Assembly: GCF_000060345.1 (NCBI RefSeq)
Contig: NC_008571.1
Location: 1,302,001 to 1,366,000 of the forward strand
DNA: 64,000 nt
Direction of reading: 5' to 3'
Source: Christiangramia forsetii KT0803
GTDB taxonomy: Bacteria; Bacteroidota; Bacteroidia; Flavobacteriales; Flavobacteriaceae
Below, one piece after another: positions 1 through 64,000 of the stretch. Under the pieces are notes generated by a model. The model did no database searches, was not told the DNA's origin, and saw only the letters and a list, made by a program, of their open reading frames with translations. Numbering within the stretch: the stretch's first letter is position 1; each line of letters starts with the position of its first letter. The position numbers and the translations under genes were made by a program.

Positions 1-648
1 CTAAGTACTTCAGTTCTTGATGCTCCCAATAAAGTGGAGGACAATAATAACGGAGTTACTGAAGAAGGAGAGGTTTTTACCACTATGGAACATAATTGGG
101 ATGAAGCCTATGGTTACCTTTATGGGACATCTGTTGATCCGGCCAATCCTAATGCTACGATCGGAAAGGATGATAGCTTTTTAAATAATTATTTAGGCAC
201 AGTGAACGAAGATCCTGATTTCTCTACTTTTGCTGCTGATATTTTTGATGCCTTCAAATTAGGTCGTGCCGCGATAGTAGCGAAAGATTATACAGTTCGG
301 GATGCTCAAGCTGCTATTATAAGACAAAAAATATCGGAATTAATGGCAATACGTGCGGTTTACTATTTGCAACAAGGTAAAAATTTGCTTACAAATGGAG
401 ATTTTGGTGGCGCATTCCAAAACCTCTCCGAAGGCTACGGATTTGTTTTTAGTTTACGTTTTAGCAGAAATAACAACACCGGTACTACTTTTTTTACTAA
501 AAGTGAGGTAAATGGTTTTACCTCGTCTCTTTTGGGTGATGGGCCTAATGGTTTTTGGGATCTGAAACCGGCCACCATTGATAGAATTTCTGAAGCTATT
601 GCAGCCAAATTTGACTTTACTGTCTCACAGGCAGCGAGCGCAAACTAG
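1..648 (+). CDS. DUF4856 domain protein, C-terminal part (gene enters from the left)
   Basis: The reading frame is open from base 1, so the 5' end lies outside the window; the GTG at 34 is internal, not a start. About 215 residues are visible. The pattern NWDEAYGYLYG, then DAFKLGRAAIVAKDY, then a segment rich in YYLQQGK and LSEGYGF, fits the C-terminal half of the DUF4856 family, a Bacteroidota family of probable secreted or surface lipoproteins. From general knowledge these often sit beside imelysin-like and TonB-receptor genes in iron or haem uptake loci. That context would lie to the left and cannot be seen. The molecular function is unknown. A strong hairpin follows the stop codon. Confidence 0.75.
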   Translation, partial: LSTSVLDAPNKVEDNNNGVTEEGEVFTTMEHNWDEAYGYLYGTSVDPANPNATIGKDDSFLNNYLGTVNEDPDFSTFAADIFDAFKLGRAAIVAKDYTVRDAQAAIIRQKISELMAIRAVYYLQQGKNLLTNGDFGGAFQNLSEGYGFVFSLRFSRNNNTGTTFFTKSEVNGFTSSLLGDGPNGFWDLKPATIDRISEAIAAKFDFTVSQAASAN

Positions 649-660
649 TTGAAACTGAAT

Positions 661-700
661 TATCTTTACCCTATTTACCAAATAGGGTAAAGATAAATTT
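661..700. terminator. Perfect 16-bp hairpin between convergent genes
   Basis: Bases 661-676 and 680-695 are exact reverse complements with a 3-base loop. The hairpin lies between the rightward DUF4856 gene and the leftward sigma gene, and both flanks are A/T rich, so it probably terminates transcription from both sides. Confidence 0.8.
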
Positions 701-761
701 ATAGTTGAAAAATCTATAACTCCCCAGTTTCAGGAGTACAAAAGGTAATTTGTAGAAAGGC

Positions 762-1382
762 TTAACTATAGCTATAACCTTTAAACAATAAGGTTAATAT
801 AAGTTCCTGCCGAGAGGAAAGATCTATTCGTTCTCTAATCAAAAAAAAAGCTTTAGTTATATGTGCTTCAACCGTTTTTATAGAAATACTAAGATGGTTT
901 GAAATCTCTTTATTGGAAAGTCCTTCTTTTTTACTTAAAACAAAAATTCTTTTACACTTTGGAGGCAAATTATCAATTTCTGTTTGGACCATGGTGAAAA
1001 GCGCTTCTAGCTTTCCATCTTCACTTTCAAAATACTCGTGTAAAGCTTCAATGTGCTTTTTTTCTAATTTTGTAACCAGCTTATTTTTCCTATACTGATC
1101 TATAAATTCGTTAAAAACCGATTTGTATAAGAACCTCTCTATTATAAAGTCTTCTTTTAATGATTTGCGTTTTTCGTAAATTTTAACAAAAACATTCTGG
1201 ACGATATCCTGGGCAATATCTCTATCATTAATGAGACTATAAGCATACGCACATAATGGTTCGTGATATTGGTCAACCAAGTGAGTATAGGCTTTTTCGT
1301 TTCCCGTTTTTAATTCTGAAATAAGTAGTGCATTCTTACTAAATTGTTTAGAATCAATTTCGTTTTCCAGCATAATTATCAT
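762..1382 (-). CDS. ECF RNA polymerase sigma factor, FecI-like (Bacteroidota expansion family)
   Basis: A 206-residue sigma-70 family protein. Region 2 is visible as the YAYSLINDRDIAQDIVQNVF stretch with VKIYEKRKSL. Region 4 is visible as LPPKCKRIFVLSKKEGLSNK followed by the helix-turn-helix ending in SIKTVEAHITKAF. The length and the region-4 wording are typical of Bacteroidota FecI-like factors. Translation could start at the first Met (1382) or at the Met three codons later. The gene is divergent from a fecR gene 85 bases away, the standard partner arrangement for cell-surface signalling. Its likely targets are the downstream susC/susD genes and perhaps the shared promoter element at 1419-1448. 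Confidence 0.93.
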   Translation of the reverse strand: MIIMLENEIDSKQFSKNALLISELKTGNEKAYTHLVDQYHEPLCAYAYSLINDRDIAQDIVQNVFVKIYEKRKSLKEDFIIERFLYKSVFNEFIDQYRKNKLVTKLEKKHIEALHEYFESEDGKLEALFTMVQTEIDNLPPKCKRIFVLSKKEGLSNKEISNHLSISIKTVEAHITKAFFLIRERIDLSSRQELILTLLFKGYSYS

Positions 1383-1418
1383 AATTTTTGTAAAAATATT
1401 AAAAAAAAATAATAAAAA

Positions 1419-1448
1419 GTTAGGGTTTTAATTTTTAGATACGTTTTA
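1419..1448 (+). promoter_or_regulatory. Candidate ECF-sigma promoter of the first fecR
   Basis: GTTAGGG (1419-1425) is followed, 23 bases start to start, by CGTTTTA (1442-1448). The wider left block AATAAAAAGTTAGGGT (1411-1426) recurs exactly before the second fecR, with the right box at the same distance. The layout resembles a -35/-10 pair of an extracytoplasmic-function sigma factor with a 16-base spacer. Assignment to the neighbouring sigma factors is inference. Confidence 0.6.
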
Positions 1449-1467
1449 GATATAGAAACCGATTTAT

Positions 1468-2628
1468 ATGAAGTTAAAAGAATTTGAGATTTTATCAATC
1501 AAATATTTCTGTTCCATTATTAATGCAAAAGAACTAGACGCACTTGTAGATGAAATAGATTCTACATCTAATGATAAAATATTCAAGAATAGTTCTTTAT
1601 TAAATTTTGCAATAAATCGTTGTATGAATAACTATGACAGTGATAAATCTAAAAAATTGCTTTTAGATAAAATTAGAAAGGATAAATCCTTAAAATATAA
1701 GTTAAACTTAAGAACATTAGCTAAATATGCGGCAATTGCTGTGTTTTTCCTAAGTGTAGGATATTATTTCCATGAAGATTTCATTTTTTCCAGTGGTTTT
1801 CCTAAAGAGGAACAAACTCCCAATAACTTAATTTCTCTGGAAATTGATGGCGAGGCTCCAAAAGTCCTTTCAGAATTCCAAAATATAAATATAAAAAGCA
1901 ATAATAATCAGCCAGTAGTAAGACAGGAGGGGAATGAACTAATTTATAAAAGTAATTCGCAGGTTACTAAAATTTCATATAGTACCCTCTCCATTCCCTA
2001 TGGTAAAAGGTTCTCTTTAAGTCTTTCCGACGGAACAAAAATCCATATGAATGCCGGTAGTTCCATAAAATTTCCGAATGTTTTTGTAAAAGGAAAAAAA
2101 AGGGAAGTTTTTTTAACGGGTGAAGCTTTTTTTGAGGTTGCCAAAGATTCTTTACACCCATTTGTTGTAAATACCAATGGACCGAAAATTAAAGTTATAG
2201 GTACTAAATTTAATGTTTCAGCTTATGCAAACGAATCTAACATCAATACTGTTTTAGTAGAGGGATCTATTGGTTTAGCACCTAAAGGCAGAAGCCTGGA
2301 AGAAGAAAATCTTTCTATTTTAAACCCGGGTTATATGGCTGTGTGGAGCAAGGACAAAGCGGACTTTTCATATAAAGAAATAGACACTTCTAATTATACC
2401 GCCTGGATAACCGGAAAAATAGTATTCAACCACATTCCTTTTGGGGATATTGTAAAGAAACTCGAAAGGCACTATAATGTCACAATTATAAATCATGATA
2501 AAAAATTAGATCAGGAAATATTTACTGCCAGCTTCGATATTGAAACTATAGAAGAGGTTCTAAACGCTTTTGATAAGAGTTATCCCATTAATTTTATTCG
2601 CTCTAAAAACAAGATAATTATTAACTAA
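1468..2628 (+). CDS. FecR-family anti-sigma factor with DUF4974 domain
   Basis: A 386-residue inner-membrane signalling protein. The N-terminal about 80 residues form the cytoplasmic sigma-binding part, followed by one membrane segment near residues 86-104. The periplasmic FecR domain includes the stretches IPYGKRFSLSLSDGTKIHMN and FLTGEAFFEVAKD, and a C-terminal DUF4974 domain spans about 310-386. It is expected to hold the divergent sigma factor inactive until the SusC-type receptor downstream signals substrate binding through its STN domain. The ATG at 1468 lies 20 bases after the candidate promoter. Confidence 0.93.
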   Translation: MKLKEFEILSIKYFCSIINAKELDALVDEIDSTSNDKIFKNSSLLNFAINRCMNNYDSDKSKKLLLDKIRKDKSLKYKLNLRTLAKYAAIAVFFLSVGYYFHEDFIFSSGFPKEEQTPNNLISLEIDGEAPKVLSEFQNINIKSNNNQPVVRQEGNELIYKSNSQVTKISYSTLSIPYGKRFSLSLSDGTKIHMNAGSSIKFPNVFVKGKKREVFLTGEAFFEVAKDSLHPFVVNTNGPKIKVIGTKFNVSAYANESNINTVLVEGSIGLAPKGRSLEEENLSILNPGYMAVWSKDKADFSYKEIDTSNYTAWITGKIVFNHIPFGDIVKKLERHYNVTIINHDKKLDQEIFTASFDIETIEEVLNAFDKSYPINFIRSKNKIIIN

Positions 2629-2672
2629 AATTTGAATAAGCATATGAAAGAACTAATTAAAGAAATATAAAA

Positions 2673-2702
2673 ACCCAGGGAATGTTGCACCATTCCCCGG
2701 GT
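2673..2702 (+). promoter_or_regulatory. Hairpin between fecR and susC
   Basis: Bases 2673-2684 pair with 2691-2702 (11 of 12 positions) around a 6-base loop. No T-run follows, so it is not a standard terminator. A processing site or attenuator that sets the fecR to susC expression ratio is plausible. The second locus has no equivalent hairpin. Confidence 0.45.
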
Positions 2703-2750
2703 AGATTATGTGATTAAACTCGAAGTAAAACCACAAACCAATTCAAAAAT

Positions 2751-5700
2751 ATGAAAAACCGCACACACCCTTGGGGGATATTTGATTATTCTAACAAATT
2801 TAAATTACAAATGAGGCTCACATTCTTTTTCCTCTTTATAATGATTGTTCAGGTCCAGGCCAATAGCTATTCTCAGAATGCTAAAGTCACCCTACAACTT
2901 GAGGAAAAAAGTATAGAAGAAGTATTAAAAAAAATTGAAACACTTAGTGAATTCAAATTCTTATATAATAGTAAAGAAATTGATTTTGAAAGAAAAATTT
3001 CTGTGAATTATGTTAAAGAACCTATTTCTCGAGTCCTCAGGAATATATTCCTTGATACAGGAATTACTTTTCAAGTTATTAATAAACAAATAATCCTAAA
3101 ATCTGATCTGAATAAAGTTACTTCTTACAACGTCGAACAAAGAAATAAAAAGGTATTTCAACAGGTGATTACTGGGACTGTGACCGATGATAATGGAATG
3201 CCTTTACCAGGTGTAAATATTACTGTTGAGGGTACTACAATAGGTGCTACTACAAACTTTGACGGGAATTATTCTATTGAAGCCCCCTCCAATGAATCTG
3301 TGCTTTTGTTTAAATTTTTAGGAATGAAGACAGCTCGTAAGACCGTAGGCGACCAAACCGTTCTAAATGTTGTTATGAAGACAGATTCGCAGTCTTTGGA
3401 CGAAGTTATTGTGACGGCTACCGGTACCAAAAAAAGGGTAGAAATAGGTAATGCAATTTCACAGTTACAAGTAAGTGATGATGTAAAAGAGCGGCCCATC
3501 AACAATGTTTCTGATCTAATCCAGGGACAGGCTTCCGGGGTGCAAATTTATAATAGCGGCGGATCTACCGGCATGGGTTCTCGCATCCGGATTAGAGGAT
3601 CTAATAGTGCTTCTTTATCGAATGAGCCTGTAATATATGTTGATGGGGTATTAATTAATAATCAATCTAATTCCATTTCGTTTGAAACTGGTGGTCAATC
3701 CCCTTCAAGATTTAACGATATAAATCCAGAAGATATAGAATCCATAGAGATTATTAAAGGACCCTCTGCAGCAACTCTATACGGTTCCATCGCAGCTAAC
3801 GGTGTTATTTTAGTAACTACTAAAAAAGGAAAATTTGGAAAAGCCAGATGGTCCGCTTATCTGGAAAGTGGGTTAGTTCAAGATATTGGTGACTACCCAA
3901 AGAATTACCAAGCCCTAGATGCCGCAGGCAATCCTGGTTTCAATTTTGAAGCCGCAGAAGGAGAGTTTACACCAAGCATCATTAATTCTTTTCAACCTCT
4001 AAACGATCCCGACACTTCACCATTTAGAACCGGGAATTCATATGGGGTTGGGCTTAGTGTTTCAGGAGGCACCGAAAAAATAAATTATTATGTATCGGGT
4101 AATTTCGGAGATAATGAAGGGGTACTACCAGTGAGTAATATTCGCCGAACAAATTTTCGTGCCAATTTAGGTACAGATATTACCGATGAACTAAAAATAA
4201 ATATTACCACAGGATATACCAATAGTGATTTAGAATTGCCACTCAATGATAATTTCTCATTGGCACTTATGTCCCAGGGGCTCAGTGGGAATGCAACCCG
4301 GGATGTTAATAATGGATGGGGGGAATTTACACCAGAGGAATTGTTCACCATTGATACAAGACAGCGTATAAACCGTTATACTACCGGGCTTAATACTAAT
4401 TGGACTCCAAATGACAATTTAACCTTTAGATTAGCCGGGGGCCTTGACTTTACTTCCAGGTGGGATAGTCAATTCTTTCCCACCGGAGAGGCTCCTGCTT
4501 TCCTTAATTATGATGAGGGCGCCAAATTTTCCAACAGGTTTAATGAATTCGTTTATACCTTGGATGCTGTAGGTTCATATGAGGCCAACATATGGAAGAA
4601 CATAAGTTCAAGAAGTTCAATAGGGTTTCAATATCTACAAAATCTAACGCAGGGCACACTTGCTTCTGGTTTTCAGATAGTTGCTGGGAGTAGGTCAATC
4701 GCAGGTGCTGCCGTAACAGAAAGTTCAGAACAAACCGTAGAATCACGGACAGTGGGGGTTTTTGTGGAAGAGCAAGTAGGTTTTGATGAAAAACTTTACA
4801 TTACAGGAGCCCTCCGTGCTGATAGAGGAAGTGCATTTGGAGCTTCTTTCGATGCGGTAATTTACCCTAAAGTAAGTGCTTCATGGTTAATTACAAAAGA
4901 ATCATTTTTTGAAACAGGAGACTGGTTAAATTCACTTCGCTTAAGAGGTGCATGGGGGGCATCTGGCGTTCAACCAGGGACTAATGATGCACTCAGGTTT
5001 TTTACTCCAATTGCCGCGACAGTAGATGGGGGACAAAATGTAACAGGAGTTACTTTTGGCAGTGTTGGAAATGCAAATTTAAAACCGGAACGATCTAGTG
5101 AAATTGAATTGGGGCTGGACGCCTCCTTTTTCACTAACCGTATAAATTTAGAGCTAACATATTTTAATAAGGAAACTGATGATGCGTTGATTTTTAGGCA
5201 GTTACCGTTATCTCTTGGAGTAGGAGAAGGTAGGTTTGAGAACTTAGGTTCAGTGAAAAATACCGGTGTTGAAGTAGCTTTAGATCTACGTATTTTAGAA
5301 ACAGAAACCACCTACTTTAATTTAAACTTTATAGCTTCATTTATAGACAATGAACTGGTACGACTTGGTGACGGTATTCAACCAGTTATTTTTGGAGTCC
5401 AGCGCCATGTAGAGGGCTATCCTTTAGGAGGATACTGGGATGAACAATATACTTTTAATGACGCTAATGGTGACGGGCTGATTGCAATCGACGAAGTTCA
5501 AGTAGGAGAATTAACTTATTTAGGAACTCCTTTTGCTACTACAGACATATCCGTTACACCTGAATTAGGATTGTTTAGAGAAAGGATAATTCTCCAAGGC
5601 TTGTTAAATTACAGAGGAGGACAGAAGTTGTATAATAATACCGCCTCATGGCGAAATGGAAATAATAATACCAGGGAGTTGAATGATCCTTCATCATCTC

Positions 5701-6008
5701 TAGAAGGGCAAGCAAGAGCTATTGCATCTAAGTTCTATGGGACTGATGCCGGCTATATCGAAGATGCCTCGTTCCTACGATTAAGGGAACTCTCTTTGAC
5801 ATATAACTTCTCCAGAGAACTAATCAAAAATATTGGCTTTTCAAATTTAAGCTTTACAGTATCTGGACAAAACCTTGGACTTTGGACCGATTATTCTGGA
5901 CTTGATCCGGAAATAAGTTCCGCAGGTCAAAATAATTTTGTGACCGAGGAATTTTTAAGCCAACCTCCCGTGAGATCATGGAAGGCTCGTCTAAACTTAA
6001 CATTTTAA
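2751..6008 (+). CDS. SusC/RagA-type TonB-dependent outer-membrane receptor with STN signalling domain
   Basis: A 1085-residue receptor. The order is: long signal region (about 1-45, with hydrophobic LTFFFLFIMIVQVQA), STN secretin/TonB domain (about 48-118, LEEKSIEEVLKKIE onward), carboxypeptidase-regulatory-like domain (about 140-212, GTVTDDNGMPLPGVNITVEG), a TonB-box-like DEVIVTATG near residue 217, plug domain (IRIRGSNSASLSNEPVIYVD) and a 22-strand type barrel ending in LNLTF. The STN domain marks it as a surface-signalling receptor for the FecR/sigma pair upstream. It forms a pair with the SusD-type lipoprotein 12 bases downstream. The imported substrate cannot be read from the sequence; no glycoside hydrolase or peptidase is nearby. 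Confidence 0.95.
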   Translation: MKNRTHPWGIFDYSNKFKLQMRLTFFFLFIMIVQVQANSYSQNAKVTLQLEEKSIEEVLKKIETLSEFKFLYNSKEIDFERKISVNYVKEPISRVLRNIFLDTGITFQVINKQIILKSDLNKVTSYNVEQRNKKVFQQVITGTVTDDNGMPLPGVNITVEGTTIGATTNFDGNYSIEAPSNESVLLFKFLGMKTARKTVGDQTVLNVVMKTDSQSLDEVIVTATGTKKRVEIGNAISQLQVSDDVKERPINNVSDLIQGQASGVQIYNSGGSTGMGSRIRIRGSNSASLSNEPVIYVDGVLINNQSNSISFETGGQSPSRFNDINPEDIESIEIIKGPSAATLYGSIAANGVILVTTKKGKFGKARWSAYLESGLVQDIGDYPKNYQALDAAGNPGFNFEAAEGEFTPSIINSFQPLNDPDTSPFRTGNSYGVGLSVSGGTEKINYYVSGNFGDNEGVLPVSNIRRTNFRANLGTDITDELKINITTGYTNSDLELPLNDNFSLALMSQGLSGNATRDVNNGWGEFTPEELFTIDTRQRINRYTTGLNTNWTPNDNLTFRLAGGLDFTSRWDSQFFPTGEAPAFLNYDEGAKFSNRFNEFVYTLDAVGSYEANIWKNISSRSSIGFQYLQNLTQGTLASGFQIVAGSRSIAGAAVTESSEQTVESRTVGVFVEEQVGFDEKLYITGALRADRGSAFGASFDAVIYPKVSASWLITKESFFETGDWLNSLRLRGAWGASGVQPGTNDALRFFTPIAATVDGGQNVTGVTFGSVGNANLKPERSSEIELGLDASFFTNRINLELTYFNKETDDALIFRQLPLSLGVGEGRFENLGSVKNTGVEVALDLRILETETTYFNLNFIASFIDNELVRLGDGIQPVIFGVQRHVEGYPLGGYWDEQYTFNDANGDGLIAIDEVQVGELTYLGTPFATTDISVTPELGLFRERIILQGLLNYRGGQKLYNNTASWRNGNNNTRELNDPSSSLEGQARAIASKFYGTDAGYIEDASFLRLRELSLTYNFSRELIKNIGFSNLSFTVSGQNLGLWTDYSGLDPEISSAGQNNFVTEEFLSQPPVRSWKARLNLTF

Positions 6009-6020
6009 ACAAAAACTACT

Positions 6021-7355
6021 ATGAAAATAATAAATAAAATTATGAAAATTCATTGTCGCTCTTTATACACGTTGCTCGTAATCCTTTTCTTTGGTTTGAC
6101 TAGTTGTGATTCTATTGTAGAGGTTACGGATCCCGATATAGTGACGCCAGAATCCTTGGATAGTGAAGCTGGTATAGCCACTTTAAGGGCCGGGTCTTTA
6201 GGTGATTTTGCAATAGCTATGAGTGGTTCATCAGCGGGACACGGGGGCACCACGGGCCTTATTGTAATGAGTGGATTAATGACCGATGAATATTATTATT
6301 CCGGTACATTTCCTACCCGCCGTGAAGCAGATACGAGATTGGTTCAAAACACCAATGGAGATGTTGACGTAATATATGGTAATTTGCATCGTGCCAGGGC
6401 TTCAGCAGAAGCAACCATCAGCATGATTTCAGAATTAGGGGGAGATCCAAATCTTGAGAGCGAAATGCAAAGTATTGTTGGTTTTTCCTATACTTTGTTT
6501 GCAGAAACCTTTTGTTCCGGAGTACCTTTCAGCAGGGCTCCAACAGATGGTGGAGAGCTTGAATTTGGAGTGCCCCTTACTACTCAAGAAATGTTTGAAA
6601 CTGCTATTTCGCGTTTTGATAATGCCATTGCTACAGGAAATGAGCGATATTCTAATTTAGGAAAAGTGGGGAAGGCCAGGGCATTGCTTGGGTTAGGTAA
6701 TTTGACGGAAGCTGCTAATGAATTGTCATCAGTTTCCACAGATTTTGTATATAATATTGAACACTCTATAAATTCCAGAAGGCAGGAAAATGGAATTTAT
6801 ACTATGACTACTGTTCGTAGGCAATTTTCTATTGCAGACGAGAAAGGCGGGAATGGTCTTTTATTTAGAAGTGAAATGGATCCCAGGACCCCCTGGGATG
6901 GTGGTGATGATTTAGGCCAGGACGATGTCACAATCTATTACAATCAATTAAAGTATCCTTCACCCGGCGAACCTGTAGTCTTGGCCTCAGGCATAGAGGC
7001 AAGGTTGATTGAAGCTGAAGCTCTGGTAGCTGAAAATGCCAAGGAGGCGGTAGAAGAAATCCATAATAACTTAAGGGCCAGGATTGGGCTTACTCCAGTA
7101 GATTTATCGGAAATGAGTGAAACCCAACTAAGGGAATTTCATTTTAAAGAAAGAGCTTTTTGGTTGTTTAGTACCGGGCATAGATTAGGTGATATGCGTA
7201 GGCTTGTTAGGATTTACAATAGAGAAGTTTCAGAGGTTTTCCCCTCGGGAGCTTACTTTAAAGGTGGGGAATATGGCCCTAATATGACATTTCCTATCCC
7301 TCAGTCTGAAGCCAATAATCCTAATTACCAAGGTTGTTTAGACCGTAATCCATAA
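6021..7355 (+). CDS. SusD/RagB-family outer-membrane lipoprotein
   Basis: A 444-residue substrate-binding partner of the SusC receptor. The N-terminus has a hydrophobic stretch ending in a lipobox (FFGLTSCDS), so Cys is the likely lipidated residue. The body has the helical repeat character of RagB/SusD, including GKARALLGLGNLTEAANELS, and the C-terminal RAFWLFSTGHRLGDMRR motif usual in the family. It is shorter than typical SusD proteins (500-600 residues), and its domain is a compact version. The 12-base gap to susC indicates co-transcription. Confidence 0.88.
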   Translation: MKIINKIMKIHCRSLYTLLVILFFGLTSCDSIVEVTDPDIVTPESLDSEAGIATLRAGSLGDFAIAMSGSSAGHGGTTGLIVMSGLMTDEYYYSGTFPTRREADTRLVQNTNGDVDVIYGNLHRARASAEATISMISELGGDPNLESEMQSIVGFSYTLFAETFCSGVPFSRAPTDGGELEFGVPLTTQEMFETAISRFDNAIATGNERYSNLGKVGKARALLGLGNLTEAANELSSVSTDFVYNIEHSINSRRQENGIYTMTTVRRQFSIADEKGGNGLLFRSEMDPRTPWDGGDDLGQDDVTIYYNQLKYPSPGEPVVLASGIEARLIEAEALVAENAKEAVEEIHNNLRARIGLTPVDLSEMSETQLREFHFKERAFWLFSTGHRLGDMRRLVRIYNREVSEVFPSGAYFKGGEYGPNMTFPIPQSEANNPNYQGCLDRNP

Positions 7356-7452
7356 TTAAATCATCTTTATATTTCGAGGGGGCTTTTAAGCTCCTTTGGT
7401 ACATTGTAAAACTTAGAGACGGATGCTTATGCTTAAAAATAAACTTATATAA

Positions 7453-9960
7453 ATGAGATCAATACATTTGGTGCTAATTTATTGTTTATTCTTTTTTTCT
7501 GGGATATCTGCACTAATACTGCAAATTGCTTGGATGTACCAGTTGAGTTTAATTTTTGGAAATGCCTCTTATGCAACAGCTACCACCCTCGCAACCTTTT
7601 TTATGGGCATCGCCATAGGCGGATGGTATTGGGGGAACAAATCTGTGAAAATTAAAAAGCCATTATTTACTTATGGATTAATTGAAATTGGTATAGCTAT
7701 CTCTGGCTTGCTTCTTTTGCCGGCTATTGAAATTTATAAAGGAAACTATAATCTATTGTATTCTGTGACAGGGGGAAATCCATATTGGATAATTTTACTA
7801 AAGTTCTTGTTCAGTACATTCCTTCTCATCATTCCTACTATCCTTATGGGAGGAACCTTTCCACTGTTGTCAAAATACGTAGGTAAGCAACGAAAAAACC
7901 TTGAAAAAAGAGGAACGGTCTTGTATACATTAAATACTGTTGGAGCAGCTATTGGGGCTTTTTTGACCGGTTTCTATTTGATCGAAAAATTTGGAATGCA
8001 AGTAACTTATATTTTGGCAATTACTTTATCTTTTAGTGTAGGTGTACTCGCAATGATATTATGTGATAAGTTTAAGAATAAAGAAAGTGGACTTCCTATA
8101 AAATTGGATGCTGGACCCAAAAATAAAGTAGAAGAAAGTGATAATACAGTCTATAAGAATCATCTATCTACTCCACAATTTATTATATTGGCGTTGTCTT
8201 CTGGTTTTCTTGCCCTTTCTTTAGAACTCTTATTGTTTAGAATGTTTGCTCAGGTTCTGCAAAATTCAGTCTATTCATTTTCTGCTATACTTGTGGTTTT
8301 TCTAATTTCATTAGGCTTTGGGGGAATCATTGCGAATAGACTTGCACAAACAAACTATGGGTCAAAAGAAATATTATTCCTATTCCTTTTATTCAGTTCC
8401 CTAACAATTGGAATTTCTCCCATAATTTTTAATATATATACAGATGGACTGGAATATATAGCTCCATATGCTTCATGGCCTGTTTATTTAGTTGAAGTTT
8501 TTAAATTAAGTATTTCTATCGTCGTACTCCCGGCCACCTTATTGGGAACTATTTTTCCCTTCCTACTGAAGGCAGCTCCCTTAAAATTTAGAGAGCCAGG
8601 AAAATTTGTAGGCAGGTTAATACTTTTTAATTCTTTAGGTAGTTTTTTAGGCCCGCTCCTCGCAGGTTTTATATTTTTACAATTATTTGGATTGTGGGTC
8701 AGCATTAAACTTATTGCTATTTTATATGCCGTGTTGGCGCTTTACATATCACTATCTTTAGATATTTCCAAGAAAGTTAAATGGAGCTTTTTAACCGTAA
8801 TAATTATTGGTGGGATATTTTTTATTAAAGACCCTGCCATAGTACAATTAAGGCCTCAGGAAAAATTATTGGAATACTGGAATTCCAATAATGGAGTGGT
8901 GTCCATCACCAAGTCGGAAAACAACCTTCAAATGAGATTGGATAATTTTTATATCCTGGGCGATTCAGAGTCTCTTTTAGTCGAACAAATGCAGGCACAT
9001 ATACCTCTTTTTGTTCATCCTTCCCCAAAAAAAGTATTATTCCTTGGTATGGGCACCGGCATAACGGCAGGCGCTTCTTTAGATCATACAGTAAGTAAAG
9101 TTGTGGTTGTTGAACTTATAGGAAACATAGTCACCGCAGCAAAAAAATATTTCTCTTCCTGGACTAATGGATTATTTACTGATGATCGCGTAGACATACT
9201 TAAAGATGATGCACGCAACTATGTACTTGGCACTAATGAATCTTTTGATGTAATTATAGGAGATCTTTTTACGCCCTGGCATGCCGGTACAGGAAGCCTT
9301 TATACTGTAGAAAATTTTCAACAAATTAAGAAGACTTTAAATCCTGGTGGTCTATTTGCTCAATGGTTACCAATGTATCAGTTAACCCCAGAGGATTTTA
9401 ATACTATAGCTGCTACTTTTTCTTCAGTTTTCCCACAGGTAACTGTTTGGCGTGCCGATTTTAATAGTACCAGGCCAAGTATTGCTTTAATAGGCCAGGA
9501 CTTAAATGCTAAACTAGCCCAACAATCTCTAAAGGAAAATATTTCGAAGATTTTTAAAAATAATAGGGTAGAAAAAAATGATGCTTATCAACACATGGTA
9601 GGCTTATTTTATATAGGAAATTTAAAGGTCTTGAAAAATAACTTGGATAATTATATACTTAATACAGATGATAAGCGTGTGGTAGAATTTAAAGCTCCTA
9701 AATTTTCCCAACAGGCAAATGCGCTCCAGGGAAAATATTTAGTAGGAGAAGAATTGGAAAAATTAACTGAAATGATAACATCAGAACTACCACCCAAAAG
9801 TGATCCCTATCTTTCAGAATTACCTCCAGATGAGAAAAAATATATTAAAGTTGGCATGCTTTATTCCAGATACATAGAACATTTTTCTAAAGGTAAGGAA
9901 AATGAGGCAAAACTTGTGGAGCAGCAAATTAAAAAAATAGCTCCTAATTTTCTAAAATAA
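7453..9960 (+). CDS. Fused MFS-like transporter and spermidine-synthase-like protein
   Basis: An 835-residue fusion. The first about 460 residues are hydrophobic with many membrane segments (for example AYATATTLATF-type and TVGAAIGAFLTGFYLI stretches). The last about 330 residues form a Rossmann methyltransferase-like fold of the spermidine synthase family: glycine motif FLGMGTGITAG near residues 529-539, acidic motif LKDDARNYV near 583, and FDVIIGDLF near 601. Such fused MFS/spermidine-synthase proteins are known in many bacteria but their reaction is mostly untested. The classical aminopropyltransferase active-site DxxDP-type motif is replaced by GDLFTPW, so polyamine synthesis should not be assumed. 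It lies 97 bases after susD and may share its transcript. Confidence 0.85.
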   Translation: MRSIHLVLIYCLFFFSGISALILQIAWMYQLSLIFGNASYATATTLATFFMGIAIGGWYWGNKSVKIKKPLFTYGLIEIGIAISGLLLLPAIEIYKGNYNLLYSVTGGNPYWIILLKFLFSTFLLIIPTILMGGTFPLLSKYVGKQRKNLEKRGTVLYTLNTVGAAIGAFLTGFYLIEKFGMQVTYILAITLSFSVGVLAMILCDKFKNKESGLPIKLDAGPKNKVEESDNTVYKNHLSTPQFIILALSSGFLALSLELLLFRMFAQVLQNSVYSFSAILVVFLISLGFGGIIANRLAQTNYGSKEILFLFLLFSSLTIGISPIIFNIYTDGLEYIAPYASWPVYLVEVFKLSISIVVLPATLLGTIFPFLLKAAPLKFREPGKFVGRLILFNSLGSFLGPLLAGFIFLQLFGLWVSIKLIAILYAVLALYISLSLDISKKVKWSFLTVIIIGGIFFIKDPAIVQLRPQEKLLEYWNSNNGVVSITKSENNLQMRLDNFYILGDSESLLVEQMQAHIPLFVHPSPKKVLFLGMGTGITAGASLDHTVSKVVVVELIGNIVTAAKKYFSSWTNGLFTDDRVDILKDDARNYVLGTNESFDVIIGDLFTPWHAGTGSLYTVENFQQIKKTLNPGGLFAQWLPMYQLTPEDFNTIAATFSSVFPQVTVWRADFNSTRPSIALIGQDLNAKLAQQSLKENISKIFKNNRVEKNDAYQHMVGLFYIGNLKVLKNNLDNYILNTDDKRVVEFKAPKFSQQANALQGKYLVGEELEKLTEMITSELPPKSDPYLSELPPDEKKYIKVGMLYSRYIEHFSKGKENEAKLVEQQIKKIAPNFLK

Positions 9961-10589
9961 AAGCATCCTTATTTCATTATAGGATCCATACTTCAATGGA
10001 ATTGGAACAAAGGGAGACTATGTTCATTTCTTATTACCGATGGTTAAGCCTATATCTCTGCAAAGATCCATAAAAAGTTGAGCTTCTGAAAAGACTTTAT
10101 ATTCAGCATCATTAATACAAGAGTTTTAAATTTGTTATGACGAATTAATTTTGGGTTTTTGGTTCAAGGAAAACATTCGGAAATACTGGTAAAACCGTTT
10201 AGGTTAACATATTTTTAATGAGTAAATATGGGATACACAAGGATTGTATACCCTAATCCAAAACCAAGGATACATATTTTGCCCAGCCTAAGCCTAATTT
10301 TTTTCGAACCCTGGGAAGTCCTGCCTCAATATTTACTTTCTTGTAGAGTTCTCAAAAATCCGAAAGGAAATTTCTATACATCCAAACGGTCAGGTATACT
10401 GGTTTTAATGGGGGTTTTTACCAACCCACAAAATCTTTAGTGATTTTTTATGATTCGGGAGATGGTGGAATTAGAGATTTCAAAGTTGTAAACCTCCTAA
10501 TCTCTTTGATATTTTTTTAGCTAATTCTTATAGTGTATAAAAATATAAGGATGTTATTAATCCTAAACAATATCACTGTATTGGATCAA
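9961..10589. other. Gene-poor interval
   Basis: About 630 bases with no reading frame I can support. A 70-codon open frame at 10228-10440 has no recognisable domain and unusual composition. The stretch near 10465-10520 holds a weak inverted repeat (AGAGATT/AATCTCT) before a T-run. It is probably decayed sequence next to the transposase remnant on its right. Confidence 0.5.
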
Positions 10590-10603
10590 GGGAGGCAAAA
10601 AAA

Positions 10604-10808
10604 GGCATTCTGATATTTGAAAAGCGGGATATACGGGGCTTTAAGAAGGCGCAAATCTTTTTTTACCAAAACCATTTCTAGTGTTGTGATTGCCGGACCT
10701 TTAATTTTAATCCTAGCCAAGGAATCATCCAGTTCTCCTGTCAGCATATTTTCAATGCCACACTATCCCATGATTTTAAAAAGCCGGTGAGCTCGTCAAC
10801 ACCTTTGA
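10604..10808 (-). pseudogene. Remnant of an IS256-type transposase N-terminal region
   Basis: Read leftward and allowing one frameshift, the translation runs FKGVDELTGFLKS and then GIENMLTGELDDSLARIK. This resembles the N-terminal part of IS256-family transposases of Bacteroidota, which typically have FK..EDL..FLK, then IE.ML.GELD.HL before the RNG segment. Stops flank the stretch on both sides and the rest of the enzyme is absent. The assignment rests on remembered family patterns, so it is tentative. Confidence 0.42.
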
Positions 10809-10903
10809 ATTGCTATAAAAACTCACAGTTGAATAATAATTTCCATTTACACAGTTTATAATATAGTCCTGCTTACTCTTTATTTATTTTAATTCGTGTA
10901 TGA

Positions 10904-11494
10904 CTAAATCTGGAATCCCTTCCTACCGAACAGCACAAACAAAAATGTTCTATATTCTTCGCCCAGTCTATTTCGCAGCACTCCAAAAGCTTTAGTTAAA
11001 TGCGCTTCTACGGTTTTTATTGAAACTTTTAAATACTCTGAAATTTCAAGATTGGTTAATCCCTCTTTTCTGCTAAGCAACAAAACTTCTCGACATTTTG
11101 GGGGCAAGTTTTCGATTTCTTTGGTAATTCTGGTCATGATTTTCTCCCAAGAGGTTTCGCTGTGGTATTGCACTGCCTTGTCCAAGGCTTCGAAATATTT
11201 CTGTTCTAAGGCCATGGTCGAACGGTTTTTCTTGTATTGGTTGATGAATTCGTTGTAAACGGATTTAAATAAAAAATTCTTCAGGGAGGAAGTAGCTATT
11301 TGCAATTTTCTACGTCTTTCCCATGTGCGTAAAAAGACATTCTGAATAATATCCTGAGCTAAGGCCTGGTCGTTAGTTAGTGTCAATGCATAACCGAACA
11401 GCCTTGCATTGTATAAATCGACAAGCTGAATGAATGCCTCTTCCTCTCCTTTTTTCAACCGTTCTATCAATTCGCTCATTTCATTTTCCTCCAT
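10904..11494 (-). CDS. ECF RNA polymerase sigma factor, FecI-like
   Basis: A 196-residue sigma-70 factor of the same subfamily as the one at 762-1382. Region 2 reads LFGYALTLTNDQALAQDIIQ and NVFLRTWERRRKL. Region 4 reads LPPKCREVLLLSRKEGLTNL and then the helix-turn-helix ending SIKTVEAHLTKAF. It is divergent from a second fecR, 111 bases away. It should control the second SusC/SusD locus. The paralogous pair may cross-talk, because the promoter-like element before each fecR is nearly the same. Confidence 0.93.
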   Translation of the reverse strand: MEENEMSELIERLKKGEEEAFIQLVDLYNARLFGYALTLTNDQALAQDIIQNVFLRTWERRRKLQIATSSLKNFLFKSVYNEFINQYKKNRSTMALEQKYFEALDKAVQYHSETSWEKIMTRITKEIENLPPKCREVLLLSRKEGLTNLEISEYLKVSIKTVEAHLTKAFGVLRNRLGEEYRTFLFVLFGRKGFQI

Positions 11495-11553
11495 AGTTTT
11501 ATCATTAATTATTTCATAAATATATAATTAAATGTTAAAAAAGTAAATAAAAA

Positions 11554-11583
11554 GTTAGGGTATTGGGAATTAGCTTTGTCTTA
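11554..11583 (+). promoter_or_regulatory. Candidate ECF-sigma promoter of the second fecR
   Basis: GTTAGGG (11554-11560) and TGTCTTA (11577-11583) stand 23 bases apart start to start, exactly as before the first fecR. The 16-base block AATAAAAAGTTAGGGT (11546-11561) is identical at both loci, while most of the sequence between the boxes differs. Confidence 0.6.
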
Positions 11584-11605
11584 ACTATAAAGATCCAGCC
11601 AATAT

Positions 11606-12778
11606 ATGATCGTCTCGAAACCTGAAAACCGAATTGTAAAATACCTTTTGAAAGAAGCAACTGTAGAAGATTTGAATGAATTATCCGATTGGATTTTGGT
11701 TAAAGGTAACGAACAGGTTTTTACAGAATTTGTCCGCACGCATTACGAAATAAATACTGCTATGGTGAAACCGGATGTTAAACAAATTAAGGAAATTCTT
11801 AAAAAAAGAATGAAAAGAGATAAATACGTGTTTCCCTACCGAAAAGTTCGATCGTTAATGAAATATGCAGCCGTCGGTCTTGTGTTTTTGGTTCTCGGCT
11901 ATTTTTTCCAGCAGAATCAAGGCAATAACCCAGGTAAAATTGAACCCAAGGAAGAAGCCATCACCATCACTCTGGATAATGGAACTGTTAAAACCTTAGA
12001 TCCCTTAATGTTTGGAGAAGTAAAGGATGCCCATGGCAATGTAATCGGTACTCAATATATGTCTAAATTGACATATGCGAAATCCGTTGACCCTATTACT
12101 AAAGATCCTGAGGTAAATAAAATTGTTTACAATACTTTAAAAGTACCTTACGGCCGACGCTTCGATGTAACCCTGTCCGATGGGACACAAGTTTTTTTGA
12201 ACTCTGGTACCTCTTTGCGGTATCCGGTGCAGTTTTTAGAGGGATTTGACCGAACCGTTTTTTTGACTGGAGAAGCTTATTTCAATGTAACGAAAGACAA
12301 GAAGCATCCTTTTATGGTTTATGCGGATGAACTAAATATTAAAGTGTTGGGAACCAGTTTCAACGTATCTCATTATCCCGAAGACTCAAATATAAATACT
12401 GTTCTGGTCGAGGGATCGGTTGAAATCAATACTAGAGTTAAAGATAGAAAACATGAGGAAGGAATCGTTCTAGAGCCTGGCTTTAAGGCCGAGTGGCAGA
12501 AAGCAGGAAATGACATTACCATCCAAAGTGTAGATACCGAAATCTATACCGCCTGGATACAGGGCAAACTTATTTTTCGCAACACAAGTTTCCTAAAAAT
12601 TAGACATGCTTTGGAACGAAAATACAACGTATCCATACAGAACTTAAACAAAGATCTTGATAAGCAACTGTTCGATGCCACTTTCGATATTGAAACTATT
12701 GAAGATGTCTTGGAATCGTTTAATAAAAGCTATGCATTCAAGTACGAAATAGAAAATAATAAAGTATTTATCCGGTAA
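11606..12778 (+). CDS. FecR-family anti-sigma factor with DUF4974 domain
   Basis: A 390-residue membrane signalling protein paralogous to the one at 1468. A cytoplasmic N-terminal part of about 80 residues precedes a membrane segment near 85-103 (MKYAAVGLVFLVLGYFF). The periplasmic FecR domain contains VPYGRRFDVTLSDGTQVFLN and FLTGEAYFNVTKD. The C-terminal DUF4974 domain includes the FDATFDIETIEDVL stretch. It is expected to regulate the divergent sigma factor in response to the STN domain of the receptor that follows 90 bases downstream. Confidence 0.93.
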   Translation: MIVSKPENRIVKYLLKEATVEDLNELSDWILVKGNEQVFTEFVRTHYEINTAMVKPDVKQIKEILKKRMKRDKYVFPYRKVRSLMKYAAVGLVFLVLGYFFQQNQGNNPGKIEPKEEAITITLDNGTVKTLDPLMFGEVKDAHGNVIGTQYMSKLTYAKSVDPITKDPEVNKIVYNTLKVPYGRRFDVTLSDGTQVFLNSGTSLRYPVQFLEGFDRTVFLTGEAYFNVTKDKKHPFMVYADELNIKVLGTSFNVSHYPEDSNINTVLVEGSVEINTRVKDRKHEEGIVLEPGFKAEWQKAGNDITIQSVDTEIYTAWIQGKLIFRNTSFLKIRHALERKYNVSIQNLNKDLDKQLFDATFDIETIEDVLESFNKSYAFKYEIENNKVFIR

Positions 12779-12868
12779 CCCAAAACTAGTCTCTATATAC
12801 AAAATTATTAAACCAATAATTACTTCCTATAGTTTGAATATTATTACCAATTTAAAGAATGTTAAATT

Positions 12869-15800
12869 ATGAAAAACTCTTATTTTATCGATTGTATTAT
12901 ACCATATCAACTAAAGGTTGACCTGAAAATGAAACTTACAGTGTTTCTAACTATAGTTACCCTCTTTCAAATTCATGCGAATACCTACTCCCAGAATAAG
13001 AAAATCACCTTGTATATGCCAAATGCGACTGTGGCTGAAGTTATCCGAGAAATAGAGTCCCATTCCGATTTCAAATTTTTATTAAATAGAAAGGAGGTGG
13101 CCTTAGATAAAGAGGTTTCCATAAAGATGGAAAAACAAAAAATTGAAACAGTGCTTACGGAACTGTTTTCAGATACAAATGTGGAATGGCAAGTGGTAAA
13201 TAAGCAGATAATTTTAAAAAAACGAAAGGCCGAAGGGAATTTTTCCCAGGATTCGACAAGTAACACTGTGAATAAACTTAACGCCCAATTTATGGTGTCG
13301 GGTAAGGTGACAAATCAAGATGGTTTGCCTCTGCCTGGCGTTAATGTTATAATTAAAGGAAGTTCTGCAGGAACTCAAACAGATTTTGATGGAAATTATT
13401 CTATTGAAGCTTTTCAAGAAGACATATTAATATTTTCATTCGTCGGATTGCAAACTACTGAATATCCGGTGGGTGATGGAAGAACTATAAATGTCGTGAT
13501 GAGCCCGGATTCAGCAACTCTGGAAGAAGTTGTTGTTACGGCTCTTGGAGTAAAAAGTACTCCCCGGTCAGTCAGCTATGCTGTGGAGAATGTGACCGCA
13601 GAGGACATTGAAAATACTGGAGAAACCAATCTTGTTAATTCGCTAGCATCGAAAGCAGCAGGTGTTAGTGTTGTAAGTTCTTCGGGTTCTGTTGGAGCTT
13701 CTTCTAATATAAGAATTAGAGGTAATACTTCTATCAATCGATCAAATAGCCCATTGTTTATTGTGGATGGTGTGCCAATTGATAATTCATCAGTAGGGAA
13801 TGGGACAGGAGGTGCAGACAATTCCAATAGAGCAATAGATATAAATCAAAACGATATTGCTTCCATTGATGTGTTAAAAGGAACAGCTGCTCAAACCCTC
13901 TATGGACTTAGAGCCGCAAATGGTGTTATTATCATTACCACAAAAAAAGGTCAAACTGGTGCGCCCACCGTGGCGGTTTCATCGACGATTCAATTTAGTG
14001 AAGTAAGTCAACTGCCTAACCTACAAAAAGAATTTGCACAAGGACGACCTATTGATGGAGTTACTACATATAGGGGGCCCGAGACTGGTGACGGGTTTAG
14101 TTGGGGGCCAAGAATTTCTAGTCTAGAATATGACGGGGATACCTCTTACCCATATAGTAGATTTGGACGTCTGGTTCCTGAAGGAGAAGGTAATGGAATG
14201 CCTGCTAATGCATACGATCACTACGATTTTTTTGTTACAGGTGTCCTTAATGAGGAAAATGTTTCTGTTCGAGGAGGTTCAGACAGAATTAAATACTATG
14301 TGTCTGGAGGACTACTAAATCAAACAGGAATTGTTCCAGTGGAAGAATTTAATAGAAAGTCATTTAGAGCTGATGTTAGTGCAAAACTAAGAGATGATTT
14401 TGAACTTTCTGCAAGTGGAAATTATGTTACATCAGGAGGAAGTAGAGTACAGAGAGGATCAAATGTATCAGGTGTAATGCTTGGTTTACTAAGAACTACA
14501 CCCTCCTTTGATAACGGTAATGGTTTAACTGGTAGAGATGCAGCAAATACAACAAGTACATATCTATTACCAGATGGCGGCCAGAGAAGTTATCGCGCCG
14601 GAATTTATGATAATCCATACTGGACTGTTGCAAAAAACCCTTCTACAGATGATGTAAAACGTTTTATTGGACGTTTATCATTTGAATACAGACCTCTGGA
14701 CTGGGCTACCCTTCGAGGAACATTAGGTTATGATCAATATTCAGATGTTAGAAAAGCAGGGGTGGATATTAACTCTGCCGGTAACCCACAAGGTCAGGTT
14801 TCAGATCTAACACTTTTTAGTGAGGATATAAATTCACAGCTATTATTACTCATTGAAAAAGACATATCAGATGATATAACTTTTAATGGTGTGTTCGGTT
14901 ATGACGGATTCAAGACAGAATCATTAACACGTCAAGCAATTGGAAATAATTTGACTATACCAGGTTTCTTTCATGTTTCCAACACGGCCAGTCAGTCAGT
15001 TTTTGAAGATGTTGGAAGAAAACAACTGGATGCTTTATTAGCAGATATTAAACTGGGATATAATAATATGTTATTTATAAATGGAGCTTTTCGGAATGAC
15101 TGGTCCTCAACTTTACCTGATGACAACAATGATTTCATATCCTATAGTGTCGGAGGTTCCTTTGTGTTCTCTGAATTACTGAAACCAGGTTTTTTAAATT
15201 ACGCGAAATTAAGAGGGTCGTATGGTAAAACCGGTAATGATGCTCCAGCGTTCGGTACGCTAACTTATTACAATGCAGCAAATGCTGGACCAGGCGGTTT
15301 TGTAAGTGGTAACCAATTCCCAATATTCTCAACTGTAGCTTTTGAAAGAGCTGAGCAATTAGGAAATGCTGAAATAAGACCCGAATCTACTAAAGAATAT
15401 GAATTAGGCGCCGAGTTTAGATTTTGGGATTCGAGGTTCAGGTTGGATCTTACTTATTATAATAAAGAGACTACAGATCAAATTATATCGGTAGATCAAC
15501 CAGCAGTAACAGGTTTTACATCACGAGTAATTAATGCTGGGGTCATCTCCAATGAAGGATGGGAAGTTTTAGGTTTTATTAATCCTATAAGAACCGACAA
15601 TTTCAATTGGAATATTGATATAAATTGGACTACTTATGAAAATACCACATTAAAACTTGCAGAAAATGTAGAATCAGTAACGTTGCAGGATATAAGCGCT
15701 TCATCCAGAGTTATAGTTGGGGAATCATATGGTGTAATTTTTGGTTCGAGATTCGCAAGAAATGAGAATGGGGATTTATTAATAGATGATAGTGGATACC

Positions 15801-16390
15801 CTCTGGTAGATACAGAAGAAGGCGTAATTGGTGATCCCATCCCAGATTGGAACGCGGGAATAAGAAACACATTGTCTTACAAAAATTTCTCATTATCAGC
15901 TTTATTAGATGTAAGGCAAGGGGGAGATGTTTGGTGTGGTACCTGTGCAGTTATTGATTATTTTGGTACCTCACAGGTTACAGCTGAGCAAAGGACAATT
16001 ACAGATTATGTTTTTGAAGGGGTTAACGTAAATACGGGTCAACCTAATACGACAGAAGTTGCGTTAGCCAATCCTGAAAATGGAATTAATTCTTATCGCT
16101 GGACACGTTATGGGTTTGGGGGTGTAAATGAAGATTATGTATTCGATACATCCTGGGTAAGGTTAAGGGAAGCAAGCCTCACTTATCAGCTTCCAAGTTC
16201 CCTTCTTGACGCCACATTTTTGAACTCTGGTTCAATAACTGCCTCTGGAAGAAATTTATTTTTGATTACTGATTATCCCGGAGTCGATCCAGAAACTAAC
16301 CTCACGGGAGCCAGTAATGCGATAGGGTTAGATTACTTCAACCAGCCGAATACAAAAAGTTATGCATTAACGTTCAAACTTAATTTTTAA
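12869..16390 (+). CDS. SusC/RagA-type TonB-dependent receptor with STN signalling domain
   Basis: A 1173-residue receptor. The domain order is signal region (about 1-45), STN domain (about 48-120), carboxypeptidase-regulatory-like domain (about 148-220, VSGKVTNQDGLPLPGVNVII), TonB-box-like EEVVVTALG near 220, plug (IRIRGNTSINRSNSPLFIVD) and a barrel ending LTFKLNF. It is longer than the paralogue at 2751 and differs in the barrel, so the substrate is probably different. Two close cysteines occur in a likely extracellular loop (DVWCGTCAVID), unusual for a SusC barrel. The SusD partner begins 12 bases downstream. Confidence 0.95.
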   Translation: MKNSYFIDCIIPYQLKVDLKMKLTVFLTIVTLFQIHANTYSQNKKITLYMPNATVAEVIREIESHSDFKFLLNRKEVALDKEVSIKMEKQKIETVLTELFSDTNVEWQVVNKQIILKKRKAEGNFSQDSTSNTVNKLNAQFMVSGKVTNQDGLPLPGVNVIIKGSSAGTQTDFDGNYSIEAFQEDILIFSFVGLQTTEYPVGDGRTINVVMSPDSATLEEVVVTALGVKSTPRSVSYAVENVTAEDIENTGETNLVNSLASKAAGVSVVSSSGSVGASSNIRIRGNTSINRSNSPLFIVDGVPIDNSSVGNGTGGADNSNRAIDINQNDIASIDVLKGTAAQTLYGLRAANGVIIITTKKGQTGAPTVAVSSTIQFSEVSQLPNLQKEFAQGRPIDGVTTYRGPETGDGFSWGPRISSLEYDGDTSYPYSRFGRLVPEGEGNGMPANAYDHYDFFVTGVLNEENVSVRGGSDRIKYYVSGGLLNQTGIVPVEEFNRKSFRADVSAKLRDDFELSASGNYVTSGGSRVQRGSNVSGVMLGLLRTTPSFDNGNGLTGRDAANTTSTYLLPDGGQRSYRAGIYDNPYWTVAKNPSTDDVKRFIGRLSFEYRPLDWATLRGTLGYDQYSDVRKAGVDINSAGNPQGQVSDLTLFSEDINSQLLLLIEKDISDDITFNGVFGYDGFKTESLTRQAIGNNLTIPGFFHVSNTASQSVFEDVGRKQLDALLADIKLGYNNMLFINGAFRNDWSSTLPDDNNDFISYSVGGSFVFSELLKPGFLNYAKLRGSYGKTGNDAPAFGTLTYYNAANAGPGGFVSGNQFPIFSTVAFERAEQLGNAEIRPESTKEYELGAEFRFWDSRFRLDLTYYNKETTDQIISVDQPAVTGFTSRVINAGVISNEGWEVLGFINPIRTDNFNWNIDINWTTYENTTLKLAENVESVTLQDISASSRVIVGESYGVIFGSRFARNENGDLLIDDSGYPLVDTEEGVIGDPIPDWNAGIRNTLSYKNFSLSALLDVRQGGDVWCGTCAVIDYFGTSQVTAEQRTITDYVFEGVNVNTGQPNTTEVALANPENGINSYRWTRYGFGGVNEDYVFDTSWVRLREASLTYQLPSSLLDATFLNSGSITASGRNLFLITDYPGVDPETNLTGASNAIGLDYFNQPNTKSYALTFKLNF

Positions 16391-16402
16391 TTAAAAAATA
16401 CT

Positions 16403-17782
16403 ATGAAATATTACAAATTAACAACAGTATTTTTCACAGTTTTATTTAGCATCTCGCTATTGGTTTCCTGTGAATATGATGACCTGAACCAAGATCCAAC
16501 AAGGCCTGGGGGAGAAAGCGTGCCATTAGTTGCAATCGTTCCTGCAATGCAAACCCAAACTCACCGAAATATTGTTTCTGAACTTGGGAGATATGCAGGT
16601 ATAATTATGCAGCAATGGCAGGGTTTTGACGCTCAGCAACTTGAGTACACCTCTTATGTAATTGGGGAAAGTGAACCGGATGCTGTGTGGAATCTCGGTT
16701 TTTACACAGGATCCATGCGCGATGCCGCAGATATTATTGAACGTGCTACAATGACAAATGCTTTAAACACAAGAGGAATTGCAAAAATATATATGGCGAT
16801 TAATCTGGGGTTAGTTACCAATGCTTGGGGGGATGTCCCTTATTCTGAGGCATTTTTAGGACAAGAAAATCTATCTCCAAAATACGATGATCAGGAAGAA
16901 ATTTATGCTTCAATCCAAATGCTTCTTTCCGAAGCAATAGATGATCTTAATGCGGACGATATTTCTGGTATTCAAGGTGATTTATTAAATGGGAGTAACG
17001 AACAGTGGATAAGTGCAGCTCATTCTTTGAAAGCTAGGTTTTATCTTGAACAAACCAGCGTAAATCCCAATGCTGCACAATTAGCCCTTGACGAATTAGA
17101 TATGGCCGTTTCCAGCAATACAGAACAACTGAACTTTCAATTTGAAAATACTCAAAACGGTGGAAATCCACTTGCTTTGTTTGGCTTCCAAAGAATTAAT
17201 ACTATAATAATTGATGATTTCTTTGTCAATTTAATGATGGGAGATCCAAGAATGGACTTATATATGACTGAGATAGATGGGGGGAATTTCCTTTATTTCC
17301 AAGCTAATAATCCTGATTTATTTTGGGCTCAATTGAATAGTCCAAGTCCAGTGATTAGTTACTCAGAAACGAAGTTTATTGAAGCGGAAGCTTTAGCAAG
17401 AACTGGGGAGGATGGAACAGAAGCCTTAGAAGAAGCGGTAAGGGCTAATATGACGTATTTAGGAATTACTTCATCTGAAATTGACGAGTATTTAAATAAT
17501 CTGCCATCTATAAGTATTCAAACCATCATTCTTGAAAAATATAAGGCTATGTATGGACAAGCCCCGATGCAGGTATGGAATGATTATAGAAGGACAGGTT
17601 TTCCCGATCTAATTCCTAATGCAAATGGAGTAAATCCATTAAATCCATCCGGTATAGTTCCTAGAAGATTATTGTATACGATATCCCAAAGATTATCAAA
17701 CCCAAATGAGTATCAAGCAGCTATAGATTCCCAGGGAGGTCATCTTCTTGATGATGATATATGGGTTTTTCCTATAAATTAA
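16403..17782 (+). CDS. SusD/RagB-family outer-membrane lipoprotein (SusD-like type 2)
   Basis: A 459-residue lipoprotein with lipobox region SLLVSCEYDDLNQDPTRPGG. The DLNQDPT-type start after the Cys, the helical domain (RFYLEQTSVNPNAAQLALDE region) and the C-terminal VWNDYRRTGFPDL motif are typical of the SusD-like_2 subgroup, which often pairs with long STN-type SusC receptors. It is the cell-surface substrate-binding partner of the preceding receptor. The 12-base gap supports one operon. Confidence 0.9.
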   Translation: MKYYKLTTVFFTVLFSISLLVSCEYDDLNQDPTRPGGESVPLVAIVPAMQTQTHRNIVSELGRYAGIIMQQWQGFDAQQLEYTSYVIGESEPDAVWNLGFYTGSMRDAADIIERATMTNALNTRGIAKIYMAINLGLVTNAWGDVPYSEAFLGQENLSPKYDDQEEIYASIQMLLSEAIDDLNADDISGIQGDLLNGSNEQWISAAHSLKARFYLEQTSVNPNAAQLALDELDMAVSSNTEQLNFQFENTQNGGNPLALFGFQRINTIIIDDFFVNLMMGDPRMDLYMTEIDGGNFLYFQANNPDLFWAQLNSPSPVISYSETKFIEAEALARTGEDGTEALEEAVRANMTYLGITSSEIDEYLNNLPSISIQTIILEKYKAMYGQAPMQVWNDYRRTGFPDLIPNANGVNPLNPSGIVPRRLLYTISQRLSNPNEYQAAIDSQGGHLLDDDIWVFPIN

Positions 17783-17828
17783 ATACAATTCGAAAATTTA
17801 ATAATTAAAAATCTTAAAAATCCAACTT

Positions 17829-18308
17829 ATGAAAATTTTAAAATTATCAGCAATTCTAATTTTTATGCTTTTAGCAACCGGACAAATTTATAGCCAAAAT
17901 ATGGAGGCAGAAAAGGAGGCTGTAAAAAGCGTCATGAAAAATTACAAGAATGCTATGCAGAATCTAACAACCAAGGGTACATTTGAATTATTCACCAAGG
18001 ACTCTCATATTTTTGAATCGGGCGGCGTTGAAGGATCGTATGCAAACTATATAGAGCATCATATAGGGCCGGAATTAGGTCATTTCAATAAATTTGAATA
18101 TTCAGATTATAAAATTGACGTGCAGGTAGACGCTCCGTATGCTTTTACCACCGAAACTTATATTTATACCATTGTCACCAAATCGGACGAAAACAGCGAG
18201 TCAAAAACTATAAAGAAAAAAGGTGTAGCGACTTCTGTTCTTAAAAAGATAGACGGTAATTGGAAAATAATTAAAATGCATTCATCTTCAAGAACCCCAA
18301 AAAAATAA
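17829..18308 (+). CDS. Secreted NTF2-like (SnoaL/DUF4440-type) protein
   Basis: A 159-residue protein with a clear signal peptide (about 1-22, ending QIYSQ). The mature part looks like a small NTF2-like alpha/beta barrel: an N-terminal helix (EAVKSVMKNYKNAMQNLTTK), the FTKDSHIFESGG strand pair, and a C-terminal GNWKIIKMHSSSR strand characteristic of the fold. Such proteins bind small ligands or act as accessory enzymes, and the role here is unknown. It follows susD by 46 bases and may use the imported substrate. A terminator-like hairpin follows. Confidence 0.72.
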   Translation: MKILKLSAILIFMLLATGQIYSQNMEAEKEAVKSVMKNYKNAMQNLTTKGTFELFTKDSHIFESGGVEGSYANYIEHHIGPELGHFNKFEYSDYKIDVQVDAPYAFTTETYIYTIVTKSDENSESKTIKKKGVATSVLKKIDGNWKIIKMHSSSRTPKK

Positions 18309-18332
18309 TATTAAAAAGTAAGAAATATTTAC

Positions 18333-18371
18333 AAAGCGATAGTGGTTGAATACAATGATTATCGCTTTATT
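18333..18371 (+). terminator. Hairpin after the NTF2-like gene
   Basis: AAAGCGATA (18333-18341) pairs perfectly with TATCGCTTT (18360-18368), with an 18-base loop, followed by a short T/A stretch. It may only partly terminate, since the PepSY gene begins 12 bases later. Confidence 0.5.
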
Positions 18372-18382
18372 ACCAAATAATT

Positions 18383-19102
18383 ATGGTAAAAAGAAAAACA
18401 GCCCTGAAGATAAGACAGGCACATAGATACCTGGGTATTTTTATAGGTATACAATTTATAATGTGGACTGTAAGTGGTTTATACTTCAGCTGGACCGATA
18501 TAGATGAAATACACGGAGATCAATTTCTTAAAACAGAAATGAAACATCCCAATTTCTCAGGGCTTGGAAGTCCCACAGAATTTAATCCTGAAATTGAGAT
18601 GAATTCTTTACAATTGAAAGAAGTTGCAGGCGAACCTTATTACTGGATTAACGAGGAAATTCTTCAGAATGCCAGGACAGGAGAAATTAAAGAATCCCTT
18701 TCCGAAACAGAAGCTGTTGAAGTTGCTAATCAACATATAATTGATGAATTGGAAGTGACCGGGGTAGAAAGAATAACTTCTACTGGAAAACATCATGAAT
18801 ATCGTGGCAGACCTCTTCCAGCTTACGTGATTTCTTATAATACATCTGAGGATATTAGAGCTTATGTCTCTGAAACTGATGGAGCTTTTAGAACTCTAAG
18901 GCACCGAGATTGGCGCTGGTTCGATTTTTTATGGATGACTCATACAATGGATTACGAAGGCCGGGATAATTTTAATAATTTAATATTAAGAGCATTTTCC
19001 TTACTTGGTCTTATTACGGTTTTAAGTGGATTCTTGCTATGGTATACCTCATCTCCAACAATTAGGAAATTCACGAATAAAAAGAAGAAAAAGAAAACTT
19101 GA
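18383..19102 (+). CDS. PepSY-domain membrane protein
   Basis: A 239-residue protein beginning with a basic segment and the membrane stretch RYLGIFIGIQFIMWTVSGLY (about 16-35), then a periplasmic PepSY-type region, and a second membrane segment near 205-225 (LRAFSLLGLITVLSGFLLWY). The order TM, PepSY, DWRWFDFLWMTHTMDYEGRD, TM is that of PepSY-associated membrane proteins often found next to TonB receptors for iron or other metals. It may serve electron transfer or metal reduction after uptake, but the sequence does not prove this. The C-terminus is strongly lysine rich. Confidence 0.82.
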   Translation: MVKRKTALKIRQAHRYLGIFIGIQFIMWTVSGLYFSWTDIDEIHGDQFLKTEMKHPNFSGLGSPTEFNPEIEMNSLQLKEVAGEPYYWINEEILQNARTGEIKESLSETEAVEVANQHIIDELEVTGVERITSTGKHHEYRGRPLPAYVISYNTSEDIRAYVSETDGAFRTLRHRDWRWFDFLWMTHTMDYEGRDNFNNLILRAFSLLGLITVLSGFLLWYTSSPTIRKFTNKKKKKKT

Positions 19103-19173
19103 AATAATATACATTTTTAATAATTTTATTTAGAATATTAAAGTTGCTAGAAGTATTCTGAATTGATTAGCCG

Positions 19174-19207
19174 AAAAAGGCTGTTTACTTCTAAGCAGCC
19201 TTTTTTT
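19174..19207 (+). terminator. Rho-independent terminator
   Basis: AAAAAGGCTG (19174-19183) pairs with CAGCCTTTTT (19196-19205) and runs into seven Ts. It ends the second SusC/SusD locus. Confidence 0.88.
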
Positions 19208-19813
19208 AATCTTGGAGGATAAATTGTAAGCTTCCTCTAAATAATTAAGTTTCACGTAATTTATAGCTGATATTCTGCCTATTGAATCTTACGATTATTA
19301 GTGGCCGTAATCCACCATTTGAATTTATGTATGTTCTCTTGGCTGGTTGATATTCTCAAAATTCGGATGACATTGTCTATTTTAATCTTCCTGAGTTTCT
19401 ATGCGATTAATCCGATTTTTAGCATCCAAACTACATGGTGATTGGTAAGGAAAATTATTTCAATGTGTACCTTTAGCTATTTGGATTCATCGGAAACCTT
19501 TAATTGCCCCTGTCCCCACCATTTGAAATAACAGCAGTACTGATGCCATGCTTACGACCGATGCCGGTGGCGGGTTCTGTTATTTGCATTTTACCGCGAT
19601 GAAAAATTTATTTTTCCTTTAAAAACATCTTCTTTAAATTTTAAAATTCACACAAAATATATTTCCAATTTCTTAAAAAAAGAATAAAGTTATGGGGTTC
19701 AGAACACCTTTTAGATAAAACATAAATTATTTATAATCAATTAATGAAGCATATGAACATTCTTTAAGACCTATTTAAAATTATTAGAAACCTTCACAAG
19801 TCTTATCTCATTT
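19208..19813. other. Non-coding stretch with transposase debris
   Basis: About 600 bases with no intact gene. The right-central part contains the IS3-like remnant listed separately. A second short leftward stretch near 19330-19380 reads ENIHKFKWWITATNNRK, which echoes the FKWW of that remnant and may be another broken copy. The last 170 bases are very A/T rich and end at the operator of the next operon. Confidence 0.45.
19440..19625 (-). pseudogene. Remnant of an IS3-type OrfA (transposase helix-turn-helix protein)
   Basis: Read leftward with a frameshift, the translation gives EPATGIGRKHGISTAV and then YFKWWGQGQLKVSDESK. IS3-family OrfA proteins have the order ...G.S..E..RKHGIS.ATFYKWR.KYGGMEVSD.KRLK..., so the helix-turn-helix and the tryptophan region can be aligned in sequence. 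Frame change, stops and lack of OrfB show that it is dead. The call depends on a remembered pattern. Confidence 0.42.
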
Positions 19814-19857
19814 GTTACAATTGTTACTGTAGATTTTGATTCATAATTATAATTTCG
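19814..19857 (+). promoter_or_regulatory. Operator A plus -7 box, promoter of the TauE/rhodanese/methyltransferase operon
   Basis: GTTACAATTGTTAC (19814-19827) is a variant of the GTAAC-N4-GTTAC palindrome. The box TAATTTCG (19850-19857) is one base from TAnnTTTG. Palindrome centre to box end is 36.5 bases, the same as at the other sites. A second half-site, CATTTGTTAC, overlaps on the left. The predicted transcript would start about 15 bases before the ATG at 19878. Confidence 0.7.
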
Positions 19858-19877
19858 TCCAGAATAAAAATCTAGGA

Positions 19878-20693
19878 ATGGAATTACTTGAAATATTTGG
19901 TTATATAAGTTCTCTTATAATTGGGATCTCACTTGGATTAATTGGTGGAGGCGGGTCTATACTTGCGGTACCTGTTCTGGCATACTTATTTTCTATGGGG
20001 GAGCGTGTGGCGACAGCTTACTCCTTATTCATTGTAGGAGCCAGTGCACTCGTAGGTGGGATCAAACAACATTACAAAGGTTACGTAGACTGGAAAACCG
20101 CCATCATTTTTGGGATTCCAGCTGTTATAGGGGTCACTATCGTTAGACACTATGTGGTACCGGCGTTACCTGAATCCTTATTCTATATCCAAGATTTTGA
20201 GTTTACAAGAAGGATGGCCATGTTTGGTCTATTCGCTGTTCTTATGATACCAGCTGCTTTTTCTATGTTACGAAAAAAGGATTCTGGAAAAGAAAAAAAA
20301 TCCTCAAATGAAAGGAAGTATAATTATCCGTTAATTCTGGCAGAAGGTTTAATCGTTGGAGGGATTACTGGTATGATTGGTGCTGGAGGAGGCTTTCTAA
20401 TAATCCCTGCCCTGGTGATTTTAGCCAATATTGAAATGAAAACGGCTGTGGGAACTTCATTAATAATTATCGCATTTAAATCACTCCTGGGATTTTTCCT
20501 TGGGGATGCCATAACTATGGAGATAGACTGGACATTTTTGGGAATAATAACAGGTCTTTCCTTTTTGGGTATTTTCATAGGATCCTATCTAAGCAATTAT
20601 ATTAATGGAGAACGTCTTAAAAAAGGCTTTGGTTACTTTATCTTTCTAATGGCCGGATTTATTTTCTATATGGAATTCTTTGTTAAAAATTAG
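19878..20693 (+). CDS. TauE/SafE (TSUP) family membrane exporter, probable sulfite or sulfur-anion exporter
   Basis: A 271-residue membrane protein with about eight hydrophobic segments. Two related halves carry the family signature: GLIGGGGSILAVPVLAYLF near the N-terminus and GMIGAGGGFLIIPALVILAN in the second half, each followed by a TA..T..S or TAVGTSL stretch. A longer frame opens with TTG at 19836, but that codon lies upstream of the predicted transcription start, so the ATG at 19878 is preferred. TSUP proteins move sulfite, sulfonates or related anions. The neighbouring rhodanese and persulfide dioxygenase genes suggest export of sulfite or thiosulfate produced during sulfide or persulfide clearance, as in staphylococcal cst loci. 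Confidence 0.85.
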   Translation: MELLEIFGYISSLIIGISLGLIGGGGSILAVPVLAYLFSMGERVATAYSLFIVGASALVGGIKQHYKGYVDWKTAIIFGIPAVIGVTIVRHYVVPALPESLFYIQDFEFTRRMAMFGLFAVLMIPAAFSMLRKKDSGKEKKSSNERKYNYPLILAEGLIVGGITGMIGAGGGFLIIPALVILANIEMKTAVGTSLIIIAFKSLLGFFLGDAITMEIDWTFLGIITGLSFLGIFIGSYLSNYINGERLKKGFGYFIFLMAGFIFYMEFFVKN

Positions 20694-20715
20694 GTGCAAA
20701 TTAAAATTTACTATT

Positions 20716-21033
20716 ATGAAAAACTTAAATGCAAAAGAGTTTGCAGACAAAATTGAAAATGATAATAATGCTATTATTCTGGATGTGCGGACCCCAAAGG
20801 AATGGAAAGACGGAATAATACCTAATGCTAAATTGATCAACCTTTTTGAACCTGTAACTTTTCAACGAGAAGTCTCAAATTTAGAAAAAGACAGGAACTA
20901 TTATATCTACTGTCGTAGTGGAAATCGAAGTGGGCAGGCTTGTCAAATCATGGATACTAAAGGCTTTAATACGAACAACCTTGCCGGTGGTATTATGCAA
21001 TGGGACGAAAAATTATCCAAACCTGTTTTTTAA
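20716..21033 (+). CDS. Single-domain rhodanese (sulfurtransferase)
   Basis: A 105-residue cytoplasmic rhodanese. The catalytic loop reads YCRSGNRSGQ, with the active-site Cys near residue 66; the first signature DVRTPKEWKDG is near residue 20. It would carry sulfane sulfur on the Cys as a persulfide and pass it to an acceptor such as thiol or sulfite. The ATG at 20716 is chosen because it matches the usual N-terminal length; the frame itself opens upstream inside the previous gene. It lies 22 bases after the TauE gene and belongs to the same operon. Confidence 0.88.
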   Translation: MKNLNAKEFADKIENDNNAIILDVRTPKEWKDGIIPNAKLINLFEPVTFQREVSNLEKDRNYYIYCRSGNRSGQACQIMDTKGFNTNNLAGGIMQWDEKLSKPVF

Positions 21034-21048
21034 AATTTCAGTAGAGAT

Positions 21049-21654
21049 ATGAAAGATAAGTCAAAGGAATTTTGGGAAGAAAGGTATAGCGATGAAGAAT
21101 ACATATATGGTAAAGATCCAAATGTCTTTTTTCGAACTGAGCTAGGTAAATTGAATCCTAATTCCATTCTCTTACCTGCAGATGGAGAGGGTCGTAATGC
21201 CGTATTTGCCGCAAAAACTGGTTGGGATGTTACTGCATTTGATCTGAGTAAGGCTGGAAAGGCAAAAGCTATAGAACTGGCTGAGAGGAATGATGTGGAA
21301 ATAAATTATGAGGTCACTTCCGCACAGGAATTTGATAGCCATATCAAATTTGAGGTTATCGCACTTATTTATGCTCATTTTAATGCTGAAGACAGACCTG
21401 GTATACATAACCATTTATTACAATTTTTAAAACCAGGAGGAATTTTAATCTTCGAAGCATTTTCTAAAAAACAGCTTGATTATAATTCTGGAGGGCCTAA
21501 AGAACAAGCAATGTTATTTTCAAAAGAAGAGTTGAGAAATGAGTTTTCCGGACTTACAATTAAATATTTGGAAGAATTAGAAATAGAGCAAAACGAAGGA
21601 AAATATCACAAAGGTAAAAGTTGTGTACTACAAATGATAGGTGAAAAAAATTAA
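21049..21654 (+). CDS. SAM-dependent methyltransferase, TehB/thiopurine-methyltransferase-like
   Basis: A 201-residue class I methyltransferase. The N-terminal FWEERYSDEEYIYGKDPN segment is characteristic of the TehB-like group. The SAM loop is ILLPADGEGRNAVFAA near residues 41-56, followed by the acidic TAFDLSKAG, and a later LKPGGILIFEAFSKKQ strand. Members methylate tellurite, selenium or small thiols. In a sulfur operon, S-methylation of a sulfide or other soft nucleophile is possible, but this is inference. It starts 15 bases after the rhodanese gene and closes this operon. Confidence 0.82.
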   Translation: MKDKSKEFWEERYSDEEYIYGKDPNVFFRTELGKLNPNSILLPADGEGRNAVFAAKTGWDVTAFDLSKAGKAKAIELAERNDVEINYEVTSAQEFDSHIKFEVIALIYAHFNAEDRPGIHNHLLQFLKPGGILIFEAFSKKQLDYNSGGPKEQAMLFSKEELRNEFSGLTIKYLEELEIEQNEGKYHKGKSCVLQMIGEKN

Positions 21655-21675
21655 TGTTCTAAAAAAATTTGATTC

Positions 21676-21719
21676 GTAACATTTGTTACTGTGCGGATTA
21701 AAGATTTTTGGCAACTTTG
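21676..21719 (+). promoter_or_regulatory. Operator B plus -7 box, promoter of the persulfide dioxygenase gene
   Basis: The palindrome GTAACATTTGTTAC (21676-21689) has perfect 5-base arms. The box CAACTTTG (21712-21719) is one base from TAnnTTTG. Centre-to-box-end distance is 36.5 bases. No -33 TTTG is evident, as expected for an activator-dependent promoter. Confidence 0.78.
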
Positions 21720-21745
21720 GAATACAAACCTAAAAAATAATAGTT

Positions 21746-23086
21746 ATGAAGATAACACAATTTAAAGATGATGCCCTATCCCATTTTTCCTACGCTTTGC
21801 TAAGTGAAGGTCAAATGGCAGTTATAGATCCAAGTAGAAATCCTATTCCTTATTATAAATATGCCGAGGAGGAGAATGCAAAAATTGTAGCGGTTTTGGA
21901 AACTCATCCACACGCAGATTTTGTTAGTAGTCATCTTCAAATACACAAAGAGACAGGAGCTACTATTTATATAAGTGAAAAAGTTGGAGTATCCTACCCG
22001 CATCAGGCTTTCGATGAGGGAGACAGTATAGAGATTGGGAACACAAGCATTAAGCCAATATTTACTCCTGGACATTCCCCAGATAGCTTAACTTTTCATG
22101 CATTCCTTAATGATGAAAATGTTCTATTTACTGGAGACACTTTATTCATTGGTGATGTGGGTAGACCAGACTTAAGAGAAAAAGCAGGTAATACTAAAGC
22201 TAAACGTAAAGAGTTAGCGCAAATGATGTATTATTCAATTCAAAATAAATTTAATGAGCTTCCTGATGATACTAAGGTATATCCAGCCCATGGTGCCGGT
22301 TCATTATGTGGAAAGAATATGAGTGATGCCAATAGTAGTACTCTGGGTAATGAGCGTATGGGTAATTGGGCATTCAAAGAGCAAACCGAAGATGAATTTA
22401 TTGCAGAGATATTAAAAGACCAACCTTTTATACCATCATATTTTGGTTTTAATGTCGATTTAAATCGCAAGGGAGCTGAAAATGTTCAATCTGCTAAATT
22501 TAGAGTACCCCTTAAACTAAATGTGGAAAATATTGAAGATGAATTTCTTGTAGTTGATACCAGGAATGAGCAACTTTATAAGAAAGGCCATTTACCCTAT
22601 AGTATCAACATAATGGCACGAAGTGAAAGTGATAAATTTGAGACCTGGCTGGGAGCTATCATTGAGCCTGAAGAACAATTTTATTTAGTGTTGGAAAGTA
22701 TAGATAAGCTAGAGGAGATCCTAGAAAGGGTTGCTAAAATAGGTTATGAAAAACAATTGAAAGGAATTTTCACTTTATCTGAAGAGGTTTCAGGTTCCTC
22801 AGAGAAATTTGATATACAATCTTTTGATAAAAATAAGGAAGATTATACGATCGTGGATATTCGGAATACTAGTGAAGTTTCAGAAGGAAAGATTTTTGAA
22901 AATGCATACCACATTCCTTTAAATGATCTGCGTAATAATATAGGTGATCTTCCAAAAGATAAACCTATGGTGGTTCACTGTGCCGGAGGATATCGTAGTG
23001 CTGCAGGCAGCAGTATACTGGAAAATGAAATTAATGAAGTTCCGGTTTTTGATTTGAGTGAGGATGTAAAAAAGTACTCCTCCTAA
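21746..23086 (+). CDS. CstB-like persulfide dioxygenase fused to two rhodanese domains
   Basis: A 446-residue protein. Residues about 1-245 form a metallo-beta-lactamase fold with metal ligands in ETHPHADFVSSH (H54, H56, D58), TPGHSPDS and FTGDTLF, and a later PAHGAG. A rhodanese-like domain without catalytic Cys covers about 260-345. An active rhodanese domain follows with VHCAGGYRS, catalytic Cys about 412. This order (dioxygenase, pseudo-rhodanese, rhodanese) and length match S. aureus CstB, which oxidises persulfides to sulfite and makes thiosulfate. The HADF form of the motif is usual in this subgroup. It stands alone between its own operator and a terminator. Confidence 0.9.
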   Translation: MKITQFKDDALSHFSYALLSEGQMAVIDPSRNPIPYYKYAEEENAKIVAVLETHPHADFVSSHLQIHKETGATIYISEKVGVSYPHQAFDEGDSIEIGNTSIKPIFTPGHSPDSLTFHAFLNDENVLFTGDTLFIGDVGRPDLREKAGNTKAKRKELAQMMYYSIQNKFNELPDDTKVYPAHGAGSLCGKNMSDANSSTLGNERMGNWAFKEQTEDEFIAEILKDQPFIPSYFGFNVDLNRKGAENVQSAKFRVPLKLNVENIEDEFLVVDTRNEQLYKKGHLPYSINIMARSESDKFETWLGAIIEPEEQFYLVLESIDKLEEILERVAKIGYEKQLKGIFTLSEEVSGSSEKFDIQSFDKNKEDYTIVDIRNTSEVSEGKIFENAYHIPLNDLRNNIGDLPKDKPMVVHCAGGYRSAAGSSILENEINEVPVFDLSEDVKKYSS

Positions 23087-23113
23087 AATTAACAACAATA
23101 TCCTATCATTTCT

Positions 23114-23148
23114 AACGGCCTTAGGTATTCCCAAGGCCGTTATTTTTT
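23114..23148 (+). terminator. Rho-independent terminator
   Basis: AACGGCCTT (23114-23122) and AAGGCCGTT (23133-23141) form a perfect 9-bp stem with a 10-base loop, followed by ATTTTTT. Confidence 0.9.
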
Positions 23149-23219
23149 ATGCTGGACCTTAATTAAAACTTGCAGGAAATTATAATTTTTTTGATTTAAA
23201 TCCAAAATTATATGTTCAT

Positions 23220-23263
23220 GTAACATTTGTTACTTGACGCACATTTTCAATTCAATATCTTCG
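23220..23263 (+). promoter_or_regulatory. Operator C plus -7 box, promoter of the split transporter and regulator operon
   Basis: GTAACATTTGTTAC (23220-23233) is identical to operators B and D. The box TATCTTCG (23256-23263) is one base from TAnnTTTG at the standard 36.5-base distance. Because the Crp/Fnr gene is in this operon, the regulator would control its own synthesis. Confidence 0.8.
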
Positions 23264-23281
23264 TTCAAAATTATATATAAC

Positions 23282-23839
23282 ATGGAATGGATTTATGAAC
23301 CATGGCCCTGGTATGTTTCAGGTCCCTTAATTGCTGCAACAATGTTCGTGTTGCTATATACCGGTAAGCAATTTGGAATGTCTTCTAATCTTCGCACGAT
23401 GTGTTCAGTTGGAGGAGCAGGCCAAGCTGCAGAATTTTTCAGGTTCGACTGGAAAAAAGAGAGATGGAATCTTATGGTGGTTTTGGGTGCTGTACTGGGT
23501 GGATTTTTTGCGTCTACTTATCTCTCAAATAATACAGTAGAAATAAATACGCAATTAGCAGATAAATTAAGTAACGAATACGGAATAAATAGTGCGGGAG
23601 AAGCTTATATGCCTCCCGAAATATTTGCAATGGAGAATCTTGGTGATCCTGTAGTGTTATTTGTACTAATAACTGGAGGTTTTATGGTAGGCTTCGGAGC
23701 AAGATATGCGGGTGGTTGTACTTCCGGTCATGCTATTTCCGGATTGAGCAACCTACAAATACCTTCATTAATTGCCGTCATTGGTTTCTTTATTGGCGGC
23801 CTTATAATGATACATTTATTCTACCCATTAATATTTTAA
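23282..23839 (+). CDS. YeeE/YedE-family transporter, first half (PmpA-like)
   Basis: A 185-residue membrane protein with about four to five hydrophobic segments. The family signature GARYAGGCTSGHAISG is present, with the conserved Cys near residue 146. YeeE/YedE proteins such as E. coli TsuA take up thiosulfate through conserved cysteines. Here the transporter is split into two genes that overlap functionally, as in PmpA/PmpB pairs found beside sulfur-responsive regulators. The ATG at 23282 is chosen; the longer frame from 23234 would begin upstream of the predicted transcript start. The next gene starts after one base. Confidence 0.87.
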   Translation: MEWIYEPWPWYVSGPLIAATMFVLLYTGKQFGMSSNLRTMCSVGGAGQAAEFFRFDWKKERWNLMVVLGAVLGGFFASTYLSNNTVEINTQLADKLSNEYGINSAGEAYMPPEIFAMENLGDPVVLFVLITGGFMVGFGARYAGGCTSGHAISGLSNLQIPSLIAVIGFFIGGLIMIHLFYPLIF

Positions 23840-23840
23840 A

Positions 23841-24257
23841 ATGATGAAATATATTACTTACATCCTGATTGGATTCTTTTTTGGAATAATTATGTACAAA
23901 TCTGAAGCAGCTTCCTGGTTTAGGATATACGAAATGTTTGAATTTGGTTCTTTCCATATGTATGGTATTATTGGATCAGCATTAATACTCGGAATACTGG
24001 GAGTGCAATTCATTAAAAGAAATAATATTAAAGCTATGGGAGGCGGAGAAATGCAATTAAAACCTAAAAATAAGAGTGTGCCACGCTATTTGATTGGTGG
24101 TATCATTTTCGGATTAGGTTGGGCTTTGGCCGGCGCCTGTCCTGGCCCCATGTATGTACTTGCCGGATCTGGATATATATCGATTTTAATTGTCATTGCA
24201 GCTGCATTACTAGGTACGTTTATGTATGGTCTGCTTCGGAATAGGCTTCCTCATTAA
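23841..24257 (+). CDS. YeeE/YedE-family transporter, second half (PmpB-like, DUF6691)
   Basis: A 138-residue membrane protein with about four hydrophobic segments. The signature GLGWALAGACPGPMYVLAG, with Cys near residue 100, is that of the C-terminal YeeE/YedE half. Together with the preceding gene it should form one sulfur-compound channel whose two conserved cysteines face the same path. It is one base from the upstream gene and 14 bases from the regulator gene, so all three are one transcript. Confidence 0.87.
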   Translation: MMKYITYILIGFFFGIIMYKSEAASWFRIYEMFEFGSFHMYGIIGSALILGILGVQFIKRNNIKAMGGGEMQLKPKNKSVPRYLIGGIIFGLGWALAGACPGPMYVLAGSGYISILIVIAAALLGTFMYGLLRNRLPH

Positions 24258-24271
24258 AAAGAGCATCTATC

Positions 24272-24904
24272 ATGAAAGAAAAACTGTATGATGCTTATTC
24301 CTTTATTTTTGAAGAGGAATTGTTGAATGAAATTTTTGAAGTAGGGACAAATAAATTTATACCTGCAGGAGAAACTATTCTAAACGTTGAAGAATATGTT
24401 ACCTCCATCCCTTTATTATTAGACGGAGCTATAAAAATTTCCCGTGTTGATAATGATGGGGATGAATTATTACTCTATTTTCTTGAACGAGGAGATACCT
24501 GTGCAGTCACTCTCACCTGTTGTCTGGAAAGAAGTAAAAGTGAAATAAAAGCAGTTACTGAGAAGGAAACCAGATTAGTTATGATTCCTGTTGAAAAAAT
24601 GGAGGAATGGATTATAAAGTATAAATCCTGGCGGACATTTATTTTTCAAAGTTATAATTTAAGACTTAAGGAAATGTTGGATGCTATAGATTCAGTAGCA
24701 TTCTTTAGGATGGATAAAAGATTATTGCAGTACCTCCAGGATAAGGCTAAGATCAATCAAAATGAAACCTTACAAGTAACTCATCAGGAGATCGCTTACG
24801 ATCTTCATACTTCTCGAGTGGTGATTTCAAGACTGCTTAAAACCCTAGAAATGGATGGCAAAATTTCATTACGTAGAAACAGTTTAGTGGTACTAGATTT
24901 ATAA
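24272..24904 (+). CDS. Crp/Fnr-family transcription regulator
   Basis: A 210-residue regulator. An N-terminal cyclic-nucleotide-binding-like beta barrel (about 10-120) is followed by a dimer helix and a C-terminal winged helix-turn-helix with VTHQEIAYDLHTSRVVISRL (about 165-184). Three cysteines, near residues 77, 83 and 84 in DTCAVTLTCC, sit in the sensor domain where other family members bind their ligand. The Arg/Ser pattern of cAMP binding is not seen, so a thiol or persulfide signal is possible. It is the natural candidate for binding the seven GTAAC-N4-GTTAC palindromes. A family member bound about 41 bases upstream of transcription starts would be a class II activator. Confidence 0.9.
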   Translation: MKEKLYDAYSFIFEEELLNEIFEVGTNKFIPAGETILNVEEYVTSIPLLLDGAIKISRVDNDGDELLLYFLERGDTCAVTLTCCLERSKSEIKAVTEKETRLVMIPVEKMEEWIIKYKSWRTFIFQSYNLRLKEMLDAIDSVAFFRMDKRLLQYLQDKAKINQNETLQVTHQEIAYDLHTSRVVISRLLKTLEMDGKISLRRNSLVVLDL

Positions 24905-24919
24905 TTATCTTTTCTATGT

Positions 24920-24963
24920 GTAACATTTGTTACCTTTTAAATCCAAAGCAATTTGTAAGTTTG
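24920..24963 (+). promoter_or_regulatory. Operator D plus -7 box, promoter of the long DoxX/DsrE/SoxB-like operon
   Basis: GTAACATTTGTTAC (24920-24933) and an exact TAnnTTTG box, TAAGTTTG (24956-24963), at the standard 36.5-base distance. The ATG of the first gene is only 6 bases after the box, so the transcript is predicted to be leaderless or nearly so. Confidence 0.82.
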
Positions 24964-24968
24964 TTTCA

Positions 24969-25328
24969 ATGAGTACAAAAGCTCTCATATCATTATTTCT
25001 GATCCCTCTATTTTTAGGGAAGTTATTGATTGTAGATGCAAGTCTTATCAACCTGCTGTCCATGGGGACAATTTCTTTGGTAAATCCTTACTGCGAAAAA
25101 AAAGATTTGAATTCGGATCAAGAGAAGACGTATGAGTTCGTTCAAAATGTAGAAAACCAGAATCTGATGATTGAAGTAAGCAGTTTTTGTACTCCCCAAT
25201 TCAATTTTAATATTTTTTCTTGGACGCCTAGTTTAGCGGAGGTTTTCCTCGAGAAAAATACCATTTATTCTTCAAAATTAAGCTATCTGTATCTGGATAG
25301 TCATTCACCACCTCCAAAGTTAGTGTAG
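24969..25328 (+). CDS. Small exported or membrane protein of unknown function, first gene of the sulfur operon
   Basis: A 119-residue protein with a hydrophobic N-terminus (ALISLFLIPLFLGKLLIVDA) that looks like a signal peptide or anchor, a conserved-looking LVNPYCEKK motif and a proline-rich end (HSPPPKLV). It is clearly paralogous to the gene at 38736, which has the same start type, NPFCERK motif and PPPK ending and also precedes a DoxX-DsrE pair. The function is unknown. The ATG at 24969 fits the promoter; the longer frame from 24927 begins inside the operator/promoter region. Confidence 0.65.
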   Translation: MSTKALISLFLIPLFLGKLLIVDASLINLLSMGTISLVNPYCEKKDLNSDQEKTYEFVQNVENQNLMIEVSSFCTPQFNFNIFSWTPSLAEVFLEKNTIYSSKLSYLYLDSHSPPPKLV

Positions 25329-25401
25329 TTGAGATTTTAGTTTTTTGCAATGGTAAGTTATACCATTTCAGACCAGATTATCAATTACAATAACATACAT
25401 A

Positions 25402-25806
25402 ATGACGAACAAAATTTTTATAAGTCGTCGTTCCATTCAGTTATTACGAATATTGGTTAGTGGCATTTTTCTGGTGGCAGGCAGCAATCATCTGCTCAAC
25501 ACTGAGAAAACGGTCCGCCGGCTTGAACAGGCCAGCTTCAAGGGTATCGCTTACTTTTTTGGCGAACCAGAATGGCTTGTAATTCTTTCCGGAATCGTAA
25601 TGCTGGCAGCAGGTTTCTTATTCCTTATTGGATATAGGACGCGATGGGCGGCAATAGTATTAATACTTGTATTACTACCCATAACCCTATCGGTACAGGT
25701 AGGACAAATAAACACACTGGGGCCTCTTTTTAAAAACATAGCAATACTGGGTGGCCTTCTGTTTTTTATAATAAATGATACAGATAAACTTTTTAAAACG
25801 AAATAA
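25402..25806 (+). CDS. DoxX-family membrane protein
   Basis: A 134-residue membrane protein with about four hydrophobic segments. LLRILVSGIFLVAGSNHLL at the N-terminus and PLFKNIAILGGLLFFIIND at the C-terminus are typical of the DoxX/DoxD-like family. Relatives include the small subunit of archaeal thiosulfate:quinone oxidoreductase and membrane partners of sulfur-responsive proteins. With the DsrE-like gene one base downstream it may pass electrons or sulfur between periplasm and quinone pool; this is inference. A paralogue lies at 39164. Confidence 0.85.
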   Translation: MTNKIFISRRSIQLLRILVSGIFLVAGSNHLLNTEKTVRRLEQASFKGIAYFFGEPEWLVILSGIVMLAAGFLFLIGYRTRWAAIVLILVLLPITLSVQVGQINTLGPLFKNIAILGGLLFFIINDTDKLFKTK

Positions 25807-25807
25807 T

Positions 25808-26224
25808 ATGAAAACGATATTTTTTAGCAGCATCTTACTGATGCTTACATTATTTGCAGGAACTGAGGTAAATGCACAGCAGGACATGAAACATAACTAT
25901 GTGGTACTCACAAAAAAAGTACCGCAGCTACAGCCCATACTTATTACGGCTGAAAATCTAAAAAAAGAAGATGGAGAACACTTTGGAAAATTTGAAGTGA
26001 TCATCTGTGGAAATGAAATAGGTGATATAACCGACCCTGCTAAAATAGAAGAATTTATAGCCAGAGCTGAAAATCTGGGGGTTGAACTTGTAGCCTGTGG
26101 CTTTTCGTTGAATAAGTTCAAGGTGAATAAAGAGACCGTCCCCAAGGAGATGAAAATTGTGGAGAACGGAATTCTGTACAATTTCCAACTTCAAAAAAAA
26201 GGATATAAAAGTTTAAGTCTCTAA
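25808..26224 (+). CDS. Secreted DsrE-family sulfur-carrier-like protein
   Basis: A 138-residue protein with a signal peptide (about 1-23, ending NAQQ) and a DsrE/DsrF-like fold. Two cysteines are placed like those of sulfur carriers: C67 in EVIICGNEI and C97 in LVACGFSLNKF. DsrE proteins accept and donate persulfide sulfur on such a Cys. Export to the periplasm is not typical of classical DsrE, which is cytoplasmic, so this would be a periplasmic sulfur carrier. It starts one base after the DoxX gene (ATG at 25808, preferred over the longer frame) and ends two bases before the SoxB-like gene. Confidence 0.83.
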   Translation: MKTIFFSSILLMLTLFAGTEVNAQQDMKHNYVVLTKKVPQLQPILITAENLKKEDGEHFGKFEVIICGNEIGDITDPAKIEEFIARAENLGVELVACGFSLNKFKVNKETVPKEMKIVENGILYNFQLQKKGYKSLSL

Positions 26225-26226
26225 GT

Positions 26227-27882
26227 ATGAAAAAATTCAGAAGTAAATTACTGATTACTTTTGGTTTAATAGGAACCTTTATTATTATCATATCCTTTAA
26301 AACCGAAAAAACCCATAAAAGCAGTAATCAAACGGTCAAGGACACCTTAAGTATTACGGTGTTACAAACAGCCGATATACACGGGCAATTGGATACTCAT
26401 CCTGAATTGTTCTGGGAAAATGAGAAAATTGTTTTTAAGAATAGAGGTGGCCTGGCCAATATAAAGACTCTTTTTGAAAGAGAACGTAAAATGAATCCGG
26501 GTAAAACACTTATCGTGGATGGGGGAGACCTTATTCAGGGAAGTGGTTATGCGGCTTTATCAGAAGGTAAAGCAATCCCCGATATTATTAAAAATATGGG
26601 CTATGATGTAATTATTCCGGGTAACTGGGAGGTGGTCTATGGCAAAAAAGTCATGTTGGATGTCATGAAAAACTATGATACAAAAGTTATTGCACATAAC
26701 ATGCATCACGAGGAAACCGGGAAGGATCTATTTCCTCCTTATTGGATAAAAGAAATCGAAGGTGTTAGAATTGGTTTTGTAGGACTTAACGATCCAGATG
26801 TTCCGGTAAGACAAAATCCCATCTTTAGTCAAGGGATTGAGTTTAGCGGAATGGATGAGAAATTTTCAAATACTCTTGAAAAATTAAAACAGGATAAAGA
26901 GGTAGATGTTCTTTTCCTTATAACTCATATTGGGATTTTTAAGCAGGTAGAACTTGCAAATAATCCATTGGCAGAGCCTGTAGATTATATTCTGGGGAAT
27001 GACACTCACGAGCGAGTTCAGGAACTCATTCAGGGTAAATATGCTAAGGTTACGGAGCCGGGAGCTTTCGGCTCTTTTGTGGGTAAACTACAGTTAAATT
27101 TTGTTGATAACAAGCTTGTCAGTGATTCGTACGAACTTATAGAAGTGGATCCTGAAAAATTTCCGGCAGATGAAAGGATACAATCTCTGGTGGATCAAGC
27201 AAAGGAACCTTACAGGGAACATCTGGAAACCGTAATAGGATACACTACTGAACCATTGTACAGGTACTTAACCGTTGAGAATCCTATGGATAATATGATA
27301 ACAGATGCAGCCAGGTGGAAAACCGGGGTAGATATAGCCATTTCCAATGGCTTCCGTTTCGGGAATCCCATCGTACCTGAAAACGGAGAGCCAGCTCCAA
27401 TTACCCGGGCAAATCTTTGGAATCTACTCCCCGTAAACGAAAAAGTAAAAACAGGGAAAGCTTCTGGTAAACAGATAAAAAACTGGCTGGAAACTGAAAT
27501 ACATAATGCTTTTTCACAGAATCCTACCGAACGTTTCGGAGGCTGGCTGGTAAGATTTTCAGGAATGAAGGTAGAATTTAATAGCCAGAACAATAAGGGA
27601 GAAAGAATTCAAACGATAACTGTTAATGGAGAACCAATTCAGGATGAAAAACTTTATACGATTTCGGCCTGTGTGAGACCGGGAGATCCATTGAATAATT
27701 TATGCCGAATGCCTAATGTAAAAGATGTTGAAATAATGGATTATACCATTCATGACGTGGTTGAGGAATACCTAAAGGAAAATTCCCCTGTTTCTCCTGG
27801 CTTGGAAGGAAGAGCTTACTGTGAATATTTAGGAAAATATTCTTTTTCCACGGTACCAGGTACAGAATATAAATTTAATTAA
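26227..27882 (+). CDS. SoxB-like metallophosphoesterase / 5'-nucleotidase-family protein
   Basis: A 551-residue protein with an N-terminal hydrophobic anchor or signal segment (about 7-24). The metallophosphoesterase half has TADIHGQL, VDGGDLIQGSGY, IPGNWEVVYG, THIG and GNDTHE motifs; the C-terminal 5'-nucleotidase domain follows. In ordinary 5'-nucleotidases the third motif is GNHD/GNHE. Here it is GNWE-VYG, which resembles the GHWEFTYG I remember for SoxB thiosulfohydrolase, the dimanganese enzyme that releases sulfate from SoxY-bound sulfur. No SoxYZ or SoxAX is present, so the carrier could be the DsrE protein two bases upstream. The substrate is unproven. Confidence 0.8.
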   Translation: MKKFRSKLLITFGLIGTFIIIISFKTEKTHKSSNQTVKDTLSITVLQTADIHGQLDTHPELFWENEKIVFKNRGGLANIKTLFERERKMNPGKTLIVDGGDLIQGSGYAALSEGKAIPDIIKNMGYDVIIPGNWEVVYGKKVMLDVMKNYDTKVIAHNMHHEETGKDLFPPYWIKEIEGVRIGFVGLNDPDVPVRQNPIFSQGIEFSGMDEKFSNTLEKLKQDKEVDVLFLITHIGIFKQVELANNPLAEPVDYILGNDTHERVQELIQGKYAKVTEPGAFGSFVGKLQLNFVDNKLVSDSYELIEVDPEKFPADERIQSLVDQAKEPYREHLETVIGYTTEPLYRYLTVENPMDNMITDAARWKTGVDIAISNGFRFGNPIVPENGEPAPITRANLWNLLPVNEKVKTGKASGKQIKNWLETEIHNAFSQNPTERFGGWLVRFSGMKVEFNSQNNKGERIQTITVNGEPIQDEKLYTISACVRPGDPLNNLCRMPNVKDVEIMDYTIHDVVEEYLKENSPVSPGLEGRAYCEYLGKYSFSTVPGTEYKFN

Positions 27883-27890
27883 ATAGTATT

Positions 27891-28523
27891 ATGAATAAGA
27901 CAAAAAATAAAAGAAATAAAAAATGGCTGGAGTATCTCATTTTTGGTGCTATAGCCCTTGTATTATATGCCACCGGTTTACATACTGAGGTTATCGGGTT
28001 TGCGCAGAGAGGCTTACTTGAAACAGGATTGATGAATCCTGATGTTACGGAAACAAGAGAAATGGCACAAGCGAGTACATCTGGACCCGAATCTATGGAA
28101 AAAATTAGCGAAGATCCGAAAGCAAACATGAATGTTCAACTTCGTGATCCGGAAGGAAATATAGTTTCTTTATCTGAATTTAAAGGGAAAGTGATTTTTA
28201 TGAATTTTTGGGCTACTTGGTGCCCACCTTGTGTAGCAGAAATGCCCGCCATTGATAAATTATACGAAGAAATGGGAGATGAAGTGGCCTTCGTTATGCT
28301 GTCTAGGGATCAGAATTTCGATACCGCGGTGGCATTCAAAGAAAAAAAGGATTACGGGCTGCCAATTTACGAACTGGCAGGGCCGTTGCCAACTATGTAT
28401 CAATCTTCAGCCTTGCCAACAACCTTTGTAATCGATGCTGAAGGAAATTTGGCACTTACGCATAAAGGAATGGCCGATTATAATACTGATGAATTCAAAA
28501 AATTTCTGAATAGTTTAAAATAA
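27891..28523 (+). CDS. TlpA-like periplasmic thioredoxin
   Basis: A 210-residue protein with an N-terminal membrane anchor (about 14-32, LIFGAIALVLYATGLHTEVI region), a linker, and a thioredoxin-fold domain with NFWATWCPPC (C111, C114) and the cis-Pro loop ALPTTFVID. It would reduce disulfides or persulfides in the periplasm, using electrons from the DsbD protein encoded 23 bases downstream. Placement between the SoxB-like and DsbD genes suggests that it recycles the sulfur carrier. Confidence 0.9.
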   Translation: MNKTKNKRNKKWLEYLIFGAIALVLYATGLHTEVIGFAQRGLLETGLMNPDVTETREMAQASTSGPESMEKISEDPKANMNVQLRDPEGNIVSLSEFKGKVIFMNFWATWCPPCVAEMPAIDKLYEEMGDEVAFVMLSRDQNFDTAVAFKEKKDYGLPIYELAGPLPTMYQSSALPTTFVIDAEGNLALTHKGMADYNTDEFKKFLNSLK

Positions 28524-28546
28524 ATTCAGAAGGTAATTAAGAGGTC

Positions 28547-30601
28547 ATGACGATGTTTAGATTTATAATAGCTTTTATAATGCTGGCTGTGGGTACAAAT
28601 ACCTATGGTCAGCTTATGGAAGCGCCAGAGTGGAATGCAGAGATTTTAGAAGATACTTATATTCCAGGTGACACCGTCACCGCCAGATTCACGGCTAAAA
28701 TAGCGGAAAACTGGTATATGTATTCCAGTGATTTTAGTAAGAACCTTGGGCCAACTGTCACCGAGTTTCATTTTGAAGACAAGCCTGAATTTAAGGTGGT
28801 AGGTGAAGTTAATCCCGTAGGAGCGAAAAGGAAGTATGATGAGCTTTATGAAGGAGAATACACGTATTTCACCCATGAAGCTGTTTTTGATCAGAGAATC
28901 CTGATTAAGAAAGTTGACCCGGTTATAAAAGCTGAAGCTTCTTACCAGATATGTTCTGATGTAAATGGGCAATGTATACCATTTACCAGTGAGATTTCTG
29001 TGACGAGTTTTAAAGAATCCCCTTCCGAAAAAAATAACGATGGAGAGGTATTTAAAATGGAAGCTTTTCAGAATGAATTTCAATCTAACACCAAATCTGA
29101 AGAAGGTTTTTCGTTTTTATTAGTATTCTTTTTTATTTCTTTTGGTGCGGGGCTGGCAGCTTTACTGACTCCTTGTGTATTTCCCATGATCCCAATGACG
29201 GTTACGTATTTTACAAAATCCAATGCAAGCCGGGCCAATGGAATAAACCAGGCTTTGCTATACGGTTTTTCAATTATCCTAATTTATACCTTGATAGGGA
29301 CCGTTTTCTCTCTGTTGTTTGGAGCCGATTTTGCAAATTTTTTAAGTACTCACTGGTTTCCTAATCTGTTTTTCTTTTTTATCTTCCTGCTGTTTGCGCT
29401 ATCTTTTTTCGGCTTGTTTGAGATTCGATTACCCAATTCATTTGTAAATAAAATGGATGCTCACTCTAATAAGGGGGGTGTTTTGGGTATTTTCTTTATG
29501 GCTTTTACTCTGGTGTTGGTTGGTTTTAGCTGCACAGGCCCAATTGCGGGCACCATTCTTTTGCAGGCTGCAAATGGGGAAACGCTTAAACCTCTTATTG
29601 GGATGCTAGGCTTCTCATTAGCATTTGCACTTCCATTTACATTATTCGCAATATTTCCCCATTGGTTAAAATCATTGCCGAAAAGTGGAGGCTGGCTTAA
29701 TACTGTTAAGGTGATACTTGGTTTTATAGAATTAGCCCTGGCTCTTAAGTTTTTAAGTATCGTAGATCAGGTTTATCACTGGAATTTGCTTGACCGTGAT
29801 ATATACTTAGCCCTTTGGATCGTTATTTTCGCATTCCTCGGATTTTATTTATTAGGTAAAATTAAATTTCCACATGAAAAGAAAACCGAAAATACGTCGG
29901 TATACAGGGTCATTTCAGCCATTTTGGTTTTCACCTTCGTGGTTTACCTGATTCCCGGGTTGTTTGGAGCACCATTAAAACCATTAGCAGGATACTTGCC
30001 ACCTATGAGCAGCCAGAATTTTGAAATGCAGGCTTCAGTTTCCCAAATAGGGAATGTAAGTGATAACAGTATCGCAAATTGCGGAACTCCTAAATATGAT
30101 GAGCTTTTAGAATTACCTCATAATATCCAGGGATATTTTGATTATGAACAGGCTTTAGAATGTGCTCAAAAACAGAATAAACCTTTATTTATTGACTTTA
30201 CAGGACATGGTTGCGTGAACTGTCGTGAAATGGAAGCCACTGTTTGGAGCGATCCCAGAGTACTAAAACGGTTAAAGAATGATTATGTAGTAGTGGCCTT
30301 GTATGTAGATGAGAAAACAGAATTACCGGAATCTGAGTGGTATGTATCTGCACATGATCAAAAAGTTAAAAAAACCATTGGTAAACAAAATTTGGATTTT
30401 ATGATCCAAAAGCTCAATGCCAATGCCCAACCATATTATACACTGGTAGATAATAAAGGATCTTTATTAAGCGCACCAAAAGGTTATGATCTGAATGTTG
30501 AAAATTTTGTTGAATTTTTGGACAATGGTATACAGGAATTCCAGGGAAGACAAGGAAATAATATGGCTTCTTCCAGGATAATCCAGAGACAGAATGAATA
30601 G
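28547..30601 (+). CDS. dsbD: DsbD-type transmembrane thiol:disulfide interchange protein
   Basis: A 684-residue electron-transfer protein. A signal peptide is followed by a periplasmic alpha-like domain (about 20-145, with ICSDVNGQC), the eight-helix membrane domain with the two essential cysteines in LLTPCVFPMIP (C210) and VGFSCTGP (C329), and a C-terminal thioredoxin domain with GHGCVNCRE (C556, C559). It moves electrons from cytoplasmic thioredoxin to periplasmic partners, here probably the TlpA-like protein and perhaps the DsrE carrier. DsbD-type proteins also occur in some sox clusters (SoxV/CcdA role), supporting the sulfur context. Confidence 0.93.
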   Translation: MTMFRFIIAFIMLAVGTNTYGQLMEAPEWNAEILEDTYIPGDTVTARFTAKIAENWYMYSSDFSKNLGPTVTEFHFEDKPEFKVVGEVNPVGAKRKYDELYEGEYTYFTHEAVFDQRILIKKVDPVIKAEASYQICSDVNGQCIPFTSEISVTSFKESPSEKNNDGEVFKMEAFQNEFQSNTKSEEGFSFLLVFFFISFGAGLAALLTPCVFPMIPMTVTYFTKSNASRANGINQALLYGFSIILIYTLIGTVFSLLFGADFANFLSTHWFPNLFFFFIFLLFALSFFGLFEIRLPNSFVNKMDAHSNKGGVLGIFFMAFTLVLVGFSCTGPIAGTILLQAANGETLKPLIGMLGFSLAFALPFTLFAIFPHWLKSLPKSGGWLNTVKVILGFIELALALKFLSIVDQVYHWNLLDRDIYLALWIVIFAFLGFYLLGKIKFPHEKKTENTSVYRVISAILVFTFVVYLIPGLFGAPLKPLAGYLPPMSSQNFEMQASVSQIGNVSDNSIANCGTPKYDELLELPHNIQGYFDYEQALECAQKQNKPLFIDFTGHGCVNCREMEATVWSDPRVLKRLKNDYVVVALYVDEKTELPESEWYVSAHDQKVKKTIGKQNLDFMIQKLNANAQPYYTLVDNKGSLLSAPKGYDLNVENFVEFLDNGIQEFQGRQGNNMASSRIIQRQNE

Positions 30602-30664
30602 AACTTTAAATATTGAACAACCTATTATATCCGTAAATATTGGATTCTTTAAAAAGTGAATAAC

Positions 30665-32092
30665 ATGAAATTAAATATTTTATTTATAAACGATGTACAT
30701 GGTTACATCGCTCCACATCCTGAGCTGTTTTATAATGAATCCGGAGAGGTTGTAGAAACTGCTGGAGGCTATGCCCATATTGCCGGCTTTGTTGAGCAAG
30801 TGCGTAAAGAAAATCCAAATACATTGTTCTTCGATGGCGGAGATTCCCTACACGGTACAAAACCAGTGGTAGATTCCGGCGGCAAAGTGATGGTTCCCAT
30901 TTTAAACGCTTTAAAACTTGATGCACTTGTCGGACATTGGGACTTTGCCTATGGCCCAGATGTCTTAAAAGAAATAGATAGTCAGTTAAATTTTCCTGTC
31001 TTGGGCTGTAATGTATTTTCTGAAGATGGCTCAAATTTCATGCAACCCACAGCCTTGTTTGAGAAAGAAAATTTCAAAATTGGAGTGATTGGTATTTGTT
31101 CAATGATTGTAGATAAAGTAATGCCTACTGAGATGAGTAAAGGCCTGAAGTTTACTTCTGGTTTGGATGAAATACCAGAACATATAAAAGATTTAAAAGC
31201 CAAAGGATCTGATATGATTATTCTGCTTTCCCATAATGGATTTCCACAGGATGTGGAACTATTGCAAAAAGTAGAAGGTATAGATATCTGTTTGAGTGCC
31301 CATACCCATAACAGAATTTACACACCAATTGAGATCAATGGTGCAAGAATAGTACAGTGCGGATGTCATGGTGCATTTATAGGTAATTTCACCATCGAAG
31401 TTGAGGATAAAGAAATTAAATATTATGATTATGAGTTGGTTAGGGTTAATGCTTCTTTACCAATAAATCCAGAGATGGATGCAATGGTTCAGGATATTTT
31501 GAAACCATACACCAAGATGCGGACAGTTCCTATTGGTACTACCAGCAAGATTTTACATAGATACAGCACTACAAACTCTACCATGGATGAATTACTCCTC
31601 AGGGCAATTGCCAGTAGTACAGATACTGAAATTGCATTTTCTAATGGCTGGCGTTATGGAGCCCCTATTCCAAAAGGAAACATTACTGAGGATCACCTAT
31701 ATAATATTGCCCCAATGAACCCTCCTGTTTCAACTGTAGAACTTACAGGAGGAGAAATAAAAGAGATGTTAGAAGAAAATCTGGAACGTAGCTTTTCCTG
31801 TAATCCCTTAGGTCAAATGGGAGGATATGTAAAACGTTGTTCAGGGTTACAAATAAATCTTCGAATTGAAAATCCTAAAGGACATCGTATACAGGAAATA
31901 TACTATAAAGGAAGACATATTGATTTTGAAAAAACATATAAGGTCAGTTTCGTTACAACTCAGGGTGTAGCTAGTAAGTATGGTAAGAATCGCAAAAAGT
32001 ACGATAAAAATGCTGTGGAGGCGATGAAGGACTATTTAAAGAAGAATCCAAATTTCACACCAAGTAATGATGGAAACTACAGATTAATATAA
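30665..32092 (+). CDS. SoxB-like metallophosphoesterase without signal peptide
   Basis: A 475-residue protein of the same family as the one at 26227. Motifs are INDVHGYI, FDGGDSLHGTK, VGHWDFAYG, LLSHNGF and SAHTHNR, then the 5'-nucleotidase C-terminal domain with NGWRYGAPIPKGN. The GHWDFAYG motif is close to the SoxB form. Unlike the first copy it begins directly with the catalytic domain, so it should be cytoplasmic. The ATG at 30665 is preferred to the GTG three codons earlier. It lies 63 bases after dsbD, without a new operator. Confidence 0.78.
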   Translation: MKLNILFINDVHGYIAPHPELFYNESGEVVETAGGYAHIAGFVEQVRKENPNTLFFDGGDSLHGTKPVVDSGGKVMVPILNALKLDALVGHWDFAYGPDVLKEIDSQLNFPVLGCNVFSEDGSNFMQPTALFEKENFKIGVIGICSMIVDKVMPTEMSKGLKFTSGLDEIPEHIKDLKAKGSDMIILLSHNGFPQDVELLQKVEGIDICLSAHTHNRIYTPIEINGARIVQCGCHGAFIGNFTIEVEDKEIKYYDYELVRVNASLPINPEMDAMVQDILKPYTKMRTVPIGTTSKILHRYSTTNSTMDELLLRAIASSTDTEIAFSNGWRYGAPIPKGNITEDHLYNIAPMNPPVSTVELTGGEIKEMLEENLERSFSCNPLGQMGGYVKRCSGLQINLRIENPKGHRIQEIYYKGRHIDFEKTYKVSFVTTQGVASKYGKNRKKYDKNAVEAMKDYLKKNPNFTPSNDGNYRLI

Positions 32093-32138
32093 ACAATAGT
32101 TACCCGTCAAACACCTTTACAATACCAATTTTATTTTA

Positions 32139-32906
32139 ATGACCTTTTCTTTTTTCTTTCACAAATCAACTTTTAATGAAGCGATATATCTTTTAATTTT
32201 TTTGAAATTTTGCTTATTCTCAAACCTTTTAGCTGCACAAGAAAATAAAGTTCATTTCAGTTCATGGAATAATATTAATTTAAATCTAGAACTAGAGAAG
32301 AATTTATCTCTAAAAAACGAAATTAAATTTCGTAGAACGAATTTTATAGAAACCTGGCAACAATTTCTTATCCGCCCAGCAATATTATATAGTATTAAGC
32401 CTGATATTCAGCTTGGGTTGGGAGTAACCTACAGTAAAAATTATCAATCATTTGAATTAGATATTCCTATAGATAATTCAGAGAAAAATATATGGCAGCA
32501 AATCCTATTTAAGCAGAGATTCGAAAATTTTATGATTTTTCACCGGTTTAGGTTGGAAGAACGGTTTAAGGAAAATATTATTGAAGATGGGGGAAGTCAT
32601 CAGGTGAAGGGGTATAATTACAAAAACCGCCTTAGATATCGGTTTACAATTAAAATCCCTGTGGGAAACAAAAAAATATTTGAATATATAGCATTGCGAT
32701 TTAAGGAAGAAATTTTGATGAATATCAATAAAAGTTTTGTTCCAAAAACTTTAGATGAAAACCGCCTGTTTCTGGGTTATGATATTCAAATATCCGAAAA
32801 AATGACTTTATCCTCCGGGTATTTGTACAGTTATAGTTTTGATAGTCTAAAAGATTCTCAAACTTCTAATAATATTTTAGAGACTACCCTGAAATTCACC
32901 TTATAA
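32139..32906 (+). CDS. DUF2490 outer-membrane beta-barrel protein
   Basis: A 255-residue protein with a signal peptide ending near LLAAQ and alternating beta-strand segments (VHFSSWNNINLNLELEKNLS, KNRLRYRFTIKIPVG, TLKFTL at the end). This is the pattern of DUF2490, a predicted outer-membrane barrel of unknown function frequent in Bacteroidota. As last gene of the operon it might be a channel for a sulfur compound or simply a structural protein. A short weak hairpin near 32925-32944 separates it from convergent genes. Confidence 0.72.
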   Translation: MTFSFFFHKSTFNEAIYLLIFLKFCLFSNLLAAQENKVHFSSWNNINLNLELEKNLSLKNEIKFRRTNFIETWQQFLIRPAILYSIKPDIQLGLGVTYSKNYQSFELDIPIDNSEKNIWQQILFKQRFENFMIFHRFRLEERFKENIIEDGGSHQVKGYNYKNRLRYRFTIKIPVGNKKIFEYIALRFKEEILMNINKSFVPKTLDENRLFLGYDIQISEKMTLSSGYLYSYSFDSLKDSQTSNNILETTLKFTL

Positions 32907-32952
32907 AAGGAAAAAAAAATAAATAATCTTGCTTGGTTAAGATTCTATGGAA

Positions 32953-33483
32953 TTAAGGGATGAGTGCATAACCTTTCAATTGATAATGAGGCAATACAGT
33001 TAAAGCGGATAGTGCCATTTCAGTATATGCATTCATATCTTCTTTTTTTATCTTTCTTGAAGCCATGGCCTGGCCACAAACAAAAACTGTTACCCCGTTT
33101 TCTTTCAAAAGCTTCAATAATTCCATATTAGGGTTCTGTGTTTTAAATTGCTTTTTGTATTCTTCATGGGATAGGATAGCATAAGTCGCCTCTCCATGTA
33201 ATATTGCCACAATATCTATCTTTTCATTAGCTACATTTCCGGCTTTTAATAAATTGAGCGTTCGCGCGATTTTCCATAATCCTGCATTCACACCTTCTTT
33301 CTCTTTTTCACTATCAATATTAAAAATCATTTTATAAGTGAGGGAGGTATCCGGTAGTTCAGCGGTATCGTCAAAATATTTTATTTTTCCGTAGCCATCT
33401 ATAGTTGGTGTTTGCCATTCTTGAGCATTCATTTGAAAACTGATTGTAAGTATGAGTAAATATTTTAATAGATTTTTCATCAA
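32953..33483 (-). CDS. Secreted DsrE-family protein, longer form
   Basis: A 176-residue protein with a signal peptide (about 1-21, ending FQMNAQ). The mature part is DsrE/DsrF-like, with FNIDSEKEKEGVNAGLWKIA, IDIVAILHG and a single candidate sulfur-binding Cys in VTVFVCGQAMASRKI. It differs from the two shorter DsrE proteins in this region and is the third of the kind. It starts 20 bases after the phosphoesterase gene upstream on this strand and is driven by the leftward promoter of operator E. Confidence 0.78.
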   Translation of the reverse strand: MMKNLLKYLLILTISFQMNAQEWQTPTIDGYGKIKYFDDTAELPDTSLTYKMIFNIDSEKEKEGVNAGLWKIARTLNLLKAGNVANEKIDIVAILHGEATYAILSHEEYKKQFKTQNPNMELLKLLKENGVTVFVCGQAMASRKIKKEDMNAYTEMALSALTVLPHYQLKGYALIP

Positions 33484-33503
33484 AGTAGTTTTTGCAAAAG
33501 TGA

Positions 33504-35123
33504 TTATTTTATGATAGTAACTTCTCCCATATTTTTGGGAATATCGATTTTAGTCATCTTTCTGAATTCATCTATTATAAATTCAGTAAGGACAATATTA
33601 GTTTTCTGAATATTCGTCCCCTTGGCAAATTCAACATAATTATGAATTCCGTTCAACATACCGGAATGTGTGGACACCTTGTATATCTCGCTATCTACAA
33701 GAGACAGATTTTTAATTTTTATATCCATTACCCGTTCTCCTATTGGTTTAGATAAATCAATATGATAATGTATTCCTGACGACTGTAGGAGGCCTCCAAC
33801 TATCTCCATTTTATTCTTCGGCTTTAAATTCGTTGCAGTTTGTTCTAAAGTATTCTGAATCTGCGACCCAGTCAATTCAAGAGTAACAATCTTTGCAGGG
33901 TGAGGGAGAAGCTTGTAAATGTCTTCACTTGTTATATTTTCTTTTAGAGAAATACCATATCCAACTCCAGGAAGAAAAGCCACATCTGTATTATACTTTT
34001 CTCTCATCATATTAGTTACCACTCTGTCAAATGGGCTTTCAGATTTGTATTGTCTTCCTATCACTGTATCAGTTCGAGTAATATTTTCTTCCAGCTTCGT
34101 TAAATAAGCTGTTCGTAGTTTCTGAATCAATTGATCTGAATTCTGATCTGCGGTGTATTTATCATGCCATAAATAATGATATTGTGTATTGATACCCGTT
34201 AATTTTTTATTTGAAATAAGTAACTCGGTTTCTCCCAATACAGCTGCATCAGATAAAGCCTGAACTATGTAAGTCTGATTTATCTTTATAGGTGGTTCAA
34301 TAATATCATGACTGTGAGCTCCAATAATTAAATCTATCCCATTTATTTTTTCAGCAATAATTTTATCTACAGCCATACCTTCGTGAGAAAGTAAAATAAT
34401 GATATCGGCTTTTGATTTTAATTCGGAGAGATATTTTTCAATGGCTTCCAGGCCGCTGGTAAATTTCAGACCTTGGATATTTTTTGGATTTCCTGTTAAA
34501 GGAGTATTTCGATATCCTACTGGAAGGACTCCTATATTTAAGGCATCTCTATTAAACAATATGTAAGGTTCTTTAAAAATAGGATTACCTGTCTCCTGAT
34601 CTATTACATTTGCTGCAAGCATTGGGAAATTAGCCATTTTCTCTAACTCACGGGTTCTTTTCAGGCTGTAGTCAAAGTCATGATTTCCCAAAACCATCAG
34701 GTCATAATCCAATTCGTTCATGATACGAATCATCGCTTCACCTTTAGTCAAATTACCCAACTGGTCATCACTGAATGTATCCCCACCATCCAGCAGAATT
34801 ACATTTTGCGTCCCTTTTTCCTGTCTAATCGATTTTACGGCGGTTGTCATCCAAGCCATTCCCCCGATATCACCTATTTTATCAAACCTTGTGAGGTTGT
34901 CTATGGAATCGCCGGTTTGTGCCGTAGCGTTATCCAAAGTAGATTGAAAAGACATATAAGAGCCATGCATATCATTAGTATGCAATACTGAGATACGTTT
35001 GTTTATATCCGGCTTTTCAGCATTCATCGTACTTGTATCATTAGTTGTTTTACAACTATTAAAGAAAAGGGGAAATGATATTAATAGAAGAACAGATAAC
35101 TTAAGTTGTGACATTTTATTCAT
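33504..35123 (-). CDS. Bifunctional metallophosphatase/5'-nucleotidase lipoprotein
   Basis: A 539-residue lipoprotein; the lipobox region is PLFFNSCKTT. The catalytic domain has HTNDMHGSY, LDGGDTFSDD, LGNHDFDYS, LSHEGM and GAHSHDII. The GNHD motif is the canonical 5'-nucleotidase form, unlike the two SoxB-like copies in the neighbouring operon. The start at 35123 is chosen because the leftward -7 box ends at 35145, so the longer frame from 35147 would begin upstream of the transcript. It pairs with a DsrE gene downstream. Nucleotide hydrolysis and a sulfur-carrier role are both possible. Confidence 0.82.
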   Translation of the reverse strand: MNKMSQLKLSVLLLISFPLFFNSCKTTNDTSTMNAEKPDINKRISVLHTNDMHGSYMSFQSTLDNATAQTGDSIDNLTRFDKIGDIGGMAWMTTAVKSIRQEKGTQNVILLDGGDTFSDDQLGNLTKGEAMIRIMNELDYDLMVLGNHDFDYSLKRTRELEKMANFPMLAANVIDQETGNPIFKEPYILFNRDALNIGVLPVGYRNTPLTGNPKNIQGLKFTSGLEAIEKYLSELKSKADIIILLSHEGMAVDKIIAEKINGIDLIIGAHSHDIIEPPIKINQTYIVQALSDAAVLGETELLISNKKLTGINTQYHYLWHDKYTADQNSDQLIQKLRTAYLTKLEENITRTDTVIGRQYKSESPFDRVVTNMMREKYNTDVAFLPGVGYGISLKENITSEDIYKLLPHPAKIVTLELTGSQIQNTLEQTATNLKPKNKMEIVGGLLQSSGIHYHIDLSKPIGERVMDIKIKNLSLVDSEIYKVSTHSGMLNGIHNYVEFAKGTNIQKTNIVLTEFIIDEFRKMTKIDIPKNMGEVTIIK

Positions 35124-35144
35124 TTGAAATTTCCTTAAAACTAT

Positions 35145-35218
35145 CAAATATAAAACCTCTTTGACTAAACTTATGCAACATTTGTTACGTAGGTTTTTAA
35201 TGGTATACTATATGTTTG
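35145..35218. promoter_or_regulatory. Operator E with two divergent -7 boxes
   Basis: GCAACATTTGTTAC (35175-35188) lies between a leftward TATATTTG (35152-35145 on the minus strand) and a rightward TATGTTTG (35211-35218). Both boxes match TAnnTTTG exactly and both end 36.5 bases from the palindrome centre. One operator therefore appears to drive the phosphoesterase/DsrE pair leftward and the decayed cytochrome/porin pair rightward. Confidence 0.8.
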
Positions 35219-35272
35219 AAAACCATAATATTCTCAAAAGTAATTTAAATTGAGTGATTTAAATATCTCAAT

Positions 35273-36303
35273 ATGAAGGATTTTAGATCTTTAATAAAAT
35301 CCATTGCTTATTTTTTTGTTCCTTAATTGTACTTATAGTTGTATTTTTCTCGGGCGTATTACTATTTGAATTTAATCCTTCTTTATTTGTTAAAACTGAA
35401 ATTTCTGCGAAAGACTGGAAACCCAAAGATACAGAAGCAGAATTAGCCTCAAGTTTTATGCCTTCGGATGTAAAATACGGCTATCAACTTATTGCAAAAT
35501 CACCGAAGTACATGGAGCCTATGGCCGAAGATCCTGATATGCGTTATGCAGGAAATAACCTGGCTTGTGTAAATTGCCATTTGAAAGCAGGTACACAGGT
35601 GGGAGCAGCATCATGGATAAGCGTTACGGATCGTTTTCCACAATTTCGGGGAAGATCAAATAGTGAAGGAACCATTGAAGACAGGATCAACGGCTGCATG
35701 CAACGTAGTATGGATGGGGATAAACGCCCTGTTTTATCTAGGGAAATGAAATCGATTGTAGCTTATATGGAATGGCTGGGTGAAGGTTTGCCAAAGGAAA
35801 GAGAAAAAGAATTTAAAGATTTTCCTAAAATTTCCATTCCTGAAGTTGCGGTTGATCTGGAAAAAGAAAAGCATTGTTTATTAAAGAATGTAGCGTTTGC
35901 CCTTGCGAAAATGGAAAGGGGCAACGATTAGCGAATTCGGCAGAAGGTTATCAATATCCTCCACTTTGGGGACCAGACAGTTATAATAATGGAGCAGGGA
36001 TGCATCGGGTAATCACCGCCGCCCAATTTATCAAGGGAAATATGCCATTCGGACAGGCAACATGGGATAATCCAAAATTAACCTATGAAGAGGCCTATCA
36101 TTTGGCTGGATATATCAACAGTTTTGAGCGGCCTGAGAAAAGAAGTTTAGAAAAAGATTACCCAGATCTAAAATTAAAACCAGTTTCAAACCCGTACGGC
36201 CCCTGGGCAGATCATTTCTCCGCCACTCAACATAAATATGGTCCATATCCACCTATTATGGATTATTACCAAAGGGAGTACGGAATAACAAAAAAACAAA
36301 TGA
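35273..36303 (+). pseudogene. Decayed TsdA-like di-haem cytochrome c (thiosulfate dehydrogenase type)
   Basis: The frame begins at ATG 35273 with an anchor-like segment, breaks in a T-run near 35311-35317, continues from about 35318, breaks again near 35866, and ends near 36303 after another shift. Haem 1 motif CVNCH (35566-35580) is intact. Haem 2 is CSVCP (35889-35903), so the axial His of CxxCH is lost. The order CVNCHLKAGTQVG, RINGCMQRSMDG, YPPLWGPDSYNNGAGMHR, IKGNMPFGQ, INSFERP is that of TsdA-type cytochromes, which join two thiosulfates to tetrathionate. Loss of the haem ligand and several indels indicate a dead gene. Sequencing errors in homopolymers could explain some shifts but not the haem change. 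Confidence 0.85.
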
Positions 36304-37654
36304 TTAGATTCCTTTTTTTCTTTTATTATTATAGCCTTATTCCTGACTCACAATTTGATTTTCCAGGAAGTTATAGAAGAAAAAAAGCGCAGTTTTCTCT
36401 CAGGTCAGTTACGATCCTATTATATGAACACCTTTAATAAAGGTTCTTTAAGGGATTATACAGCATTAGCCATAGGAGGAAAGTTAAAATATCAGTACAT
36501 CCCGAATGAAAATTTAGAGTTGGGAATTACGGTTTATAATTCTACAAATCTTGGAATACAGGATTTGACAATTCCTGATATGGAAATGCGAAAATTAAGT
36601 AGATATGAAGAAGGCCTTTTTAACCGGTTAAATTTAGATAATAAGGCAATATTTTTAATTGGCGAGCTCTATGCTAATTATAAAATTCAGCAGACGAATT
36701 TAGGCTGGGAAGAATGAAGATAAAATCCCCATAGGCAAACTCCAAAGATGGGAGAATGATACCAAGTATTTTTCAAGGGCTAGATTATCAATATAAAACC
36801 GGTAACACCACCCATTTCTAAGCAGGATTATTTAATGCGGTGGCGCTCAGGTCTACGGGGGAATTTTATGGGATTGGAGAAAGTATAGGTACGTATGCCG
36901 TGGGCAGGGACTGGAGTGGAAATCCGGCTCAATACGCCGGCAATACTGAATCAGATTTTCTTTTTATTGCTAATGCAAACTTTAAAATAACAGAAAACAC
37001 AAGTATTGAAACCAGGAATTACTTTGTAGAAAATGTATTTAACTCTTTCTATTTAAAGCCAAGAATCGATATAAATGAAAATGTTAATCTTGAAATGGAA
37101 TGGTTGCACCAGAACAAAATTGGTGAAGGCGGAAACCCGATAGATTCTTTGCGATATTTTAAAGCGAATTCATCAGATATTCTGGGAGCAAAAACAACAT
37201 ATATTTTAGCAGATAAATCTTCAATTTCCATGGGTTATGACAGGATTTTCCCTCATGGACAGTTTATTTTCCCACGGGAATGTGGAAGGGAATTTTTATT
37301 CAGTTTTCCGAAGAGGGAGCTTAGTGAAGGCTCTGCTCTGCAGACAATCATGCCTTAATTATGTATTCAGTAGATATTTTAAGGGATCATGGATCTACAA
37401 GTCAAACAATCCTTAGTATAGGCCATCAGTGGAAGCTATCTGTTCTGGATACTGAAGCAAACAAATATGCGGTACCTGATTATACCCAGATAAATCTTGA
37501 TTTATTTTTCTTAGTTAAGCAATTGAAAAACTTAAAACCGGAACTCTTGTTTGTGACCAAATTTGCAAATGGGGATTTTCCTAACAATCCTAATTTTTAC
37601 CTGAATAAAACAGATTTATTTCATGTAGATTTTATATTGAACTATAACTTTTAA
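36300..37654 (+). pseudogene. Decayed outer-membrane porin, OprD-like
   Basis: The start ATG at 36300 overlaps the end of the cytochrome gene. After one shift in a T-run the frame gives a signal segment (IIIALFLTHNLIFQ), then KRSFLSGQLRSYYMNTFN. Further pieces read LGWEE before a stop at 36714-36716, GRMIPSIFQGLDYQYKTGN before an in-frame TAA at 36819-36821, then AVALRSTGEFYGI onward, and a last frame from about 37361 ending in VDFILNYNF. The DGRMIPS and GYDRIFPHGQF-type wording fits the OprD/anion-selective porin group. At least three indels and two stops show that it is not functional. With the cytochrome it was a two-gene operon. Confidence 0.78.
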
Positions 37655-37720
37655 AACATCTACTGAATACAGAAATTAAACTTTCACAATACTTAAAATT
37701 TATTAAATCAGAGTAATAAT

Positions 37721-38188
37721 TCATAATTTCATTCCGGGCTGTTCAGCCTCGGATAAAATCCCCTTTAAGGTTTCAGTAATTTTTTTTGACAATTGGGTAA
37801 GTTCTTTAGAAGGAGACCAGGTGACACCGGTATCTTCAATGGAAACTTCTATATTTCCCTGTTCAACTTCTTTTACAGTTACAGAACAAGGCAGAAAAAT
37901 ACCGGTTTGTGGATCTTTTGAAATTGCACTGGAAGCCGTCTCCGGATTACAAACCGATAGTATAACCTGTGAGGGCATATCTTTTAAGTGGTCTTTTAAA
38001 TAATCTTTTAGGTTTAATTCAAAAAGAATATCAAATTCCCTTCTTTTTAATGCTCCCTTTACGTTATCTAAAATTTCAGCAAATGGCTGAGAACCATACC
38101 GCTGACTTATACAATAAGCGGTATGTTGACTTTCAGTATAATTCTGGTTTTTCATCCCTTTCTTTCTGGCTGGATTTTTTCTCTCCAT
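37721..38188 (-). CDS. DUF302 family protein, longer copy
   Basis: A 155-residue protein with a basic N-terminal extension (residues 1-35) before a DUF302 domain: FAEILDNVKGALKRREFDIL, VILSVCNPETASSAI and GIFLPCSVTVKEV. The family carries one Cys after ...GACNP and another in LPC; both are present. The function is unknown, though DUF302 proteins are common near sulfur-oxidation and c-type cytochrome genes. It follows the second DUF302 gene by 18 bases. The start could also be at the Met near 38155. Confidence 0.75.
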   Translation of the reverse strand: MERKNPARKKGMKNQNYTESQHTAYCISQRYGSQPFAEILDNVKGALKRREFDILFELNLKDYLKDHLKDMPSQVILSVCNPETASSAISKDPQTGIFLPCSVTVKEVEQGNIEVSIEDTGVTWSPSKELTQLSKKITETLKGILSEAEQPGMKL

Positions 38189-38206
38189 CTTTATATAATT
38201 GAAAAA

Positions 38207-38593
38207 TTATAGCCTGGCTATTACTTGCTTTAACTTATCTCCGATTTCTGTGGCGACCTGTTCCAAGTCTTTGTTTTTTACCGCCTGCATAGATGCCATT
38301 GGATTTACCGCAGCGACTTCAATTTTTCCATTTCCCATTTCCTGGACAATAACATTACAAGGTAACATGGTGCCAATCTTATCTTCTGCTTTCAATGCTT
38401 TGTGAGCATAAGGGGCATTGCAGGCTCCCAGAATACGATACTTTTTAAAATCGATATCCAGTTTTTTCTTAAGGGTTTCGGTGACATTTATTTCAGTTAG
38501 TACCCCAAAACCTTCCTTTTCCAGTTCATCTGTAACTTTTTCAATTACTTCTTCAAATTCTCCCGTAATAGTCTTGTTAAAATAATATTCCAT
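38207..38593 (-). CDS. DUF302 family protein
   Basis: A 128-residue cytoplasmic-looking protein that is nearly all DUF302 domain: EKVTDELEKEGFGVLTEINV, then YRILGACNAPYAHKAL and IGTMLPCNVIVQE, with conserved Cys in GACN and LPCN. The start at 38593 (MEYYFNK) is chosen over 38617 because the predicted transcript starts near 38611 and because family members begin with a short YYF strand. It is the first gene of a leftward two-gene operon behind operator F. Paired cysteines may bind sulfur or a metal; this is not proven. Confidence 0.85.
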   Translation of the reverse strand: MEYYFNKTITGEFEEVIEKVTDELEKEGFGVLTEINVTETLKKKLDIDFKKYRILGACNAPYAHKALKAEDKIGTMLPCNVIVQEMGNGKIEVAAVNPMASMQAVKNKDLEQVATEIGDKLKQVIARL

Positions 38594-38616
38594 AACTGAT
38601 ATTTTTTTATTCCTCA

Positions 38617-38660
38617 TAAAGATAAGAAGATATAAAAACTCTTAACGTAACGATTGTTAC
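38617..38660 (-). promoter_or_regulatory. Operator F plus -7 box, promoter of the DUF302 genes
   Basis: GTAACGATTGTTAC (38647-38660), with leftward box TATCTTTA (38624-38617), one base from TAnnTTTG, at the 36.5-base distance. It stands back to back with operator G, whose nearest end is 23 bases away. Confidence 0.75.
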
Positions 38661-38683
38661 ATAAAATTGAGGAATTTTCCAGT

Positions 38684-38727
38684 GTAACAAAGGTTACATG
38701 GAGTGGTATTTAATTCTCATACATTTG
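38684..38727 (+). promoter_or_regulatory. Operator G plus -7 box, promoter of the second small protein/DoxX/DsrE operon
   Basis: GTAACAAAGGTTAC (38684-38697) has perfect 5-base arms with a different centre. The box TACATTTG (38720-38727) matches TAnnTTTG exactly at 36.5 bases. The ATG follows the box by 8 bases, so the leader would be only a few bases long. Confidence 0.82.
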
Positions 38728-38735
38728 AATAATCT

Positions 38736-39098
38736 ATGATAATAAAACAATCTATAGCAATTTTACTGATGATAATTTTTTCAGGAAAACTTATCACGGT
38801 AGATTCTGATATTTTCAGTTTTATACTGGATACTAATCAGGTAATCCTGCTAAATCCTTTCTGTGAAAGAAAAAATAATAATCTTAAGGAAAACGGAGAC
38901 CATTTTGGAACCTCTTCTCCAATACAATTATCGAAACTAGCCAGGATCTATTCAAATAATTATCAGTTTACAGAAGAAATTAAAATCCCTGAAATTCGAG
39001 ATCAGAATCTTAGGAAATTTTTTTATGTAAGGCCATTAATTTTAGGCGTTCATCCCAGAAAATTATATCCGCCTCCCAAATATTCATTAATCTCATAG
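38736..39098 (+). CDS. Small exported or membrane protein, paralogue of the one at 24969
   Basis: A 120-residue protein of unknown function. The hydrophobic N-terminus AIAILLMIIFSGKLITVDSD, the LLNPFCERK motif and the end YPPPKYSLIS align with the protein at 24969, as do the gene order and the very short leader behind an operator. The middle is charged and not conserved by eye. The single conserved Cys in NPFCERK/NPYCEKK is a candidate functional residue in a sulfur regulon. Confidence 0.65.
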   Translation: MIIKQSIAILLMIIFSGKLITVDSDIFSFILDTNQVILLNPFCERKNNNLKENGDHFGTSSPIQLSKLARIYSNNYQFTEEIKIPEIRDQNLRKFFYVRPLILGVHPRKLYPPPKYSLIS

Positions 39099-39163
39099 GA
39101 TTTAAAATGGTTTGGAAAATTATGTTTTTCAGCCTTAATTATTCACAAATTTTATTGAATTAT

Positions 39164-39565
39164 ATGAAAGCAACTATTCCTGTATCCTATAGATCGGTAC
39201 AGCTATTTCGCATTTTACTTAGCGGAATATTTTTAGTGGCGAGTTTTAACCATATTTTGAATCTGGAAAAAACGCTAAATCGAATTGACCAGGCGAGGTT
39301 TAAAGGCATTGCCTATTTCTTTGGTAATCCTGAATATTTAGTGATCATATCGGGAATTGTTATGATGATCGCCGGATTTTGTCTACTTATCGGCTATAAA
39401 ACCCGATTGGCGGCAATAGCTCTGGCGTCAGTGATAATACCAATTACTTTAACTGTCCAGGTAGGACAAATTCACACTTTAGGTCCTCTTTTTAAAAATA
39501 TAGCCATATTAGGAGGACTTCTATTTTTTATATTAAACGATATTCAAACATTTAAAAAACAATAA
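39164..39565 (+). CDS. DoxX-family membrane protein, second copy
   Basis: A 133-residue membrane protein closely related to the one at 25402: SVQLFRILLSGIFLVASFNH, FKGIAYFFGNPE, and LTVQVGQIHTLGPLFKNIAI are shared almost word for word. The start at 39164 (MKATIPVSYRS) is set by alignment to that paralogue; the frame itself opens at 39107. It is separated from the DsrE gene by two bases, the same tight coupling as in the first copy, suggesting that the two proteins work together. Confidence 0.85.
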   Translation: MKATIPVSYRSVQLFRILLSGIFLVASFNHILNLEKTLNRIDQARFKGIAYFFGNPEYLVIISGIVMMIAGFCLLIGYKTRLAAIALASVIIPITLTVQVGQIHTLGPLFKNIAILGGLLFFILNDIQTFKKQ

Positions 39566-39567
39566 TT

Positions 39568-39990
39568 ATGAAAAAGCTAATTCTAGGAGTATTTCTTTTA
39601 ACACTCACATTTTCGAATACTCTAAACGCACAAACATCCAAACAAGAGGATCATTCACATAATTATGTGGTGCTTACGAAAAAGATCCCCCAACTTCAGC
39701 CAATTATTTTAACCGCTGAAGCGCTGGCGGAAGAAGATGGGAAGAGTTTCGGGGATTTCCAAGCGATTATCTGTGGAAAAACCGTAGAGGAACTTACAAA
39801 CAAAGAAGTGATGATGGACTTTATTGAAAAAGCTGAAAAAGCTCACGTGAAAATTGTGGTATGTGGGTTCTCCTTAAAAAAGTTCAAAGTGAATAAAGAA
39901 GACATTCCAGAGGTACTTGAAGTGGTGGACAATGGTATTCTGCATGATTTTCAACTGCAAAAGAAAGGTTATTTGAGTATAGAACTCTAA
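39568..39990 (+). CDS. Secreted DsrE-family protein, second short copy
   Basis: A 140-residue protein with a signal peptide (about 1-21, ending LNAQ) and a DsrE-like fold. NYVVLTKKIPQLQPIILTAE and the two Cys sites, C69 in AIICGKT and C99 in VVCGFSLKKF, match the protein at 25808. It differs from that protein in the region after the signal peptide (QEDHSHNY). It closes a three-gene operon that duplicates the start of the long sulfur operon. Confidence 0.83.
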   Translation: MKKLILGVFLLTLTFSNTLNAQTSKQEDHSHNYVVLTKKIPQLQPIILTAEALAEEDGKSFGDFQAIICGKTVEELTNKEVMMDFIEKAEKAHVKIVVCGFSLKKFKVNKEDIPEVLEVVDNGILHDFQLQKKGYLSIEL

Positions 39991-40005
39991 ATATTCAGTA
40001 AGTTA

Positions 40006-40059
40006 ATTAGTTGAAGTATAAACCATAGGAGCTAAGGTTCTTATGGTTTATTTTATTTT
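40006..40059 (+). repeat. 54-base hairpin repeat, copy 1 (terminator-like)
   Basis: This stretch matches 50088-50141 with one mismatch in 54 bases. It contains an inverted repeat, TAAACCATA (40019-40027) with TATGGTTTA (40042-40050), followed by TTTTATTTTT. It ends the DoxX/DsrE operon and precedes the first metal-efflux locus. A terminator is the simplest reading; conservation outside the stem suggests recent duplication or another role. Confidence 0.75.
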
Positions 40060-40159
40060 TCTATCTGAATAGAATTTCAGGAAATTACAGTGCAAACTTA
40101 AAAAAGAATAAAAATAATTATTACTTTCGCATTGTCAATAAAATTTCGACTCTATATAT

Positions 40160-40561
40160 TTGAAACTAATTAGAAATATATTGTTCTTTACTGCTGCCAT
40201 CATCATGGTAGGCCACGATATTGTGCCCCATAATGATCTTGCAGAAAATAAAGAAAATGCTATTTCGCAGGAATCAATAATAGCTTCTCAACATATAGAT
40301 CAAAAACATTCAGAATTAGGTCACATTTTTGAGCATTTTCAGCATTCTTCAAATGAAAGAGCTTTTGAATATGCAAATGGGATCGAAAAAAACCTGAATG
40401 TCAAAATTCAACTACTTCAAAATTCTGCTGCGATAATTGATATAGATGATCAATTCATTTGGTATAGCAATTTTGAAAAGCAACGTTTTCGGGATTATCC
40501 TTTAATTCCATATTTTTCTACATTATCATCTCATACCCTTCGGGGCCCTCCTATCTCGTAG
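40160..40561 (+). CDS. Small exported protein heading the first metal-efflux locus
   Basis: A 133-residue protein with a TTG start and an N-terminal signal or anchor (LFFTAAIIMVGHDIVPHND). It is His containing (HIDQKHSELGHIFEHFQH) and ends SHTLRGPPIS. The protein at 50181, at the head of the second efflux locus, shows the same plan: HQVIPHAH near the signal region and LSLRGPPDLV at the end. A metal-binding periplasmic accessory role is plausible. The box TACTTTCG at 40122-40129 is a likely -7 element. Confidence 0.6.
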   Translation: MKLIRNILFFTAAIIMVGHDIVPHNDLAENKENAISQESIIASQHIDQKHSELGHIFEHFQHSSNERAFEYANGIEKNLNVKIQLLQNSAAIIDIDDQFIWYSNFEKQRFRDYPLIPYFSTLSSHTLRGPPIS

Positions 40562-40776
40562 TTAACACCTTTCACTTTAATAAAACCTTTATATCAAATG
40601 GATCAAACCCATTGAATAAAGTTTTGTTACCAGGATTTTCCGTCTAATCCCGGAATAACCCTCCATTTGAATACCCTTCAATAAATTAATTTTTAACTCA
40701 TGTTCTTTTTCTGAGCAGCGGAGGGGCGTATTCATGTTTTCAATTTTAACTCGAGCTTTTAAAATAGTAGTATATA

Positions 40777-43700
40777 ATGTTAGATAAAATTATTCAGTTT
40801 TCGATAAATAACAAGCTGGTTATCGGAATACTAACCCTGTTCCTTATAGGCTGGGGAACATATTCACTTACCAGGTTACCTATAGATGCTGTACCCGATA
40901 TTACAGATAACCAGGTAATGGTCATTACAGTTTCTCCTACCCTTGCAGCCCAGGAGGTAGAGCAACTGGTAACTTTTCCTGTTGAACAAACTATGGTAAG
41001 TATACCTGAAATAAAAGAAATGCGATCTTTCTCGCGATTTGGGCTTTCAATAGTAACTATAGTATTTGAGGAAGATACTGACCTCTATTGGGCAAGACAG
41101 CAGGTTCAGGAAAGATTATCTGCTGCGGCAGACGAGATACCCCAGGGTGTTGGAAAACCTGAGATGGCACCCGTAACCACTGGATTAGGGGAAATCTATC
41201 AATATGTGGTGCATCCAGAAGAAGGTTATGAAGACGAATATGATGCAACTGAATTGAGAACAATTCAAGATTGGATTATCAAGCGTCAACTTTTAGGAAC
41301 CCCTGGTGTAGCAGAGGTTAGTGGTTTTGGGGGGTTTGTTAAACAATATGAAATAGCTATTGATCCCGATAAACTTCAAAGTATGGATATTACTATTGAA
41401 GAAATTTTTACCGCTCTTGAAAAAAACAACCAGAATACCGGTGGGGCTTATATCGATAAAGGACCAAATGCATTCTTTATCAGAAGTGAAGGTCTGGTTA
41501 ATAACCTGCAAGAACTTGAGAAAATAGTAATTAAAGAAAGTAGTGGAACCCCGATACTGGTTAGGGATGTGGCCAAAGTACAATTTGGGCACGGGGTGCG
41601 ATATGGGGCTGCAACACGAAATGGCGAAGGTGAAGTAGTAACCGGTATTGTAATGATGCTTAAAGGGGCAAATTCTTCTGCGGTAATCAATAATGTAAAA
41701 GATAAAATTGAACAAATTAAAGAAACCCTGCCCGAAGGAGTCACTATTGAACCCTACCTGGATAGAAAGAAATTAGTAGACCGTGCTATTAGTACGGTAA
41801 CAACGAACCTTACCGAAGGGGCACTTATAGTAATTTTTGTATTAGTTCTTTTTCTTGGGAATTTAAGGGGAGGATTGGTAGTTGCGTCTGTTATCCCTCT
41901 AGCCATGCTGTTCGCTATATCAATGATGAACATTTTTGGGGTATCGGGTAATTTAATGAGTCTTGGAGCAATAGATTTTGGAATTATTGTGGATGGTGCC
42001 GTGATCATTGTTGAAGCGGTAATGCATGGTATCAATAAAGCTAAACGCAAATATCCGGGAGTACTAAAACTTTCTCAAGCTCAAATGGATGCAGAAGTAT
42101 TTGATTCTGCCAGTAAAATTAGAACATCAGCTGCATTTGGAGAAATAATAATATTAATTGTCTATCTGCCAATACTGGCATTAACAGGTGTTGCAGGTAA
42201 AATGTTCCATCCTATGGCCCAAACCGTTTCTTTTGCCATCTTAGGAGCTTTTATCCTTTCACTTACTTATGTTCCTATGATGTCTGCCTTGGTTTTAAGT
42301 AAAAAAACAGAACATAAAAGAAACTTTTCCGATAAAATGATGGATTTTTTCCAACGAGGATATCAACCAATTATTGAAAAAGCCATCCATACAAAATTAT
42401 TGGTTGTTGGAATTGCGGTGGGACTATTTGCCATGGCTTTAATTGCTTTTTTCCGAATGGGAGGGGAGTTTATCCCACAGTTGGATGAAGGGGATTTTGC
42501 CGTTGAAACACGGGTTCCTGTGGGGAGTTCTATAGATCAAATGATAGATGTATCTCAAAAAGCACAAACCATATTATTGAGTCAGTATCCAGATGAGGTA
42601 ACCCAGGTGGTCAATAAAATAGGTTCCGGGGAAATCCCTACAGATCCTATGCCCATTGAGGCTGGTGATATGATGGTGATTTTGAGCCCTAAGGACGAAT
42701 GGACCAGTGCGGAAGATCGAGAAGGCTTAATAGAAGAAATGCAGGCATCATTATCGGTGATCCCCAATGCTACATTTAGTTTTCAACAGCCTATTCAAAT
42801 GCGTTTTAATGAATTATTAACTGGTGCAAAGCAGGATGTGGTTATTAAAATATATGGGGAAGATCTTAATACTCTTTCTGATTTAGCAGGAAATGTCGGG
42901 AGAAAAATTCAATCTGTAGAAGGTGTTGAAGATCTATACGTGGAGGAAATTACGGGGCTTCCTCAAATTCAAATACAGTTGGACAGGGATAAAATAGCAC
43001 AATATGGACTTAATGTAGAAACGATAAATAATGCCATAGAGACCGGTTTTGCAGGTAAAGCTGCCGGAATGGTATTCGAGGGGGAAAGACGTTTCGATTT
43101 GGTGGTACGATTAGAAGAGGCAAGTCGTGGTGATATCAGGGATGTGGAAAATTTATTTATAGGCACTCCCGCAGGACAACAGATCCCTCTCAGCGAATTA
43201 GCTAATATTTCGTTTCAACCGGGCCCGGTGCAAATCCAAAGGGACAATGCAAAAAGAAGGGTAACTATTGGATTTAATGTAAGGAACAGGGATGTTCAAA
43301 GTATTGTTGACGATATAAAATCTATCATTGGCGATAATATTGATCTTCCTGCTGGTTATTATGTAACCTACGGGGGGCAATTCCAAAATTTAAAAGAAGC
43401 CAATCAACGCCTATTAATAGCATTACCAATAGCCCTGCTGCTTATTTTGATTTTATTATATTTTACATTTGGCTCTATAAAGCAAAGTCTGCTGATTTTT
43501 ACAGCTATACCTTTATCTGCCATCGGTGGTGTTTTTGCCTTACTACTTAGGGGAATGCCTTTTAGCATATCGGCGGGAGTTGGTTTTATCGCTCTGTTTG
43601 GTGTAGCCGTATTGAATGGTATTGTACTCATTGCAGAATTTAACAGGCTCGACAAAGAAGGCGTTAGTGATATATATGAGCGGGTCCTTCAGGGTACCAG

Positions 43701-45177
43701 GGTACGTTTAAGGCCGGTATTAATGACGGCTACAGTTGCTTCTCTTGGTTTCCTTCCTATGGCGCTTTCTAATACATCAGGTGCAGAAGTACAACGGCCA
43801 TTGGCCACTGTAGTAATAGGTGGGTTAATTACGGCTACGGCCTTAACCCTAATCGTGCTTCCGGTCCTGTATATATATTTTACTGAAGGGAAAGTCAAAT
43901 TCAATTTCAGAAAAAGAAAAATAGCCACCACTTTACTCGTGATTGGGGGAATATTCTTTCCGGCCATGCAATTGCAAGCACAGGAAATAGACCCGGTTCA
44001 GGAACGAGAAATTTCCTTAGAACAAGCTATTGAAATGGCAATTGAAAATAATAACCGCATTAAGATTGCCCAATATGAAATAGATGTTGAAAAAACAGGA
44101 AAATATGGAGCGATTACCATCCCTAAAACAGAGTTCTCCTATAGTAACGGCGAATTCAATACCCCAACAATAAAGGATAATTTGTATGGAGTTACACAGC
44201 GGATCAATTTCCCCACGGTTTATACCAGTCAGTTCAAGCTGGCTAAAGCCAGAGTCAAAAATAGTGAACAACTCAAGGTTATAGCCGAAAACGAACTGGT
44301 TGCAGATGTTAAATCTGCCTATTTGAGATACCTGTATTTAAAGGAAAATGAACATTTGTTACAGCACCAGGATAGTCTGTACAGCAATCTTAACAGATCA
44401 AGCTCGATGCGCTACAAAACAGGTGAATCCACGAAACTGGAAAGTGTGACCTCGGCAACGCAATCGATGCAAATAAGGAACAGGCTTCAGCAAAATGAAG
44501 CCGATTTAAGGATCGCTAAAAAACAACTACAGGTGGTGCTTAACACCAATGATAATATAAGTGTTACGAATACAGAACTTACTCCTATGGAGTTAGATTT
44601 TACTATGGAAAGCCAATCGGTGAAACAAAGTCCTTTATACCTCTATTTTCAACAACAATTGGAGTTAAAGAAACGGGAGACCAACGTGGAAAGAAATAAA
44701 GTTTTACCTGACCTAATGTTCGGGTATAACAGTCAAACTTTTATTGGGGATCAATTTATAGATGGCCAGGATATTAAATATGATAACGGTGATCGATTTT
44801 CCTTTTTTCAGGTTGGTGTGGCTATCCCCATATTCCCGGGGGGGCATCGTTCCAGGATAAAGGCAGCTAAAATTGAAGAGAATATTGCACAATCTCAAAT
44901 AGAACTGAACCAAACCCAGTTAGAGGGAGAACTTCAGAATTTACTACAGGAATATTACAAGTTACAAGGAACTCTCAATTACTATCAAAATGAGGCCCTG
45001 CCACAAGCAGAACTGATTATTGATAACTCCGAAAAAAGTTTTCGAAGCGGAAATGTTTCTTATGCCCAATACCTGCAGAACCTCACTTTAGCGAATAGTA
45101 TTCAGACAGAGTACTTAAACACCCTTTATCAATACAATCAATCCATTATAGTTATTGAAGCCCTGCTGGGACTGTAA
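40777..45177 (+). CDS. CusA/CzcA-type heavy-metal RND pump fused to a TolC-like outer-membrane factor
   Basis: A 1466-residue fusion. Residues 1 to about 1040 form a heavy-metal-efflux RND pump: N-terminal helix, periplasmic porter domains and the TM4 signature GAIDFGIIVDGAVIIVEAV near 397-415 with the proton-relay acidic residues. After a basic linker (FNFRKRKIATTL) and a signal-like helix ending QLQAQ (about 1067), residues 1070-1466 are a TolC-family domain with coiled coils. Such pump-TolC fusions occur in Bacteroidota CusA/CzcA proteins. How the two parts, in different membranes, are arranged or cleaved is not clear. The metal is not predictable from the sequence, though the DFGIIVDG wording is CzcA-like. 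Confidence 0.92.
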   Translation: MLDKIIQFSINNKLVIGILTLFLIGWGTYSLTRLPIDAVPDITDNQVMVITVSPTLAAQEVEQLVTFPVEQTMVSIPEIKEMRSFSRFGLSIVTIVFEEDTDLYWARQQVQERLSAAADEIPQGVGKPEMAPVTTGLGEIYQYVVHPEEGYEDEYDATELRTIQDWIIKRQLLGTPGVAEVSGFGGFVKQYEIAIDPDKLQSMDITIEEIFTALEKNNQNTGGAYIDKGPNAFFIRSEGLVNNLQELEKIVIKESSGTPILVRDVAKVQFGHGVRYGAATRNGEGEVVTGIVMMLKGANSSAVINNVKDKIEQIKETLPEGVTIEPYLDRKKLVDRAISTVTTNLTEGALIVIFVLVLFLGNLRGGLVVASVIPLAMLFAISMMNIFGVSGNLMSLGAIDFGIIVDGAVIIVEAVMHGINKAKRKYPGVLKLSQAQMDAEVFDSASKIRTSAAFGEIIILIVYLPILALTGVAGKMFHPMAQTVSFAILGAFILSLTYVPMMSALVLSKKTEHKRNFSDKMMDFFQRGYQPIIEKAIHTKLLVVGIAVGLFAMALIAFFRMGGEFIPQLDEGDFAVETRVPVGSSIDQMIDVSQKAQTILLSQYPDEVTQVVNKIGSGEIPTDPMPIEAGDMMVILSPKDEWTSAEDREGLIEEMQASLSVIPNATFSFQQPIQMRFNELLTGAKQDVVIKIYGEDLNTLSDLAGNVGRKIQSVEGVEDLYVEEITGLPQIQIQLDRDKIAQYGLNVETINNAIETGFAGKAAGMVFEGERRFDLVVRLEEASRGDIRDVENLFIGTPAGQQIPLSELANISFQPGPVQIQRDNAKRRVTIGFNVRNRDVQSIVDDIKSIIGDNIDLPAGYYVTYGGQFQNLKEANQRLLIALPIALLLILILLYFTFGSIKQSLLIFTAIPLSAIGGVFALLLRGMPFSISAGVGFIALFGVAVLNGIVLIAEFNRLDKEGVSDIYERVLQGTRVRLRPVLMTATVASLGFLPMALSNTSGAEVQRPLATVVIGGLITATALTLIVLPVLYIYFTEGKVKFNFRKRKIATTLLVIGGIFFPAMQLQAQEIDPVQEREISLEQAIEMAIENNNRIKIAQYEIDVEKTGKYGAITIPKTEFSYSNGEFNTPTIKDNLYGVTQRINFPTVYTSQFKLAKARVKNSEQLKVIAENELVADVKSAYLRYLYLKENEHLLQHQDSLYSNLNRSSSMRYKTGESTKLESVTSATQSMQIRNRLQQNEADLRIAKKQLQVVLNTNDNISVTNTELTPMELDFTMESQSVKQSPLYLYFQQQLELKKRETNVERNKVLPDLMFGYNSQTFIGDQFIDGQDIKYDNGDRFSFFQVGVAIPIFPGGHRSRIKAAKIEENIAQSQIELNQTQLEGELQNLLQEYYKLQGTLNYYQNEALPQAELIIDNSEKSFRSGNVSYAQYLQNLTLANSIQTEYLNTLYQYNQSIIVIEALLGL

Positions 45178-45209
45178 AACCTAATGATATCACATTAAAA
45201 ATATAAAAG

Positions 45210-46406
45210 ATGAAAATTAAATTCAATACAAAAATTTCGCTACTCATTTTATCCACCCTTTTGGTAGTGGCGTGTGGCAATAATGATTCTGAAAAGACCG
45301 AAACTTCCGCAGAATCTTCTACGACAAAAGAAACGCCTGTTGCTAACGGGGCCAAACAGGTCACTTTTACAAAGGATCAATATAATCTCGCCGGAATAGA
45401 AACCGGGGAAGTTGAAATGAGAAATCTTAGCAACATCATTAAATTAAATGGGGTTATTGATGTGGAACCTGAAAGCATGGCTTCTGTATCTGCGCCATTA
45501 GGGGGGTATATAAAAACTGCCGGGAGATTACCTGGGGAAGAGGTCAAAAAAGGGCAAGTCCTGGCTACAATCGAAAATCCCGAATTTATCCAGATACAAC
45601 AGGACTATTTGGAAAGTTTGAGCAGGCTACAATTCCTTGAAGAAGAATATAACCGGCAAAAACAGTTAAGGGAAGAGGATATCAATTCGGCAAAAACCTT
45701 TCAACAGGTTTCTTCCGACTATAAAATTACACAAGGACGGGTTAAGGCATACGAACAGCAACTTGCCCTTGCGGGTATTAGTAGAAGGAATGTTCAAAAT
45801 GGTAATATAGCTCGAACTGCGAATTTATACGCCCCTATAACAGGTTTTATAAAAGAGAGCAACGTTAACATAGGTGATTTCATTTCCCCTGAAGAAGTGT
45901 TATTTGAAATTGTAAATACTGATGATGTTCATATCGCACTCAATGCATTTGAAAAAGATCTGGAAAAAATAGAGATTGGCCAAACCGTGAAATTTTCCCT
46001 TTCTAATGACAATACTTATGACCGTACTGCAGAGGTGTTCCTGATAGGAAAAGCTACAGGAGAGAATAGGATAACCCCCGTTCATTCCCACATTTCAGAG
46101 GAAGACGAAAAAGGTCTTTTACCTGGTATGTATGTAAAAGCCTGGGTAGAAACTGGTACGGAGCAACAAAATGCGGTACTCTCTGAAGCAATTGTCCAAT
46201 ATCAGGGGAAAGACTTTGTTGTTCTACAAACCCGGGAGACGGCGAATGCTTATACTTTTAGGTTAGAGCAGGTTAAAAAAGGCCTTGAGCAGGAAGGATA
46301 TACGGCCATAAGCTTTGCTGAAAATACTGATATTAACAATCTAAAGCCCGTGGTAAAGAATGCTTATTCCATTTTATCTGCATTAAGAAATTCTGAAGAA
46401 GAATAA
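45210..46406 (+). CDS. RND efflux periplasmic adaptor (CusB/CzcB-type) lipoprotein
   Basis: A 398-residue membrane-fusion protein with lipobox LLVVACGNN. The barrel-sandwich lipoyl parts (SAPLGGYIKTAGRLPGEEVK and ANLYAPITGFIKESNVNIGD) flank an alpha-hairpin of about 70 residues, then a beta-barrel domain with EIVNTDDVHIALNAFEKDL. It would link the RND pump upstream (33 bases) to the outer-membrane channel. The N-terminal linker is rich in Ser, Thr and Glu. Confidence 0.92.
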   Translation: MKIKFNTKISLLILSTLLVVACGNNDSEKTETSAESSTTKETPVANGAKQVTFTKDQYNLAGIETGEVEMRNLSNIIKLNGVIDVEPESMASVSAPLGGYIKTAGRLPGEEVKKGQVLATIENPEFIQIQQDYLESLSRLQFLEEEYNRQKQLREEDINSAKTFQQVSSDYKITQGRVKAYEQQLALAGISRRNVQNGNIARTANLYAPITGFIKESNVNIGDFISPEEVLFEIVNTDDVHIALNAFEKDLEKIEIGQTVKFSLSNDNTYDRTAEVFLIGKATGENRITPVHSHISEEDEKGLLPGMYVKAWVETGTEQQNAVLSEAIVQYQGKDFVVLQTRETANAYTFRLEQVKKGLEQEGYTAISFAENTDINNLKPVVKNAYSILSALRNSEEE

Positions 46407-46442
46407 TAAAAGGTATTTGGAAACTAATTTCAAAATATTAGG

Positions 46443-47711
46443 ATGAAAATAGGCAAGGTGATATTCAAATTAACAGAACCTTTTCAGGCGCTGCAAAATA
46501 GGCTGTTCGCGAAAGTATATCTGGCACAGACTATTAGCCTGCTGGGGGATGCTTTTACCTGGGTTGGTCTTGCCTTGCTTGCCTATCAATTTGGGGAAGA
46601 AAGGGCTGCTATAATATTGGCTGCCGCGCTTACATTGAGGGTCACTGCTTTTATCATCTTTTCGCCATTTGCCGGTGTACTTGCAGATCGTATGGATCGA
46701 AAAAAGATTTTGTATACGACGCATTTTATTAGGATGGGTCTGGTTGCCTTACTGCCGTTCATTACGGCCGAATGGCAAATTTATGCAATCGTATTTCTTA
46801 TGAATGTTTTCAATGCTTTTTTTAGCCCTACTTATAGATCTGTTATCCCTCAGATTGTGGATAAAAGATTATATCGGCAAGCTATTGGGTTATCGGCTGC
46901 CACGTATCAGTTATTAGGGGTTTTAGGTCCGGGTTTAGCGGGAATACTTGCAGTCTGGATGGGAGCCAGGGAGATATTCCTGGTTGATGCGGGAACATTT
47001 ATTATCGCAGGGATTTTACTTTTAACACTCCCTAAAACCTTTTTAAATGCAACTAAGGAAGAAGTTCCCAGTAAACACCCAACCACCTGGCAGGATGTTA
47101 CTAAAGGAGCCAGGCTCTTGTTTCAAAATAAGTATATCCGTTTTGCACTTTTCATAGAACTGGTATCGGCTATGGCAGGAGCATTTATCCTGGTTAATAC
47201 TATAATACTGGTTAAAGGTGGTTTAGAGTTAACTGATAAGGATTATGGTTTGATTATGGCGGCCTTTGGTATTGGTGCAACAGTGGCTGCTTTTGTTTCA
47301 GGAGCTATTGATAAATCTAAATCGAGACAAGTTTCCTTATTATTGGGAGCATTAGTATTGGGACTGTCAATTAGTGCCGCAAACTATCTTAATTTTTCTT
47401 TGCTTTTTGTGTTCTGGATCTTTGCAGGGTTGGGACAAAGTCTTGCAGAAATTCCTTCAGAAACCCTTATTGGGGAAAATATATCAGATAGTGAACAGGG
47501 AAAAGTATATGGTTCCCATTTCGCTTTTTCCCATCTATGGTGGGCGATTTCTTATCCAATAGCAGGATACCTTGGGACTAATTTCCCAGATAGGGAATTT
47601 CTCTATGGTGGAATTATCACTTTGACATTGTTGACGATTGTTTTTCTGTTTCTCAGGCCAAAGGATAGTGTTAGAAAATCAAAACATTTAAAATCGCGGA
47701 AAGTAGGTTAG
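46443..47711 (+). CDS. MFS transporter (EntS/NreB-like)
   Basis: A 422-residue major facilitator with about 12 hydrophobic segments. The motif-A loop is PFAGVLADRMDRKK near residues 74-87. LAQTISLLGDAFTWVGLALL at the N-terminus is typical of the EntS/macrolide-efflux-like subgroup that also includes nickel-resistance NreB proteins. In this locus export of metal or a metal chelate is likely. It begins 36 bases after the adaptor gene and overlaps no other gene. Confidence 0.85.
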   Translation: MKIGKVIFKLTEPFQALQNRLFAKVYLAQTISLLGDAFTWVGLALLAYQFGEERAAIILAAALTLRVTAFIIFSPFAGVLADRMDRKKILYTTHFIRMGLVALLPFITAEWQIYAIVFLMNVFNAFFSPTYRSVIPQIVDKRLYRQAIGLSAATYQLLGVLGPGLAGILAVWMGAREIFLVDAGTFIIAGILLLTLPKTFLNATKEEVPSKHPTTWQDVTKGARLLFQNKYIRFALFIELVSAMAGAFILVNTIILVKGGLELTDKDYGLIMAAFGIGATVAAFVSGAIDKSKSRQVSLLLGALVLGLSISAANYLNFSLLFVFWIFAGLGQSLAEIPSETLIGENISDSEQGKVYGSHFAFSHLWWAISYPIAGYLGTNFPDREFLYGGIITLTLLTIVFLFLRPKDSVRKSKHLKSRKVG

Positions 47712-47726
47712 GCATTAACTAAGAGT

Positions 47727-47984
47727 ATGAATATTATGGAAGATCATAAAAACAATAAGACCGTTATTTATCAGTGTAATGGAGTAAACTGCCGAAAGAA
47801 AAAAGGCAAGCTTTTACATTATTATATGAAGAAATATAAACTGAAAAACAAAATTGAAGTTGATATAATAGATTGTAACAATAGATGTCAACAAGCCCCT
47901 GTTCTCCATCTTCATCCAGACGATATTTGGTTTTCGGAGAAAGATTTAGGAACAGTTATTAAAAGATATATTTTGAATAAATAA
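47727..47984 (+). CDS. (2Fe-2S) ferredoxin-like, thioredoxin-fold protein
   Basis: An 85-residue protein with four cysteines arranged as in thioredoxin-like (2Fe-2S) ferredoxins: YQCNGVNCRKKKG near the N-terminus (C17 and C22) and IDCNNRCQQAPVLHLHPDD (C49 and C53). Relatives bind a 2Fe-2S cluster or act as small metal-binding proteins. The presence in a metal-efflux operon suggests an electron or metal carrier. The start could be the second Met three codons later. Confidence 0.75.
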   Translation: MNIMEDHKNNKTVIYQCNGVNCRKKKGKLLHYYMKKYKLKNKIEVDIIDCNNRCQQAPVLHLHPDDIWFSEKDLGTVIKRYILNK

Positions 47985-48065
47985 TCCAACTAGGCTGTAT
48001 CTAAGTCAATTATGGGAAGAGTATCTCAAAAATTAAAAAGCAATAAATCTCAAAATAAAAAAATT

Positions 48066-48266
48066 ATGAAAAAAGTATTTTTTATCACAACAGTTGTTTT
48101 GGCCCTATTAGTATCGTGTAAAGAAACTAAGAAGGAAGAAACTGGTCCCAATGCGAAAAAGGATAATAATGCAGAAATGGTTAGGATCGAAGATAGCATC
48201 CAAATGACCCGCGAAAAAACAATGGATAGTTTAGAGCAGGTTAAATCACATGGGCATGCCCATTAA
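48066..48266 (+). CDS. Small lipoprotein with a His-rich tail
   Basis: A 66-residue lipoprotein: signal sequence ending in ALLVSCKETK, a charged body and a C-terminal KSHGHAH that could bind metal. The start at 48066 (MKKVFFITT) gives a normal signal peptide; the frame extends upstream to 48012 but with a poorly matching N-terminus. It lies between the ferredoxin-like and HupE-like genes in the metal locus. Confidence 0.65.
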   Translation: MKKVFFITTVVLALLVSCKETKKEETGPNAKKDNNAEMVRIEDSIQMTREKTMDSLEQVKSHGHAH

Positions 48267-48319
48267 TAATCGAAGTGCCAATGTACTGCGATGTGCAATG
48301 GGACTTAAACAATTTTATT

Positions 48320-49009
48320 ATGAAAATTAAAAAAATATATGCCTTTCTCTTTCTTTTTCTATGCGGAGCATTCGGCTCTCTGGCATATGCTCACGGAGTA
48401 GATGAAAACACACAAACGTTTCTATTGGGAAATAGTGGCGTGGCATTTGGCCCATTTTTATACATAGGAGCTAAACATATGATTACCGGCTATGATCACT
48501 TACTATTTTTGGTCGGTGTTATTTTCTTTCTGTATAAACCGAAACAAGTACTCTTATATGTTAGTTTCTTTACCATTGGCCATAGCACCACTTTGTTATT
48601 AGGTGTTTTAGCCGATATCAATATTAATGCGTACTTAATCGATGCTATTATCGCCTTATCTATCGTATATAAAGGCTTTGATAATTTAGGCGGCTTTAAG
48701 CGCTTCTTTGGTAAACAGCCGAATACCCAGGCGGCGGTTTTGATATTCGGGTTGTTTCACGGTTTTGGTCTTGCAAGTAAGTTACAAGAATTTAAATTCG
48801 ACCGTGAGGGTCTCTTGACTAATCTAATTGGTTTCAATATTGGAGTAGAAATAGGGCAATTTATTGCTTTAGCAGTAGTATTGATTCTTATCACGGTTTG
48901 GAGAAGACATCGCAGCTTTATGAAATTTTCAACAATTACAAATACAGCTTTAATGGCCGCAGGTTTTTTATTGCTCGGCTTTCAATTAACAGGCTACTTT
49001 ACATCTTAA
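48320..49009 (+). CDS. HupE/UreJ-family membrane protein
   Basis: A 229-residue membrane protein with a signal peptide ending SLAYAHG and about six hydrophobic segments. The family signature GYDHLLFLVGVIFFL is present, with FTIGHSTTLLLG and FGLFHGFGLA; several His in these segments could ligand metal. HupE/UreJ proteins import nickel or cobalt. Here, among efflux genes, the transport direction and metal are open. The ATG at 48320 is preferred over the upstream frame. Confidence 0.85.
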   Translation: MKIKKIYAFLFLFLCGAFGSLAYAHGVDENTQTFLLGNSGVAFGPFLYIGAKHMITGYDHLLFLVGVIFFLYKPKQVLLYVSFFTIGHSTTLLLGVLADININAYLIDAIIALSIVYKGFDNLGGFKRFFGKQPNTQAAVLIFGLFHGFGLASKLQEFKFDREGLLTNLIGFNIGVEIGQFIALAVVLILITVWRRHRSFMKFSTITNTALMAAGFLLLGFQLTGYFTS

Positions 49010-49020
49010 AAAATATAATT

Positions 49021-49653
49021 ATGTCAGAAATGAAACCTCCATTATTGGAAAAAAATAAAATTATAAAAGCAACTCTTATTTCACTTATCGTAGGAGCATT
49101 ATTACTAGTGATAGCTGTTTTGCCAGCCGAATATGGAATGGATCCTACAGGTGTGGGGAAACTGATAGGATTTAGCAAACTATACGTTCCAGAAGAATCC
49201 GGAACAAATAGTTTAGGAGTAATGGCAACAAACTCAACCACTCCTCTCATTAAATTAGAAAAGGCAGGTTCAGGGCCAAATGTGGAAAGACCTGCTGAGG
49301 CCGATAATCCACCTCCAACTACGCAATTAAAATCACGTGAGGATGAAACTAAAGTGGTGGTTCCGGCAGGAAAAGGAATTGAGTTCAAAATAGATATGCT
49401 CAAATATGGAAAAATGAAATATGAATGGACTACCGCTAACGGTGAGGTTCTTTATTTTGATTTTCACGGAGAAGTAAAACAGGAAAAAAAAGTTAAAGAG
49501 GTTTACTTCGAGAGTTATACTATTTCCAGCTCCAATAATATGGTGGGAACCTTATTGGCCCCATATGACGGGAAACATGGTTGGTTTTTCAGAAACACCG
49601 GTAATGAGGATGTCACGGTAACTTTGAGACTTAAAGGTCAGTATTCATTATAA
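49021..49653 (+). CDS. Transmembrane anchor protein, HupE partner
   Basis: A 210-residue protein with a single N-terminal membrane segment (about 14-35, TLISLIVGALLLVIAVLPAE) and a periplasmic beta-rich domain containing KVVVPAGKGIEFKIDMLKYG and YEWTTANGEVLYFDFHGE. Proteins of this type are annotated as 'transmembrane anchor protein' and often follow hupE-like genes in metal-resistance clusters. The function is unknown. The gap to hupE is 11 bases. The frame overlaps the end of hupE only if a much earlier start is taken. Confidence 0.7.
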   Translation: MSEMKPPLLEKNKIIKATLISLIVGALLLVIAVLPAEYGMDPTGVGKLIGFSKLYVPEESGTNSLGVMATNSTTPLIKLEKAGSGPNVERPAEADNPPPTTQLKSREDETKVVVPAGKGIEFKIDMLKYGKMKYEWTTANGEVLYFDFHGEVKQEKKVKEVYFESYTISSSNNMVGTLLAPYDGKHGWFFRNTGNEDVTVTLRLKGQYSL

Positions 49654-49809
49654 TTTTAAGTCCTGCAATGGAAGGTGAATTTCTGCCTATTTAGAATTTC
49701 CTAAAATACTATTGAACCAGAGAAAAACAAGAAGCCATAATAGGAGAAGCCTCTAAAACTACTTTGAATTTTAAAATTACATATTTCAAACATAGTTCAG
49801 TTAACATCC

Positions 49810-49998
49810 ATGAAAAGCAGGAACAAAGGAAAAAAAAGTGCTAATTCCGGAACCTTCAAAAGAGCAGGTTTTAGAGCAGGATCTAAGGAGAAAGGGGGCA
49901 AATGGAGTATTTCGGATCTTCTTTCCCTAATTTTTATTTTTATAGTCGTTTTAGGGATAATTTTATATATCTACCAGCATTTAACACTGTTGTTTTAA
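49810..49998 (+). CDS. Small single-helix membrane protein
   Basis: A 62-residue frame with a very basic Gly/Ser/Lys-rich N-terminus and a C-terminal membrane helix (LLSLIFIFIVVLGIILYIYQ). No family is recognised. The tail-anchored layout and position between two metal loci make a real gene plausible but not certain. Confidence 0.5.
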   Translation: MKSRNKGKKSANSGTFKRAGFRAGSKEKGGKWSISDLLSLIFIFIVVLGIILYIYQHLTLLF

Positions 49999-50087
49999 AA
50001 GTTTATCGGTTTGATTTAAAGTGTTTTACGATATTTAGGTGTACATAGTTCTACATTTAAGACAGGTCTTTACAGCATAGAGATTTT

Positions 50088-50141
50088 ATTAGTTGAAGTA
50101 TAAACCATAGGAGCTAAGATTCTTATGGTTTATTTTATTTT
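50088..50141 (+). repeat. 54-base hairpin repeat, copy 2 (terminator-like)
   Basis: Differs from 40006-40059 at one position. The stem is TAAACCATA (50101-50109) with TATGGTTTA (50124-50132), followed by TTTTATTTT. It precedes the second metal-efflux locus, again before a gene for a small LRGPP-ending protein. Confidence 0.75.
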
Positions 50142-50180
50142 CCCCTAAATCTCTGTGATAAATTATTACTTTTGTAATCA

Positions 50181-50615
50181 GTGCAAATACAAAATCAAAT
50201 AAAAGCCTTATTCCTTCTAGGTGTATTTATGCTGATGTCTTTTCATCAGGTAATACCTCATGCACATCATGAACATGAGGAGGAGAAGAACGAGGTTGCA
50301 CACCAGCATTCCGGTGAAGATCATCACCACGAAAAGAAAAAGGAAGATAAGCGAGGCGGATTCTTGTCTTATTTGCTGGCTATTCATTCTCATACGAGTG
50401 CTTCCAATGAAATTCCGGTTATTAAGGAATATTCCGAGGACGTCAGGGTTCAAAATACCGAAGCTAAAAAGAAAGCTTCAAATAAATACTATTTAGGTAA
50501 TTGGGTTTTAGCTGATCAGGATTCAGAAAATTTTGAAATTTATCAGCCTCCCAACGATTATTTTAATCCCTATTTATCTTTACTCTCACTTCGGGGACCT
50601 CCCGACTTAGTTTGA
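50181..50615 (+). CDS. Small exported His-rich protein heading the second metal-efflux locus
   Basis: A 144-residue protein with a GTG start, a signal segment (IKALFLLGVFMLMSFHQVI) and a His/Glu-rich metal-binding-like stretch, PHAHHEHEEEKNEVAHQHSG, followed by GEDHHHEKKK. The end LLSLRGPPDLV matches the end of the protein at 40160. A -7 box TACTTTTG (50167-50174) ends 7 bases before the GTG, so the transcript may be leaderless. A Zn, Cu or Ni buffering role in the periplasm is plausible. Confidence 0.65.
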   Translation: MQIQNQIKALFLLGVFMLMSFHQVIPHAHHEHEEEKNEVAHQHSGEDHHHEKKKEDKRGGFLSYLLAIHSHTSASNEIPVIKEYSEDVRVQNTEAKKKASNKYYLGNWVLADQDSENFEIYQPPNDYFNPYLSLLSLRGPPDLV

Positions 50616-50686
50616 TCAGCTAGTCAGGCCACTACTTAAAATAGCTGGCTGACCTTATCGTATAGATTAAACTAAAATCAAAATTT

Positions 50687-51871
50687 ATGTACAGAAATAT
50701 AGTTTCCGCTGTATGCGGAATACTAATCTTTATGGGCTCATTCGCCCAGGATACCGGTATGAACGGCATTTTGGAGCAGATTAGCCAGAATAACAGGCAA
50801 CTCAAGGCATATCAGTCTTATATGGCTAGTCAGAATCTTGCTAATAAAACGGAGAACAACCTGCAGGATCCCGAGGTTTCAGCCTTTTATCTTCCGTTCG
50901 GGGAACATCAAACCGGTGATTATACTGAATATCTGGTTTCTCAGCAATTTGAGTTTCCTACAGTTTATGGAGCACGCAGCAAGCGTATTGAAAAGCAAAA
51001 GGAATTGCTGGAACTAGAGTATGAAACGCTACGTGAAGAGGTATTACTGAATGCCAAGAAACAGCTTTTGGAATTGCAGACCCTGCAGAAACGAAAAGAG
51101 CTGGAGGAAAAAAGAGTAGAGCAGGCCAAACAGGTGTATGATCAAATTCAGCGTTTATTCAATGCAGAACAGATTGGTATCCTGGAATTGAATAAAGCCA
51201 AAGTAGCCTGGTTACAGGAGCAGTTTGAACTGGATCAGGTCAACATTAGGATTAGGAGCACATTGCTGGAACTTCAGAAATTGAACGGTGGAAATACAAT
51301 TGAGGCTGAAGAGGTAGAATTTTTCGCAGATCCTGAATTGGCCGAAATGCAGACGCTTTGGGAAGAAAAACTTTCCGAAGATGCCGAAATTCAGCAGTTA
51401 AAAGCTCGTGAGAATCTTGCCCAACAGCAGGTAAAACTGGAAAAGAATAAAATTCTTCCAGACCTAAGCATTGGTTATAATTACCAGGGAGTGAATTCCA
51501 GTAATTATTCCGGTTTCTTAGGAGGACTATCCATCCCGCTCTGGAACAGCAAAAATAAGGTAAAAGCTGCTGAGGCAAATTTGGAATATACCCAAGACAA
51601 TACCGGTGCTGAAACTGCTGAATTATACACTCGTTTTCAGGAAGACTATCAGCAATATCAATTATTAAAGAGAAAATACGAGGAATATCAGCAAACCTTT
51701 CAGGATCTGAATTCCGAAGAACTTTTATTTAAAGCTTACGAACTTGGGGAATTTTCATTTCTGGATTATTACCGGGAAGTGGAGTTCTACCGGCAGGCTT
51801 TTAACAATATGCTGGAGATGGAAAAAGAACTCCTTCAGCTTAAAGCAACACTTTTAAAACATCAATTATAA
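50687..51871 (+). CDS. TolC-family outer-membrane efflux protein
   Basis: A 394-residue protein with a signal peptide ending GSFAQ and the two coiled-coil repeats of TolC/CusC proteins: QNLANKTENNLQDPEVSAFY in the first half and EKNKILPDLSIGYNYQG starting the second. It is the outer-membrane exit duct of the second efflux system. In the first system this part is fused to the pump. It lies 9 bases before the His-rich lipoprotein gene. Confidence 0.9.
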   Translation: MYRNIVSAVCGILIFMGSFAQDTGMNGILEQISQNNRQLKAYQSYMASQNLANKTENNLQDPEVSAFYLPFGEHQTGDYTEYLVSQQFEFPTVYGARSKRIEKQKELLELEYETLREEVLLNAKKQLLELQTLQKRKELEEKRVEQAKQVYDQIQRLFNAEQIGILELNKAKVAWLQEQFELDQVNIRIRSTLLELQKLNGGNTIEAEEVEFFADPELAEMQTLWEEKLSEDAEIQQLKARENLAQQQVKLEKNKILPDLSIGYNYQGVNSSNYSGFLGGLSIPLWNSKNKVKAAEANLEYTQDNTGAETAELYTRFQEDYQQYQLLKRKYEEYQQTFQDLNSEELLFKAYELGEFSFLDYYREVEFYRQAFNNMLEMEKELLQLKATLLKHQL

Positions 51872-51880
51872 TTAAATAAT

Positions 51881-52162
51881 ATGAATTTCAAGAATTTATT
51901 TTTCGCAGCAATATTAGTATTTGGTTTTTCAGCTTGTAGAGATACAGCAAAAGAAGATCATGGACATGAACATGCAGAAGGAACTGGAGCTCATGCCCCG
52001 GAGGAGGAAGAGCATGGTCATCCACATAATGAAGATGGTAGTCATATGGACGAAGATCATATGGAACAGGAAGAATTCAAAGTTGGTGAAGATTCACTCG
52101 ATATGCATGAGGATTCTGACCACCATACGCATGATGACGGAACGGAGCATGAGGATCATTAA
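51881..52162 (+). CDS. His- and acid-rich small lipoprotein
   Basis: A 93-residue lipoprotein with lipobox region GFSACRDTA. The mature part is almost wholly low-complexity His/Glu/Asp, for example HGHEHAEGTGAHAPEEEEHG and DSDHHTHDDGTEHEDH. It probably binds divalent metal at the membrane surface and hands it to or shields the adaptor encoded 15 bases downstream. No defined family was recognised. Confidence 0.78.
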   Translation: MNFKNLFFAAILVFGFSACRDTAKEDHGHEHAEGTGAHAPEEEEHGHPHNEDGSHMDEDHMEQEEFKVGEDSLDMHEDSDHHTHDDGTEHEDH

Positions 52163-52177
52163 AAATCAATAGTAGAC

Positions 52178-53674
52178 ATGAAATATATTTATATAGTATG
52201 CATCTCGCTTTTCCTATTTTCCTGCGGAAATAACGAGGAGGAAGGCCATGCGCACGATGCAGAAGGAAATCACGTAGGCTCAGAAGTTCCCGCGATCAGT
52301 AAAACCATCTGGACAGACCAGACGGAGCTTTTCGTTGAATTTCCGGCTTTAGTGGAAGGAAAAACCAGCAAATTTGCAGCTCATTTTACTGTTCTGGATA
52401 AACACCAGCCGATTCGAAAGGGCTCGGTTACAGTGAGCCTTATTCAAGGAGATAGCGGAATTCGGCATAAGGTGGAATCGCCGTCTTCACCCGGAATTTT
52501 TTCACCCGCTTTACAGCCAAAAGAACCGGGGACTTACGACCTGGTTTTTGATCTGAAAACTCCTGAGTATTCAGACAGGATCGTAATTGAAGATGTTCAG
52601 GTGTATGCCTCGGCTGCGGAAGCTTCAGAAAATATAACGGAAGCTGAAGATGCCGGCATTAGCTTTTTAAAGGAGCAGGCCTGGAAGATCGATTTTCAAA
52701 CAGAGCCTGTTACAGATGGTGAAGTTTATGACATTGTGCATACATCAGGAGTATGGCAAGCCGCTCCGGGAACATATAAGTCCCTTGCAGCAGGAGCTAA
52801 TGGAATGGTAAATTTTGCTTTAGATAACCTAACGGAAGGAACCGAGGTGAAAAAAGGTCAGCTGTTGATGACTTTGAGCAGCGAAGGACTTTCTTCCAAT
52901 AATATCCAGGCAGAAATCGCTCAGGCCAAAGCCAGGTACGATCAAGCGAAAGCTGAATATGAACGAAAAAAGGAACTTTATGAGGATAAAATTGTGCCCA
53001 AAGCGGAATTTGAAAGGGTGGAAAGCGACTTTCGGGTAGCCGAATCTAATTACCGTGCACTTGCCTCCAATTACGGAGCTGGCGGGAAGCAAATCAGGGC
53101 TCCATTTGACGGATTTATAAAATCCATCAGCACGTCAAACGGGGATTACGTAGAACAGGGAGCTAATCTTGTTAGCATTGGAACTGACAAATCACGTTTG
53201 CTTAAAACGCAATTAAGTGCCTCTCATAATCCAAGTAAAGAAGCTATTGCGAGTGTATGGTACAGAAATGATGAAGGCATCTGGAGTGAAGTAGAAGATG
53301 GATCGATTGTTTCCGTAGGGAAGGAAGTGGAAGATCGCAAACCAATGATCCCTGTCTTTATTAAAGTAAACGATGTAGTTGAAATGCCAGAAGGCAGTTT
53401 TACTGAAGTACAGATCGCTCTTGGAGAGGCTGAAACCGGAATTGTGGTGCCTGAAGCTGCATTACTCGAAGATTACGGTAATTTTTCTGTGATCGTACAA
53501 ACCGGCGGAGAAAGTTTTGAAAGAAGACCTGTAAAGATCGGGAAACGAAACGGAAAGAATGCACAGGTACTTAGCGGACTTGAGGCCAGAGACGTTGTCG
53601 TGACCACCGGAAATTACCAGGTTAAGATGGCTTCAATGTCCGGACAAACACCTGCTCATGGGCATGATCATTAA
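52178..53674 (+). CDS. RND efflux periplasmic adaptor with extended N-terminal domain
   Basis: A 498-residue lipoprotein (lipobox LFSCGNN) about 100 residues longer than the adaptor at 45210. An extra N-terminal domain (about 25-145) begins with a His-rich GHAHDAEGNH and has an immunoglobulin-like strand pattern. The barrel-sandwich and hairpin follow (AAGANGMVNFALDNLTEGTE, KIVPKAEFERVESDFRVAES), and a C-terminal GHDH tail. The His clusters at both ends suggest metal capture. It starts 15 bases after the lipoprotein gene and 18 bases before the pump gene. Confidence 0.9.
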   Translation: MKYIYIVCISLFLFSCGNNEEEGHAHDAEGNHVGSEVPAISKTIWTDQTELFVEFPALVEGKTSKFAAHFTVLDKHQPIRKGSVTVSLIQGDSGIRHKVESPSSPGIFSPALQPKEPGTYDLVFDLKTPEYSDRIVIEDVQVYASAAEASENITEAEDAGISFLKEQAWKIDFQTEPVTDGEVYDIVHTSGVWQAAPGTYKSLAAGANGMVNFALDNLTEGTEVKKGQLLMTLSSEGLSSNNIQAEIAQAKARYDQAKAEYERKKELYEDKIVPKAEFERVESDFRVAESNYRALASNYGAGGKQIRAPFDGFIKSISTSNGDYVEQGANLVSIGTDKSRLLKTQLSASHNPSKEAIASVWYRNDEGIWSEVEDGSIVSVGKEVEDRKPMIPVFIKVNDVVEMPEGSFTEVQIALGEAETGIVVPEAALLEDYGNFSVIVQTGGESFERRPVKIGKRNGKNAQVLSGLEARDVVVTTGNYQVKMASMSGQTPAHGHDH

Positions 53675-53692
53675 TATTGAAATAGAAATTAG

Positions 53693-56600
53693 ATGTTAAA
53701 TAAAATATTATCAATTTCACTTAAAAACAGGCTTCTGGTCCTTCTGGCGGCTGTGGTACTGAGCGTCACCGGGTTTTACCTCGCACGTACTATGAACGTG
53801 GATGTATTCCCAGACCTTACCGCGCCTACCGTGACCATACTTACGGAAGCTCACGGAATGGAGAGTGAAGAGGTAGAGAAACTAGTAACTTACCAGCTCG
53901 AAACCGCGATGAACGGTTCGCCGAATGTAAGAAGGATTCGTTCTTCCTCAGCCGCGGGGATCTCCATCGTTTGGGTTGAATTCGACTGGGGTACTGATAT
54001 TTACAAGGCAAGACAGATCGTAAGTGAACGTATTCCAATGATTCGTGAAAACCTACCCACAGGAATAGGAGCGCCTACCATGGCACCCATTTCCTCAATT
54101 ATGGGGGAAGTTATGCTATTGGGAGTCACTTCAGATAGTCTTAGCCCTATGGAATTAAGAACCCTTTCTGACTGGCAGATCCGTCCACGGATCAAGGCCA
54201 TCGGAGGGATTGCAAACGTGGTGGTGATTGGAGGAGATTATAAACAATACCAGGTTTTTGCCGATCCCGGAAAAATGAAATATTACGATGTAAGTCTTGA
54301 GGAACTAACCGAGAAGGTTAAAGAGGCGAATACGAATGCTCCCGGTGGTTTTCTGAATCAATATGGAAATCAATACATCATCAAAGGTAGTGGTAGGGCT
54401 TATGTGATAGATGATCTGGAAGAAGCTGTGGTAAAACAGGTAAACGGCCAGAGTATTAAAATAAAGGATATTGCGGAAGTACAGATAGGCGCTGCCGATA
54501 AGATCGGTGATGGCTCCCTGAATGCAGAGCCGGCAGTTATTTTGACAATTTCTAAGCAGCCCGATGTGAATACCCTGGAACTTACCGAAAGACTGGACGA
54601 GGCCATTGCCGAACTGGAAACAAGTCTCCCTGAAAGCGTGGAGATCAAAAGTCAGATCTTCCGACAGGCAGACTTTATTGATGCTTCCATCAGCAATCTG
54701 AATATGACTCTGCTGGAAGGTGCCTTTTTCGTGGTCATCGTGTTATTCATATTCCTGATGAACTGGCGTACCACCCTAATTTCACTACTGGCGATCCCAA
54801 TTTCATTACTGGTATCGATCATCGTATTAAAAATGCTAGGCTATACCATCAATACCATGAGTTTGGGTGGAATGGCAATTGCAATTGGAGCACTGGTAGA
54901 TGATGCTATTATTGATGTGGAGAATGTTTATAAACGCCTGCGCGAAAATATTCGAAAACCAAAAGCTGAAAGGCAGTCGGTGATCACCGTGGTAAGGGAT
55001 GCATCGGTGGAAATTAGAAGTTCCATCATCATAGCAACCCTTATCATTATTGTCTCTTTTGTGCCGCTGTTTTTCCTTGGCGGAATGGAAGGCCGATTGC
55101 TGAAACCCCTGGGAATTGCTTTTATTACTTCTGTATTGACATCGCTGATTGTAGCGGTAACAGTTACTCCGGTGCTGTGTAGTTATCTTCTGAAAAAGGA
55201 GAAAATGCTGAAAAAGCAGTCCGAAGGAACAAAAGTGGAAAGATGGTTACAGAAGGCCTACGCCGATATTCTAAATCGAGCCTTAAAGATCCCTAAAACC
55301 GTGATCGCGGTAACAGTGGTTGCTTTTTTACTGAGTATTGCGTTATTTACGCAATTAGGAAGAAGTTTCCTCCCTGAATTCAACGAGGGATCACTAGTGA
55401 TAAGTGTGGTGGGGCCTCCATCCATGTCGCTAGAAGAAAGTAATAAGACTGGAAACCAGGTAGAGCAATTATTGCTTGAAATGCCTGAAGTGGATGTGGT
55501 TACCAGAAGGACCGGTAGAGCTGAACTGGACGAGCATGCCCAGGGAGTAAATGCCGCCGAGATCGATGTACCATTCACCCTGGAAGATAAATCGAAGGAG
55601 GAGTTTTTTGAAGAGGTACGGGGAAAATTAAGTATCGTTCCGGGGGTTAATATTACGCTGGGACAGCCAATTGCCCACCGTATCGACCATATGCTTTCAG
55701 GTACGAGAGCCAATATCGCGATCAAGATCTTTGGACCCGATTTACAACAGCTATATGAAATAGGTAAAAACGTGGAGGAGAATATTACTCCTATCGATGG
55801 GCTTGCCGATGTAGTTGTTGATCAGCAGATCGAAGTACCACAGATCAAGATAAGCCCAAAACGCCAGATCCTTTCAGCTTATGGAATGACCGTAGGACAG
55901 TTAATGGAGCAGGTAGATATCGCCTTTGCCGGTCACGAAGTTGGTGAGATTTATGAAGGTCAGAAGTATTTTGACCTGGTGGTGCGTTATAAGGAGGATG
56001 TTAGAAACAGCATTGAGAAGATCAAAACTGCCTTGATAGGATTGCCAAATGGTTCACAGGTTCCATTGGAACAGCTCGCTAGTGTTTCTTCTGTAAGCAG
56101 TCCTAATACCATTAGCAGGGAAGATGTACAGCGTAAAATAGTTGTGGCGGCCAATGTGCAGGGCCGTGATTTGAGAAGTGCGGTAGAAGAGATTCAGCAA
56201 ACTGTGAATTCTTCGGTGACTATTCCCGAAGGTTACAGAGTACAATATGGGGGCCAGTTTGAAAGTGAGTCCAGAGCTTCGCAAATGCTTTTGATTACTG
56301 CGGTGATAGCCATATTTGTGATCTTTTTGTTGCTTTATTTTGAATTCAATAATGTAAAACTGGCATTTGTGGTTCTCATCAATTTGCCGCTGGCACTTAT
56401 CGGTGGAATCCTCATTGTTTACTTCACTTCCGGTATTGTAAGTATCGCTTCTACTATTGGTTTTATAAGTCTCTTTGGAATAGCAACCCGGAACGGGATC
56501 TTACTGGTATCGAGATATGAAGATCTACGAAAGGAAGGCCTTAGGGGATATGAGCTCATTAAATCTGGTGCGCTCGACAGGTTAAATCCAATTCTGATGA

Positions 56601-56791
56601 CAGCCTTTACCACAGGGTTGGCACTTATTCCATTAGCTTTAAAAGGAGGCGAACCGGGAAGTGAGATCCAGAGTCCAATGGCTGTTGTAATTCTTGGAGG
56701 ATTGCTTTCAGCAACGGTACTGAACCTGGTTGTGATACCTTGCGTATATGAATTAGTTACGAGGAAAGAATATTCCACTTCTAAAATTTAA
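53693..56791 (+). CDS. CusA/CzcA-type heavy-metal RND pump
   Basis: A 1032-residue RND permease with the two halves of a porter domain and 12 membrane segments. The TM4 signature is IAIGALVDDAIIDVENV near 396-412, carrying two adjacent acidic residues instead of the single Asp-Gly of the first pump. GRAELDEHAQGVNAAEIDV and RIDHMLSGTRANIAIKIFGP mark the porter region. It differs from the pump at 40777 in this motif and in lacking a TolC part, so the metals handled may differ. A strong terminator follows. Confidence 0.93.
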   Translation: MLNKILSISLKNRLLVLLAAVVLSVTGFYLARTMNVDVFPDLTAPTVTILTEAHGMESEEVEKLVTYQLETAMNGSPNVRRIRSSSAAGISIVWVEFDWGTDIYKARQIVSERIPMIRENLPTGIGAPTMAPISSIMGEVMLLGVTSDSLSPMELRTLSDWQIRPRIKAIGGIANVVVIGGDYKQYQVFADPGKMKYYDVSLEELTEKVKEANTNAPGGFLNQYGNQYIIKGSGRAYVIDDLEEAVVKQVNGQSIKIKDIAEVQIGAADKIGDGSLNAEPAVILTISKQPDVNTLELTERLDEAIAELETSLPESVEIKSQIFRQADFIDASISNLNMTLLEGAFFVVIVLFIFLMNWRTTLISLLAIPISLLVSIIVLKMLGYTINTMSLGGMAIAIGALVDDAIIDVENVYKRLRENIRKPKAERQSVITVVRDASVEIRSSIIIATLIIIVSFVPLFFLGGMEGRLLKPLGIAFITSVLTSLIVAVTVTPVLCSYLLKKEKMLKKQSEGTKVERWLQKAYADILNRALKIPKTVIAVTVVAFLLSIALFTQLGRSFLPEFNEGSLVISVVGPPSMSLEESNKTGNQVEQLLLEMPEVDVVTRRTGRAELDEHAQGVNAAEIDVPFTLEDKSKEEFFEEVRGKLSIVPGVNITLGQPIAHRIDHMLSGTRANIAIKIFGPDLQQLYEIGKNVEENITPIDGLADVVVDQQIEVPQIKISPKRQILSAYGMTVGQLMEQVDIAFAGHEVGEIYEGQKYFDLVVRYKEDVRNSIEKIKTALIGLPNGSQVPLEQLASVSSVSSPNTISREDVQRKIVVAANVQGRDLRSAVEEIQQTVNSSVTIPEGYRVQYGGQFESESRASQMLLITAVIAIFVIFLLLYFEFNNVKLAFVVLINLPLALIGGILIVYFTSGIVSIASTIGFISLFGIATRNGILLVSRYEDLRKEGLRGYELIKSGALDRLNPILMTAFTTGLALIPLALKGGEPGSEIQSPMAVVILGGLLSATVLNLVVIPCVYELVTRKEYSTSKI

Positions 56792-56800
56792 AAAAATATG

Positions 56801-56833
56801 GCGGACTCGATGTAGAGTCCGCTTTTCATTTTT
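56801..56833 (+). terminator. Rho-independent terminator
   Basis: GCGGACTC (56801-56808) and GAGTCCGC (56815-56822) form an 8-bp stem with a 6-base loop, followed by TTTTCATTTTT. It ends the second efflux operon. Confidence 0.92.
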
Positions 56834-56974
56834 AGCAGCAATTGTTTCCTTCCTGAATGGGTGGACAGGCAACAGTACCATAAGAACAATAAAGCAGCAA
56901 TCACCTTCCTTTGGTTTCAATAATTGACTGCAGTTTTCGCATTGGTAAAAAAACTGACAGGCTGTTGTGGACAT
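56832..56974 (-). pseudogene. Frameshifted GDCC-type cysteine-rich small protein
   Basis: The leftward frame starts MSTTACQFFYQCENCSQ and reaches KEGDCCF, then leaves the expected frame. In the next frame the sequence continues CSYGTVACPPIQEGNNCC and stops at 56832. Bacteroidota metal-efflux loci often have a small protein with the pattern GDCCVFCSYG..CPPIQ, so one base seems to have been lost near 56878-56886. Convergent with the pump gene. It could be a sequencing error. Confidence 0.7.
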
Positions 56975-57070
56975 TTCTTCTTCTCCTTTTCTTAATAAGA
57001 TTATTTATAACAGTATCAAAATTATTTTTAGATTAACCTGTGGTTAATATAGTATATGTTAAAAATATAT

Positions 57071-57098
57071 TTTAGATTTGCCTAAATAATATTTTAGG
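57071..57098 (+). promoter_or_regulatory. Overlapping metal-repressor-like palindromes over the -7 box of the di-haem operon
   Basis: TTTAGA-TTTG-CCTAAA (57071-57086) and CCTAAA-TAATAT-TTTAGG (57081-57098) share the middle arm. The box TAGATTTG (57073-57080) matches TAnnTTTG and lies inside the first palindrome. The TTTAGG/CCTAAA wording resembles DtxR/MntR-type operators, so iron- or manganese-dependent repression is likely. A further inverted repeat, ATTAACC-TGT-GGTTAAT, lies at 57032-57048. Confidence 0.55.
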
Positions 57099-57100
57099 TA

Positions 57101-58309
57101 ATGAAAATACAATGGTTTTGTCTGATTATTTCTATCGTTTTTTTTACATCCTGCGATAAATTGGCTGATGAATATGGTCCTGTTCCTCCAAAGGAAAATG
57201 AACTTCTTGATGGGCCTGTAGAAGGATTATCAATCGAAGAACAGATTCAGTTCTTGAATGGGGATATAGCGTTCAATGATGAAGTATTTACTGCAGAAAC
57301 TGGACTCGGCCCCGTTTTCGTAGGTACTAGCTGTGTTAGTTGTCATTCTGGGGATGGTAAAGGTCACCCGTTTAATCAATTTATAAGATTCGGTCAAAGT
57401 GATACTTTAGGAAATCCTTTTGCAGACTTTGGGGATGGTAAAAATCAATTACAGAATAAAGCAATTCAGGGGTTTCAGCCTGAAAAGCTACCTCCAGGAG
57501 CACCCTTCACCACCTTGGTTGCGCCTGCGGTCACAGGATTAGGTTTTTTGGATGCTGTTCCAGATGAAAGTATACTTTCTCTAGCCGATCCTTATGATGA
57601 GAATGGCGACGGAATAAGTGGTAGAGCTCATTTCGCATATCCTCCTGAATATGTTCAAATTCGGCCAAATAGTATTTCACGTGGAGGTAAATATATTTTT
57701 AGGTTTGGTAAAAAGGCAATTAGTTATGACTTATTGCATCAAACAGTAGGTGCGTATAATCAAGATATAGGTATTACATCATTATTTGAACCTATAGATC
57801 CTTATAGCGGGCTGGAAGAGGACCCGGAAATCAGTACTCAGGTAGTTAACGAGGTGGTTTTTTATTTAAAAACCTTAAAAGCTCCGATACCTCGAAATCA
57901 AAATGATCCTGATGTTGTATCTGGCAAACAAATTTTTTCCCGAATTCAATGTGCTGCCTGCCATACCCCAAGCATGAAAACGGGATATACGCCTATCGAA
58001 GCACTATCTAATAAAGAATTTCATCCCTATACAGATTTACTACTTCATGATATGGGTCCTGGTCTGGACGATGGATATACCGAAGGTTTTGCTGAAACAT
58101 CCGAATGGAGAACCCCTCCGCTATGGGGAATTGGCCTTTCTGAAAACTCACAAGGAGGAGGTTTGTTTCTTTTACATGATGGCAGGGCAAGAAGTATTGA
58201 GGAAGCCATTTTGATGCATGGCGGTGAAGCCAAAAATTCAAGGGATGAGTTCAATGCCCTATCGGATCAGGAAAAAAAGCAACTACTTGAATTTATAAAT
58301 TCATTATGA
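57101..58309 (+). CDS. Di-haem oxidoreductase (DUF1111/DHOR family) lipoprotein
   Basis: A 402-residue lipoprotein (FFTSCDK) with two c-type haem sites: CVSCH (78-82, in GTSCVSCHSGDGKGHPF) and CAACH (284-288, in IQCAACHTPSMKTGY). The C-terminal ETSEWRTPPLWGIGLSENS and LHDGRARSIEEAILMHGGEA stretches are family landmarks. Related proteins are called thiol oxidoreductases but are believed to be peroxidase-like or iron-uptake-linked di-haem enzymes; the substrate is not established. It overlaps the Rieske gene by four bases, so the two are translationally coupled. Confidence 0.9.
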   Translation: MKIQWFCLIISIVFFTSCDKLADEYGPVPPKENELLDGPVEGLSIEEQIQFLNGDIAFNDEVFTAETGLGPVFVGTSCVSCHSGDGKGHPFNQFIRFGQSDTLGNPFADFGDGKNQLQNKAIQGFQPEKLPPGAPFTTLVAPAVTGLGFLDAVPDESILSLADPYDENGDGISGRAHFAYPPEYVQIRPNSISRGGKYIFRFGKKAISYDLLHQTVGAYNQDIGITSLFEPIDPYSGLEEDPEISTQVVNEVVFYLKTLKAPIPRNQNDPDVVSGKQIFSRIQCAACHTPSMKTGYTPIEALSNKEFHPYTDLLLHDMGPGLDDGYTEGFAETSEWRTPPLWGIGLSENSQGGGLFLLHDGRARSIEEAILMHGGEAKNSRDEFNALSDQEKKQLLEFINSL

Positions 58310-58743
58310 TGAAAAGAAAAAAATTTATCCAAACCCTTTCCTCTGTTGCTATAACAATACCAAGTTTAGGTTTTTTACATTCATGCAGTGGAATTTACTA
58401 TGCTACAGCAAAGGAAGAGGTAGATAAGATAACCATAGCGAAGCATGAGTTTATTCTTGAAAAAAATAACAAGGTGTCTAAAAGAGAGTTTGTCCTTATA
58501 CAAAATAACAAATACAGATTCCCTATTTGTCTATATAAAGTTGGTGAAGACTATATAGCTTCCTTACTAAAATGCACTCATCGAGGGTGCGAGCTTAATG
58601 TTGGTGGGGGTATCTATAGTTGTCCTTGCCATGGAAGCCAATTTTCCAATGAAGGAACCGTATTACAAGGACCTGCTGAACAAAAACTAAAAACATTTCC
58701 AACGAAAACAGACGATGAAAACATCTATATTTTATTCTCCTAA
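58306..58743 (+). CDS. Rieske [2Fe-2S] lipoprotein
   Basis: A 145-residue protein with lipobox-like FLHSCSG. The Rieske motifs are CTHRGC (90-95) and CPCHGS (106-111): cluster ligands C90, H92, C106 and H109, and disulfide cysteines C95 and C108, as in high-potential Rieske proteins. It likely shuttles electrons between the di-haem protein and a periplasmic or membrane partner. It starts in the ATGA overlap with the upstream gene and overlaps the porin gene by 29 bases. Confidence 0.93.
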   Translation: MMKRKKFIQTLSSVAITIPSLGFLHSCSGIYYATAKEEVDKITIAKHEFILEKNNKVSKREFVLIQNNKYRFPICLYKVGEDYIASLLKCTHRGCELNVGGGIYSCPCHGSQFSNEGTVLQGPAEQKLKTFPTKTDDENIYILFS

Positions 58744-59968
58744 TTATTTGATCATTACCTTAATATTGTTCACCCTCAGTGGAAATTTAATAGCCCAAAA
58801 CGAGGATGATATACTTAAAAGAACGAAGTCAGATACAACAGATACTCAACTTAACATGGATGCGGTATACAACCGACCAGCTCTAACAATAAATAAAGCT
58901 CCGGTATCTATTGGGGGATATCTTGAAGCCAATTCGATATATGCAGTGGAAGATGGATTGACAGAAGGATTGTCTTTTCAAGCACGACGTTTAACATTAT
59001 TTCTGTCTGCCTCAATTAACAAAAGAATTAAATTTTTAACGGAAGTAGAGTTTGAAGAGGGAGGTAAAGAGATTGCCATAGAATTTGCTGCTATGGATAT
59101 CTCCTTTGATCCTCTTCTCAATTTACGAGGTGGAATAATCTTGAATCCAATCGGTGCTTTTAATCAAAATCACGATGGTCCTAAATGGGAGTTTGTAGAA
59201 AGACCTGATGTGGCAGTAAAATTACTACCCGCCACTTTTTCTAATGCAGGTTTTGGAATGTATGGTAAAACAAATACTGGAGATTGGATTATCGGATATG
59301 AAGCATACCTCTCAAATGGATTTGACAATAGTATAATTAATAATTCAAAAGATCGAACCTCTCTTTCATCCGTTAAAGAAAATGAAGAGCGTTTTGAAGA
59401 AAATTTCAGCGGTGACCCTTTAATTACTACAAAACTCGCTATAGGAAATAGAAATATAGGTGAGGTTGGTTTTTCTTATATGGGCGGTACATACAATCGT
59501 GTAATGGAAGATGGACTACAGATAGATGAAAAGAATAGGAGGGTGGATGTCTTCGCTATTGATCTTAGCACTACTATTGAATCAACCGGCACTTATATTG
59601 TTGGAGAAGGCGCTTATGTGTGGGTGGATGTGCCAAAAACATTTACGCAACAGTTTGGAGATAAACAAGCAGGATTTTTTCTGGATGTAGTTCAACCAGT
59701 GTTGCAAAAGAAAATGTTCGGTTGGGAAAATGCATCCTTAAACGTCTCCGCAAGGACAGATTATGTAGATTTTAATATTGGTAACTTCACTCAAACTAAT
59801 ACAAATATAGGGGATGATTTAATTGCGGTTACCCCTTCTATTAGTTTTAGACCGTCTCCTGCAACGGTTTTAAGGTTGAATTATCGTTATCAGTGGCAGA
59901 ATGACATTTTAAATAATCCAGCCACAAAAACGGCTACCTGGTACCTGGGTTTTAGTACCTATTTTTAA
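58715..59968 (+). CDS. Outer-membrane porin-like beta-barrel
   Basis: A 417-residue protein with a signal peptide ending NLIAQ, a short charged N-terminal region and a barrel of about 16 strands: SIGGYLEANSIYAVEDG, LTLFLSASINKRIKFLTEVE, and a final TWYLGFSTYF. The pattern FVERPDVAVKLLPATFSNAG resembles phosphate-selective (OprP/OprO-like) porins. It could form an outer-membrane channel or the scaffold for the di-haem and Rieske proteins, in the way porin-cytochrome modules do. The last is inference. Confidence 0.8.
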   Translation: MKTSIFYSPNYLIITLILFTLSGNLIAQNEDDILKRTKSDTTDTQLNMDAVYNRPALTINKAPVSIGGYLEANSIYAVEDGLTEGLSFQARRLTLFLSASINKRIKFLTEVEFEEGGKEIAIEFAAMDISFDPLLNLRGGIILNPIGAFNQNHDGPKWEFVERPDVAVKLLPATFSNAGFGMYGKTNTGDWIIGYEAYLSNGFDNSIINNSKDRTSLSSVKENEERFEENFSGDPLITTKLAIGNRNIGEVGFSYMGGTYNRVMEDGLQIDEKNRRVDVFAIDLSTTIESTGTYIVGEGAYVWVDVPKTFTQQFGDKQAGFFLDVVQPVLQKKMFGWENASLNVSARTDYVDFNIGNFTQTNTNIGDDLIAVTPSISFRPSPATVLRLNYRYQWQNDILNNPATKTATWYLGFSTYF

Positions 59969-59990
59969 GAATGATATGCAGTTTTAACTA

Positions 59991-60128
59991 ATGGAATGGG
60001 CTGCTTGGGGTGGCATGATTAGTTTTATCTTACTGCTAATTACAATATTTCTAAACAGAAGGCTTAAAATTATCTCAGTTTTTAGACAAGTTGAGAAAAT
60101 GTTTCCAGGTGCAAAGCTTGATCAATAA
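59991..60128 (+). CDS. Very small single-helix membrane protein
   Basis: A 45-residue frame: M-E-W-A-A-W-G start, membrane segment GGMISFILLLITIFLNRRL, then a basic tail ending FPGAKLDQ. It lies 22 bases after the porin gene and probably belongs to the same operon. No family recognised. Confidence 0.5.
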   Translation: MEWAAWGGMISFILLLITIFLNRRLKIISVFRQVEKMFPGAKLDQ

Positions 60129-60292
60129 AATGCTTCTTATTACGTATTGTATTTCTTTTCCTTCATTCTTGATTTGTGGAAAAATATCATGGGTAAAATG
60201 AGTCTGCGGTCATATTTTAAAAGAAAATTCAATTTAAATGTATCTTTTTAGAGATTTAAAGGTCTCCTTAGTAAAGTATAAAATTTATAAGT

Positions 60293-60406
60293 ATGAATGA
60301 TTGTAAATGCACTAATTGTGATTGCACTAAATGTAATTGCAGAAATTGTTTAGAAAACAATTGCCCTTGTACAAGCTGTGAATGTGGTAAGTGCGATTGT
60401 TGCTGA
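60293..60406 (+). CDS. Metallothionein-like 37-residue cysteine-rich protein
   Basis: The frame encodes 37 residues with 14 cysteines, no aromatic residue and no signal peptide. The Cys spacing is regular: C-x-C-x-x repeats run from residue 4 to 19 and again from 24 to 37, with a short LENN spacer (20-23) and a terminal CC. Sample stretches are DCKCTNCDCTKCNC and CPCTSCECGKCDCC. This two-block CxCxxC design is that of metal-cluster proteins, and Zn, Cu or Cd binding is the natural guess. The gene is shorter than common ORF cut-offs. A hairpin follows, then sigZ 49 bases after its stop. Confidence 0.75.
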   Translation: MNDCKCTNCDCTKCNCRNCLENNCPCTSCECGKCDCC

Positions 60407-60410
60407 ATTA

Positions 60411-60450
60411 AATAAAGGTTGGTTTAAAAGCTAACCTTTATTTATTTTTG
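60411..60450 (+). terminator. Hairpin between the Cys-rich gene and sigZ
   Basis: AATAAAGGTT (60411-60420) and AACCTTTATT (60433-60442) form a 10-bp stem with a 12-base loop, followed by TATTTTTG. It may terminate or reduce read-through into the sigma gene, which begins at 60455. Confidence 0.75.
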
Positions 60451-60454
60451 AACT

Positions 60455-60979
60455 ATGGAGACTCAAAAAGTTTGGAACAATTTCAATGAAGAGTTATTCT
60501 TCTTTATTCTCAAAAAAGTTAAAAATGAAAGTGCTACAAATGATATTTTTCAAAATACATTTTTAAAAATCCATAAAAAATTACATCAACTTGAGAATGA
60601 TGAAAAAGTAAGAGCCTGGATTTTTCAAATTGCTCGAAACGAGATAGCAAACTACTTCAATAAAGAATCTGTTTATTTACCGAGTGCTAATTTACAGAAT
60701 GAAACTGCTTTAGAAAAATATCAGTCAATATGCTGTTTTGATAAATTCGTATATGAACTACCAGATATTTATAAAAAGATAATTGAATTGATTTATATCA
60801 AAGGACTAAAGCAAAAGGAAGCGGCTGAAATGTTAGAAATAAGTCTTACAAATGTCAAGGCTAGAATACGAAGAGCTAAAGATATTTTAAAACAAAAATT
60901 CAATGAATGTTGTAAATACGAGTTTGATAAAGATGGCAAATTAATTGGTGAATCCAATTGCTCTATTTGTAAATCATAA
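60455..60979 (+). CDS. sigZ: ECF sigma factor, SigZ type
   Basis: A 174-residue sigma factor. Region 2 reads IFQNTFLKIHKKLHQLENDE then VRAWIFQIARNEIANYF. Region 4 reads LIYIKGLKQKEAAEMLEISL then NVKARIRRAKDILKQ. The C-terminus, FNECCKYEFDKDGKLIGESN followed by CSICKS, is the cysteine tail characteristic of SigZ proteins, suggesting metal or thiol sensing without a separate anti-sigma factor. No anti-sigma gene is adjacent. The upstream metallothionein-like gene and downstream TonB receptor are possible targets. Confidence 0.88.
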   Translation: METQKVWNNFNEELFFFILKKVKNESATNDIFQNTFLKIHKKLHQLENDEKVRAWIFQIARNEIANYFNKESVYLPSANLQNETALEKYQSICCFDKFVYELPDIYKKIIELIYIKGLKQKEAAEMLEISLTNVKARIRRAKDILKQKFNECCKYEFDKDGKLIGESNCSICKS

Positions 60980-61248
60980 TTAAAAATACATCCGCCCACA
61001 AATCCATCGCAGATAACAGGTATTGTTAAATAATAGGATTTTAGCATTTCATAATGAAACGATTAAAAACTGACAAAGGGATAGAATGTTAACTTTAGTT
61101 GTTTCTTAGCATCATATTTTTTAAAGCAATCTTTTTTTGAATAAAAAATTGCTTTTAACATCAGATTAAATCAAAAAATAATCTATTAATTATCTTTAAG
61201 AGGGCTGTGATCACTCCACTCCACGCCATTTAAAAAAATCAAATTTTC

Positions 61249-61279
61249 TTTGTGTAATTAAAAGGGGCTTCTATATTTG
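61249..61279 (+). promoter_or_regulatory. Bacteroidota-type promoter of the TonB receptor gene
   Basis: TTTG (61249-61252), 19 bases, TATATTTG (61272-61279): both boxes match the -33/-7 consensus of the main sigma factor. The ATG lies 31 bases downstream. The region from 60980 to 61248 shows no gene. Confidence 0.75.
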
Positions 61280-61310
61280 TAGTTATTTTTAATAAATCTA
61301 AATAAGAATA

Positions 61311-63695
61311 ATGAAATACTTTACTTTTCTGGCTTTAATGGCCTTTAGCCTCTCTGCTTTCTCCCAATCTGGATTAAAAGGTGAAATTAAAAATGAAACA
61401 AATGGACCTATGGCAGGTGCCTCCGTTTATATCGAGGAATTACAAAAAGGAACTACTACAAATTTTGACGGGTTATATAAACTCCAAGAGATTCCCCCTG
61501 GAAACTGGAGGGTAGCGGTCAAAATGTTGGGGTACCAAACTATAGAGCAAATGATAGAAGTTAAACCAGATTCCTTAACAACCTATAATGTAAACCTGCA
61601 GGAAACATACGGCAGTTTGGATGAAGTGGTAATTTCTGCGAGCCGGAACCCGGAATATCTTTCAGAAATCCCAGCTTCTGTTACGGTGGTGAACTCAGAA
61701 AAGCTTCGGGAATTCACTAAAATATCCTCCAATATTAATGAGATTCTAGCATATACTGTGCCCGGTCTTGCTGTAAGTACAGGAACATTTTCGAATTGGG
61801 GACAAACATTAAGGGGTAGATCATTACTGGTTATGGTTGATGGAATCCCTCAATCAACACCGCTACGAAACGGACAATTGGGAATTAAAAGTATTAATCC
61901 TAACGATATAAGCAGAGTCGAAGTAATCAAAGGAGCCACTTCAATATTTGGAAATGGCGGGAATGGCGGCTTTATCAATTACATCACTAAGAATCCTACC
62001 ACTTCAGAAAATTTGAGTGGCACTACTAATATTTGGGGAACATCCCAACTTTCAAGTACCGAAGATGCTCTGGGATACGGAGTATACCAATCATTTTCCG
62101 GACAACTTAATAAGCTTAGTTACTATGTAAGCGGAAGTATAGAACATACCGGGAATAAATACGATGCGGAGGGCACACCATTACTACCCACCTATGGGTT
62201 TGATAATACCGATATTTACAGTACGTATGGTAAACTGGAATATCTCCTTTCTTCTAATCAAAAAATAACTCTTAACGGGAATCTTTATAAATCCCTTCAG
62301 GATTCTCCCTTTATTCCAGTTCTTGCAAATATTCAGGTGTTTAATGAAGAAGGAGACTACTCGTTGGAACCCGGTCATGGTATCGAAGGATCAATTCCTG
62401 GACAGAAGCCAACTGGTTCCGAATTGGTAAATGGGAGGTTAAAATATAATCTAAATAATATTTTCTCCGGTACTACAGATTTTGAAACTGATCTATATTA
62501 TTCCAAAGCCAAAAGTATTTTCTTTTATTCCGATAAATTCGAAGGAGGAGGGCAATCCGTGATCAATTCAGAAAAGTATGGCTTAAGACCTAATTTTAAT
62601 ACTCAGTTCAGCCCGTCTGGCGATATGAATATATCTCTGATCTATGGACTGGATCTTTTACGAGATAAGACTAATCAGGGGCTGTTGGATGGAAGGCTCT
62701 GGGTTCCAAATATTGAACTTATGGGTGTAGCACCGTATTTACAAACCACTTTAAAACTAGATAAAAAATGGACGCTTAAAGCTGGATTACGATACGATGA
62801 TTTGAAAATGGATATTGCCAATTATAATACACTTCCCTATTCACCTAAAGGAGATGGTAACTTTAATCCTTCGGTCTCCGTTCAGGGCGGAGAGCTAGCG
62901 TTCGATAATCTGGCATTTAATATGGGAGTCCGGTATATTGAACATCAGGAATTCATTCCCTACATTAGCTATTCCCAGGGTTTCTCCATAGCTGATTTAG
63001 GTTCCATTTTAAGATCTGCAAGAGCTGAAAGTATAGACAACATTCAACTGGAGCCCGCGGTTACCAATAACTATGAATTCGGGTTTATTTCAAAATTTAA
63101 TAATCTTCGTTTAGAGGCGGTAGGATATTACAGCACCTCTAATTTAGGTACTGGTGTTGTATTTAGTGATGAACTAAACTCGTTTATACCTTCTGAACAA
63201 CCTCAGAAAATATTCGGTGGAGAGGTAGCAATAGATTATGCTCTCCCAAGCAATAAACTACTTATTGGGACTTCTTATTCGTATGTGGAAGGGCTTAAAA
63301 ACCCAAACGATGATGAAAATAATTTAAGTTATGTTGGTGGTGATGTCATTTCTGCTCCAAAATTAACGGCCTATGTTACCTGGAAGCCAACAGAACAGTT
63401 TAATACTTCATTGAATGTTATGAGTTTAGGAGATCGAAACAGGTTTTCTCCTTTTCAGGATGGGGAAGGAAATTATGCTTTTAGGCATACGGAATTTCCT
63501 GTAAATGGATATACCCTGGTAAATCTAACGGCCACCTACCAAATTAAGAGTAATATTGATGTTTTCTTGGGTATCAATAACCTTCTTAACGAGTATTATT
63601 TACCGGCAAGATCTCAATGGGCGGCGCCATTAAGGTCTTTTACTACAGCTGGGGAGGGAGCGAATGCCCGTCTTGGTGTAACTTATAATTTTTAA
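61311..63695 (+). CDS. TonB-dependent receptor, siderophore type
   Basis: A 794-residue outer-membrane receptor. It has a signal peptide (1-18, ending SAFSQ), a carboxypeptidase-regulatory-like domain (about 22-95), a TonB-box-like DEVVISASR near 104, a plug (LRGRSLLVMVDGIPQSTPLR) and a 22-strand barrel ending ARLGVTYNF. Length and plug wording fit siderophore or metal-complex receptors rather than SusC. The FLGINNLLNEYYLPARSQWA end motif is typical. A PepSY gene follows, the usual partner for ferric siderophore reduction. There is no STN domain, so no surface signalling is expected. Confidence 0.92.
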   Translation: MKYFTFLALMAFSLSAFSQSGLKGEIKNETNGPMAGASVYIEELQKGTTTNFDGLYKLQEIPPGNWRVAVKMLGYQTIEQMIEVKPDSLTTYNVNLQETYGSLDEVVISASRNPEYLSEIPASVTVVNSEKLREFTKISSNINEILAYTVPGLAVSTGTFSNWGQTLRGRSLLVMVDGIPQSTPLRNGQLGIKSINPNDISRVEVIKGATSIFGNGGNGGFINYITKNPTTSENLSGTTNIWGTSQLSSTEDALGYGVYQSFSGQLNKLSYYVSGSIEHTGNKYDAEGTPLLPTYGFDNTDIYSTYGKLEYLLSSNQKITLNGNLYKSLQDSPFIPVLANIQVFNEEGDYSLEPGHGIEGSIPGQKPTGSELVNGRLKYNLNNIFSGTTDFETDLYYSKAKSIFFYSDKFEGGGQSVINSEKYGLRPNFNTQFSPSGDMNISLIYGLDLLRDKTNQGLLDGRLWVPNIELMGVAPYLQTTLKLDKKWTLKAGLRYDDLKMDIANYNTLPYSPKGDGNFNPSVSVQGGELAFDNLAFNMGVRYIEHQEFIPYISYSQGFSIADLGSILRSARAESIDNIQLEPAVTNNYEFGFISKFNNLRLEAVGYYSTSNLGTGVVFSDELNSFIPSEQPQKIFGGEVAIDYALPSNKLLIGTSYSYVEGLKNPNDDENNLSYVGGDVISAPKLTAYVTWKPTEQFNTSLNVMSLGDRNRFSPFQDGEGNYAFRHTEFPVNGYTLVNLTATYQIKSNIDVFLGINNLLNEYYLPARSQWAAPLRSFTTAGEGANARLGVTYNF

Positions 63696-63701
63696 AAGGG
63701 G

Positions 63702-63750
63702 TGGTAGTCGTTATTAAGAATTGATATTCAGAAGTAACGACTACCATTTT
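63702..63750 (+). terminator. Long hairpin after the TonB receptor
   Basis: TGGTAGTCGTTA (63702-63713) and TAACGACTACCA (63735-63746) pair perfectly over 12 bases, followed by TTTT. It lies 18 bases before the start of the PepSY gene, so it may only attenuate transcription. Confidence 0.85.
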
Positions 63751-63767
63751 ACACTAAAATTTATTGC

Positions 63768-64000
63768 TTGAAAGCATTTTCAAACATAGTTAAGAAAGTA
63801 CATCTTTTTTTAGGAATAACATGTGGGGTTTTGGCATCCATTTCAGGTCTTACTGGTTCCATGTATGTATGGCAGCCGGAAATAACGTCGGCCTTAAATC
63901 AACGCTTACTACAAACGGAATCCACTAATACTCTTTCGGAAAAGACATTATTAAAAACTACCTCAGAACTTTATAGGAGTCAGAAAGATACTATAGCAAA
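63768..64000 (+). CDS. PepSY-associated membrane protein, N-terminal part (runs off the right end)
   Basis: The frame opens near the TTG at 63768 and continues past base 64000. The first residues read KAFSNIVKKVHLFLGITCGV followed by LASISGLTGSMYVWQPEI, the start pattern of PepSY-associated membrane proteins, which commonly sit next to siderophore TonB receptors and may reduce ferric iron or relay electrons. No ATG lies in frame nearby, so TTG is taken as start. About 77 residues are visible. Confidence 0.78.
   Translation, partial: MKAFSNIVKKVHLFLGITCGVLASISGLTGSMYVWQPEITSALNQRLLQTESTNTLSEKTLLKTTSELYRSQKDTIA

Follow-up and report, generated by a model that had tools for sequence, protein, structure and literature searches.

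Predicted operators, promoter boxes and genes in the window

The window, meaning the whole 64,000-nucleotide stretch of Christiangramia forsetii KT0803 DNA that was analyzed, holds sulfur genes, a Crp/Fnr-family regulator gene and palindromes of the form GTAAC-N4-GTTAC that face -7 boxes of the type TAnnTTTG (Table 1). A pattern search of the window recovered all seven palindromes listed in an earlier note on this DNA (five exact, two with one mismatch) together with its eight boxes (four exact, four with one mismatch). The distance from palindrome center to last base of the box was 36.5 in all eight pairs, as that note had reported, because palindrome and box are separated by a spacer of 22 bases. 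With up to two mismatches allowed, 35 palindromes were observed in the window against 18.6 expected, a number reached in 0 of 100 shuffles. An eighth exact palindrome, absent from the earlier note, lies at 5040 and has no TAnnTTTG box at such spacing.

Table 1. Predicted operators, -7 boxes and genes in the window
Feature	Position	Strand	Details
Predicted operator	19814..19827	+	One mismatch (GTTAC-N4-GTTAC); box 19850-19857, TAATTTCG, one mismatch
TauE/SafE sulfite-exporter family	19878..20693	+	First behind operator 19814; PF01925, E 1e-41
Rhodanese	20716..21033	+	PF00581
Methyltransferase	21049..21654	+	Methyltransf_25; TehB-like
Predicted operator	21676..21689	+	Exact; box 21712-21719, CAACTTTG, one mismatch
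Metallo-beta-lactamase-fold (MBL) + rhodanese fusion, persulfide-dioxygenase type	21746..23086	+	PF00753 + PF00581
Predicted operator	23220..23233	+	Exact; box 23256-23263, TATCTTCG, one mismatch
YeeE/YedE (Sulf_transp) half 1	23282..23839	+	PF04143
YeeE/YedE-like half 2	23841..24257	+	DUF6691/Sulf_transp
Crp/Fnr-family regulator	24272..24904	+	PF00027, PF13545; helix SRVVISR; Cys77/83/84
Predicted operator	24920..24933	+	Exact; box 24956-24963, TAAGTTTG, exact
Small protein	24969..25328	+	No Pfam match; first gene of DoxX/SoxB-like operon
DoxX family	25402..25806	+	PF07681
Small protein	25808..26224	+	No Pfam match; resembles 39568-39990 by eye (DsrE-like)
SoxB-like/5'-nucleotidase family	26227..27882	+	TIGR04486, 261 bits (cut-off 550)
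TlpA/ResA-type thioredoxin	27891..28523	+	
DsbD-type thiol:disulfide interchange protein	28547..30601	+	
SoxB-like/5'-nucleotidase family	30656..32092	+	TIGR04486, 320 bits (cut-off 550)
DUF2490 protein	32139..32906	+	
DsrE/DsrF-like protein	32953..33483	-	PF02635
SoxB-like/5'-nucleotidase family	33504..35147	-	Behind minus-strand promoter of operator 35175; TIGR04486, 270 bits (cut-off 550)
Minus-strand box of operator 35175	35145-35152	-	TATATTTG, exact
Predicted operator	35175..35188	both	One mismatch (GCAAC-N4-GTTAC); divergent promoters
Plus-strand box of operator 35175	35211-35218	+	TATGTTTG, exact
SoxA/TsdA-type cytochrome c	35458..36437	+	Two frames: 35458-35931 (PF21342) and 35874-36437 (no family match)
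DUF302 protein	37721..38188	-	
DUF302 protein	38207..38617	-	Behind operator 38647; PF03625
Predicted operator	38647..38660	-	Exact; box 38617-38624, TATCTTTA, one mismatch
Predicted operator	38684..38697	+	Exact; 37 bases from 38647; box 38720-38727, TACATTTG, exact
Small protein	38736..39098	+	No Pfam match
DoxX family	39155..39565	+	
DsrE-like protein	39568..39990	+	Weak; PF02635, E 3e-4, marginally under the cut-off
RND efflux pump (ACR_tran) fused to outer membrane efflux domain	40777..45177	+	

The claim that all genes behind the sites are tied to sulfur, or are partners of such genes, held in part: sulfur genes do follow the sites, but not every gene there is an obvious sulfur gene. Family assignments also have their bounds. 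The MBL-rhodanese fusion scored well short of the cut-off of Blh, a model for a sulfur transferase/dioxygenase, and the three SoxB-like proteins fall outside the SoxB equivalog at the scores in Table 1. Two of the small proteins have relatives at operators elsewhere: proteins 34-39% identical to the product of 24969..25328 lie behind operators in three other genera, and the product of 38736..39098 is 47% identical to a protein behind the paired operators of locus L003. The RND fusion may belong to the same transcript as the genes behind operator 38684.

When the whole genome was scanned for the composite of palindrome and box, as the earlier note had proposed, 13 matches were found (≤1 mismatch in 16 fixed bases; reversed control pattern: one match), all in three clusters, of which two lie outside the window and one of these adjoins a second copy of the regulator. 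Site 19814 has two mismatches in total and hence is not among the 13; two more composites with two mismatches lie at C1:2389657 and 3683366. A minus-strand match at window 21646-21689, counted among the 13, aims into the end of the methyltransferase gene and is probably incidental. With up to three mismatches the composite was not enriched in this genome (51 matches against 74 for the control), and weak matches are therefore meaningless.

Conservation of spacing in relatives

Conservation of the sites before orthologous genes, which the earlier note had named as support for its reading, was found on a large scale. In a sample of regulator loci (80 kept of at least 83 confirmed relatives), exact boxes after exact palindromes stood 80 times at spacer 22, twice at 21 and at most once at each of the remaining spacers between 5 and 44. 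Among the matches listed from a scan of 199 family genomes for exact matches (spacers of 12-32 allowed), 124 of 150 had a spacer of 22, with nine at 21 and six at 23. Composite sites with at most one mismatch numbered 707 in these genomes, compared with 59 for the reversed control. Their presence followed the regulator: at least one site occurred in 107 of 108 genomes with a homolog at E < 1e-70 and in 43 of 45 with a homolog at E 1e-50 to 1e-70 (together 150 of 153 for close homologs), in 11 of 21 with weaker homologs and in 3 of 25 with none.

A composite site (≤1 mismatch) was present in 52 of the 80 regulator loci, some of which are short. Three of four Sphingobacterium loci and both Fluviicola loci showed none. 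Lutibacter-type loci have an operator before the YeeE pair with the box apparently at spacer 21 (by eye), and L147 and L148, stretches that come from further families in the order, carry exact sites before TauE- and MBL-rhodanese-like genes, which, as at the sister-genome sites discussed below, were judged by eye. A logo of the flanks, built from 202 of 218 sites (duplicates, sites near locus ends and the tandem array of L028 left out), is informative only for spacer and flanks, since its sites were pre-selected for at most one mismatch. The spacer carries a weak TG directly after the palindrome (T 48%, G 44%), which would correspond to -34/-33, where a -33 element would be expected. Many flavobacteria have in common a Crp-like switch protein, and its predicted DNA sites keep one exact distance to the promoters of genes that deal with sulfide and related sulfur compounds.

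The regulator and its sister clade

The regulator exceeds the cut-offs of both Crp/Fnr superfamily domains (PF00027, 35.7 bits; PF13545, 35.3 bits), and its fold matched CRP, NtcA and GlxR in a structure-library comparison. Input to the structure model comprised 46 loci plus the two proteins of this genome; its domain arrangement is to be read with caution, since the pTM was 0.66 and many matches over the full chain had an rmsd near 14. Residue counts cover 80 proteins, 78 of them from the loci and two from this genome, with the short L015 and L065 left out. The protein differs from CRP proper, since alignment columns 77-82 lack a Glu in all 80 proteins (compare the cAMP-contacting Glu72) and the NCBIfam CRP model gave 52 bits against a cut-off of 266. 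It also differs from FNR proper, which carries a 4Fe-4S cluster on N-terminal cysteines: the only cysteines of the window protein, as read from the translation, are 77, 83 and 84.

Helix SRVV[IV]SR occurs in 80 of 80 proteins. The earlier note had described the regulator as the only one of its family in the window, in an operon behind one of the sites; that copy is there, but another such regulator (65% identical) is encoded elsewhere in the genome, and the window copy therefore need not be the sole binder. Among the seven cNMP-domain proteins of the genome, helix SRVV was found only in these two, and the paralog very probably acts at the predicted operators as well. Cys77 is conserved in all 80 proteins, Cys83 in 63 and Cys84 in 67. 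Composite sites were found at 48 of 60 CCC loci versus 3 of 19 other readable loci, a contrast that looks like a clade difference rather than loss of the regulon. The cysteine pattern was rejected as a simple marker of sites, several non-CCC loci retaining the palindrome beside the YeeE pair.

Nineteen genomes of one genus (g128) have sites yet no regulator homolog at E ≤ 1e-50. They proved not to be a counter-example to the link between regulator and sites: a sister regulator is encoded in them, and their operators are altered. Their nearest homolog is 36-40% identical and has helix SREV[IV]SR, Cys77 and Cys83 in 19 of 19 proteins, while 26 of their 29 composite sites carry one GTGAC half-site, against 13 of 150 sites among the matches listed for the family sample (both hand counts). 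Five of these 26 hybrid sites were read, and the genes behind them are of the kinds seen in the main clade: MBL-rhodanese-like at three sites, DUF983-like at one and outer membrane efflux at one. An exact site has a rhodanese-like frame 338 bases on (by eye). The symmetric GTGAC-N4-GTCAC with an exact box was not found in the 19 genomes, and one such palindrome had a box with one mismatch. A tree of 100 regulators separated the 19 sister proteins from the remaining 81, but its support after re-rooting is low or unclear (0.27), and no conclusion is drawn from it. Co-occurrence and helix/operator covariation tie the regulator to the sites. Of the two, covariation connects protein and DNA best, SRVV pairing with GTAAC half-sites in the main clade and SREV with one GTGAC half-site in the sister clade.

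Proposed mechanism and alternative explanations

In Flavobacterium psychrophilum the promoter box has been mapped at -12 to -5. If the box sits likewise here, the site would be centered at -41.5, in agreement with the class II position near -42 proposed earlier, and the single fixed operator-to-box distance that class II activation calls for was seen in the 80 loci and, among the matches listed, in the 199 genomes. It is highly likely, judging from sequence comparison, that the sites are operators of the regulator at 24272-24904, which would activate a sulfur regulon from the class II position. A dimer would bind GTAAC-N4-GTTAC at -41.5 and touch RNA polymerase at a TAnnTTTG promoter with at most a weak -33 element. 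It would switch on genes that act on sulfide, persulfide, sulfite and thiosulfate by oxidation, transport or export, together with their thiol-redox partner genes and, to some extent, genes for efflux pumps. Where CRP has its cAMP cassette, these proteins have Cys77 and mostly also Cys83, which suggests a sensor of sulfane sulfur; sulfide-derived sulfane sulfur read by these cysteines would be the likeliest signal. Counting against this reading are the lack of Cys83 in 17 and of Cys84 in 13 of the 80 proteins, the two regulators with one helix in this genome, the regulator loci in which no composite site was seen, the apparent spacer of 21 in Lutibacter-type loci, the weak TG in the spacer, and the efflux and redox genes described next.

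The gene families behind the sites (TauE, persulfide-dioxygenase-type/rhodanese, YeeE pair, SulP, SQR-like, RND efflux and thiol-redox) also bear on the signal. Forty-one exact sites in other genera (the 43 exact matches outside this genome, among those listed, minus two beside regulators) were chosen regardless of their genes, although some also adjoin a regulator. Sulfur genes (TauE, MBL-rhodanese, SulP, SQR-like, rhodanese and YgaP-type) followed 21 of the 41, among the matches listed. The commonest class, again among the matches listed, was RND efflux operons (11 of 41, recognized by outer membrane efflux genes; the one operon read out had HlyD-type and RND genes), and thioredoxin, peroxiredoxin or uncharacterized genes followed several. 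The reference proteins used for labeling include genes first met behind sites, so that the labeled share is no test, while the names are. Efflux and thioredoxin/peroxiredoxin genes behind sites make it possible that the same regulator and sites respond to a metal, to oxygen or redox state or to nitric oxide, with the sulfur genes lying within a wider redox response; a heavy-metal-associated domain and cytochrome bd also occur behind sites, and the regulator's cysteines could bind metal. We nonetheless regard a signal of this kind as unlikely in view of the sulfur genes at 21 of the 41 sites and at most of 140 regulator-near sites (L028 left out). Cytochrome bd, moreover, is relatively sulfide-resistant and therefore fits a sulfide response.

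That the regulator is instead a repressor released by its signal, like BigR, SqrR and CstR, is improbable. One account (PMC9774590) presents CstR and BigR as repressing genes for persulfide and sulfide, but repressors tolerate many positions, and here one position, centered at -41.5, is kept across the family, with only a weak TG at -34/-33. More doubtful still is an assignment of the sites to HcpR, a nitrosative-stress regulator: the HcpR2 consensus GTAACnnnnGTTAC is the same palindrome, but its description (Rodionov 2005, PMC1274295) gives HcpR2 a Pro at 181 of the recognition helix, where the window regulator has Val183 and the window-type regulators Val in 80 of 80. The lack of a PF03063 (Hcp) match and the helices of the cNMP-domain proteins led us to reject HcpR as the binder in this genome, and over 199 genomes the sites track the Crp/Fnr regulator. 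Chance matches in AT-rich DNA or a local artifact, for which the unenriched three-mismatch composite might speak, have a negligible probability, being ruled out for the strongly enriched close matches by shuffles, genome scan, spacer counts and the 199-genome comparison.

Comparison with known systems

Most of the regulators known to respond to sulfide or persulfide belong to the ArsR, CsoR, NtrC, MarR and OxyR families, and a literature search, for the most part of papers outside subscription, found no Crp/Fnr sulfide regulon in Bacteroidota. A family-wide Crp/Fnr regulon, if true, would explain how a large bacterial group senses reduced sulfur. The chances seem about even that these proteins form a new class of sulfur sensor, in which a cysteine persulfide/sulfane-sulfur sensor (Cys77-x5-Cys83, often with Cys84) would replace the cyclic-nucleotide cassette of a Crp/Fnr protein that acts as class II activator of a sulfide-defense regulon across Flavobacteriaceae, operator and helix co-evolving in two clades. 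To our knowledge, little is known of activators at Bacteroidota TAnnTTTG promoters. The several hundred predicted sites with exact geometry offer an easy way to test whether these unusual promoters are activated in class II manner and a clean case of operator/recognition-helix covariation, and the exact site-promoter distance makes the flavobacterial sulfur response directly testable.

The palindrome itself is already known from HcpR2, likewise a Crp/Fnr protein without FNR-type Fe-S cysteines; its regulon consists of hcp and redox enzymes for NO (PMC1274295). The best sequence match among solved structures, 3dv8 (Crp/Fnr, Eubacterium rectale; E 7.5e-25), aligns with Cys at the Cys77 and Cys83 positions and differs in its recognition helix, SHREVITR. 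NtcA of cyanobacteria, a class II activator that senses 2-oxoglutarate and controls nitrogen genes, is only ∼21-24% identical to the regulator, but the helices are similar (STRVTVTR and TSRVVISR) and its operator GTA-N8-TAC fits inside GTAAC-N4-GTTAC. BigR/SqrR (ArsR family), CstR (CsoR family) and FisR (NtrC family) respond to persulfide or sulfide and control persulfide dioxygenase, rhodanese, TauE, YeeE-type transporters and SQR. The window regulator resembles them in its kinds of target genes and in the cysteine-based sensing proposed for it; it belongs to an unrelated protein family and has the look of a class II activator, whereas BigR, SqrR and CstR repress their targets.

Sites and promoter geometry

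The seven GTAAC-N4-GTTAC palindromes (operators; five exact, two with one mismatch) and eight TAnnTTTG boxes lay where the earlier note had placed them, and the fixed operator-to-box distance that it claimed was confirmed (spacer 22 in 8/8). The genome (3,798,465 bases, single contig) was scanned for the composite of palindrome and box at spacer 22 (16 fixed bases); with at most one mismatch, 13 matches fell into three clusters (see table), and one of the eight in the window is probably incidental. Five of the 13 had no mismatch at all, including two in the window. At ≤3 mismatches there was no genome-wide enrichment (51 matches vs 74 for the reversed control).

Features in the window, elsewhere in the genome and in one other genome (bare coordinates are window positions; C1 is NC_008571.1, on which the window is C1:1302001-1366000)
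Feature	Location	Remarks
Exact palindrome, no box at spacer 22	5040-5053	Probably a chance match
Regulator (Crp/Fnr family)	24272-24904	Helix SRVVISR
SoxB-like proteins, three in one cluster	26227-27882, 30656-32092, 33504-35147	
SoxA/TsdA-type cytochrome and next frames	35458-37654	Broken into several overlapping frames, pseudogene- or sequencing-error-like; frames after the cytochrome outer-membrane-type by eye; operator and box upstream intact
DUF302 / small protein-DoxX-DsrE arrangement	38207-39990	Duplicated in third cluster (L003)
Paired palindromes	38647-38697	Back to back and 37 bases apart; the DUF302 and DoxX-type operons diverge from them; spacing common to both copies
Paired palindromes, L003 copy	C1:1185791-1185841	
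Window cluster		8 composites
Second cluster	C1:1027190-1044076	3 composites
Third cluster	C1:1185761-1185871	2 composites
Regulator paralog, second cluster	L001:6548-7180	65% identical to window regulator; followed by site, then TauE
Cytochrome bd-type genes	L001:8558-10890	Further on; NCBIfam scores under cut-offs
Another YeeE-type pair behind a site, second cluster	L002:9094-10068	
Tandem array, uncultured Tenacibaculum	L028:8548-9486	Six composites upstream of regulator, 144-215 bases apart, without an individual gene behind each

A search for orthologs of the regulator across genomes of 84,980 species gave, among the matches listed, 80 loci that were kept; the closest named relatives there were Christiangramia/Gramella (84-90% identical). 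These loci held 156 exact palindromes, followed in orientation by an exact box at spacer 22 in 80 cases, at 21 in two, and at any remaining spacer from 5 to 44 in none or one; with one box mismatch allowed, 140 lay at spacer 22 vs at most 11 elsewhere. When that DNA was resampled at random (first-order), one exact palindrome and no box appeared. When spacers of 12-32 were allowed in 199 family genomes, 124 of the 150 rows listed had spacer 22, nine had 21 and six had 23. Lutibacter loci (L052, L059, L060, L062-L064) carried an exact palindrome between the regulator and a YeeE pair, and their box seems to have a spacer of about 21.

Promoters with a TAnnTTTG box have TTG as their -33 element. 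In a logo of 202 sites the spacer was nearly bare (0.05-0.28 bit per position), with a T directly upstream of the palindrome in 79% and a weak TG directly after it (positions 14-15 from palindrome start; T 48%, G 44%). By analogy with Flavobacterium psychrophilum, where an excerpt of PMC9723704 places the TAnnTTTG box at -12 to -5, the operator is predicted to be centred in the class II position, -41.5, and the TG would fall at -34/-33, the expected place of the -33 element, with the first base of the element inside the operator. Any -33 element in these promoters is therefore weak at best, in keeping with activated promoters; the TG is perhaps a remnant of a -33 element overlapped by the operator.

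Co-occurrence and covariation of regulator and sites

Among the 199 family genomes (one per genus), 707 composite sites were found, and 59 matches to the reversed control. One or more sites were present in 107/108 genomes with a regulator homolog at E<1e-70, 43/45 with one at 1e-50 to 1e-70, 11/21 with weaker homologs and 3/25 with none; at least two were present in 106, 30, 4 and 0 of these, respectively (136/153 vs 4/46, Fisher p = 1.2e-24, relatedness ignored). A composite with ≤1 mismatch was present at 52/80 regulator loci, some of which were short or distant. The C. forsetii genome encodes seven cNMP-domain proteins, and helix SRVV occurs only in the two regulators; one other has helix STRAVVNR and is, because of it, formally a possible binder.

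In an order-level sample of 296 genomes, the genus labelled g128 had 29 composites in 19 genomes yet no homolog at E<=1e-50, which at first counted against the link between regulator and site. A weaker homolog (36-40% identical) was present in 19/19 of these genomes, with helix SREV[IV]SR in 19/19 vs SRVV[IV]SR in 80/80 main-clade proteins. GTGAC stood in one half-site of 26/29 g128 composites (GTAAC-N4-GTCAC or GTGAC-N4-GTTAC) and in 13/150 rows listed from the family sample (both hand counts), though the 26 are not independent events, since g128 sites are related to one another. In alignment, the residue changed between clades falls at the position of Glu181 in E. coli CRP, which Rodionov and co-workers linked to the matching base of the operator (PMC1274295, in excerpt). 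Symmetric GTGAC-N4-GTCAC operators with an exact box were sought in the g128 genomes, where nearly all composites are hybrids, and none turned up. Hybrid operators occurred in L141-L145 as well as the 19 g128 genomes, and five of the 26 g128 hybrids, read by eye, preceded MBL-rhodanese-like (three), DUF983-like (one) and outer-membrane-efflux-like (one) genes.

Genes behind the sites

The claim that all genes behind the sites are sulfur-tied or partners of such genes was about right in the window and too strong family-wide: for 41 exact composites, among those listed, in 37 stretches of other genera, directly sulfur-tied families stood behind 21. Outer membrane efflux genes were the top class (11; one operon read out as OEP, HlyD-type, RND pump), followed by TauE (9), MBL-rhodanese (5), SulP (4) and a DoxX-operon-type small protein (3), with one each of SQR-like, rhodanese, YgaP-type membrane domain, TlpA, peroxiredoxin, thioredoxin, DUF983 and the regulator itself, and one site without a labelled gene. 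Near regulators (140 sites, L028 array locus excluded), the leading classes were MBL-rhodanese (27), TauE (25), FA_hydroxylase (14), YeeE half 1 (12), DUF983 (11), YgaP-type (7), SQR-like (6), TsdA-like (5) and rhodanese (5); six sites had no labelled gene. The SQR-like protein matched the type III SQR model under its cut-off. In the second cluster, a site at L002 lay upstream of an FA_hydroxylase gene, then MBL-rhodanese. SoxB was the top NCBIfam model for all three SoxB-like proteins of the window, yet scored well under cut-off; they may form a group of sulfur hydrolases in their own right.

Sensor region and comparison with known systems

The regulator had a CRP/NtcA fold (AlphaFold2, pLDDT 88.9, pTM 0.66; Foldseek and VIA-align) in which the cAMP cassette is replaced: Cys77 was kept in 80/80 proteins (78 loci plus two of C. 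forsetii), Cys83 in 63/80 and Cys84 in 67/80, and none had Glu in alignment columns 77-82. Cys77 and Cys83 were both kept in 19/19 g128 proteins. The Lutibacter regulators had Cys77, Ser83, Ala84 and Cys90 instead of the CCC pattern. Among solved structures, 3dv8 was the top match by sequence and also carries cysteines in the places of Cys77 and Cys83. The natural guess is a cysteine pair that would sense sulfane sulfur.

Regulators of persulfide genes are known from other protein families, and a Crp/Fnr class II activator is an already known kind. Nor is the palindrome new, being the HcpR2 consensus of 2005 (PMC1274295, in the excerpt). Among open-licence papers, none was found to describe a sulfur regulon of the Crp/Fnr type in Bacteroidota; what seems new is how sensor region, operator, regulon and lineage are combined.
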